IMG/VR virus record: IMGVR_UViG_3300017971_000641 | Location: 1-29,621 of that record | Source: a virus | DNA length: 29,621 bases | Reading direction: 5' to 3' (one strand) | In this document: positions 1 to 29,621 of the stretch, piece after piece | Layout of the letters: each line of letters starts with the position of its first letter | Position numbering within the stretch: the first letter of the stretch is position 1 | Made by a program: the position numbers and the translations under genes | Notes under the pieces: model-generated | Told to the model about the DNA's origin: nothing | Databases searched by the model: none | The model's input: only the letters and a program-made list of their open reading frames with translations

Positions 1-623
1 AATTAAAAGATTATCCAAACAATCCCAGGACTATTAGCGATGATGCCTTAAGCAGACTTGGAAAATCTATGCAAGAGTTTGGCGACCTGTCCGGGATAGT
101 ATTAAACAAAAGAGACGGATATTTAATATCTGGCCATCAAAGAGTTAAATCTTTAATTGAACGTTACGGCAAATATGATATTGACATAGTCGAAACACTC
201 CCGGACGGTGAACAAAGAGGCCACGTAGAACCTGAACATATATCTTTTAGGTTAGTCGACTGGGACGAAGGCAAGGCTGGAGCAGCACGATTAGCCGCAA
301 ACAAGCAAGGCGGCGAGTGGGTGCAGGATAAACTTGATGATGAATTGCAGAAACTAATCGACCTTGATATTGATATGGACTTGACTGGGTTTGAGGAGTC
401 ACAAGAAGTTGATTATGAAGAAATGTGGCAAGGTATGCCTGAATATAACAATGAAGACAAAACAAGTTTTAGGCATATAACGGTACATTTTAGAAATCAT
501 GAAGATGCTTTTGATTTTGGAAAATTAATCGGACAAAAAATAACGGAAAGCACAAGGTCTCTTTGGCACCCCAAGATAGATATTGAAACTTATGCAGACA
601 AGGTGTATACAAGTGAATCCTAA
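1..623 (+). CDS. ParB/Srx-like nuclease-domain protein, 5' end missing
   Basis: The gene runs in from the left edge. The frame is open from base 3 and reads through DYPNNPRTISDDALSRLGKS before the first visible ATG at 69, so that ATG is internal. The DYPxNPR, SIxxFG-like and GHQR elements (ISGHQRVKSL, about 40 residues in) are the conserved core of the ParB/sulfiredoxin fold. The C-terminal part (GQKITESTRSLWHP) resembles an extension common on phage ParB-like proteins. These proteins often sit beside DNA methyltransferases or base-modification enzymes, not acting in plasmid partition. The stop overlaps the next gene, a TET-associated-type glycosyltransferase, by about 11 bases, so the two are probably co-translated. 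A role in DNA modification is inferred from this context. Fold assignment is strong; exact function is unknown. Confidence 0.85.
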   Translation, partial: LKDYPNNPRTISDDALSRLGKSMQEFGDLSGIVLNKRDGYLISGHQRVKSLIERYGKYDIDIVETLPDGEQRGHVEPEHISFRLVDWDEGKAGAARLAANKQGGEWVQDKLDDELQKLIDLDIDMDLTGFEESQEVDYEEMWQGMPEYNNEDKTSFRHITVHFRNHEDAFDFGKLIGQKITESTRSLWHPKIDIETYADKVYTSES

Positions 624-1500
624 ATATCCATTATATATTGTATCGAAAGGTCGCTGGAAAAGTAGATTAACAAGTAAGGCATTAGAACAAATGAAAGTGC
701 CTTACTATATAGTGATTGAAGAACAGGAGTATAAAAAGTATTCTTCAGTTATTGATAAAAAGAAAATTTTAATACTTGATAAAAAATATCAAGACGAATA
801 TGATACTTTTGATAAATTGGGAGACTCGAAAAGCAAGGGCCCTGGGCCTGCAAGGAATTTTGTATGGGAGCACTCAATAAAAAATGGCAATAAATGGCAT
901 TGGGTAATGGATGATAATATTGCTCGCTTTTTTCGCTATAACAACAATCTTAAGGTCCCCGTTACTAACGGGACATTATTCAAATGTATGGAAGATTTTG
1001 TCTCAAGATATACAAACATAGCAATGGCTGGCCCAAATTATTTTATGTTTGTATCACGTAAAAGTAAAATGCCACCAATTGTATTAAATACAAGAATTTA
1101 TTCATGTAATTTAATTCGCAATGATGCCCCTTTTCGATGGAGGGGACGTTATAATGAAGATACTGATCTATCGTTGAGAATGTTAAAGGCTGGTTGGTGT
1201 ACGGCACAGTTTAATGCTTTTTTACAGGAAAAAATAACAACTCAATATCTTAAGGGCGGGAATACTAAAGAATTTTATATCAAAGAGGGAACTTTACCTA
1301 AATCACAAATGCAAGTCGCTATGCATCCAGATGTATCAAAAATAGTATGGAGATTTGGACGGTGGCATCACTATGTAGATTACAGGCCATTTAAAAACAA
1401 CAAACTCAAATTAAAAGAAAATGTTGAGATTCCAAAGGGGATTAATAATTACGGAATGGTTTTAAAACAAGTCAATACAATGAAAAAGAAAAGACTGTAA
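613..1500 (+). CDS. TET-associated-type glycosyltransferase (TAGT-like), predicted DNA base glycosyltransferase
   Basis: A GT-A type glycosyltransferase of the kind found beside TET/JBP hydroxylases and ParB-like genes in phages. It opens with the family's usual YPLYIVSKGRW first strand, followed by a central WHWVMDDNI acidic motif (a likely metal and nucleotide-sugar site). Later comes FRWRGRYNEDTDLSLRML, the N-E-D-T-D element that often carries the catalytic acid in GT-A enzymes. GTG at 613 is preferred because AAGGTG lies 7 bases upstream and the protein then starts directly at the first strand. An in-frame ATG at 583 would add ten residues and a longer overlap. The probable job is adding a sugar to a hydroxymethylated or otherwise modified base in phage DNA; substrate and sugar are not readable. 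No TET hydroxylase is in the window, so it may lie upstream. Confidence 0.75.
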   Translation: MNPKYPLYIVSKGRWKSRLTSKALEQMKVPYYIVIEEQEYKKYSSVIDKKKILILDKKYQDEYDTFDKLGDSKSKGPGPARNFVWEHSIKNGNKWHWVMDDNIARFFRYNNNLKVPVTNGTLFKCMEDFVSRYTNIAMAGPNYFMFVSRKSKMPPIVLNTRIYSCNLIRNDAPFRWRGRYNEDTDLSLRMLKAGWCTAQFNAFLQEKITTQYLKGGNTKEFYIKEGTLPKSQMQVAMHPDVSKIVWRFGRWHHYVDYRPFKNNKLKLKENVEIPKGINNYGMVLKQVNTMKKKRL

Positions 1501-1556
1501 GGACTTTGAAAATATTTTATTAACAAGTTTAAAAAAATAATAGAATAGGATTAAAA

Positions 1557-2027
1557 ATGTCAAGACCTCACGGTAAAAGTGAAAAAGAAAAATTAAAGCT
1601 TAAGATATCAGAGTTATATTTGAAGGGATACCGGCAGAATACAATCTGTAATAAATTAGAAATTTCCCAAACAACTGTTTCAAAATATTTAAAAGAAGCG
1701 ATTAATGATTGGAAGCTTGAATCTTTAAATAATATAGATGAAAAAATTGAAGCAGAGCTGGCAAGAATAAACATGCTGGAAGTTACTGCATGGGAGTCGT
1801 TTCAAAGATCGACCGAAAATAAACAAAAAACAGTCAGGCGGCAAAAAAGAACACAAAGAGGCGAAGAGACAGACGGCTCAATTCAAGAGGAACAATTAAT
1901 TGGTGATCCGAGATTCTTGTCAATTATACAATGGTGTATTACTAAAAGAGTAGAGTTGATGGGGTTAATAATGCCGCAGGAGAACAAACATGTTGTAATT
2001 ATAGCGCCTGAAAAAAATGATGAATAA
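1557..2027 (+). CDS. terS: Terminase small subunit (HTH)
   Basis: A 156-aa protein directly upstream of the large terminase, overlapping it by 11 bases. Residues about 10-50 form a helix-turn-helix (YLKGYRQNTICNKLEISQTTVSKYLKEA), as expected for the subunit that recognises the packaging site. A helical middle part (LARINMLEVTAWESFQRS) probably mediates oligomerisation. The C-terminal part contains RFLSIIQWCITKRVELMGL, a pattern common at the end of small terminases with N-terminal resolvase-like HTH domains. A weak AGGATT ribosome site precedes the ATG. The role rests on the HTH plus position, so a different HTH regulator is the main alternative, but the gene order makes terminase far more likely. 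Confidence 0.8.
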   Translation: MSRPHGKSEKEKLKLKISELYLKGYRQNTICNKLEISQTTVSKYLKEAINDWKLESLNNIDEKIEAELARINMLEVTAWESFQRSTENKQKTVRRQKRTQRGEETDGSIQEEQLIGDPRFLSIIQWCITKRVELMGLIMPQENKHVVIIAPEKNDE

Positions 2028-3294
2028 ATTCTGGATTAAAAATTTAATAAATCCAAAGCCGGTCGTGACATTACAAGGCTATCCGCAAAGTTTTCACTCT
2101 AAACATTTTATTCCCTTGTTAGAAAACAAAGCAAGAATATTGTTACTAATGGGAGGCGCAGGTTCCGGAAAGTCCAGATTTTGTGCTTTAAAAGTATTAC
2201 ATAGAATTATATTTGAACAAGAAGGTCAAAGGATATTACTTGTCAGAAAAATTCATAAAAATATACGGCGGTCGTCATGGCAATTAATCAATGACATTAT
2301 ATATTCGTGGCACTTACGAGATTATTTTACGATTAATAAATCAGAAATGTCGTTGACTTACGAGCCAAACGGAAACCAAATAATTTCTGCAGGAATGGAC
2401 GATCCTGAAAAAATAAAAAGTATTGAAAGAATTACGAGCATATGGGCAGAAGAGGCGACAGAACTTACAAGAGACGACTTTATACAACTTGATATAAGAA
2501 TGCGCGGTAAGCATCTTGGAATATATAAGCAAATTTTAGCATCGTTTAATCCTATTTCTAAATATCATTGGATTAATGAAGATTTTTTTATTGACAACAA
2601 AATATGGGACGATTATACAATAAATGTTTCAACGGTCGATAACAATGAATTTATTGATTCTGAATATAAAAAACGTTTAGAATCTTTGAAGCGCATAGAT
2701 ATCAACAAATATAATATTTATAGGAATGCCGTTTGGGGGGAATTGCAAGATCAAATATTTTCAAACTTTACATATATTGACAAGTGGGCACCAAAGGGGG
2801 AGAAAATTTATGGATTAGATTTCGGGTTTGTTAATCCGTCTGCATTAATTGAAATTCATGTTAATGAAAATGATATATACATCAGGGAATTGATTTATGA
2901 ATCTGGATTAAAAAATCGGGATTTAATCCGTAAAATGAAGTGGCTTAAAATTAGCAATCAAAAATATATATATGCAGACGCCGCAGAGCCTAACAGGATT
3001 GAAGAAATACAAGCCGAAGGTTATAATATACACCCGGCTAAAAAAGATATAATAGCAGGTATCGATTATGTCAAAAGCTTAAATCTGTTAATTGATAGCG
3101 AAAGCGTGAACATCAAAAAAGAAGTTGAAAATTATTCATATAAAAAAGATAAAAATGGAAAGAAATTAGAAGAGCCGGTTAAAGTCTTTGATCACGCAAT
3201 GGACGCCATACGCTATGCTTTATATACTTACTATATGGAAAACCTGGGCTTTGAAGATTATTCCAATTGGGTTGGTTCAGTAATAGAGGATTGA
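2017..3294 (+). CDS. terL: Terminase large subunit (packaging ATPase/nuclease)
   Basis: The motor that pumps DNA into the prohead and cuts concatemers. The ATPase half has a clear Walker A (GGAGSGKS, residues 46-53), an arginine-rich adenine-side segment (LLVRKIHKNIRRSSW), Walker B with catalytic Glu (SIWAEEATEL, about 141-150) and the coupling motif ASFNPIS. The RNase H-like nuclease half shows its three acids: D268 in YGLDFGF, D321 in YADAAEP and D396 in DHAMDAIRYAL. At 425 aa it has the normal size of PBSX/Terminase_3-type large subunits. ATG codons at 2017 and 2020 are adjacent and both overlap the small-subunit stop. This assignment is secure; the packaging mode (cos or headful) cannot be told. 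Confidence 0.96.
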   Translation: MMNKFWIKNLINPKPVVTLQGYPQSFHSKHFIPLLENKARILLLMGGAGSGKSRFCALKVLHRIIFEQEGQRILLVRKIHKNIRRSSWQLINDIIYSWHLRDYFTINKSEMSLTYEPNGNQIISAGMDDPEKIKSIERITSIWAEEATELTRDDFIQLDIRMRGKHLGIYKQILASFNPISKYHWINEDFFIDNKIWDDYTINVSTVDNNEFIDSEYKKRLESLKRIDINKYNIYRNAVWGELQDQIFSNFTYIDKWAPKGEKIYGLDFGFVNPSALIEIHVNENDIYIRELIYESGLKNRDLIRKMKWLKISNQKYIYADAAEPNRIEEIQAEGYNIHPAKKDIIAGIDYVKSLNLLIDSESVNIKKEVENYSYKKDKNGKKLEEPVKVFDHAMDAIRYALYTYYMENLGFEDYSNWVGSVIED

Positions 3295-3296
3295 AA

Positions 3297-3572
3297 ATGT
3301 TTAAATATTTTATAAGTTATTTTTTTAATAAGCAGATTGTTAACGCCCACATTGTAGGCGGACAGTCTGGTAGTTCTGGCTTTGGCAATATAATTGTTGA
3401 ATCTAATGTACTTTTAACCGATAATTATCAAATTAAGCAAGTCGAAAAAGATATTGCTAAACAAAGAAATTATTCTCAGTGTGCAATAGTTAATGTTAAT
3501 TTTTTAGGACAAGCAAATGATTCAGGAAGCGACAAGAAAAGAAGTGTTAAGAGTAGTGACAAAAAACAATGA
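3297..3572 (+). CDS. Hypothetical protein between terminase and portal
   Basis: A 91-aa protein of unrecognised family. The ATG at 3297 is chosen over an upstream in-frame start at 3267 because it follows the terminase stop and has GAGGA six bases before it. The N-terminus is aromatic and basic (MFKYFISYFFNKQ), followed by a Gly/Ser-rich segment (GGQSGSSGFGN). The middle is polar and the C-terminal tail is strongly basic and Ser-rich. Its last 56 bases overlap a second small reading frame. It could be a small packaging accessory protein, but nothing in the sequence fixes a function. Confidence 0.6.
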   Translation: MFKYFISYFFNKQIVNAHIVGGQSGSSGFGNIIVESNVLLTDNYQIKQVEKDIAKQRNYSQCAIVNVNFLGQANDSGSDKKRSVKSSDKKQ

Positions 3573-3675
3573 ATTAGTAAAAATGTTGTATGAAATTATA
3601 AGCAGAAAAAGCAGATCGAAATTATTTTATAAGAAGGTAAAACTTATATTAATAATGCAGAACCTTAACAATTAA
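3517..3675 (+). CDS. Possible small basic protein, 52 aa
   Basis: A short frame starting at ATG 3517, six bases after an AGGAC ribosome-site-like element, and ending at TAA 3675. The product begins MIQEATRKEVLRVVTKNNEL and is helical, rich in Lys/Arg and hydrophobics, with a K/R-rich stretch in its second half. It overlaps the end of the preceding gene by 56 bases and fills most of an otherwise unexplained 130-base gap before the portal gene. No family is recognised. The good start context and gap-filling position favour a real gene, but chance cannot be excluded at this length. Confidence 0.4.
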   Translation: MIQEATRKEVLRVVTKNNELVKMLYEIISRKSRSKLFYKKVKLILIMQNLNN

Positions 3676-3705
3676 TATAATACAAATTATACTTTAGGTT
3701 ATAAT

Positions 3706-5088
3706 ATGAAAATACCTTTTACTGACTTACAGATTTCACCGGTTGGTGAAAAACAGCTTAATAGTGAAGACCAATATGTTACTTCACAAACAAAAGAATC
3801 AATGGACGCTAATTATATGACAGAGTTTGGTTCATACAATCCGCTAAAGCACAACATGGGATTATATGAGCTAATAAGAGAATTGATTCCATTCATTGAC
3901 ATTGCAATAACTAAACTTTCAAGATTGATTGGAAGCTTTGAAATAATAACAGACGACGAAAACTTAAAAAAAGATATTGATGACTTTAGGACTAATGTTA
4001 AAGTTAACTGGTTTGAACGTGGACTTGACAAATATATCATGGAACTTGTGGACGCTACTTTAACAAAAGGTGTTGGCTGGGGGGAAATAATACCGACTGA
4101 AAGTCTGGACAACATTTATAGATTGAAAATGGCAGAAAGTAAAAACTTGCGATTTATTTTTAAAGATGGTAAAATGTTACTTGCCGAAAAATCACAGGAT
4201 AGCTTGCACCCTAAAATATTGCCAAATCAAGATTTATTAACATATGTAAGCTTCAATACAAGAGAGGGACACCCGCAAGGTTATTCGCTTTTATATTCTC
4301 TTCCATTTGTAGCAGAAAACTTTATTAAACTTCATAACGTAATTAGAAATTTATCAGATCGAATCGGAGACCCGATTTTTGTTGTCTGGGTTGAGGGCGC
4401 AGCAAACGAAAAAGGGATGACCTCTGCAAAAAATATTGCATCTGGCCTTGCAACTGAAGTACAAAAAGCAATGAAAGAAAAAAAAGTTGGAAAGTCACGA
4501 GATATTTTTGCAGCTACACCGAACGGGGGTAAAATACATATTGACGTCGTAGGCGCTGACGGTTCAAAATTAATGAATATTGAATTCCCAATGAGATCGA
4601 CTCAGGAGCAACTTATGGCAGCAACGCATCTGCCGCCTTTTGTATTCGGAGCGTATAATTGGAATAGTAACTATAAAATGTCACAAGATCAGGTTGATAT
4701 GCTTATAAGTCAAATCAATTCTTATAGAGAGTCTTTAAATCCAATTATAGAAAAAATAATCGATTCTTTTTTAATCTATACTGGAAAATACGGGAGTAAA
4801 TGGAAATTTGAATGGAATCCTGTTAACATTATGGATGAGGTTGAATTATCAAGAGCGAAATTGAATTTTGCAACGGCAAGCGCAAAAGAAGTGGAAACCT
4901 TGTTAAAGCTTTACGAATTTAACATGCTAAGTGATGACGAGGTGATTGATAGATTAATTGGACTTGGATATGGGACAAAATTGTCCAAACAAGAATTGAA
5001 GGACAAAATACAAAGCATGAATTATATTCAAAGATCACAAGGTGGGGCGATCAGGGATTTAGTGAGGAGTCTCAAAAATGCAGAATAA
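3706..5088 (+). CDS. Portal protein
   Basis: A 460-aa protein in the portal position between large terminase and minor head protein, overlapping the latter by 11 bases. It is expected to form the dodecameric ring at the unique capsid vertex through which DNA enters and leaves. Recognisable features are the N-terminal YELIRELIPFIDIAITKLSRLIG segment, a wing-like beta region with VGWGEIIPTES, and HPQGYSLLYSLPFVAENFI, a conserved portal stem/clip-region pattern. The late part has a helical MSQDQVDMLISQINSYRESL segment. Overall it resembles DUF935/SPP1-type portals. A weak TTTAGG site precedes the ATG. Position plus these patterns make the call solid, although the precise Pfam family is uncertain. 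Confidence 0.88.
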   Translation: MKIPFTDLQISPVGEKQLNSEDQYVTSQTKESMDANYMTEFGSYNPLKHNMGLYELIRELIPFIDIAITKLSRLIGSFEIITDDENLKKDIDDFRTNVKVNWFERGLDKYIMELVDATLTKGVGWGEIIPTESLDNIYRLKMAESKNLRFIFKDGKMLLAEKSQDSLHPKILPNQDLLTYVSFNTREGHPQGYSLLYSLPFVAENFIKLHNVIRNLSDRIGDPIFVVWVEGAANEKGMTSAKNIASGLATEVQKAMKEKKVGKSRDIFAATPNGGKIHIDVVGADGSKLMNIEFPMRSTQEQLMAATHLPPFVFGAYNWNSNYKMSQDQVDMLISQINSYRESLNPIIEKIIDSFLIYTGKYGSKWKFEWNPVNIMDEVELSRAKLNFATASAKEVETLLKLYEFNMLSDDEVIDRLIGLGYGTKLSKQELKDKIQSMNYIQRSQGGAIRDLVRSLKNAE

Positions 5089-6112
5089 AACAGCATCTAT
5101 AATTAAGGGATTGTTGCCGCCACTTGATGAAGCTCAAAATCTATATGAAAAATATTATAAAAATTGTGGGTGTAATAAAGAACATTCTGGATTTAAAGTT
5201 GATAATCCCATTCGGCTTGAACATTATTTAGCATCAAGACAGCATAGAAACGCCCAGGTTCGTAAATACATGAATGAATTTTTTTTAACAATTCAAGAGG
5301 GTGTCACGTCGCTTGAAAAAGAATTGTTATATATTCTTAATCTTCCTGATATTGAGACGACTCGCAACTTTGTATTAGGTGCAGCAGAAAAGCCGAATTT
5401 AAGAAAAAAATTTGAGATCAACAAAAATCAGATTAATGCAATAAAAGAAGAGATTAAAGAAACGCAAAATTATTTTATTGGAAATAAAAACATAAAACAA
5501 ACTGATATAGAAGAAGAAGAAAATCCAGTTTATCAATTTTATATGTTATTATTTTTTGGGATATGGACACGTAAGCAAGTAATGGAATTTATACGACTTG
5601 GGAATTCTGGACTATCAGAAGAACAACTCAGAAACACAATTGTATCGCCGAACTTAAAAAATAAATTTATAAGCGCTGTAATTAACAGAGGTATCAAAAG
5701 TATTACAAATATGATTGGGAATCCAAAGTATGAATTCATAATAAACGGATTAAAGCGGCACGCTAAAGCAGGCTCTCACCCGTTTGACGTTGCAAAGTGG
5801 ATACATCAATATATTGGTGAAGGTGAACTTTGGAGATGGAACAGAATAGTTCGGTCGGAATCCACACTCGCACTTGAGGCAGCTTACGATGCTCAAAGCA
5901 ACGCTTCTGGAATTCAATATGACGAATGGAGTGCAGGCAGCGGCGCTTGTCCAATTTGCAGTTCACTTGATGGCTTAGTTTGGAAAAGAGGCGAGGGCGC
6001 TATTCCTGTTTCAGATACACATCCGCATTGCCTTTGTAGGCGTGTTGGTTATTATTCAACTAATAAAATTATTCAATCACGTTGGGAGGAGCCAAGCCCG
6101 TATAAAAATTAG
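5078..6112 (+). CDS. Minor head protein, Mu F / SPP1 gp7-like
   Basis: A head-morphogenesis protein, 344 aa. The C-terminal third carries the Phage_Mu_F signature: VRSESTLALEAAYDAQ followed by CPICSSLDG (C291, C294), then HPHCLCRR (C318, C320). These Cys/His residues probably bind zinc. The N-terminal two thirds are helical and include a CGCNKEH motif near residue 31. Proteins of this family attach to the portal and are taken into the capsid, in some phages being ejected with DNA. The start overlaps the portal gene end, which fits coupled expression. A strong hairpin begins on the last base of its TAG stop codon. Confidence 0.9.
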   Translation: MQNKTASIIKGLLPPLDEAQNLYEKYYKNCGCNKEHSGFKVDNPIRLEHYLASRQHRNAQVRKYMNEFFLTIQEGVTSLEKELLYILNLPDIETTRNFVLGAAEKPNLRKKFEINKNQINAIKEEIKETQNYFIGNKNIKQTDIEEEENPVYQFYMLLFFGIWTRKQVMEFIRLGNSGLSEEQLRNTIVSPNLKNKFISAVINRGIKSITNMIGNPKYEFIINGLKRHAKAGSHPFDVAKWIHQYIGEGELWRWNRIVRSESTLALEAAYDAQSNASGIQYDEWSAGSGACPICSSLDGLVWKRGEGAIPVSDTHPHCLCRRVGYYSTNKIIQSRWEEPSPYKN

Positions 6113-6141
6113 TCCATACGAAAAACACTTTTCATGTGGAC
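6112..6141 (+). terminator. 13-bp RNA hairpin at the end of the minor head gene
   Basis: The arms GTCCATACGAAAA (6112-6124) and TTTTCATGTGGAC (6129-6141) pair over 13 positions with one G-U wobble (6117/6136) and one C-A mismatch (6119/6134), closing on a 4-base loop ACAC. The stem starts on the stop codon of the minor head gene. No T-run follows (next bases CAAATAAAT), so it is not a canonical intrinsic terminator. It may be a partial attenuator, an RNA-processing site or a 3'-end stabiliser separating the portal block from the accessory island. The structure is directly visible; its role is inferred. Confidence 0.55.
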
Positions 6142-6244
6142 CAAATAAATAATATATGGGAAAAATAAAAAACATAATATAATATGCAAATTGGCATGCA
6201 AAAGAAAATTGATTGAAAAACAAATTAAAAAACAGGTCAATTAA

Positions 6245-6427
6245 ATGACAGCAGAAGATTTTAAAAATTTAAACAGATTATTTAAAGCATTAAAATTGTT
6301 GTCCAAAATACAAGATGAAATATTGGGAAATACACGAGAACAAATTGAGTTAAAAGAAATAACTAAAAAAGTTTTTATTGATCTTGCAATTTATATAAAA
6401 AAATATTTTCCAGAAGTTGAAAAATAA
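6245..6427 (+). CDS. Small helical hypothetical protein, 60 aa
   Basis: First gene after the 6112-6141 hairpin and a 103-base AT-rich stretch with no other feature. The product appears almost wholly alpha-helical with regular hydrophobic spacing (LNRLFKALKLLSKIQDEIL, then a second amphipathic helix ending in KKYFPEVEK), so it may form a helical hairpin or dimer. A weak AGGTC site lies upstream of the ATG. No family is recognised and nothing points to a function beyond its place at the head of the accessory island. Confidence 0.55.
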   Translation: MTAEDFKNLNRLFKALKLLSKIQDEILGNTREQIELKEITKKVFIDLAIYIKKYFPEVEK

Positions 6428-6451
6428 ATATAATAAGAACGAGGAAATAAA

Positions 6452-6772
6452 ATGGCAATATACAAAGCTGGAAAACTTAAAATAAAAGACCAAGAACACC
6501 TTGAGTTATTGTTTTATAGATATATCGCCGCGGCCGTATGCTATTACTTAACTTTCAATCCATTCGCAGCATCTTCAATGTTTAGATGCTTTGATGAAAT
6601 TTCCAATTGCAAAAAAATAAATATGAGATGGAAAAATAAATATTTTCCGATACAAAACTTAATGAGACTTGAAATGTTTCCACAACATGAAGTGGCTATA
6701 AAAAAGTTATCTGATAAAAATATTCGGGGCATTGCCAGATCATTAGTAAAATTACACGAACAGGAAAATTGA
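6452..6772 (+). CDS. Hypothetical protein, 106 aa
   Basis: Starts at ATG 6452 behind a good GAGGAAATAAA ribosome site and ends by overlapping the next start (ATGA type). It is mainly helical: an amphipathic N-terminus (KIKDQEHLELLFYRYIAAAV), a moderately hydrophobic segment (CYYLTFNPFAASSMFRCF) that is too polar to be a sure membrane span, and a basic C-terminal half. Three cysteines are scattered with no CxxC pair, unlike its downstream neighbours. Not recognised. Its tight coupling to the following Cys-rich gene suggests the two are expressed together. Confidence 0.6.
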   Translation: MAIYKAGKLKIKDQEHLELLFYRYIAAAVCYYLTFNPFAASSMFRCFDEISNCKKINMRWKNKYFPIQNLMRLEMFPQHEVAIKKLSDKNIRGIARSLVKLHEQEN

Positions 6773-6981
6773 TGAGTAAACCAAGCAGCTGCATAAATTG
6801 TATGTATTGGAATGTAAATAACAAAAGATGCGAAGCAGGTGCATGGCCGGGCGAAGTAGGCGAGCTTGAATATTGCGATTATAGAAGAACTATTTTTGAA
6901 ATAAGATCATTGGGATTGTTGCATTATAACAACGAGATTGGAATCAAAGAAGATAAAGAATTTAAAAATTTAGAAGAATAA
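6772..6981 (+). CDS. Small Cys-rich protein, putative metal binder (paralogue of 7035-7250)
   Basis: A 69-aa protein starting at ATG 6772, which overlaps the previous TGA; CAGGAAAA upstream is the ribosome site. The N-terminal half has four cysteines, C7, C10, C20 and C35, in the context SCINCMYWNVNNKRC then YCDYRR. The C-x-N-C-x-Y-[W/F] core with a third Cys nine residues later recurs in the product of 7035-7250, so the two look like paralogues. Zinc or iron-sulfur binding is likely from the Cys pattern, but the metal and the partner are unknown. It belongs to a run of Cys-rich genes spanning 6772-9097. Confidence 0.65.
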   Translation: MSKPSSCINCMYWNVNNKRCEAGAWPGEVGELEYCDYRRTIFEIRSLGLLHYNNEIGIKEDKEFKNLEE

Positions 6982-7034
6982 AATATGTAACCTTAAATAT
7001 AATTAATAGTGTTTTAGTAATATAAGGCATAAAT

Positions 7035-7250
7035 ATGAAACTTTTAAAAAGAGATAAATTGTTCATTTGTAAAAATTGTCTTTACTTTCGCCCGAAGGAA
7101 AAAAAGTGTATAGTTTATAATTTTAGCCGGCTTAATTGTGATTTGGCATGTAAGTCTTTTCTAAATTATTTTGAACTGAAGTTAAAAGAAAAAAAATATA
7201 ATATATTTTACAGGTTATTATATTTAATTAGACCTTACATGAGAGGGTAA
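7035..7250 (+). CDS. Small Cys-rich basic protein, putative metal binder
   Basis: A 71-aa protein preceded by AAGG nine bases before ATG 7035. The cysteines C12, C15, C25, C35 and C39 start with ICKNCLYF, and the C15-to-C25 spacing equals that of the 6772-6981 product (C10-C20), which supports common descent. The C-terminal half is very basic and aromatic (KLKEKKYNIFYRLLYLIRPYMRG) and may bind nucleic acid or membrane. The methyltransferase gene starts four bases after its stop. Function unknown; metal binding is an inference from the Cys pattern. Confidence 0.6.
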   Translation: MKLLKRDKLFICKNCLYFRPKEKKCIVYNFSRLNCDLACKSFLNYFELKLKEKKYNIFYRLLYLIRPYMRG

Positions 7251-7253
7251 AAT

Positions 7254-7739
7254 ATGAAATTAAATTTAGGCTGCGGGGAAAATAAAATAGCGGGGTTTAT
7301 AAATGTTGATATAAGAAAAGAAGTAAATCCAGACCAAGTTTGTGATATCAGGAAACTTGAATTTGTAGAAGATAGTTCATGCGAGACAATATATGCGAGC
7401 CACGTACTTGAACACTTTCCAGAATGGCAAGTCAGGCCTATTTTGTATGAATGGAAAAGTAAATTGCAAGAAAGTGGACAGTTAATTCTGGTATTACCAG
7501 ACTTTGAAGAAACTTGCAAATATTGTGGAATGGCGTTTGAGTCAAAGCAATATCATAAAGTAAATAGGCATGTTGGAAGCATTTTGGGAAATCAAGATTA
7601 TCCACAAAACTTTCATTTTACTTTGTTTTGGGACAAAAAGATTATTTCGATTCTTAAGGAAGTGGGATTCAGAGCTCCTTTTTGTGAAAAAAAATATATC
7701 GATACTTACTATTGTTTATATGCAAAAGGAATGAAATGA
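7254..7739 (+). CDS. SAM-dependent methyltransferase, class I
   Basis: A compact 161-aa Rossmann-fold methyltransferase. Motif I is LNLGCGENKIAGFINVDI near the N-terminus, with the glycine loop GCGENK and the acidic ribose-binding residue in NVDI. The later YASHVLEHFP segment is the typical post-motif strand of methyltransferase_11/UbiE-like enzymes, and SGQLILVLPDF is the conserved strand after the helix. It lacks DPPY/NPPY or PC motifs, so it does not look like a DNA base methyltransferase. A small molecule, sugar or protein target is more likely. The next gene overlaps its stop, and the GT9-like glycosyltransferase follows one small gene later, so a shared sugar or glycan target is plausible but unproven. 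Confidence 0.85.
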   Translation: MKLNLGCGENKIAGFINVDIRKEVNPDQVCDIRKLEFVEDSSCETIYASHVLEHFPEWQVRPILYEWKSKLQESGQLILVLPDFEETCKYCGMAFESKQYHKVNRHVGSILGNQDYPQNFHFTLFWDKKIISILKEVGFRAPFCEKKYIDTYYCLYAKGMK

Positions 7740-7894
7740 GAGTATTATGTAAACGATGTATGAAAGTGCATACAATTCCAAAAATAGACGAGAAAACTTT
7801 CAAATGCAAGTGCGGAGCTTCACCGTTTATTTGGGAAGAGAATCAGGAAATCGTAAAACATCTAAAAAATATAATAAAACAAGAGAGGAAATAA
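7736..7894 (+). CDS. Zinc-ribbon microprotein, 52 aa
   Basis: Starts at ATG 7736, overlapping the methyltransferase stop (ATGA), with AGGAATGAA upstream. The same frame continues further upstream, but only inside the methyltransferase. Cysteines C5, C8, C24 and C26 (VLCKRCMK, then FKCKCGAS) form a zinc-ribbon-like knuckle pair. The rest is a short Glu/Lys-rich helix (ENQEIVKHLKNIIKQERK). It lies between methyltransferase and glycosyltransferase and shares the CK-x-C style with the glycosyltransferase's own N-terminal ribbon. It could be a small adaptor for these enzymes, but nothing proves this. Confidence 0.65.
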   Translation: MRVLCKRCMKVHTIPKIDEKTFKCKCGASPFIWEENQEIVKHLKNIIKQERK

Positions 7895-7895
7895 T

Positions 7896-8816
7896 ATGTA
7901 TTTTATTTGTAAGGAATGTAAAAGGCAAATTTCTATAATGAAATATGATGTTCCTTTTTGGGAAAAGCTCGGCTTTGTGTGCCACAATTGTTATACAATA
8001 GTTTCATCACACACAAGGAATCCAAAATTAGAAAACAAAACAACAGTTTTCACGGTATCTGGAAAAGCGCTGGGTGATTTCATTAACTTTACAAGTATTA
8101 AAAATTATTATCCTCAAGATAATCCTGATGAAAAAGTAATATTTTTAACCGACTGGCTGAGTTACGACGATATAATAAGAATATACAATCCCGGAAAAAT
8201 ATTTTGGTCTAATATTGCTGCTGATCCATATGACTGCTTAACTGACAGATATATCGTTATGAACAAGGAAAAAGCTTACTGGTACAATATGATGAATGAA
8301 GTTAGAAATTATGCTTCTCAAAATAGATTCCCAATATTGCCATTCCCAATAAGTATTAATCCTTGTATGATACCTAAAGAAAAATATTTTGTAGTTCACT
8401 TTAGAAATATTCATGACATTAAAAAGGGCACTGATAAAAATATTAATAAATTTCAAGCTAAAGAAATTATGGATATTTGTTTGTCAACTGGCGCAACATT
8501 CGTTTTAATTGGAAATGATGAAATATATGATGAAGAGTTATTGGAATGGTGTAACGATAAAGTATTAAACTTAAAACACAAATTAACACTGTCACAAATA
8601 AGATATGTTATAAAACACGCTCAGGGATATGTTGGCTCAGATTCTGGCTTGGCACACCTTGCCGGGACAGTTAATCAAGATATATTTTTATTTAATCAAG
8701 TAATAGGCTGGGAGCCTGTCACAATTAATTCAGATGTTCAGGGGCTACAAAAGCGAGAAATGACGCAGGAAAATATCAACACTTATTTAACTAAATTTAT
8801 TAAAAATAGAATGTAA
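7896..8816 (+). CDS. GT9-like glycosyltransferase with N-terminal zinc ribbon
   Basis: A 306-aa fusion starting behind GAGAGGAAATA. Residues 1-35 carry a zinc ribbon (C5, C8 and C29, C32: FICKECKRQ, then CHNC). The remainder resembles glycosyltransferase family 9/heptosyltransferases of the GT-B fold. It shows an N-terminal Rossmann strand and loop (VFTVSGKALGDFINFTSI), KYFVVHFRN at the start of the second Rossmann domain, ATFVLIGND, and the family's hallmark VGSDSGLAHLAG (S248, D249, S250, H254), which contacts the nucleotide-sugar diphosphate. GT9 enzymes normally act on lipopolysaccharide core. Placement between portal and protease genes suggests a virion, host-surface or DNA target instead. 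The terminal stop sits inside a small AT hairpin. Fold call is good; substrate unknown. Confidence 0.75.
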   Translation: MYFICKECKRQISIMKYDVPFWEKLGFVCHNCYTIVSSHTRNPKLENKTTVFTVSGKALGDFINFTSIKNYYPQDNPDEKVIFLTDWLSYDDIIRIYNPGKIFWSNIAADPYDCLTDRYIVMNKEKAYWYNMMNEVRNYASQNRFPILPFPISINPCMIPKEKYFVVHFRNIHDIKKGTDKNINKFQAKEIMDICLSTGATFVLIGNDEIYDEELLEWCNDKVLNLKHKLTLSQIRYVIKHAQGYVGSDSGLAHLAGTVNQDIFLFNQVIGWEPVTINSDVQGLQKREMTQENINTYLTKFIKNRM

Positions 8817-8829
8817 AAGTTTTTTACAT
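8811..8829 (+). other. Perfect 8-bp AT-rich inverted repeat over the glycosyltransferase stop
   Basis: ATGTAAAA (8811-8818) and TTTTACAT (8822-8829) are perfect complements around a 3-base loop and include the TAA stop of the glycosyltransferase. It is weak (seven of eight pairs are A-T or loop-proximal) and has no downstream T-run. It may slow ribosomes or polymerase before the zinc-ribbon and protease genes, or be chance in AT-rich DNA. Confidence 0.25.
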
Positions 8830-8881
8830 CTTGGATTTAAAATATTAAAATAATAATTTGCAATAAACGTGGAGGAAATTT

Positions 8882-9097
8882 ATGTATTATACATGCAAAA
8901 AATGCGGCACTATTTTTACAGCATCAAAGTCAGGAAAGACACCGTGCCCAAAATGTAAAAGTAAAAATATAAAACAATATCAAGAAGGCGATAGAAATAA
9001 ATATATAAAACCTGAATCAAAGTCAACATTCACAGCTCACAAGCCAAAATCAAAGTTTGGCGATAAAAATCTGATGGACATTCAAAAAGATGCATGA
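8882..9097 (+). CDS. Zinc-ribbon protein upstream of the prohead protease
   Basis: A 71-aa protein with one of the best ribosome sites in the window (GGAGGAAATTT before ATG 8882). The N-terminal zinc ribbon is clear: C5, C8 (YTCKKCGT) and C22, C25 (PCPKCKSK), an FmdB/rubredoxin-like arrangement. The C-terminal half is basic, Ser/Lys-rich and probably disordered (KPESKSTFTAHKPKSK). Its end overlaps the protease start by eight bases. The strong site and coupling suggest abundant expression with the capsid genes. It is the fifth CxxC-bearing product in a row within this island. Confidence 0.7.
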   Translation: MYYTCKKCGTIFTASKSGKTPCPKCKSKNIKQYQEGDRNKYIKPESKSTFTAHKPKSKFGDKNLMDIQKDA

Positions 9098-10466
9098 ATA
9101 TAAGTTTTTATCCGAAACAAGGCGTAGTTATCGCTTCAAATGGCCACGAGGTAAACATCTAAAAGATTCCAACATTAGAGTTGAGGGCGATGTTGTTATT
9201 TTCTCAAAAGATTTGTTTAAAAGCGCAAAATCTGCCGAGGAATTTATTAAAAGCCAAAGCGATACGATACAAGAAAAAAACCTTGTGAGTTCTGAAATTA
9301 AAACATTAGACGTTGAAAAAGAATTTTCAAAATTTGAAAAGTTTTTCACTAAAGATCACGACTTGAAAGCAGGCGACTTTGTTGTGTTTTCTGGGTGGGT
9401 GGCAAACAATATGATTGATAGAGATACTGAAAGATTTTCTTTACCGGTTCTGAAAAGTTTTGCCAAGACCGCAGTTGGACGCCCGATTATAAAATCACAT
9501 GACGTACGGGAGTTTGGAGACGCAAAAATTTACAATGCTCGCATTGAAACCGTTACTTTTGAAGAAGGAATGAAAATGTTGGGGCACGTTCCTTTTAGGG
9601 GTTATGCTGACTTAAGTAAAACAATAGCTCAAAAGGACAAGGGAATTCATTTTTTGGTCGTCGACTATTATATGTTGAAATCAGATACCGACAAGGTGAA
9701 ACGAATACAAGCCGGATTAATTAAAGACATGTCGGTTGGTTTTAGAGCGCCAGTATTAACGCCAATGAATGGCAATGCAGAATCAAGCAAAGACGAAAAC
9801 GATATATTATATTGGGAATATCAAAACTCAAAAGAGAGGGAATCTGAAATATCTGAAATATCGCATGTTTATACTGGGGCACAATACGGAGCTGTAACAA
9901 AAAATTTCAATATTAAAAAAGATTTTAAAACAGAAAGCAAAAAGATGGAAGTAAAATTAACAGCATTAAGTATTTCAAAAGAAATAGATCCAGAAGAAAA
10001 TTTTGAAAAATCCGTCAAGGAATTTGCAAACGAAATTGACGAAGCAGTATTGAAAATTCAAAAAGATCAAGACACCGTTAAAATTAGTAACGACGAACTT
10101 AAGAATAAAATCAAAGCTATTGAAAGTGTTTTCGGAGAAGATTATGATCTGGAAACACTCAAAGAAATTAAGAAAAGAGCCGACGAGTATAAGAAAAACC
10201 TCGTTGATGAATGTATTAAATATAGTGGTTTGCTTGGTATTGTAAAAAAAGAAGACGCTGAAAACAAAAAAGCTTTATACAATACTTTACCAGTGACAGT
10301 TATCCAAGGCATGGTAAACGATTTTAAGACTTTACATAAAAAGCAAAATCCTCCGGCGTCACAAACGGAAGAAAACAATGCCGACAAAAATGCCGCAGAA
10401 GACAACGATCTTCCAAAGGCAAAAACAATAACAAGACATGATCATAGATACCAAAATGAGGTTTAA
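9090..10466 (+). CDS. Prohead protease with C-terminal scaffold-like coiled coil
   Basis: A 458-aa protein upstream of the decoration and capsid genes. Residues about 95-240 look like a caudoviral prohead protease: FSGWVANNMIDRDTERF, then GRPIIKSHD with candidate catalytic H137, and KDMSVGFRAP with candidate nucleophile S215. This H...S order fits the herpesvirus-protease-like fold of phage maturation proteases. The region after residue 280 is Lys/Glu-rich and predicted coiled coil, ending in a disordered Asn/Glu/Asp tail. That is the layout of a scaffold domain fused to the protease, as in phages with no separate scaffold gene; none is visible here. The protein should fill the procapsid, cleave itself and the capsid delta domain, and leave. 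Confidence 0.82.
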   Translation: MHEYKFLSETRRSYRFKWPRGKHLKDSNIRVEGDVVIFSKDLFKSAKSAEEFIKSQSDTIQEKNLVSSEIKTLDVEKEFSKFEKFFTKDHDLKAGDFVVFSGWVANNMIDRDTERFSLPVLKSFAKTAVGRPIIKSHDVREFGDAKIYNARIETVTFEEGMKMLGHVPFRGYADLSKTIAQKDKGIHFLVVDYYMLKSDTDKVKRIQAGLIKDMSVGFRAPVLTPMNGNAESSKDENDILYWEYQNSKERESEISEISHVYTGAQYGAVTKNFNIKKDFKTESKKMEVKLTALSISKEIDPEENFEKSVKEFANEIDEAVLKIQKDQDTVKISNDELKNKIKAIESVFGEDYDLETLKEIKKRADEYKKNLVDECIKYSGLLGIVKKEDAENKKALYNTLPVTVIQGMVNDFKTLHKKQNPPASQTEENNADKNAAEDNDLPKAKTITRHDHRYQNEV

Positions 10467-10469
10467 ATT

Positions 10470-10922
10470 ATGGCACGACGCAGTTTAGGAAATGGAGATC
10501 AGGGACCGCAATTAGATATCGCTCTCGTTCCTGACTCCACTTTTGAAACAGAAATAGCAGCATTAATTGCTGCCGGAACTCAGGTAGCCGGCAAACTTGT
10601 CGCTTTAACATTCTCAAATAATTACGAATGTACAAGTCCAGCAGCAAACGCAATTCCAATGGGTAAAATCATTGATTGGATTAAAGACCCGGTTTATGGC
10701 TATATATTAACAGTCAGAATGTTTAATTATATAGATCAAAATAACAACAATCATACGGCCGTTAAAATTGTTGAAATTCCGTATGAAGGGACTATTGCGT
10801 TACAGGATTCAATCATTGTTTATAATTCCGACTACGATTCAGTCGACGACGGCACTTCTGGTGGCTGGGGTGCTGTAATATCAAAAAATACTACATCGGC
10901 AAAAGTCGACGTCTTAGTTTAG
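10470..10922 (+). CDS. Head decoration-type protein
   Basis: A 150-aa beta-rich protein between protease and major capsid genes, the position used for lambda gpD-like or DUF2190-like head stabilisation proteins. It begins MARRSLGNGDQGPQLDIALV and alternates short strands with Gly/Asp/Asn turns. It contains PMGKIIDWIKDPVYGYILTVRMFNY and a late WGAVISKNTTSAKVDVLV strand pair resembling the closing strands of decoration proteins. It has no signal peptide, unlike the second decoration-type candidate at 12376-13338. The start lies three bases after the protease stop. The role is inferred mostly from position and composition. Confidence 0.6.
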   Translation: MARRSLGNGDQGPQLDIALVPDSTFETEIAALIAAGTQVAGKLVALTFSNNYECTSPAANAIPMGKIIDWIKDPVYGYILTVRMFNYIDQNNNNHTAVKIVEIPYEGTIALQDSIIVYNSDYDSVDDGTSGGWGAVISKNTTSAKVDVLV

Positions 10923-10931
10923 GAGCAACAA

Positions 10932-12041
10932 ATGGAAAATACAACTGAAAAACTCAAACAAATATTTAATATTGAAAAGGGCATGTATACAGAAGCTATT
11001 AATTCTGGTAAAACTTTCGGGATGTGGCTGGAAGATTATAGAGTCGACAAGGGCATGGAGCCAACAATTTACCAAGACTTGACAAATTCCGAAGTTCATG
11101 CTTTAAAGAAAAAAATCAAAGCAGCTGGAGAGAAAGTTCCATTAACTACATTTGAAGAAATTTTAAAAGCCTACGATATACGTACTTACGGCCCGCAAAC
11201 AGATAGAGTAGAAAAGTTTTTTGCAACAAGTGACACGAGCGTTTTATTTCCTGAATACCTTGCAACTCAAGTATACGCAGGAATAATTCAAGGCGGCCTC
11301 GTAGATCAATTTATCGCCACCACGACTAATATTTCAGGCGAAGATTTTAGAAAAGTTTATTTGCAAGATGTTGAGACGGAACGTCAATTATCTATTCGTG
11401 GCGCAAGCGGTGAGTTTCCAAGATCACAAATTAAAGTTGGTCGTCAGACGGTTAACTTGGGATATTATGGCAGAGCAGTTGAGTTTTCATATGCCACTAT
11501 GTCGCAAACTCCATTAAACGTCGTTTCAAAAATGATGCAGCGAATTGGCATGCAGATAGATGTTGATGAAACAGACGATATGATTTACACTCTCTTGAAT
11601 GGTGATGGAAACAGTAACGGACTTGAGGCAGACCAAACAAAAAATCCAGCGACAACGGCCACAATCACAAAAACAGACGTTATCACTTTTACAAATGCGC
11701 TTCCGTCAGGTTATCAGCTGGATAAATTTGTTGGTCGTGATACATATATTCAAAAATTCTGGGACGCACTGTCTGACATGACGAATCCAATGGCGCAATG
11801 GGGTGTGACTGGTTTAACTTTACCAATTGGTTATAAATGGGAACGGTCTGTTTTAACGGCAGATTATTTGCTTGGTGTTGACTCGCGCTATGCAGTGGGC
11901 AAAATCACTAATGATGCCTTAAGCTTAACTGAATCAGATAAAATCATTGACAAGCACCAAGTTTTAACTGTTATATCTAAAAGAACCGCATTCGATATAA
12001 TTGACCAAGATGCAATTGGATGCTTAGATTGTGCATTTTAA
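10932..12041 (+). CDS. Major capsid protein, HK97 fold
   Basis: A 369-aa capsid protein behind AGGAGCAACAA. The first about 90 residues are helical and charged (a delta or scaffold-like arm, with YRVDKGMEPTIYQDLTNSEVHALKKK) and are probably removed by the protease upstream. The body has the expected HK97-fold order: an N-arm, an E-loop region around VETERQLSIRGASGEFP, a long spine helix near PLNVVSKMMQRIGMQIDVDETDDMIYTLL, and a P-domain/A-domain end with GYKWERSVLTADYLLGVDSRYAVGKI. Position, size and pattern agree. The C-terminus ends in two cysteines four residues apart (IGCLDCAF), unusual enough to raise the possibility of disulfide or metal stabilisation between subunits. Assembled in the cytoplasm around portal and scaffold. 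Confidence 0.88.
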   Translation: MENTTEKLKQIFNIEKGMYTEAINSGKTFGMWLEDYRVDKGMEPTIYQDLTNSEVHALKKKIKAAGEKVPLTTFEEILKAYDIRTYGPQTDRVEKFFATSDTSVLFPEYLATQVYAGIIQGGLVDQFIATTTNISGEDFRKVYLQDVETERQLSIRGASGEFPRSQIKVGRQTVNLGYYGRAVEFSYATMSQTPLNVVSKMMQRIGMQIDVDETDDMIYTLLNGDGNSNGLEADQTKNPATTATITKTDVITFTNALPSGYQLDKFVGRDTYIQKFWDALSDMTNPMAQWGVTGLTLPIGYKWERSVLTADYLLGVDSRYAVGKITNDALSLTESDKIIDKHQVLTVISKRTAFDIIDQDAIGCLDCAF

Positions 12042-12056
12042 AAAGGGAATATTAAT

Positions 12057-12395
12057 ATGAAAAAACTAATGTTAAAAATAACAGGGCCAGGATTTGGTTC
12101 TGATCCTGTTAATGTATATATTAAACTCGACGTGTCAAATCCAATGTGGAATAAAGCTGTAAAAGAAGGCAAAACAATAACGGCCGAGGTACCAGATTCA
12201 GCTTTGTGGCGGGGCAGGGTGTCCGCTGACTATTGGCCTTTTGAATTTACCGAAAAAAAAGGCGACATTCACATTGACACTGTTGCCCTTGCCGAAGCAG
12301 AAATTGCAAAAGAAAACGAAATCGAAAAAGCAAACAAAAAAATTGATGAGAAAAAGGCAAAGGAGACTTTCAAGAATGAAGTTAAAAAGAATTAA
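12057..12395 (+). CDS. Hypothetical capsid-adjacent protein
   Basis: A 112-aa protein directly after the major capsid gene. The first 75 residues are beta-rich with several Trp and Pro residues (VYIKLDVSNPMWNKAV, SALWRGRVSADYWPFEF), suggesting a small folded domain. The last about 35 residues are an Ala/Glu/Lys helix (ALAEAEIAKENEIEKANKKIDEKK), likely coiled coil. AAAGGGAATATT precedes the start. Its end overlaps the next gene by 20 bases. No family is recognised. The position suits a minor capsid or completion component. Confidence 0.6.
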   Translation: MKKLMLKITGPGFGSDPVNVYIKLDVSNPMWNKAVKEGKTITAEVPDSALWRGRVSADYWPFEFTEKKGDIHIDTVALAEAEIAKENEIEKANKKIDEKKAKETFKNEVKKN

Positions 12396-13338
12396 ATATA
12401 TATTATTTGGGCTATTTCTTGCCGCTTCATTTTTGGTCTTAACAGGTCAAACAGCGGACCCAAATATCCCGGCTCATTGGTATGATAAAGTAATTAATTA
12501 TATCAAAGACGGTCAATTCACAATGACCTATAAAACTTTGACAACTCCGACAATAACAACTCCGACCATATCAGGTGGAACAATAACAGGAAATACAGCT
12601 TTTACAGGTTCACCGATTTTTAAAGAACTAAACTTAGGTCAGGGCTATATTGACTCAACTGGCCGCACCATGATAAAAGTTCAAAATAAATCTGGTAGTG
12701 CACTTGCCGAGGGAGATGTATGCGTATGGGATGCTTCCGCAATCACTGTATTTTCGCTTGATCCCGTTGGGGCTACTTTGTCACTGGACGACACTTTGGC
12801 ACACGAAGGTGGATTTTTTGTTTTGTCAATGGATGTCGGCGTGAATGGTACACCGGATGCGGGCGACACTATTACAGTTATTGGAAAAAGTTATGAAGCT
12901 GCCGGGTTGGACACCGTAGGCTATTTGATGCCAGCGGCAAATTCAGAATCGGAAATCAAAGACGGAACAAGTCGAATTAGATGGTATGAAATAGACTCAA
13001 TCACAATGAATACAGATGCTCAAACAGGTGCGGACTCAATTGCAATTTATGCAACACCAGTTATGGGCGTTGCGTTGTCTGGTGGTTCTGTGACAACTTT
13101 TGCGGGTGTTGCTACTGGAGCGATTGCTGATAACGCTTGGGGCTACATTTGCAACAAAGGAGTCACAAAAGTCGTGGTTGACGCTGCGAGCACCGATGCA
13201 GATCCAGGCGTTGCTGTAGATTGTGCCGCAAATGGCGACGGCGTGACAGCAGGCTCATGGACAGCCGGCCAAACTTTTGGGGTGGCATGTGAAATGAGTC
13301 AATCAGATAACACCAAAATATTAGTTGATATAAGGTAG
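12376..13338 (+). CDS. Signal-peptide-bearing decoration-type structural protein
   Basis: A 320-aa protein. ATG 12376 is preferred over an upstream in-frame start at 12241 because AGGAG lies about ten bases before it and the product then opens with a typical signal peptide: MKLKRIKYILFGLFLAASFL followed by VLTGQTADP, with likely cleavage LTG|QTA. After a Thr/Pro-rich linker with repeated TTPTI units comes a beta-rich domain beginning VQNKSGSALAEGDVCVWDAS. This resembles DUF2190-type decoration domains in its GDVV-like strand and its closing strands (TFGVACEMSQSDNTKILVDI). A secreted form of a head protein is odd, since capsids assemble in the cytoplasm. Alternatives are a cell-surface-displayed protein or a head fibre whose hydrophobic N-terminus serves as an anchor. 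Confidence 0.65.
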   Translation: MKLKRIKYILFGLFLAASFLVLTGQTADPNIPAHWYDKVINYIKDGQFTMTYKTLTTPTITTPTISGGTITGNTAFTGSPIFKELNLGQGYIDSTGRTMIKVQNKSGSALAEGDVCVWDASAITVFSLDPVGATLSLDDTLAHEGGFFVLSMDVGVNGTPDAGDTITVIGKSYEAAGLDTVGYLMPAANSESEIKDGTSRIRWYEIDSITMNTDAQTGADSIAIYATPVMGVALSGGSVTTFAGVATGAIADNAWGYICNKGVTKVVVDAASTDADPGVAVDCAANGDGVTAGSWTAGQTFGVACEMSQSDNTKILVDIR

Positions 13339-13342
13339 CATA

Positions 13343-13807
13343 ATGGCCAACATTACAGGTGCACAAGTCAGAAATAGATTAAGAACTTTAACCAGTGTTG
13401 AAGTTTCAGATACTTTATTATCCGATGCGCTTTATTTAGACGCGAGTGATTCATGGATGAATTTAATTCTTGCAAATAATGGGGCGGGCTCTTATTCTGA
13501 CTTAAGTGACGATAAAAAAGCAATGTGTAAAGTCGCTCAATGCGCTTGGGTTTGTTTGCGAATAATTACATCGGCGCCAGTAGACAATGTCAACGCTGGC
13601 CCGATAAAAATAGCAGAAACTAATAAAGCTGAAATCATAAAAGCATTTACAAACGAAATAGAAGAGACGTTGGGGATGTTAGGTTATACTATTAATGGCG
13701 CATTCGTTATGAGTTATGGAAGCGACGACTATGCACCTAACGGCACAGATTCGCGAAATATAAGCTTTACAGACCAAGAAAATGGAGATTTTTCCGTATG
13801 GCCGTAA
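13343..13807 (+). CDS. Head-tail connector (adaptor, gp6/gp15-like)
   Basis: A 154-aa, mostly helical protein at the start of the connector block. It has the usual adaptor pattern: a first helix (AQVRNRLRTLTSVEVSDTLLSDALYLDASDSWMNLIL) with short turns, then a second bundle including KKAMCKVAQCAWVCLRIITS. Adaptors of this kind bind beneath the portal ring after packaging. The order adaptor, stopper, gp10-like, tail terminator seen from 13343 to 15223 is the classic one and supports the assignment. Its end overlaps the next gene by ten bases. Confidence 0.72.
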   Translation: MANITGAQVRNRLRTLTSVEVSDTLLSDALYLDASDSWMNLILANNGAGSYSDLSDDKKAMCKVAQCAWVCLRIITSAPVDNVNAGPIKIAETNKAEIIKAFTNEIEETLGMLGYTINGAFVMSYGSDDYAPNGTDSRNISFTDQENGDFSVWP

Positions 13808-14289
13808 TGCTGAATACAAGATTATTAAACGCTATTATTCGATATGGTAATACGGCTACTTTGGTATATTATACGGGCGACCAGTGTCCTTGTATGATTT
13901 CAAGAGATTCTGGGCGCCCACAATATTCCGCAGAATGGCACGAAAACAATCCAGCTCCCGATAATGAAAATTGTTTAAAAACAGGACTAATAAATAAAAC
14001 AGCATATAATTTAACATGTTTGGGTTTTATTTATCTCGTTGATTTTAAAGAAGATTCAAGAGCAGTCAATAAATATGAATTTAAAGAAATTGGACTGTTT
14101 GAAGATTGTGACCTCGTAGCCATTGGGTTGGTTAATTCATCAACAAACGCATTTGTTGACGTGTCTGGATTAGACAGACAAACAAGTGTTTTAACTTATA
14201 AAAATATTGCATACAATATATACAAAGTTCAAAGCATTTATATTAATGATTATGAAGCACAAATAGCAGGCTTTAAAAGGAAAAATTAA
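13798..14289 (+). CDS. Putative head closure (stopper) protein
   Basis: A 163-aa beta-rich protein between adaptor and gp10-like genes, the slot of the head-closure/stopper protein (SPP1 gp16-like). It has a Cys-containing N-terminal loop (GDQCPCMISRDSGRPQYSAEWH), later another Cys (NENCLKTGLI), and a C-terminal strand-turn-strand run (VLTYKNIAYNIYKVQSIYINDYEAQIAGFKRK), the usual ending of this family. It shares one base with the following ATG (TAATG-type coupling). The family match is by position and general pattern, so confidence is moderate. Confidence 0.6.
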   Translation: MAVMLNTRLLNAIIRYGNTATLVYYTGDQCPCMISRDSGRPQYSAEWHENNPAPDNENCLKTGLINKTAYNLTCLGFIYLVDFKEDSRAVNKYEFKEIGLFEDCDLVAIGLVNSSTNAFVDVSGLDRQTSVLTYKNIAYNIYKVQSIYINDYEAQIAGFKRKN

Positions 14290-14720
14290 TGAGTGATGTT
14301 TATCTTGATGCCACAAAATTTATTAAAAAACTTAAAAAGATCAAATCTGAATTGCCAGTTTTTTTACATGAACAACTTAACGAAAGTAGAGATATTGTTT
14401 TTCGGGAAGTGATGAACAATCTTTCAGGGCCAGCAATTGGTATGAAACCAAGTCCCGGAGCGCCCGGTATTGGCGAAATGCCAGTGCCAAGAAGATCAGG
14501 AAATTTGGCAAGATCACTTAAAAGCACGCCGGCAAATGACTTTAAAGTTTTTATATTTTGTGATGAAGATATAGCGGAAGATTATCCTCAGCATGTTCAT
14601 GATGGTACAAAAAACATTCCGGCGCGTCCTTTTTTAAAAGAGCCTTTTGTATTAAACGAAAAGAAAATCATTAACAAGATTAATTCACAAGTAAATATAT
14701 TTTTAAGGCATAAAACTTGA
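14289..14720 (+). CDS. HK97 gp10-like tail completion protein
   Basis: A 143-aa protein with the gp10 pattern: an N-terminal helix (KFIKKLKKIKSELPVFLHEQLNESRDIVFREVM), a glycine-proline loop (SPGAPGIGEMPVPRRSGNLARSLK) and the family's characteristic end GTKNIPARPFLKEPFVLNEKKI. Proteins of this family complete the head-tail interface in siphoviruses. The start overlaps the previous stop. The stop overlaps a TTG start of the next gene as TTGA. Confidence 0.82.
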   Translation: MSDVYLDATKFIKKLKKIKSELPVFLHEQLNESRDIVFREVMNNLSGPAIGMKPSPGAPGIGEMPVPRRSGNLARSLKSTPANDFKVFIFCDEDIAEDYPQHVHDGTKNIPARPFLKEPFVLNEKKIINKINSQVNIFLRHKT

Positions 14721-15223
14721 GTGCTATATTAAGGGACAATTATTTAATTGACGATGTTCAAAGTGTGTTTCTTGCTTTATTTAATCAATACGCAAGCGAT
14801 ACAACGCCTTTTACAAGGTGGGATATTGTCAGAGGATTCCCCAATTCATCTATTTTTGATGAAAAAGGGACAGCATTAATTTATATTACAAAGCCTTTGA
14901 TCGTAGAAATTCAAAAAGTTCAAGGGCAAAATAAACCAAATTATGTCCTTGATTTAAGTTTTGGCATTTGGGTGGACTCAAAAGAAGGCGGCGAAGAAGA
15001 GCAGGCGATTATGATTTCACAATTAACCGCAAAATTTGCCACACCCAACACTATATATAAGAAAACTTTCAACGTTACACTTGGAGCGGTTACATCTTCC
15101 AATAAAACGTTGTTAAATTGCGGGATTAAAATATTGGGAATCACTGGTTCGAGGACTATTGAAACAACGAATCCCTATAATGAATTTCGTTCTATAATCG
15201 ATATAAGAATTAAAACATTTTAA
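14717..15223 (+). CDS. Tail terminator protein (gpU-like), TTG start
   Basis: A 168-aa protein in the tail-terminator slot, between gp10-like protein and tail tube. It has an N-terminal helix (DDVQSVFLALFNQYASDTTPF) and then alternating strands such as TALIYITKPLIVEIQKVQ and NYVLDLSFGIWVDSK, a helix (EEEQAIMISQLTAKF) and closing strands, matching the alpha/beta fold of gpU-like ring proteins that cap the finished tail. TTG at 14717 is chosen: it forms a TTGA overlap with the upstream stop, AAGG lies about nine bases before it, and no ATG precedes the first helix. Confidence 0.68.
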   Translation: MSAILRDNYLIDDVQSVFLALFNQYASDTTPFTRWDIVRGFPNSSIFDEKGTALIYITKPLIVEIQKVQGQNKPNYVLDLSFGIWVDSKEGGEEEQAIMISQLTAKFATPNTIYKKTFNVTLGAVTSSNKTLLNCGIKILGITGSRTIETTNPYNEFRSIIDIRIKTF

Positions 15224-15235
15224 GAGGAAAATAAA

Positions 15236-16024
15236 ATGGCCGCAGTAACAGATCAGTTAGGCGCATTAAACTCCGATTATGAAGTTGATGGCTTATATAC
15301 CTTGCCCCGCTTTTTTAGACATGCGGCGGCGGTAGCAACAGACATACAACCGATAAATATTGCTGGAGTTCAAGAAGTCACTGCCGAAGGTTATTCTTGG
15401 GGAATTGAACGAGACAGCTTTCAGCAGGGCGGCGGCGCCGTTCCGAGAACTACAAAAAGGAATCCGAAATATAGTTTAAATATTAGCATAAAAGGTGGAT
15501 ATGTAGGGACATTTTTAACAAATATGTTAGGCCAAAGTTGGTCAACATATTTTGCCGTTCCCTTGCGATTCCCTATTACTGCATTAATAACCTTGGAATT
15601 GGTTGTTAGAAAAGCAGACAACGAAAGTCACTTATATTCTAAATGTTATCAAGATTTGATATTACAGGAGTTTAATGTTGGCTCACCAATGGAAGACGAA
15701 ATCGTAACGATTCCGTTTATGTCATATCACGACCCATTTATATTGAATTCTGGGTATCACTTAGTTTATGATAAATTTAGTGGTGATGGTTCCACAACCG
15801 ATTTTTCTTTGACGGGCACGCCAGTCGCACTCGTGGACACTAATGAATTGGCAAAGGAAGACTGGGAACTTGATGACATGGTTTTCGTCAAGACCAAACT
15901 TTCAACTGATGACGAAGGAACAAGGCAGCGTACGGGCATTTCTCAATCAAGTGGAACTTTAACTTATACGACAGCACCGGCATCAGGTTCTGAAGTTGAG
16001 GCGTTGTGGGCAGAAGCAAATTAA
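15236..16024 (+). CDS. Major tail tube protein
   Basis: A 262-aa protein with a strong ribosome site (AAGAGGAAAATAAA). It lies between the tail terminator and the tail chaperones, where the tube subunit is expected. The beta-rich body includes INIAGVQEVTAEGYSWGIERD, NISIKGGYVGTFLTNML and LILQEFNVGSPMEDEIVTIPFMSYHDPFIL, consistent with the tube beta-sandwich. The last about 80 residues, from LVYDKFSGDGSTTDFSLTG to the end, look like a separate small beta domain that could project from the tail surface. It should polymerise around the tape measure into the tail tube. Confidence 0.82.
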   Translation: MAAVTDQLGALNSDYEVDGLYTLPRFFRHAAAVATDIQPINIAGVQEVTAEGYSWGIERDSFQQGGGAVPRTTKRNPKYSLNISIKGGYVGTFLTNMLGQSWSTYFAVPLRFPITALITLELVVRKADNESHLYSKCYQDLILQEFNVGSPMEDEIVTIPFMSYHDPFILNSGYHLVYDKFSGDGSTTDFSLTGTPVALVDTNELAKEDWELDDMVFVKTKLSTDDEGTRQRTGISQSSGTLTYTTAPASGSEVEALWAEAN

Positions 16025-16037
16025 CCGAGGTTAATAT

Positions 16038-16301
16038 ATGACAGCACAAATTTATAGAACAACAGATTTATATCGGGCAACAGCAATTATAATCAAAACA
16101 GGAAAACACCCAGACCGATTTGAGAAAATTGTGTTTTCTGAAAATTATAAACCTAAAATTGAATTAATATGGGAAAATCTGGACATAGATATAATTAACA
16201 AGTTGGAACGCAGAGAGCTGATTGTGGAGCCAATACAGTTCGGTTCAATTCACGCTCCATTAAAAGGTAAAATTTTAGAAATGGCAAAAGAGGGAATATA
16301 A
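16038..16301 (+). CDS. Small tail-region protein, 87 aa
   Basis: Lies between the tube gene and the frameshifted chaperone pair, two bases before the chaperone start. It is a mixed alpha/beta small protein with RATAIIIKTGKHPDRFEKIVFSE and a central IELIWENLDIDIINKLERRELIVEP helix region. CCGAGG upstream is the ribosome site. No family is recognised. Its position suits a tail assembly factor or small tube-associated protein. Confidence 0.5.
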   Translation: MTAQIYRTTDLYRATAIIIKTGKHPDRFEKIVFSENYKPKIELIWENLDIDIINKLERRELIVEPIQFGSIHAPLKGKILEMAKEGI

Positions 16302-16302
16302 T

Positions 16303-16821
16303 ATGACTGATATTAATATTTTACAAAAACTTAAAAATGCAGATAAATATAGAGTTGAAACTTTAACTTTTGACATTCCGCTTGATGGGAATGACGTTAT
16401 CACAGTAATGCTTAAAATGCCAGATTTATATGAAATAATGGCCGAAACGGATGCAATAAAGCAGGAAGTCATAGCTGAGGAAACGGCTCGTGGAAAGCAT
16501 CAGATTCCTTTTTCTGCCGAGCAGTGGAAAGCAGAAACAAAGGATATGACTCCAGCGCAAAGAAAAAACATTGAGAAAGATAGGCCGCTAAATATGGCAG
16601 AATATAAAGCATATAAAACAGTTCAATATAAATCAATCTTAGAAATTATACCAAGATATCTGCGAAACAATAGCGGGAAATTGATTTTTCAAACAAATGA
16701 ACAGCGAGAGGAATTCAAGGAGCTTGTTTCTGCAAATCCAGACCTTTTTGTGTTACTGGCTAATAAATATGTTGAATTGTTCGGAAAATTAAATGATAAA
16801 CAAAAACAACTAAAAAACTAA
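16303..16821 (+). CDS. Tail assembly chaperone, short form (gpG-like)
   Basis: A 172-aa protein immediately upstream of the tape measure, ending exactly at a frameshift signal. The N-terminal part has strands and a hydrophobic helix (YRVETLTFDIPLDGNDVITVMLKMPDLYEIMAETDAI). The middle is charged and helical (WKAETKDMTPAQRKNIEKDR). The end is LFVLLANKYVELFGKLNDKQ then KQLKN. gpG-type proteins coat the tape measure during tail assembly and are made in excess over the gpGT fusion. The gene ends with two successive zero-frame stops (TAATAA). Assignment rests on position plus the frameshift signal. Confidence 0.8.
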   Translation: MTDINILQKLKNADKYRVETLTFDIPLDGNDVITVMLKMPDLYEIMAETDAIKQEVIAEETARGKHQIPFSAEQWKAETKDMTPAQRKNIEKDRPLNMAEYKAYKTVQYKSILEIIPRYLRNNSGKLIFQTNEQREEFKELVSANPDLFVLLANKYVELFGKLNDKQKQLKN

Positions 16822-16868
16822 TAAGGCAAGGAGAACCGCCCGAATTTATGTTAAGGGTTCTTCTTGCC
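16812..16868 (+). promoter_or_regulatory. -1 programmed ribosomal frameshift signal
   Basis: The heptamer A AAA AAC (16812-16818) is in the correct phase of the chaperone frame (CTA AAA AAC). It is followed by a 6-base spacer TAATAA holding two zero-frame stops, then a stem pairing GGCAAGGAGAACC (16825-16837) with GGTTCTTCTTGCC (16856-16868). The stem has 13 continuous pairs including one G-U, with an 18-base loop. A 4-base loop-to-downstream match (GCCC 16838-16841, GGGC 16890-16893) could form a weak pseudoknot. The -1 frame is open from 16800 through 17105. All three parts of a canonical -1 signal are present at normal spacing. Confidence 0.9.
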
Positions 16869-17105
16869 CGTATATTTCCCGGATACAGAGGGCCGTTTTG
16901 TAAACATTTAATTAAGGATTTGAAAAATGGTTATAGGCGACAATTTTTAATTGCGAGCTTAGAGATCGACACAGAAACCAAAACATTAATGAGGATATTT
17001 GATGTTTTCCTACAAATGTTTCAAAAATCTAAGGGGGTTAAGCGGCCCACAAAATTATTCCAAGAAAAAAAGAAAACAGATCACTTTTATTGGGACGGTG
17101 AATAA
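16848..17105 (+). CDS. Tail chaperone frameshift extension (T part of gpGT-like fusion)
   Basis: Best read as the -1 extension of the upstream chaperone, not as a free gene. After slippage at 16812-16818 the frame continues LIRQGEPPEF and then MLRVLLARIFPGYRG, giving a fusion of about 267 aa (172 + 95). An independent start at ATG 16848 is unlikely: the nearest GGAG is 14 bases away and locked in the frameshift stem, and the ATG lies in the loop. The extension is basic and helical (FCKHLIKDLKNGYRRQF), as expected for the part that contacts tape measure or tube. Its last base overlaps the tape-measure ATG. The fusion should be made as a minor product. Confidence 0.78.
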   Translation: MLRVLLARIFPGYRGPFCKHLIKDLKNGYRRQFLIASLEIDTETKTLMRIFDVFLQMFQKSKGVKRPTKLFQEKKKTDHFYWDGE

Positions 17106-20100
17106 TGGCCGTTAATATCCCCGGTGGAGCTACTGCCAACATTGTTGGCGTTATTGGTTTAAAAGGGTTAAGCTCTTTCAATCAAGGCTTAGATCAAGCA
17201 GGTTCAAAAGCCACAAAGATTGGTTCAGTACTAAAAGCTGGCTTAGCTGTTGGAATTGCAGCTGCGGGAGCAGCGTTTGGGCACGCTGTTAAAGAAGCAG
17301 CGGGATTTGAAACAAAAATGTTGAGTATTGGGACACTTTTGGGCAAGGGCAGTGAAGCACAAAAGGCCATTGTTGAAATGGAATCTGGAATAAAAGCTCT
17401 CGCGAAAACAATGCCAACTGGAGCCGGCGAGTTGGCCGACGCAATGTATAATATCGTATCGGCAACAGTGCCGGCCGCCGACGCTATGAAAGTTTTAGAA
17501 ATATCCGCAAAAACAGCGACCGCAGGATTAAGCGACTCCAAAAGTTCATTTGATCTTATTTCTGCGGCAATAAAAGGATATGGAAAAGATTGGTCTGAGG
17601 CTGGAAAAGTTTCGGATATTTTCTTTAATGTTGTTAAACAGGGTGTTACTACAATTCCAGAACTGGCAAGTTCACTACAAAAAGTGATTCCAGTTGCGGC
17701 TAATCTGGGAATATCGCTCGAAAACCTTGGGGGGTTAACTTCCACGTTAACCGGTGTAACAGGCAACACAGCAGAAGTAACAACACAATTAACAAGTGTT
17801 ATGTCAGGATTAATGAAGCCAACTGGAGAGCTAGAAAAAGCTTTTGAGAGGCTTGGTGTTAAAAGCGGGAAGCAATTAATAAAAACTTCTGGCGGCTTAG
17901 TTGGCGCATTAAATAAACTAAAAAAATACACTGGCGATTATGATATTGCAATAACTAAACTTTTAGGAAGGAAAGAATCTCAACTTGCATATATGGCGTT
18001 AACTGGCGCTCAGGCTGACGATTATGTTAAAAAAGTTCAATCAATGTATGAAGCGACTGGCAGCATGCAAGACGCTTTTGATATACAAATGTCCGGTTTT
18101 ACGAATCAAATGAAATCTTTTAAAAATTCCATTAATGTTACAAGCATTGAAATAGGACAAAAATTAATGCCCTATTTAAAAGCTTTTGCTGGATGGTTGA
18201 ATAAAAATAGCGGGACGATAAGTAATGTAATAAAAGAATTTTTTGATTGGGGAATGATAGTTGGAAGCGTTTTAATTGATGCTTTTCTTTTATTGTGGGA
18301 ATCTTTAAAGCCTACAGTCGATATAATCGCCAATGATTTAATAGATGCTGTTTCGGAACTCGTTGACTGGATTGATCAAAATTCAACAAGCATATCTACG
18401 ACAATTTCATGGCTTAGTAAATTTAACACATTACTCAATACATTTGTTATTGATGGAGTGAAAACTCTTGGAAAAGTTATAGCCGTAGTAGTTGAGAATG
18501 TTGAAAAAATGGTGGGGTGGTTTAAAGATACTGCATCAGAAACTTTTAAAGACAATGTTGACAAACTTGGGAAATCGTTTGGAACTTCTAACAATGAAGG
18601 GTTGCGATCTGCTGTGAATGCAGTAAACGACTCGTTATCTGGAAATGAAGGGTTAGAAGGTATAGCGGGTAAAGTTAAAAAAGCAATTGGCGACGATAAT
18701 TCTGGCCTTGTAAAAGCAAATAAAGATGCCGCGGATAAAACTAAAACATTAAAAGAAAAAGCCGCAGATTTAATGGAGAAGTTAAAAGGAATTAAAAATG
18801 ATGCTTTGGGTGCAAAAGATTCGCTTGGCAGTTCTGGTTCTGGACTTGCAAAGGCTTTAAGCGACAACTCAGATCAAGCAGTAAATATGAAAAATGCGGC
18901 AAATGACCTAAATAACACATTGTCACTTGATAACGGACTTGGTAAAGTCGTGACAGATTTACAAGGCGAAGCACGCATTCCCGGACTTGGTGAAGCGTTA
19001 GAAGGTGCGAAATCAAGTTCAGACGATTTAAAAGATTCTGTTTCAAATCTCACCGGAAGCGAATCGCTTGGAAAAGTTGATAGCGTTTCACAAGAAGCGA
19101 AATCTGGCCTTGAAAAGATTTCAGACGGCGCCGACGCTGGCACGATTTCAGTTAACGACATGTATAATATTTTGGGTGATATGATTAATCAAATGCCCGG
19201 GCTGTCTACACAAGCAAAAACAATCGGAACAACATTGTTAGGCATGGTAACGTCTGGGTTTAATCCCGCCACCGTAGCAACTGGCGCATTGACTCTCGGT
19301 ATGAGTTTGTTTAATCAAAAAGCTGAAAAAGTGCCACTTACAATTGATGATGTTAGAGATTCACTTGAGAAACAAGGTATTGCCATAAGAGATGCAGAGC
19401 AAGCGATTACAGATATTGGCGACGAATTGACAGATAAATTAGCTCCTGCATTTGAAAATTTATTGGAAAAAATTCTTGCTATTCAAGAACACGGTTATAT
19501 GTTTCACGAGCAAGACTTGGAAAATTATAAATCCGAACTTGAAGACCTTACCAAAATTGTTGCGGCTTTAGAATGGCCTCTCAGTTTTATGCAAGGATTT
19601 GATGAGACTCACGATTTACTTTCAACCATAAATAATAAAACCGAAGAGTTTTTAAATAACTTTACTGGCCCGGCAGCTGACTTTGCTAAAGCTGGCTTTG
19701 GTGAAGGAATCAGGAAATTTTTAAAAGATGCCAAATTACAGATATTGTCACTCAAAGAAGGTTCCGAAAGGTGGAAAGATTTAAATGATGAAATTATAAG
19801 AGCAGAAGGGTTGCTTGCGGTTCTTGAAGGCAAATATGAAAGTCTTGAAGATTACATGAAAGATCAGGGATATACTTTAGAAGATTTAACAGAAAAATGG
19901 GAAGATTACTGGGATATGTTAGGGGGACAAAAAAGCCCGTTTAATGAATTTATTTCCGATGTTGATGACATGAAAAAAGCGTTGGGAAATTTTGAATTTT
20001 TCGGCGGCGATTTGGCTGAACTTGAAAAGAATTTCCAACCAATGATTCAAGGAATGTTAGATTATCTTAACACGCTTGATCCAAATTCAGAGGCTTATAA

Positions 20101-21553
20101 ACAAGCAAAAGCAGCAATTCAAGAACTTATTACGAAAATGCAAGAGCTGAAAGATGACGCTCAGGGTGCAGCAGGCGAAAATGATGATGAAGGCGTGAAG
20201 GCACTTCAAAATCAATTAAAAATTCTTAAGCAAAATTTGGAAAACGCACAAACAGCGTATACAAACCTTGAAACAGAGCTTGAGAATAAATTAATGATAC
20301 AAGCAGAAATACAAGCTGAGCTTGACAAATTGGGGGATGAACGAGATCAACTTATAAATCAATTAAATGAAATGGAGGCAGAACATTTAAAAATTCAAGC
20401 AGAAATAAAGCTTGAGATGGATGAACTTACCGGCAAGCAAGGCGACTTGCAAGATTTAAAAGATTTTTTGATGACGGGGTGGACAAAAGGAGAAGCAGGT
20501 CTCACAGATTATTTGCAAGCGGTAGCAGATTTATTGGGCACCGATATTGAAAGCGTTATGAAAACAGGCGGAATGGATTTTTATGCGCTTGATGAATTGT
20601 TGGAATCTTTAACAGGTAAAACTCAAACGTTTTCTTTTGAATGGGAGTCAATGATAAAGAAAATGACAGGTGACTTTTCACAGTTTGGAAAAGATATGGA
20701 CACGGCAACTCAGCTGTTGCAAGACATTCTTTTCTTTAACATCGACCTTGATTCCACTGATGCTGATGAAGCTATTAATGCTTTAATTTTTAAAATGGAA
20801 GATTATTTAGCAACACTTGATCCAGATTCAGATGCTTACAAAGAATTTAAAAATCAACTTGATGACTTGAAACAAAAGTTTTTAGATGCGGGCGGTGCTC
20901 TTGATTTTGATAAAGCATTAAAATTCAAAGGTAAAGAAGCGGAAGATGGCATTGGTGAAATCGACGGAATGTTGAAAAAACTTCAGGACAAATATGATCA
21001 AAATGAATTAAAATTTATTGCAAATACTAAAGACATACATAACAAGTTAAAACTCATTGAAATGGAGATTAATAAACTCCAAGATAAAAAAATCAAAATT
21101 GATGCAGATATCAAAGAAGCACAAGAAAAATTAAAAGCTTTAGCAAAGTTAATTGCAAAGTTAAAAGGCAACATTGGCGATATTGGCGGAACTTTAGGTA
21201 AGGTCGGTAGTGGTGTTGGGAAAATGGCTGCATATCATACCGGGGCGGTTGTCACAGCTCACACTGGCCTACTGACCAATGAAGAAGTAATGATAAAAGC
21301 TTTAAAAAATGAAGTTATATTACCAAGGCGAGCGACTGATAAATTTGGCCGTCAAGCAATGGGAAATTTTATTCAAACACTTAATCCAAATGATCTTAAA
21401 TCACCCGAAGAGCAACAAACAACAAACGTTAACATTGTAGTACATGAAGCAAATCCAGACACGTGGGTTGAAATCGTAGATAGCAAGATTTTTCCATTAA
21501 TCCAAGAAAAACAAAGACACTATCAACCAACAGAGGACAAATATAAAAAATAA
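17105..21553 (+). CDS. Tail tape measure protein
   Basis: At 1482 aa, by far the largest gene, placed right after the chaperones. The N-terminal third carries a TMP core-like domain: EAAGFETKMLSIGTLLGKG, LAKTMPTGAGELADAMYNIVSA and GLTSTLTGVTGNTAEVTTQLTS. Hydrophobic helices occur near residues 38-60 and around 385-400 (IVGSVLIDAFLLLWESL). The middle is low-complexity helix and coiled coil. Residues 946 onward contain a duplicated module. The C-terminus has AAYHTGAVVTAHTGLLTNEEVMI and LKNEVILPRRATDKFG, common at tape-measure ends. It sets tail length (about 220 nm at 0.15 nm per residue) and probably helps DNA cross the cell envelope. No peptidase or lysozyme motif was recognised in it. Confidence 0.94.
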   Translation: MAVNIPGGATANIVGVIGLKGLSSFNQGLDQAGSKATKIGSVLKAGLAVGIAAAGAAFGHAVKEAAGFETKMLSIGTLLGKGSEAQKAIVEMESGIKALAKTMPTGAGELADAMYNIVSATVPAADAMKVLEISAKTATAGLSDSKSSFDLISAAIKGYGKDWSEAGKVSDIFFNVVKQGVTTIPELASSLQKVIPVAANLGISLENLGGLTSTLTGVTGNTAEVTTQLTSVMSGLMKPTGELEKAFERLGVKSGKQLIKTSGGLVGALNKLKKYTGDYDIAITKLLGRKESQLAYMALTGAQADDYVKKVQSMYEATGSMQDAFDIQMSGFTNQMKSFKNSINVTSIEIGQKLMPYLKAFAGWLNKNSGTISNVIKEFFDWGMIVGSVLIDAFLLLWESLKPTVDIIANDLIDAVSELVDWIDQNSTSISTTISWLSKFNTLLNTFVIDGVKTLGKVIAVVVENVEKMVGWFKDTASETFKDNVDKLGKSFGTSNNEGLRSAVNAVNDSLSGNEGLEGIAGKVKKAIGDDNSGLVKANKDAADKTKTLKEKAADLMEKLKGIKNDALGAKDSLGSSGSGLAKALSDNSDQAVNMKNAANDLNNTLSLDNGLGKVVTDLQGEARIPGLGEALEGAKSSSDDLKDSVSNLTGSESLGKVDSVSQEAKSGLEKISDGADAGTISVNDMYNILGDMINQMPGLSTQAKTIGTTLLGMVTSGFNPATVATGALTLGMSLFNQKAEKVPLTIDDVRDSLEKQGIAIRDAEQAITDIGDELTDKLAPAFENLLEKILAIQEHGYMFHEQDLENYKSELEDLTKIVAALEWPLSFMQGFDETHDLLSTINNKTEEFLNNFTGPAADFAKAGFGEGIRKFLKDAKLQILSLKEGSERWKDLNDEIIRAEGLLAVLEGKYESLEDYMKDQGYTLEDLTEKWEDYWDMLGGQKSPFNEFISDVDDMKKALGNFEFFGGDLAELEKNFQPMIQGMLDYLNTLDPNSEAYKQAKAAIQELITKMQELKDDAQGAAGENDDEGVKALQNQLKILKQNLENAQTAYTNLETELENKLMIQAEIQAELDKLGDERDQLINQLNEMEAEHLKIQAEIKLEMDELTGKQGDLQDLKDFLMTGWTKGEAGLTDYLQAVADLLGTDIESVMKTGGMDFYALDELLESLTGKTQTFSFEWESMIKKMTGDFSQFGKDMDTATQLLQDILFFNIDLDSTDADEAINALIFKMEDYLATLDPDSDAYKEFKNQLDDLKQKFLDAGGALDFDKALKFKGKEAEDGIGEIDGMLKKLQDKYDQNELKFIANTKDIHNKLKLIEMEINKLQDKKIKIDADIKEAQEKLKALAKLIAKLKGNIGDIGGTLGKVGSGVGKMAAYHTGAVVTAHTGLLTNEEVMIKALKNEVILPRRATDKFGRQAMGNFIQTLNPNDLKSPEEQQTTNVNIVVHEANPDTWVEIVDSKIFPLIQEKQRHYQPTEDKYKK
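19940..21150 (+). repeat. Duplicated module inside the tape measure
   Basis: Two related stretches occur at residues about 946-1130 and 1191-1375. Each has an FxxF start, a phenylalanine-rich turn (FEFFGGDL; ILFFNIDL) and a near-identical helix-capping segment: DYLNTLDPNSEAYKQ at 986 and DYLATLDPDSDAYKE at 1233. A long coiled coil rich in Leu, Lys and Gln follows each. The spacing within each copy agrees to within two residues. This looks like an internal duplication that lengthened the tape measure. Confidence 0.7.
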
Positions 21554-21936
21554 TGGCTAATGCTATAAGTGCAAAATTTACTTTAAATTCTGGTGATGTT
21601 GAATTTTATGACAATGAATTAACAGATGTTAAAAAAACACCCGTTCAAGAAATGGAAATATATTTTAGTTCATCTGGGAAGCCCGTATTAAAAGAAATTG
21701 GTTCAGAGTGGGAGCAATATGAAGCAACGATTGAAGAATCTTATTCAGATACGTTAGCAAAAATAGAACAATTGTTTGATGAAAAAGCATTGATTACATT
21801 TTATTATAAATATCAACATGACAGCTCAGCAAATGTTACAGTTTTTTTAATACCCAAAAAACAAACTAAAATATTGTATTTTGGACAACAAGGTGCGAGA
21901 ATTATTCACACATTAACTTTTTTAAAGAGTTCATAG
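21553..21936 (+). CDS. Tail-tip protein, 127 aa
   Basis: Overlaps the end of the tape measure by one base (TAATG) and abuts the hub gene. The protein is beta-rich at both ends (AISAKFTLNSGDVEFYDNEL; ILYFGQQGARIIHTLTFLKSS) with a helix around SYSDTLAKIEQLFDEKALI. Position directly after the tape measure suggests a distal-tail-type component joining tube to hub, though it is shorter than a classical Dit of about 250 aa. The related 24942-25382 product on the other side of the hub gene may share that work. No family was recognised with certainty. Confidence 0.6.
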   Translation: MANAISAKFTLNSGDVEFYDNELTDVKKTPVQEMEIYFSSSGKPVLKEIGSEWEQYEATIEESYSDTLAKIEQLFDEKALITFYYKYQHDSSANVTVFLIPKKQTKILYFGQQGARIIHTLTFLKSS

Positions 21937-24900
21937 ATGCCAGCTTATACAGACTTAACAACATCTTTGCAATCTTTAGTTTCGGCTACTGCAGGGACTA
22001 AAATAAAAATGGATTTTGTCCTTGATCCAGAAAACCGCAACATTGTTTTTTCAGATCAATACGGGCCTATTAAAATTACTGGAATTAAAAATGAAATAAA
22101 TCTGGACGTTAATTATGAACGACGTCCGGTGCTTGGGAAAATCAGGGTAGAGCTTTTGGACCCTGAAGGAACTTTAAATCCAAACAATGAAAATTCATAT
22201 TTTTCTAATGCGTGGAGTGTGTTATATAAAAATGCAGAAACGGGCGATACTTCAATTCAAGTTTATGATTATGACACCGCAAATTTTACTTTAAATAGTT
22301 GGATAACAATAAAAGGTAAAGAACATTCTTACCCTTTTGCGTTTAATGAACTACTTGTAAAAATCACAAGCATAACTGATAATGGTTCATATTTAACGCT
22401 TGGGATTAATGAAACAATAGATTATTTACACGAGTTTAAAATAGGCTCTATGGTTTTTGTTAATTCATTTAAAGAAGAATGTTTGGTTAGGATGTGGCTT
22501 GGTGACGATACAACACCAATAACTTTATTTCGTGGCCGGATGACAAAAGAGCCAGCCGCAGGCAAAGACTCTATAATCGTAGATTTATCAGAAACCAAGA
22601 AAGAAGCTCTTGATTCTTTACTGGTGGGTGCAGATACAGACAATACCAATAAATTAATGTTTTTTAATTCGTCTGGCACTTTAACAGACTCAACACAAAT
22701 AACAAGCGCATCAGGAACTTTTGACAGAACAAAAGCATATCCCTTGGATGAATGTAGGATTGGAAAGTGGATTGCTACTTTTACAAGCGCCAATGAATTT
22801 ACGCTTGACGGCCCCGGAACTGAAGGTCTTTCATGTAACATTAACTATGGACTAAGGAGCGCAACGACTGTAAGCAATTATCAATATCAAATGGTCGTAG
22901 ATGGTAATTATTTATATTATATCGATGGAGACAACGGCTATTTAAGAATATATAATATAAGCGACCCAGAGTCAATATCATTAACGGGAAGCGTGGCGTT
23001 AAGCGGGACGGTCGCCGGAAATATTACAGGAATCTCAAAATCCGGGAATTATATATTTGTAAATTATTATACGATATTTCAAAGTAAAGCATGGATTGAA
23101 TCAATTGATGTTTCAACTCCGTCAAGTCCGTCAATTTCTGATACTATTACAACGGATTCAGAGTTGCCGTCTGGCATGACTGATGGCAAGAGTGCCATTT
23201 CAGGGAATTATTTATATATTACAGATTTAAATGATTCTATACATGTTATAGATATTTCAACACCAGCAGCGATGGTTTATGATAATTCATATGGCGGAGC
23301 TGGCTCCCCAAACTATACGGATTATATCGGACATATTGAAATTTCTGGCAATTATTTATATACAATATCGTTGGTAGACAAATATTTAACTGTCTGGGAT
23401 ATTTCAACACCAACAAGTTTGTCTCTTGCTGGCACACTTGATTTATCAAGTTACGGCACAATTGATTTATTTTTTTATTTATCTGGAAATTATATATATT
23501 TTTGTTCAAATACAGATAACGAAAGTACTTTGCGAGTTATCGATATCACGACTCCCACTTCACCAAGTATTGTTTCGAATGCGACTTTTTCTGGTCGTGA
23601 AGCTCCATATTATATATATGATTTAAAGGCAGCGTATCGCTCAGGCAATTATTTATATTGTCTTTTCAGAGAGGCCATTGTTTTAATTAATGCGACAACT
23701 TTAACAAGCATGAGTTTAGTAGAATCAATTCCAACAAATTCTTTGTTAGGGTTCAGCAGTAACTCTTATGGCTGGGCTGTTTCGGGCTCTGATTTTTTTA
23801 TTAGTTCAGATGATAAATTAATCACTTATTCTTTAGACCCAACATATATCAACAAACAAGGTTCTAATTACTTTAATATTGGCACTCAAGCCTGGGGGGG
23901 AACTTATGCTGCGGGAGATACAGTAGAGTTTTACACCGGTATTACTTTTAATGATAAAAATCCTATTCAAGCGGTTTATGACATTATTAATAATTATACC
24001 AACATTCCCTTAAAATTGTTGGCTGCATCTGCTTATTTTGGCACTAAGCAGATTGGAACACTATATAGAGAATTAGAAAATGGCGACACTTCAATTTTGG
24101 TTAAAGTTAACACTCCAGAACTTATAAAGACAGGAGAAACTTTAACAATAGATTCAACGGACTTTTCTATTACATCTGGAAATTCAGATACTACAAAATA
24201 CCCGCCGTATATAACATTAACTATTTCAGCGCATTCTGGCTCAACGATTGAAGAGGGAACTGCTGTTTATTGGAAAACTGGCGGCTCGGCCGATACTGAT
24301 TTTAATTTTGAAGAGCAACACGAATACGCAAACATTCAAAATATAAAATTGACACTCCATACAGAAATGACAGTCCTTGAAGCTCTTGAAGCAGTAATGA
24401 GACATGTGGACGGCTTTTTGTTTCCGGACAATTGGGGAAAAGAGAATATATATTTATTTAAAGAAAACAATGATACACCTATAGAAATAACCGGAACAAC
24501 CAACTTAATAATGCCAGATCCAACTATTGAAAATTTACCAATGCGCAACGATTTTGTTTATAAATATGGATTCGATTTTTATAATGATCAATATTATTAT
24601 TCAAAAACATATCAAGGCCATGACGGAGTCAATCGGGGATATTGGAGAACTTTACAAAAAACGAAAGCAGAAATTTATTTACCGGGCTTTTATGAAGAAT
24701 CAAAGATTGATGCTGTTAGTTCGGTAAAAATAAGATTATGGCAGTTTGGTGTTCAAGTGATTGAATTCAATACATCACTTGAGGGTATTGTTCTTAAAAT
24801 TGGTGACAAAATAAATATAACAAGCACTAATCCAAGCTTAACGTCTGAATCGTTTATTATTATAGGTCGTGAATTTAGATATTATAAAAAATTTGAAATG

Positions 24901-24945
24901 ACATTTTGGGCATATAATTATAACAAAGTCTGGGCAGAGGGATGA
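21937..24945 (+). CDS. Tail hub / tip protein with inserted beta-propeller
   Basis: A 1002-aa protein built in three parts. Residues 1-310 are a beta-rich tail-tip part with KMDFVLDPENRNIVFSDQYG, EINLDVNYERRPVLGKIRVEL and LFRGRMTKEPAAGKDSIIVDLSE, the pattern of hub proteins that wrap the tip. Residues 319-640 are seven SGNYLY/VIDISTP repeats, an LVIVD-like beta-propeller. Residues 650-1002 resume the hub (NPIQAVYDIINNYTNIPLKLL, MTVLEALEAVMRHVDGFLFPDNWGKENIYLF, KIGDKINITSTN), resembling the later domains of gp27/Tal-like proteins. The propeller interrupts what otherwise reads as one hub protein and is a natural candidate for receptor or glycan contact. The stop overlaps the next start (ATGA). 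Hub function is inferred from position and architecture. Confidence 0.72.
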   Translation: MPAYTDLTTSLQSLVSATAGTKIKMDFVLDPENRNIVFSDQYGPIKITGIKNEINLDVNYERRPVLGKIRVELLDPEGTLNPNNENSYFSNAWSVLYKNAETGDTSIQVYDYDTANFTLNSWITIKGKEHSYPFAFNELLVKITSITDNGSYLTLGINETIDYLHEFKIGSMVFVNSFKEECLVRMWLGDDTTPITLFRGRMTKEPAAGKDSIIVDLSETKKEALDSLLVGADTDNTNKLMFFNSSGTLTDSTQITSASGTFDRTKAYPLDECRIGKWIATFTSANEFTLDGPGTEGLSCNINYGLRSATTVSNYQYQMVVDGNYLYYIDGDNGYLRIYNISDPESISLTGSVALSGTVAGNITGISKSGNYIFVNYYTIFQSKAWIESIDVSTPSSPSISDTITTDSELPSGMTDGKSAISGNYLYITDLNDSIHVIDISTPAAMVYDNSYGGAGSPNYTDYIGHIEISGNYLYTISLVDKYLTVWDISTPTSLSLAGTLDLSSYGTIDLFFYLSGNYIYFCSNTDNESTLRVIDITTPTSPSIVSNATFSGREAPYYIYDLKAAYRSGNYLYCLFREAIVLINATTLTSMSLVESIPTNSLLGFSSNSYGWAVSGSDFFISSDDKLITYSLDPTYINKQGSNYFNIGTQAWGGTYAAGDTVEFYTGITFNDKNPIQAVYDIINNYTNIPLKLLAASAYFGTKQIGTLYRELENGDTSILVKVNTPELIKTGETLTIDSTDFSITSGNSDTTKYPPYITLTISAHSGSTIEEGTAVYWKTGGSADTDFNFEEQHEYANIQNIKLTLHTEMTVLEALEAVMRHVDGFLFPDNWGKENIYLFKENNDTPIEITGTTNLIMPDPTIENLPMRNDFVYKYGFDFYNDQYYYSKTYQGHDGVNRGYWRTLQKTKAEIYLPGFYEESKIDAVSSVKIRLWQFGVQVIEFNTSLEGIVLKIGDKINITSTNPSLTSESFIIIGREFRYYKKFEMTFWAYNYNKVWAEG
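22891..23856 (+). repeat. Seven LVIVD-like propeller repeats within the hub gene
   Basis: Seven degenerate repeats of about 40-48 residues, each led by a GNYLY-type strand and closed by a VIDISTP-type strand: VDGNYLYYID...IYNISDP, SGNYIFVNY...SIDVSTP, SGNYLYITD...VIDISTP, SGNYLYTIS...VWDISTP, SGNYIYFCS...VIDITTP, SGNYLYCLF...INATT and SGSDFFISS...YSLDP. Seven blades make a complete circular propeller. The DNA repeats have diverged, so this is an old protein-level repeat and not a recent expansion. Confidence 0.8.
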
Positions 24946-25382
24946 GAAACACGGTATTAAGGGTTGGATATTTATCTGGTGGCGTAGTTACAAACATTGA
25001 TTTCACAGATCACGAAGTAGCAGAGGTCAATATTCAGACGACACAAAACTATGAAATAAAATTTTTGCAAAACAGAAAACCACTTATGTATTTAACGTCT
25101 GACGAATATTTGCAAATCACTGCAAATATTTACATTGAAAATAATGTAACCATTGACAGACTTGAGGAATTGCAAGGACTTAATGACGCCTTTTTGTTAT
25201 ATTACGATTTTTTGAACAATCCCGGAACTGCAATTGCGGCAAGAGTCGACCCAGAAATTTCATCTATTTATTCAATGGGATACGAAGCTGGTGGACATAC
25301 AATAAGACTAAAATTTTATGAAACAAATTATCCGGCAGGTTTTCTTGCTATCGCTTTTAATGAAAATAATGTTGGGAATTAA
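24942..25382 (+). CDS. Tail-tip protein, 146 aa
   Basis: Starts at ATG 24942 overlapping the hub stop (ATGA). The product is beta-rich: MRNTVLRVGYLSGGVVTNIDF, NYEIKFLQNRKPLMYLTSDEYLQI and a late HTIRLKFYETNYPAGFLAIAF strand pair. Its size and fold outline resemble the 21553-21936 product, although no clear sequence identity was seen. It is probably a structural part of the tail tip around the hub. Not recognised as a named family. Confidence 0.58.
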   Translation: MRNTVLRVGYLSGGVVTNIDFTDHEVAEVNIQTTQNYEIKFLQNRKPLMYLTSDEYLQITANIYIENNVTIDRLEELQGLNDAFLLYYDFLNNPGTAIAARVDPEISSIYSMGYEAGGHTIRLKFYETNYPAGFLAIAFNENNVGN

Positions 25383-25384
25383 TT

Positions 25385-25648
25385 ATGGCAACATGGGCAA
25401 AAGAAAATGTAATTTTCAGGTTGGTTGTTTGGAGTACTGGAGTAGCAGATACTACGACACATACCGTAGTATTGCAACCAACAGACCAAACATATCCGAC
25501 CGGTTCTATTTCTTGCACGCATGCAGGGAACGGGTATTATCGGCCAGATTCTGATTTGAATGATACAAAACATTATTATATATATGTTGATACTGTAAAA
25601 AAATCAAAACTAATTTCAATCGAATCAGAGCCAGCAATTTTAACTTGA
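25385..25648 (+). CDS. Small beta-sandwich-like tail protein, 87 aa
   Basis: Begins two bases after the previous stop. The product looks like a single small beta domain: NVIFRLVVWSTGVADTTTH, PTGSISCTHAGNGYYRPDSDL and HYYIYVDTVKKSKLISIE, a pattern like the short Ig-like or BppU-like N-terminal domains of fibre attachment proteins. It sits between tail-tip genes and the first fibre-like gene, so an adaptor for the fibre is plausible. No signal peptide is present, unlike the three genes that follow. Function is inferred from place only. Confidence 0.5.
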   Translation: MATWAKENVIFRLVVWSTGVADTTTHTVVLQPTDQTYPTGSISCTHAGNGYYRPDSDLNDTKHYYIYVDTVKKSKLISIESEPAILT

Positions 25649-25658
25649 GGAATTTAAA

Positions 25659-26954
25659 ATGAAAAAAATAATAACAATATGGATTCTGCTTGTAATAAGT
25701 ATATTTTATTTATATGCCCAACAGGTAATACAATACCGGTCGCAAAGATTTGATTTATCAATTTTAGTAGACGATACAACTTTTGTGGCAGACTCCACGA
25801 CTTATTTATTTAAGGACGGCTCAAATAATTTAAAATTTGTTGATGCAGTAGTAGGCGCAAAAACACTAACAGAACTATCAACGACAACACTTGATTCCGA
25901 TTTTGTAAGTTTCACGTCAGACACCTTTTATATAAATGATACAAACACAAAGGTAACAGAGGACGGCTCAAATAATTTAATTTTTGTTGATGCTGTTACG
26001 GGAACTAAGACACTCGCAGAACTATCAACGACAACACTTGATTCCGATTTTGTTTCTTTTACAAGTGATACTTTTTATATAAACGACACTAACACAAAGG
26101 TAACAGAAGACGGCTCAAATAATTTAATTTTTGTTGATGCTGTTACAGGAACTAAGACTTTGGCAGAGCTGACAGCGACAACATCACTTGACTCCGATTT
26201 TGTAAGTTTTACAAGCGACACATTTTATATAAATGATACTAATACCAAAATCACTGAAGACGGTTCAAACAATTTAATTTTTGTTGACGCTGTGACAGGA
26301 ACTAAGACACTCGCAGAACTATCCGCGGGTGGTAGTGCAGATAGTTCTTTTAAAAAAATAACAGCTGATACAGTGGGAGCAATTGATGACACAACAGTAA
26401 CTTTTATAAATCATATAGCATTAACAGACGATAAAAATATTATATTGCAAGACAGTTCTACGGTCTGGCAGGTATTAACGTGTAATTTTCCGTATGGATG
26501 GTCAACTGGTCCAGATTGGGCGACAAGTTACGGTGGGTGGCTTTTTGCAAGCTCAGGAACAGAACAAGTATTTTTTAATTTTAGGCTTCCTGAAACTTGG
26601 AAAGAAGGCTCTACTATTTATCCAATGATTGGGTGGCAAGCCGCCGTCACAAGTACAGGTGACGCCTATTGGAGATTTGCTTACCGTTGGGTGGACATAG
26701 ATTCAACAGAAGAAGGGACTTTAACAAATTTAGATATTTTAACGGCAGGGACAGGGACAGCATTTGTTCACCAAGAAGCTTTATTTGCCGGTATTTCTGG
26801 AACAGGCAAACATGTCGGAAGCAACATTAGTGGAATATTGGCAAGACTCGGAAGTGAAGGAGACGACGATCTAGCTGGAGATGCGCTGTTGAAAACTATT
26901 AATATAATTATCGAATGCGACAGATATGCGGCATCTGGAGCAAGAGAAAAATAA
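25659..26954 (+). CDS. Fibre-like protein with signal peptide and tandem repeats
   Basis: A 431-aa protein starting behind TGAGGAATTTAAA. Residues 1-20 are a clear Sec signal peptide (MKKIITIWILLVISIFYLYA) with Q directly after the predicted cleavage. Then follow one degenerate and three near-identical 49-50-residue repeats, each with LDSDFVSFTSDTFYINDTNT and DGSNNLIFVDAVTGTKTLAE, probably forming a fibrous beta shaft. After residue about 222 the repeats stop and a longer unique region begins (NFPYGWSTGPDWATSYGGWL, FFNFRLPETWKEGSTIYPMIGWQ). It is Trp/aromatic-rich and looks like a jelly-roll head or carbohydrate-binding domain. The place after the tail tip suggests a tail fibre, but the signal peptide suggests export. 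Both readings are open. Confidence 0.65.
   Translation: MKKIITIWILLVISIFYLYAQQVIQYRSQRFDLSILVDDTTFVADSTTYLFKDGSNNLKFVDAVVGAKTLTELSTTTLDSDFVSFTSDTFYINDTNTKVTEDGSNNLIFVDAVTGTKTLAELSTTTLDSDFVSFTSDTFYINDTNTKVTEDGSNNLIFVDAVTGTKTLAELTATTSLDSDFVSFTSDTFYINDTNTKITEDGSNNLIFVDAVTGTKTLAELSAGGSADSSFKKITADTVGAIDDTTVTFINHIALTDDKNIILQDSSTVWQVLTCNFPYGWSTGPDWATSYGGWLFASSGTEQVFFNFRLPETWKEGSTIYPMIGWQAAVTSTGDAYWRFAYRWVDIDSTEEGTLTNLDILTAGTGTAFVHQEALFAGISGTGKHVGSNISGILARLGSEGDDDLAGDALLKTINIIIECDRYAASGAREK
25881..26324 (+). repeat. Three 147-150-bp tandem coding repeats
   Basis: Units start at 25881, 26028 and 26175; the first two are 147 bp and the last 150 bp, with one extra Ser codon. The encoded residues are nearly identical, but the DNA differs at many third positions (for example TCAAATAAT against TCAAACAAT), showing selection on the protein. 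A more degenerate unit precedes them from about 25770. Such arrays can expand or contract by recombination and change shaft length. Confidence 0.85.
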
Positions 26955-26971
26955 TTTTTCCGGAGAATAGC

Positions 26972-27559
26972 ATGAAAAATTCACTATTAATTTTTTTATT
27001 TCTAACAATATTGGGAATGTTTATTCTTGGTCAATTGGCGACAGATACAAGCGGAAACAGAGTTTTCTTAAAAGCAAATCCACAGACCGGCGCACTTATA
27101 ACAATGGAATATCACAACCACGAATGGATAGTTGGAAAACGCTATTATCATTCAAGCATAAACAGAGTTTCAGCGAACGACACTTTGGTTTTAGGAATCA
27201 CAACGCCAGATAATAATGATATAATTCATTTGTCATGGAATATTAATGGAACAAAACAAATAATCGGAAAAATATTTGAAAATGCGAGTTTTGAACAACA
27301 AGCTTGCATTCCGATGAAAAATTTAAATTTTAATTATCTTGATCAGAGTAATACAAAAATATGTAATTTAACTAATTATAAAATAGGTGATGAGATTGGC
27401 GGCGAATTAAGTGGAGGCTTAACGTCGCCGGGAAATATAAAAACTGATGAGGGATTGATTTTAAAAAACAATGAAAAATATATTTTAATTATTTATTCGC
27501 CTGTTTTAAATGATATTTCTGTAACATTAAAATGGTCAGAACATAGGCCAATACATTAA
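26972..27559 (+). CDS. Signal-peptide beta-rich protein, paralogue of 27617-28225
   Basis: A 195-aa protein. ATG 26972 is chosen over an earlier in-frame start at 26915 because CGGAG lies just before it, and because the product then opens with MKNSLLIFLFLTILGMFILG, a signal peptide with predicted cleavage ILG|QLA. The mature part shares its order of motifs with the next gene: GNRVFLKANPQTGALITMEYHNHEW, then YYHSS, SANDTLVLGITTPDN, and ILKNNEKYILIIYS near the end. Such a beta-sandwich occurs in many phage virion proteins, but usually without a signal peptide. Surface or virion role unknown. Confidence 0.62.
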   Translation: MKNSLLIFLFLTILGMFILGQLATDTSGNRVFLKANPQTGALITMEYHNHEWIVGKRYYHSSINRVSANDTLVLGITTPDNNDIIHLSWNINGTKQIIGKIFENASFEQQACIPMKNLNFNYLDQSNTKICNLTNYKIGDEIGGELSGGLTSPGNIKTDEGLILKNNEKYILIIYSPVLNDISVTLKWSEHRPIH

Positions 27560-27616
27560 CTACATAATAGTCTACTAATAGTTGACTGATATCTATAAAT
27601 TTAAACTGAGGACTTT

Positions 27617-28225
27617 ATGAAAAAAATAATATTATTTTTGCTTTTAAGCTTTATTATTTCTTTTGCTCAAACGGCGCATAATGGTAATGGTGAAAGAGTT
27701 TATCTTAAAGTTGACAACTCTACACACGCTTTAAATATGATTGACTATGAACATCACGAAATACACTCAGGGAGCCACTATTTTATTGCAACATCTGACA
27801 CAATGGCATCAGGAGACACTCTTTTTTTTGAGGTGGTTGTGCCAGATACAACAAGAGAAGCCCATTTTTTATTTACTTATACAAGTTCAGGATTATTAAA
27901 AGCAAATGTTAGAGAAGGTACAACTATTACTGGCGGCGACACATTAACAACTTATAATTCAAACCGCAACAGCAGTAAATCATCCATGCTCACAATTGTT
28001 GGGGGTGGGCAAGCGGCTTGCAATCTTGACTCAGCGGGAACAGCTTTATTATCTTTAATTCATGGCTCCTCAGACAATAAGAATCCCTTTGGTGGTTCTG
28101 GTGGAAGAGGTTCAGAAATAATTTTAAAAAACAACACAAGTTATGTATTTGAGTTTATAAGTGGAGCAGATAATAATTATTTTATGGGCGAAGCAGAATG
28201 GTACGAACATATTCCAAAGGATTGA
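27617..28225 (+). CDS. Signal-peptide beta-rich protein, paralogue of 26972-27559
   Basis: A 202-aa protein behind CTGAGGACTTT. MKKIILFLLLSFIISFA followed by QTAHN is a Sec signal peptide with Gln at the new N-terminus. The mature part GERVYLKVDNSTHALNMIDY, EHHEIHSGSHYFIATSD, GDTLFFEVVVPDT, ILKNNTSYVFEFISGADNNY and WYEHIPKD aligns with the preceding gene over its full length. I recognise the YEHHEIHSG ... ILKNNTSY ... WYEH pattern as a widespread phage virion protein type, often near capsid or tail genes. A Gly-rich loop (NPFGGSGGRGSE) is unique to this copy. The pair may differ in target. The 57-base gap before it holds no other feature. Confidence 0.65.
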   Translation: MKKIILFLLLSFIISFAQTAHNGNGERVYLKVDNSTHALNMIDYEHHEIHSGSHYFIATSDTMASGDTLFFEVVVPDTTREAHFLFTYTSSGLLKANVREGTTITGGDTLTTYNSNRNSSKSSMLTIVGGGQAACNLDSAGTALLSLIHGSSDNKNPFGGSGGRGSEIILKNNTSYVFEFISGADNNYFMGEAEWYEHIPKD

Positions 28226-28226
28226 T

Positions 28227-28628
28227 ATGGTTGATAACACAGACGTTAAAATCGGAAAACTTGAAGAAGCGCAAAGACTTTGCAAAGAAGATACTCAAAA
28301 ACAAATTGCTTTATTATGGGAATCAAATCAACGATTAAAAAAATTGATTTTCGGAAATGGTGATGAAGGAATTAAAGATAAAATTGCAGTTCTGCTTAAA
28401 GAAATCAAAGGCTTTTCAAGCGATCACATTAAGCTAGAAAGTCTGGAGGATGAAATTTTGAAACTGCAATCAAGACATGAACGAATTGAAGATTTTATTG
28501 GAAAAACAGAAAGAACTTTAAATTATTTCTGGGTAAAATTAGTAGGTTTATTGTTCGCACTAATTTTATCAATGTTTGGTTTATTTTATTTTTTAATCAA
28601 AACATTAACAGAGCATCAAATCCAATAG
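28227..28628 (+). CDS. XhlA-like coiled-coil membrane protein (holin accessory)
   Basis: A 133-aa protein. ATG 28227 is used because AAAGG lies six bases before it; an upstream in-frame ATG at 28161 lies inside the previous gene. Residues 1-95 are a helical, coiled-coil-like region (KLEEAQRLCKEDTQKQIALLWESN; LESLEDEILKLQSRHERIEDFI) with a GNGDEG turn. Residues about 101-124 are one strong membrane span (FWVKLVGLLFALILSMFGLFYFLI). This order, coiled coil then C-terminal span, is that of XhlA-type haemolysin/holin partners. It sits beside a DUF5675-like gene in the expected lysis position. A spanin-like role is the alternative. Confidence 0.65.
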   Translation: MVDNTDVKIGKLEEAQRLCKEDTQKQIALLWESNQRLKKLIFGNGDEGIKDKIAVLLKEIKGFSSDHIKLESLEDEILKLQSRHERIEDFIGKTERTLNYFWVKLVGLLFALILSMFGLFYFLIKTLTEHQIQ

Positions 28629-28636
28629 GAAAAAAA

Positions 28637-29512
28637 ATGATATTTTATTTGCATAGAAAAGTAATTAATGGCAAGGGTGTCCTGGGTACCATATTATACA
28701 ATAGACAACACCCATATTTAGCCGCAAATTATAATAATGAATCCAATATTGAAGTCTGTAAAACTTTAGAACTCCCATGGAATTATAACAAAAGAAATAT
28801 TTCTTGCATTCCGGCCGGAATTTATAAATTTTATTATGATAGAGATATCGGTAGATTTTGGGTTTTAAATGTTCTTGACAGGACGAACATACAAATTCAT
28901 ATTGGGAATAATGCTCTTGTCAACAATCCAAAATCAGATACAACCGGTTGTATATTAACAGGGATGAGATGGAATTCAAGTCACACTTTTATATACGATT
29001 CTGAAAAGGGTTTTAACAGATTAAAAGAATTATGTTTCGGTGATTCTTATCAAGTTGCAGAACATACATTGATAATAATTGATAAATCATATAAAACATA
29101 TTTACCGAATTTAAACTCTAATATTGATATGTATCCGATGGAAAAGTGGACCCATATTTTTAAACCACATTTGCCATTAGAATATACACCGCAACAAATT
29201 TTAAAAAAGGGAATTGCGGAGTCGTACAAAGGAGGAAAATTTTGGTATAATTTAATACACGAAGAAAAATGGAAACTTTGGTCTGGATATATACTTGGAA
29301 CTGCATCTGTGATTTTTTCTTTTTTTAATCCAGCTGTCAGTCAAGTTTTGGCCGGAGGGAGTCTTGGGCTTATTGGCGTTGGCGGAATTCAAGGTGCAAA
29401 ACACAGCGAGCCGTCGTGGGATGGGAAAACAGGAAAATTATATATAATTGTAAAAATGGTGCTTGATACAATAAAAGAAATAATTTTAAAAATTTCCTCT
29501 AAAAATGAATAG
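28637..29512 (+). CDS. DUF5675-like protein with C-terminal membrane hairpin, putative lysis protein
   Basis: A 291-aa fusion. The N-terminal about 140 residues resemble DUF5675, a phage domain often near lysis genes: SCIPAGIYKFYYDRDIGRFW, TNIQIHIGNNALV and SDTTGCILTGMRW. The HxGN...GCI pairing recalls the active-site layout of L,D-transpeptidase-like enzymes, with candidate residues H and C, but this is an analogy. Residues about 215-252 are a hydrophobic hairpin rich in Gly and Ala (SGYILGTASVIFSFF; VLAGGSLGLIGVGG), suggesting membrane insertion. The combination of a possible cell-wall enzyme and a membrane hairpin in one chain suits lysis. The last codons run into the 18-bp tandem repeat. 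No classical endolysin is visible in the window. Confidence 0.6.
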   Translation: MIFYLHRKVINGKGVLGTILYNRQHPYLAANYNNESNIEVCKTLELPWNYNKRNISCIPAGIYKFYYDRDIGRFWVLNVLDRTNIQIHIGNNALVNNPKSDTTGCILTGMRWNSSHTFIYDSEKGFNRLKELCFGDSYQVAEHTLIIIDKSYKTYLPNLNSNIDMYPMEKWTHIFKPHLPLEYTPQQILKKGIAESYKGGKFWYNLIHEEKWKLWSGYILGTASVIFSFFNPAVSQVLAGGSLGLIGVGGIQGAKHSEPSWDGKTGKLYIIVKMVLDTIKEIILKISSKNE

Positions 29513-29621
29513 GTATTCAGAAATGAATAGGTATTCAGAAATGAATAGGTATTCAGAAATGAATAGGTATTCAGAAATGAATAGGTATTCAGAAATGAAT
29601 AGGTATTCAGAAATGAATAGG
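29505..29621 (+). repeat. Perfect 18-bp tandem repeat, 6.5 copies, cut by the window end
   Basis: The unit ATGAATAGGTATTCAGAA begins at 29505 and repeats without a single change to the last base (29621). Being 18 bases long it keeps frame: one + frame is open and would read MNRYSE repeatedly, each copy with its own ATG, while the others hit TGA or TAG. The first copy overlaps the DUF5675-like stop. It could be the start of a repetitive gene, a cis-acting iteron-like site, or an assembly artefact at a contig end. Confidence 0.9.

Follow-up and report, generated by a model that had tools for sequence, protein, structure and literature searches.

The window (the whole stretch of viral DNA that we analyzed, 29,621 nucleotides) carries a run of head genes, and all of the genes described in it lie on the plus strand. 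We recognized a portal protein (3706-5088) with homologues in five gut phage records and in a related phage (L174/G049), a minor head protein (5078-6112; PHROG 115, E 1e-9) that also resembles its counterpart in that phage, a probable prohead protease (9090-10466) and the major capsid protein (10932-12041; Phage_capsid_4, E 4.5e-11), a possible substrate of the enzymes discussed below. The protease has no Pfam match and was assigned by its position and that of its homologues, which lie between the portal and the major capsid protein in L178-L182 and after the portal in L186. Upstream, in a DNA modification slot, a TET-associated glycosyltransferase (TAGT, 583-1500; PF20691, E 5.8e-44) is paired with a ParB-like protein that is incomplete at the contig end (3-623; PHROG 620, E 2.3e-28). 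The TAGT was not mentioned in the finding of the earlier note on this DNA, as given.

The slot between the minor head protein and the protease contains an island of six genes: small Cys-rich proteins zr1 (6772-6981) and zr2 (7035-7250), a methyltransferase (7254-7739), a small Cys ribbon zr3 (7736-7894), a GT9-type glycosyltransferase (7896-8816) and a small zinc-ribbon protein with a basic tail, zr4 (8882-9097). All six are open frames at the places given in the earlier note, and the ATGA overlap that it described between the methyltransferase and zr3 at 7736 is real. Overlaps also occur at both ends of the island. The stop of a 106-aa open reading frame (6452-6772) with no family match in Pfam or PHROG overlaps the start of zr1 at 6772 (TGATG), and zr4 overlaps the protease start at 9090. 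PADLOC returned nothing of note.

Enzymes and ribbons of the island

The product of 7896-8816 (306 aa) matched the Pfam family Glyco_transf_9 (PF01075) with an E-value of 4.2e-8 and a score of 33.3 bits, where the cut-off is 22. Its relative at L174:8550-9413 (35% identity) scored 21.1 bits, just under the cut-off, and the NCBIfam GT9 equivalogs were far under theirs. Searching solved structures by sequence gave weak matches only, mostly to the ribbon part. The predicted structure (pLDDT 71.5, with low confidence in the ribbon part) has a GT-B fold. Its best solved match was the heptosyltransferase WaaF (1psw; E 2e-7, Z 13.2, rmsd 6.5 over 207 aligned residues, 14% identity), and further best matches were the GT9 structure 3tov (Z 12.8), the protein heptosyltransferase TibC (4rap, E 1.1e-6) and WaaC. 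UDP-GlcNAc 2-epimerases score equally high, and the fold alone therefore cannot fix the GT9 family. D61, K181 and the motif DSGLAH (249-254, of the D-S/T-G-x-x-H type) are kept in the alignment; we take D61, K181 and D249-H254 to be the catalytic positions, from those of WaaC. The structure prediction and fold search proposed earlier thus point to a GT9-type (heptosyltransferase) enzyme with a GT-B fold, as far as a predicted fold can tell. The N-terminal ribbon described in the earlier note is also borne out: C5, C8, C29 and C32 are all invariant in the L174 relative, and the only two CxxC motifs of the whole protein are at 5-8 and 29-32.

The methyltransferase (161 aa) matched the SAM methyltransferase family PHROG 5399 (E 8.7e-7), while its Methyltransf_11 score of 19.4 bits did not reach the cut-off of 21.2. 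Sequence searches against solved structures gave no useful match. The model (pLDDT 75) is of class I, with 3dli as the best solved match (Z 12.9, rmsd 3.3 over 136 aligned residues), and the relative at L174:9416-9877 is 42% identical. Because the sequence lacks [DNS]PP[YFWH], the DNA-methylase motif IV, the description of this protein as a SAM-dependent methyltransferase without DNA-methylase motifs holds.

The six island proteins are rich in cysteine (32 of 730 residues; the other 29 window proteins that we tested have 52 of 8661). The four small proteins had been described as CxxC proteins and zinc ribbons. All four do have a CxxC, but two pairs and a zinc-ribbon match (Zn_ribbon_8, E 2.3e-5, below the cut-off) were found only in zr4. 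The others have one CxxC apiece, with four cysteines in zr1, five in zr2 and 4-5 across zr1-zr3. Given this cysteine content a single CxxC is unsurprising, as 762, 1245 and 1020 of 5000 residue shuffles reached the observed count for the zr1-zr3 group; for zr4 only 35 of 5000 did. The resemblance of zr2 to zr1 extends beyond the cysteine spacing (the score was reached by 3 of 300 shuffles). Judging from their sequences, these small proteins may bind metal.

Conservation of the island and GT9 genes in other phages

The related phage L174/G049, which is syntenic with the window, carries a ribbon-GT9, a methyltransferase and two free ribbons in the same slot, from the minor head protein to the protease. 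The set is thus kept together at this place in two related phages. Counterparts of zr3 (L174:9881-10036; 32% over 50 aa, E 5e-5) and zr4 (L174:10194-10481; 32% over 60 aa, E 2e-10) were found, and none was detected for zr1 and zr2. The gene order within the island differs between the two phages, and in G049 it is the GT9 and methyltransferase genes that overlap by ATGA. By sequence identity the GT9 (35%) and the methyltransferase (42%) appear about as diverged as the portal (43%), minor head protein (38%), protease (34%) and major capsid protein (45%), and this disfavors a recent independent arrival of the two enzymes. The earlier suggestion that the genes form one unit is supported by this shared slot, and in a relative they are linked rather than scattered, on the evidence of a single close relative.

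This was the only close relative with the island, which is absent from six more distant ones (five gut relatives and the Microcystis phage MACPNOA1). Peptide patterns revealed no close relatives of the window GT9, methyltransferase or capsid protein in viral_contigs, and the GT9 was not found in the phages collection with either the window or the L174 protein as query. A profile scan (alignment A1) returned 122 stretches from viral_contigs, none of them confirmed, and 74 from genome_contigs, including three distant cellular GT9s.

GT9 genes are rare in phage contigs. They occur in 2 of 49 TAGT-centred records including the window (that is, in 1 of the 48 others) and in 1 of 50 records chosen from 80 terminase loci. 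Several lie beside virion genes: after the protease and capsid genes (L177), before head closure, neck and tape measure genes (L175), after a tape measure gene (L162), near a tail protein (L164) and after a tail fibre gene (G037), where the GT9 sits with GT2-like genes of the O-antigen-conversion type. In L176 no structural neighbour was recognized. An N-terminal Cys ribbon precedes the GT9 in L162, L176 and G062b, as it does in the window and G049. L162 has its GT9 fused to an O-methyltransferase of the TylF family, to which the O-methyltransferase of the mycobacteriophage JangDynasty also belongs.

Comparison with known glycosylation systems

To our knowledge, virion glycosylation is known mainly from mycobacteriophages. 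The Cluster O (Corndog-type) mycobacteriophages are described as encoding, in the stretch from portal to protease, one O-methyltransferase along with three glycosyltransferases (PMC4351075), an arrangement that we saw directly in JangDynasty and Catdawg, and these enzymes are reported to modify the capsid and tail tube (PMC11600133, citing Freeman 2023). The window likewise has closely packed methyltransferase and glycosyltransferase genes between portal/minor head protein and protease. The earlier view that the combination is not a described system therefore does not stand, as a functional and positional analogue has been published. The enzymes themselves differ. The Cluster O methyltransferase is TylF-type, its glycosyltransferases match GT2/GT25-like Pfam families (one matches none), and the available description of the cassette does not mention Cys ribbons. 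Comparison of the window enzymes with JangDynasty 33-36 (Corndog-type gp35-gp38) gave a blastp E-value of 0.15 at best and hhalign probabilities of at most 1.4%, so that by sequence the two sets are not detectably related.

The autotransporter heptosyltransferases TibC/Aah share with the window enzyme a GT9-like GT-B catalytic fold (4rap) and a Cys4 motif. TibC is described as glycosylating proteins, with a Cys4 iron finger needed for assembly and substrate recognition (PMC4358343). The cysteines reported for TibC (339, 342, 358, 370) form a C-lobe insertion, a feature not found in the window enzyme, whose cysteines are N-terminal. WaaC and WaaF have in common with it PF01075, the GT-B fold and the DSGxxH-type motif, but differ by the low identity, the added N-terminal ribbon and the location in a phage head operon.

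Possible targets of the island

Since the same gene set occupies the same spot in a related virus, its probable role is to put modified sugars on the virus particle. On balance we favor an independently assembled virion-glycosylation cassette that is expressed with the head genes. The ribbon-GT9 would transfer a sugar, perhaps heptose from the host nucleotide-sugar pool, onto a virion protein during assembly. Candidate acceptors would be the capsid, decoration, connector or tail tube protein; an obvious added Ser/Thr-rich tail is absent from both the capsid protein and the probable tail tube protein. The methyltransferase might then methylate the transferred sugar, and the ribbons, whether fused or free, may help in binding the substrate or in holding the enzymes together. 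Once released, a particle decorated in this way could benefit, for example through a change in adsorption, stability or recognition.

A bolder version is possible but doubtful: phages would have built, more than once, a modular kit of ribbon-GT9, free ribbon paralogues and sugar methyltransferase. The kit would dock an enzyme of the heptosyltransferase type on virions as they assemble, and the particles would become methyl-heptosylated along a route with no relation to that of the mycobacteriophages.

Should the island indeed glycosylate virions, this kind of modification would have had independent origins in phages unrelated to each other, whose unrelated enzymes came to occupy the same slot of the genome. 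Such a slot would be a useful marker when looking for enzymes that modify the particle, and one could search for the ribbon-GT9 architecture as a signature. The finding would also provide a concrete way to test why phages decorate their particles where no animal immune system is involved.

The earlier note had offered a virion protein, DNA or the host surface as targets, and of these a virion protein is best supported. DNA hypermodification, in which a sugar placed on a hydroxylated base by the GT9-type enzyme would be extended by the TAGT and capped by the methyltransferase, is less likely, and we consider it an unlikely reading. Its best argument is the TAGT, which adjoins the ParB-like gene in the same contig as the island. 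Solitary TAGTs are reported in 288 of 753 phage genomes, with unknown partner transferases suggested, and the T4 alpha- and beta-glucosyltransferases are described as GT-B enzymes (PMC13216743), as is the model of the window enzyme. This reading was initially favored and was lowered once L174 was found. The argument from the TAGT loses force in that the island persists in the relative, whose 35.5-kb record has no TAGT and has ParB fused to an N6/N4 DNA methylase instead. The scarcity of GT9 among the other TAGT-bearing records also speaks against it. None of the 49 records (window included, mostly fragments) had a match to the Tet_JBP or thymidylate-synthase families, although for Tet_JBP no control genome matched either.

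GT9 enzymes build the lipopolysaccharide core, and WaaF and WaaC are among the best fold matches, as would suit an island that keeps out competing phages by altering lipopolysaccharide or some other glycan of the host surface. We regard such modification of the host surface as quite improbable: in both phages the genes are part of the head operon, where late expression would be expected, and none of the six matched a flippase or GtrA/GtrC-type conversion protein in Pfam or PHROG.

Phage Mu has a com-mom pair in which Com is an RNA-binding translation activator. That the ribbons are Com-like activators of the modification genes and not adaptors would suit zr3, which overlaps the methyltransferase and directly precedes the GT9 gene, but it is very unlikely, as one ribbon is fused to the GT9 itself, in G049 the two free ribbons come after the enzymes, and the Com family was matched neither by zr1-zr3 in the Pfam lists at E-values up to 1 nor by zr4 among the best 25 of its 28 Pfam matches listed. 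As a detail, Com-like ribbons would be compatible with virion decoration.

The island and its gene neighborhood

The 29,621-base virus record in IMG/VR is probably a fragment. Its island (6772-9097) is part of a single co-directional gene run that begins with a ParB-like gene (3-623), followed by genes for a TET-associated glycosyltransferase (TAGT; 583-1500, E 5.8e-44), small terminase, large terminase, portal, minor head protein, and ORFs of 60 and 106 aa. On the 3' side lie a probable protease, a 150-aa protein, the major capsid protein (MCP) and tail genes. The earlier note had placed six genes in the island, and all were confirmed in the sequence: the small cysteine-rich or ribbon proteins zr1 (6772-6981) and zr2 (7035-7250), a predicted SAM methyltransferase (MT; 7254-7739), zr3 (7736-7894), a GT9 glycosyltransferase with an N-terminal cysteine ribbon (7896-8816) and zr4 (8882-9097). 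The ATGA at 7736-7739 is indeed common to the MT end and the zr3 start, the stop of the preceding ORF overlaps the island start at 6772, and zr4 overlaps the protease gene. The observation was right, and the island is a real unit.

The MCP ends in GCLDCAF (12020-12041), a CxxC that the capsid protein of the relative G049, described below, lacks. Judged by eye, three adjacent late genes (25659-28225) have signal-peptide-like starts, and the first carries a stretch of ~45 residues three times. Their AQ-type ends may suggest that the host belongs to the Bacteroidota group.

The two enzymes and GT9 genes of other phages

The GT9-like assignment held, with Pfam Glyco_transf_9 matching residues 189-261 above the curated cut-off. 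A structure model built from an 11-sequence alignment (A4) had a mean pLDDT of 71.5 and a pTM of 0.72, with low confidence in residues 1-40 (block means 43-54). The model shows the expected GT-B fold: the best solved Foldseek matches were WaaF (1psw, E 2.0e-7), GT9 (3tov), TibC (4rap, 4rb4) and WaaC. VIA-align superposed the model on 1psw with Z 13.2 and rmsd 6.5 (207 aligned), a match tied by GT-B-like epimerases. In the viral library, uncultured phages supplied look-alikes, among them proteins named as RfaF-like, family 9 or Aah/TibC. D61, K181 and DSGLAH line up with the other GT9s of the 11-sequence alignment; we take these to be putative catalytic positions from work on WaaC.

The MT is short (161 aa). 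Its model has a predicted class I fold (pLDDT 75; Z 12.9 against 3dli), and its viral look-alikes include phage methyltransferases. As had been claimed, the DNA-methylase motif IV and C5 motifs searched for were absent.

In other phage contigs, which are a sample and not a census because they were found via GT9 motif or Pfam searches, GT9 genes adjoin virion genes. The gene lies immediately 3' of protease and capsid genes (L177), precedes head closure, neck and tape measure genes (L175), follows the tape measure (L162, where it is fused to a TylF O-methyltransferase), lies near a tail protein (L164, with near-copies L163 and L165), or follows tail fibre and GT2-like genes (G037); no neighbor was recognized in L176. 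An N-terminal cysteine ribbon precedes the GT9 domain in 5 of 11 virus proteins (window, G049, L162, L176, G062b), but was not found in L163-L165, L175, L177 and G062a, nor in any of three cellular GT9 proteins; G062a and G062b were scanned over their first 100 residues and the truncated G037 protein was left out. The tail region of another contig (L191; G062 26178-29203) holds tandem GT9 genes, the second encoding a protein in which GT9 is joined to a GT1-type domain and to a weak zinc-ribbon match.

A second carrier phage and relatives lacking the island

When the GT9 motif was written as a DNA pattern and viral_contigs was searched with it, 8 stretches turned up, one of which (L174) belongs to a relative of the window phage. 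Its 35,477-base record, G049, shares the ParB-through-tail gene order but has a different large terminase. The co-occurrence that the earlier note had proposed to look for is present: between minor head and protease genes lie a ribbon-GT9 (8550-9416), an MT (9416-9877), counterparts of zr3 (9881-10036) and zr4 (10194-10481) and, between these two, a 68-aa ORF. The order of MT and GT9 is reversed relative to the window, and counterparts of zr1 and zr2 were not found in G049. Identities between the two phages are 35% for GT9, 42% for MT and 32% each for zr3 and zr4, against 43% for portal, 38% for minor head, 34% for protease, 60% for the 150-aa protein, 45% for MCP, 53% for the probable tail tube and 27% for tape measure. 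All four GT9 ribbon cysteines are kept.

In several pairings, fused and free ribbons scored as alike beyond cysteine spacing in cysteine-preserving shuffles. The score of the window GT9 ribbon against zrB, a free ribbon of G049, was reached by 3 of 300 shuffles, and that of zr3 against its own phage's GT9 ribbon by 10 of 300; because 28 pairs were compared, this likeness is suggestive only.

By eye, the L174 minor head gene (6561-8294 and the next 250 bases) has an intein-like insertion at a conserved HPHC motif, which includes an endonuclease-like part; the frame breaks ahead of the C-terminal end.

Five gut phage records with related portal, protease and capsid proteins have no island, the protease directly following the portal, and in Microcystis phage MACPNOA1, which also lacks it, the gap holds other genes. 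The island is therefore accessory to this head module, and would not be very recent in its two carriers. In MACPNOA1 (L186 4296-9250), the gene labeled "glycerone kinase" matches portal plus minor head, and the one labeled "nicotinate-nucleotide diphosphorylase" matches protease; by these matches the labels are probable misannotations.

Virion, DNA or host surface

With modest confidence, we consider virion decoration the most likely work of the island, ahead of DNA modification and then host surface. The closest analogue is in Cluster O mycobacteriophages, where, according to PMC4351075, the genes between portal and protease encode two glycosyltransferases, a putative N-acetylglucosaminyltransferase and an O-methyltransferase; these enzymes were detected in infected cells but were not among the proteins identified in virions, and capsid modification was proposed. 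The order is directly visible in the JangDynasty and Catdawg records. PMC11600133, citing Freeman et al. 2023, states that the enzymes modify capsid and tail tube, and PMC12619734 repeats that both carry glycans at their C-termini. No relationship of the window enzymes to JangDynasty genes 33-36 was detectable; the two cassettes are alike in where they lie and in the kind of enzymes they hold, but common descent is not demonstrable. In the open-licence literature, we found no publication on a ribbon-GT9/MT phage cassette.

It is improbable that the island instead serves DNA modification in connection with the upstream TAGT. Aeromonas and Vibrio phages have proteins related to this TAGT, several of them annotated as beta-glucosyl-HMC-alpha-glucosyltransferase; solitary TAGTs are known and described as unexplained in PMC13216743. 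However, a TAGT was not found in the G049 record, which keeps the island and has a ParB-N6/N4 methylase fusion instead, so the DNA slot and the island vary independently, in this one comparison. A role at the host surface, ranked below both virion decoration and DNA modification, seems slightly more doubtful still.

In L174, a PAPS-reductase-like gene and the ParB-DNA methylase fusion (493-2856; N6_N4_Mtase E 1.1e-19), upstream of the small terminase gene, occupy the position of the window's ParB/TAGT pair. Neither Tet_JBP nor thymidylate synthase was found in any of 49 TAGT-bearing records. The pairing of a ParB-like gene with TAGT recurs: in 55 of 80 TAGT loci (L082-L161), a ParB-like ORF ends <=300 bases upstream.

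What the first reader, a model, noticed from the sequence alone, without database searches (positions are those of the whole stretch)
12376..28225. Four phage structural-type proteins carry Sec signal peptides that obey the Bacteroidota Q-rule
The products of 12376, 25659, 26972 and 27617 all start with a Lys/Arg-led hydrophobic leader, and the likely cleavage leaves Gln first: LTG|QTA, LYA|QQV, ILG|QLA and SFA|QTA. Gln at +1 is a described feature of Bacteroidota signal peptidase I substrates, giving pyroglutamate. Four of four makes chance unlikely and points to the host. Virion proteins are normally assembled in the cytoplasm. Export suggests surface display, superinfection exclusion, receptor masking, or late attachment to virions during lysis.
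Basis: partly seen in the sequence, partly recalled or inferred. Interest (0 to 1): 0.75.

Follow-up and report, generated by a model that had tools for sequence, protein, structure and literature searches.

The report
Phage virion-type proteins carrying export signals
Four proteins from the structural gene block of an uncultured tailed phage begin with bacterial export signals that end, like most exported proteins of Bacteroidota-type hosts, just before a glutamine; the same kind of signal sits on virion proteins that mass spectrometry identified in cultured marine phages, so some tailed phages may send part of their particle out through the host's secretion channel before it joins the virion.

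Summary
Observation confirmed. A predictor that ignores the +1 residue finds Sec-type leaders in exactly 4 of 38 window genes, at the four stated starts, with the cleavage site before Gln in all four (about 1.5e-5 by shuffling). P0003 and P0004 are paralogues in a phage family (phrog_5335) with 69 non-redundant relatives. Sixty-four lack any leader. Five have one: two with Gln at or near the site, three with other residues.

Beyond the window, three isolated Cellulophaga phages carry such leaders on 9 of 38 virion proteins whose GenBank records cite MS/MS proteomics; all 9 have Gln directly after a small residue. In phi10:1 four stand side by side just before the lysis genes, the place of P0002-P0004.

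Two corrections. The window uses Shine-Dalgarno sites (25/32 genes; Cellulophaga phages 0-14%), so its host is probably a Gln-rule lineage outside Bacteroidia, such as Ignavibacteria. Phage genes with Gln-rule leaders were already reported in Porphyromonas phages, as unknown-function genes.

Export is well supported. How exported proteins reach the virion is inferred.

The parts
12376..13338 (+). P0001, 320 aa, Sec leader + protein of unknown fold, between the major capsid protein/g19 and the connector genes; overlaps g19 by 20 nt
   Evidence: SD AAGGAG; no relatives found
12376..12447 (+). signal peptide of P0001, cut LTG|QTA (24 residues)
   Evidence: predictor
25659..26954 (+). P0002, 431 aa, Sec leader + 49-aa (147-nt) repeats of fibre-stalk type + C-terminal domain
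   Evidence: no relatives found
25659..25718 (+). signal peptide of P0002, cut LYA|QQV (20 residues)
   Evidence: predictor
26972..27559 (+). P0003, 195 aa, Sec leader + divergent copy of the P0004 domain
   Evidence: 26% identity to P0004, E 3.6e-11
26972..27031 (+). signal peptide of P0003, cut ILG|QLA (20 residues)
   Evidence: predictor
27617..28225 (+). P0004, 202 aa, Sec leader + YEHHEIHxG...WYEH beta domain (phrog_5335)
27617..27667 (+). signal peptide of P0004, cut SFA|QTA (17 residues)
   Evidence: predictor
10932..12041 (+). major capsid protein (context)
   Evidence: phrog_3922 E 2.6e-48
17105..21553 (+). tape measure protein (context)
   Evidence: phrog_991 E 5e-53
28227..28628 (+). 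small protein with C-terminal membrane helix, holin-like position (context)
   Evidence: translation; position before the DUF5675 gene
28637..29512 (+). DUF5675 protein, probable lysis gene (context)
   Evidence: PF18925 E 2.6e-14

Best explanation
The four genes encode accessory virion proteins (adhesin/fibre type for P0002-P0004, head-module surface protein for P0001) made as Sec/signal-peptidase-I precursors. The host translocon exports them, the signal peptidase cuts before Gln, and the host glutaminyl cyclase probably turns that Gln into pyroglutamate. They fold in the periplasm or at the cell surface and join the particle when the inner membrane opens at lysis. Shown: leaders, Gln at +1, recurrence in unrelated phages, and the same leader type on proteins annotated as MS/MS-identified virion components in Cellulophaga phages. 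Inferred: actual export and cleavage, route and timing of attachment, and that the window's four proteins are in its virion.
For: Leaders in 4/38 genes, Gln +1 in 4/4. Independent phage L087 has two adjacent leader proteins with FA|QNTD shortly after its capsid gene. OP947161 (L162), L016, L037-L039 and L142 have a small Gln-rule leader protein, in most cases directly after the capsid gene. Virion proteins with an MS/MS note and a Gln-rule leader: phi18:3 gp085-087, phi10:1 gp091-094, phi39:1 gp25-26, 9/9 with Gln after a small residue, while the other 29 MS/MS proteins of these phages have no leader. In phi10:1 the block precedes the lysis genes, as P0002-P0004 do. P0004's domain is leaderless in 64 of 69 relatives, one of them set between connector and tail genes, so a leader has been added to a phage domain.
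Against: No proteomics on this phage. MS/MS presence does not exclude co-purification of exported proteins with membrane debris, and the records do not show whether leaders are cleaved in virions. P0001 and P0002 have no detectable relatives. No precedent found for a tailed phage collecting virion proteins from the periplasm.
Confidence: 0.5

Rival explanations
1. The proteins are exported but act at the cell surface rather than in the virion: exported copies of an adhesin domain mask the receptor, block superinfection, or stop progeny from sticking to debris.
For: Export signals as above; P0004's domain occurs without leader in virion-type proteins of other phages, so an exported copy could compete for the same ligand. 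Porphyromonas phages carry Gln-rule genes read as host-surface modifiers (PMC10367356).
Against: Leader proteins carry MS/MS structural notes in three Cellulophaga phages. No lipobox and no T9SS C-terminal domain that would hold them on the outer membrane. They sit in the late structural block, which is late for exclusion.
Confidence: 0.27
2. The hydrophobic leaders are not export signals in the infected cell: they serve as membrane tethers or assembly signals for virion proteins that stay cytoplasmic, or are removed by a phage protease.
For: PMC10367356 suggests that signal peptides predicted on capsid proteins are cut by prohead protease; L037/L039/L040 capsid-position genes have a hydrophobic N-terminus.
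Against: Gln at +1 is a property of host signal peptidase substrates; a phage-specific use would not keep it in 4/4, 2/2 and 9/9 proteins. P0004-family leaders L099, L108 and L122, which lack Gln, end at canonical small-residue sites.
Confidence: 0.14
3. Leftover leaders from host secreted-protein genes recombined into phage genes, or chance hydrophobic N-termini, without function.
For: Near-identical leader blocks are shared between phi10:1, phi18:3, phi19:3 and phi46:3, so N-termini do move as modules.
Against: Leaders with different sequences keep all three regions and the Gln; chance for the window about 1.5e-5.
Confidence: 0.06

Closest known systems
Gln-rule signal-peptide genes of Porphyromonas gingivalis phages (proposed Nixviridae; PMC10367356)
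   Same: Phage-encoded proteins whose predicted SPI cleavage exposes Gln; read as adaptation to host secretion
   Different: Those five genes are of unknown function and are read as host-surface modifiers; here the proteins lie in the head/tail block, two belong to a phage structural-type family, and counterparts carry MS/MS virion notes
Bacteroidetes Gln-rule SPI substrates (PMC5837995, PMC10653852)
   Same: Leader architecture and Gln +1
   Different: Phage-encoded; host probably not Bacteroidia because of Shine-Dalgarno use
Cellulophaga phage structural proteins phi10:1 gp091-094, phi18:3 gp085-087, phi39:1 gp25-26 (KC821618, KC821620, KC821626)
   Same: Gln-rule leader, fibre-like sequence; in phi10:1 and phi39:1 the last structural genes of the block
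   Different: No detectable sequence similarity to P0001-P0004; host Cellulophaga baltica, little Shine-Dalgarno use
phrog_5335 (unknown function)
   Same: P0004 matches it (E 6.9e-8); fold neighbours in BFVD are uncharacterised phage proteins such as LIMEzero F4N9W0
   Different: Most relatives lack a leader
Lambda Lom and other exported phage morons
   Same: Phage-encoded, Sec leader, encoded next to tail genes
   Different: Lom is an outer-membrane protein, not known as a virion component (own knowledge)

Membership tests
Gln-rule Sec/SPI substrate | Positive n-region and hydrophobic core | tested here: met
   4/4
Gln-rule Sec/SPI substrate | Small residue at -1, small or aliphatic at -3, and Gln at +1 | tested here: met
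   4/4; -1 is A or G; -3 is L, L, I and S
Gln-rule Sec/SPI substrate | Not a lipoprotein (no lipobox) | tested here: met
Gln-rule Sec/SPI substrate | Mature N-terminus is pyroglutamate | not testable with these tools
   needs N-terminal proteomics
Phage of Bacteroidia/Flavobacteriia | Little Shine-Dalgarno use | tested here: not met
   25/32 genes against 0-14% in Cellulophaga phages
Phage of a Gln-rule, SD-using lineage such as Ignavibacteria | Host link by prophage or spacer | tested here: inconclusive
   genome scan gave one hit, on a contig of a Woesearchaeota MAG, probably a misbinned phage
phrog_5335 | Profile match | tested here: met
   P0004 E 6.9e-8; P0003 only through P0004
T9SS cargo | C-terminal T9SS domain | tested here: not met
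   no NCBIfam or Pfam match of that kind in P0001-P0004
Virion structural protein | Present in purified virions | not testable with these tools
   only for Cellulophaga counterparts, from record notes

The most novel reading that the evidence does not exclude
Tailed phages of Gln-rule bacteria routinely build part of the virion, its accessory fibres and surface proteins, outside the cytoplasm: these proteins pass through Sec, are cut and capped with pyroglutamate, and dock on the particle only at lysis. This would be a two-compartment assembly pathway for a tailed phage.
Probability: 0.4. Interest if true: 0.88.

Novelty: new variant of a known kind. Interest (0 to 1): 0.68.

Why it matters
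Tailed-phage particles are taught as wholly cytoplasmic products. Gln-rule leaders on proteins annotated as MS/MS-identified virion components, in three Cellulophaga phages and in the structural blocks of several uncultured phages, suggest that receptor-binding parts can be matured by the host secretion machinery. That would make attachment depend on host signal peptidase and glutaminyl cyclase, would explain why fibre genes of some Bacteroidota phages begin like secreted proteins, and can be tested on existing virion MS/MS data. Together, Gln-rule leaders and Shine-Dalgarno use also give a host clue for uncultured phages.

Tried and rejected
Single-sequence scans of viral contigs with P0001, P0002, P0004 and the capsid protein found no relatives; the terminase scan and then a family alignment did. 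The named-host scan gave only a misbinned-looking contig. P0004's model (pLDDT 75) has a beta domain; PDB matches are weak (TM about 0.25, mostly viral jelly-roll capsids) and were not used; BFVD matches are good but uncharacterised. P0001's model failed (pLDDT 35). T9SS export was tested and not supported. The hypothesis that phi39:1 gp13, the gene after its capsid gene, is a leader protein was rejected. The crAss-like phi14:2, and phi38:1 and phiST, have no leaders on the structural proteins tested, so the feature is not universal in Cellulophaga phages. The Pfam GTP1_OBG match of P0004 is below cut-off, on a short Gly-rich stretch. A scan with the small post-capsid proteins chose only a leader pattern and gave two loci.

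Full report
The window is an entire IMG/VR virus record of 29,621 bases. It is a siphovirus-like genome: large terminase, portal, head morphogenesis protein, capsid protein (10932-12041), connector-type genes and tape measure protein, ending with a DUF5675 gene. No tRNA was found.

The four ORFs begin with ATG and a Shine-Dalgarno-like site at 12376, 25659, 26972 and 27617. A rule-based Sec predictor that does not reward any +1 residue flagged these four and none of the other 34 genes, and placed the cut before Gln each time. Shuffling residues 13-45 gives Gln at +1 in 4, 13, 7 and 4 percent of predicted cases, a joint chance near 1.5e-5. Lambda's head-tail region gives only Lom, a real exported protein. 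The predictor is mine, set by hand with these leaders in view, and stands in for SignalP, which was not available.

P0003 and P0004 are paralogues. P0004 belongs to phrog_5335, of unknown function. An alignment-based scan found 74 relatives; after removing near-duplicates, 69 members remain. Sixty-four have no leader and begin with varied N-termini. Five have leaders: L087 (52% identical, TFA|QNTD), L142 (NAKA|QAQ by eye; the predictor cut at LNA|KAQ), L108 (ALA|VPI), L122 (ASA|VYP) and L099 (AWA|RSP). So the same domain exists in plain and in Sec-routed forms, and the leaders without Gln suggest that export of this domain is not limited to Gln-rule hosts. In L089 the leaderless member lies between connector-like and tail-like genes (read from translations), which supports a virion role.

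In L087 the two leader genes follow the capsid gene and precede connector genes, the place of P0001 in the window. Small proteins with Gln-rule leaders directly after the capsid gene also occur in L016, L037-L039 and OP947161 (L162); L142 has one near its contig start.

The strongest evidence comes from isolated phages of Cellulophaga baltica whose GenBank records state that structural proteins were identified by MS/MS. Applying one leader criterion to proteins with such notes in three phages gives 3 of 12 in phi18:3 (gp085-087), 4 of 12 in phi10:1 (gp091-094) and 2 of 14 in phi39:1 (gp25, and gp26, a pectate lyase-like protein). All nine have Gln directly after A, G or S. For phi18:3 gp085 the automatic cut fell two residues earlier, for phi39:1 gp26 two residues later, and phi39:1 gp25 was missed by the full predictor; those three sites were read by eye. 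In phi10:1 the four genes are consecutive and lie just before the lysis-type genes, as P0002-P0004 do. No leaders were found on structural proteins of phi14:2, phi38:1 or phiST. The four window proteins are not detectably similar to these Cellulophaga proteins, so the link is by leader type and gene position.

The host inference needs correction. The Gln rule is general in Bacteroidetes and also high in Ignavibacterium album (77%), but below 9% in most Chlorobi (PMC5837995). Bacteroidetes generally do not use Shine-Dalgarno sites, whereas Ignavibacteria are listed among classes with them (PMC10783764). The window has such sites before 25 of 32 genes, against 12.6% at other ATGs, and L087 before 8 of 11. 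Cellulophaga phages have 2/25, 3/21, 2/22 and 0/17 by the same yardstick. The most likely host is therefore a Gln-rule lineage that uses Shine-Dalgarno sites, such as Ignavibacteria. The single genome-collection hit, a Woesearchaeota MAG contig, does not settle it.

Mechanism. Shown: leaders, Gln at +1, recurrence, and co-occurrence of the same leader type with virion MS/MS notes. Inferred: the host Sec system exports these proteins, signal peptidase I removes the leader, glutaminyl cyclase caps the Gln, and the proteins dock on the particle when the inner membrane opens. The main rival is that they act at the cell surface and co-purify with virions. Neither a lipobox nor a T9SS C-terminal domain was found, so a fixed outer-membrane role is not indicated, but it is not excluded.

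Prior knowledge. Gln-rule signal peptides in phage genes were reported for Porphyromonas phages, for five genes of unknown function read as potential modifiers of the host surface (PMC10367356). Searches of the held open-access library found no paper describing them on tailed-phage virion proteins; the original Cellulophaga genome paper was not found in that library, so it may have noted this. On present evidence this is a new variant of a known kind.

Noticed in passing
L162:8001-8414 (OP947161): A record named Rhodobacteraceae phage has a Gln-rule leader protein after its structural gene and no Shine-Dalgarno sites in 18 tested genes, which fits a Bacteroidota host better than Rhodobacteraceae.
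   Followed up: partly
L037:17809-19206, L039, L040: Capsid-position proteins start with a strongly hydrophobic segment (KWVFGLMAVLLIAVVFACINT), unusual for a major capsid protein.
   Followed up: no
window 29503-29621: The record ends in 6.6 exact copies of an 18-base repeat (AAATGAATAGGTATTCAG), either a true genome-end repeat or an assembly artefact.
   Followed up: no
window 25815-26323: P0002 contains 3.4 copies of a 147-base (49-aa) repeat, 82% matching, suggesting recent stalk lengthening.
   Followed up: no
L099:3313-3957 and 3959-4561: Two adjacent leader proteins without Gln, directly before a 623-aa gene; another case of paired leader proteins, in a host apparently not following the Gln rule.
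   Followed up: partly
window 7254-7739 and 7896-8816: A methyltransferase-like gene and a glycosyltransferase-like gene lie between the head morphogenesis gene and the gene at 9090; read from translation only.
   Followed up: no
L161 (JAIPIC010000016.1): The only genome-collection hit to the P0004 family lies in a Woesearchaeota MAG, probably a misbinned phage contig.
   Followed up: no
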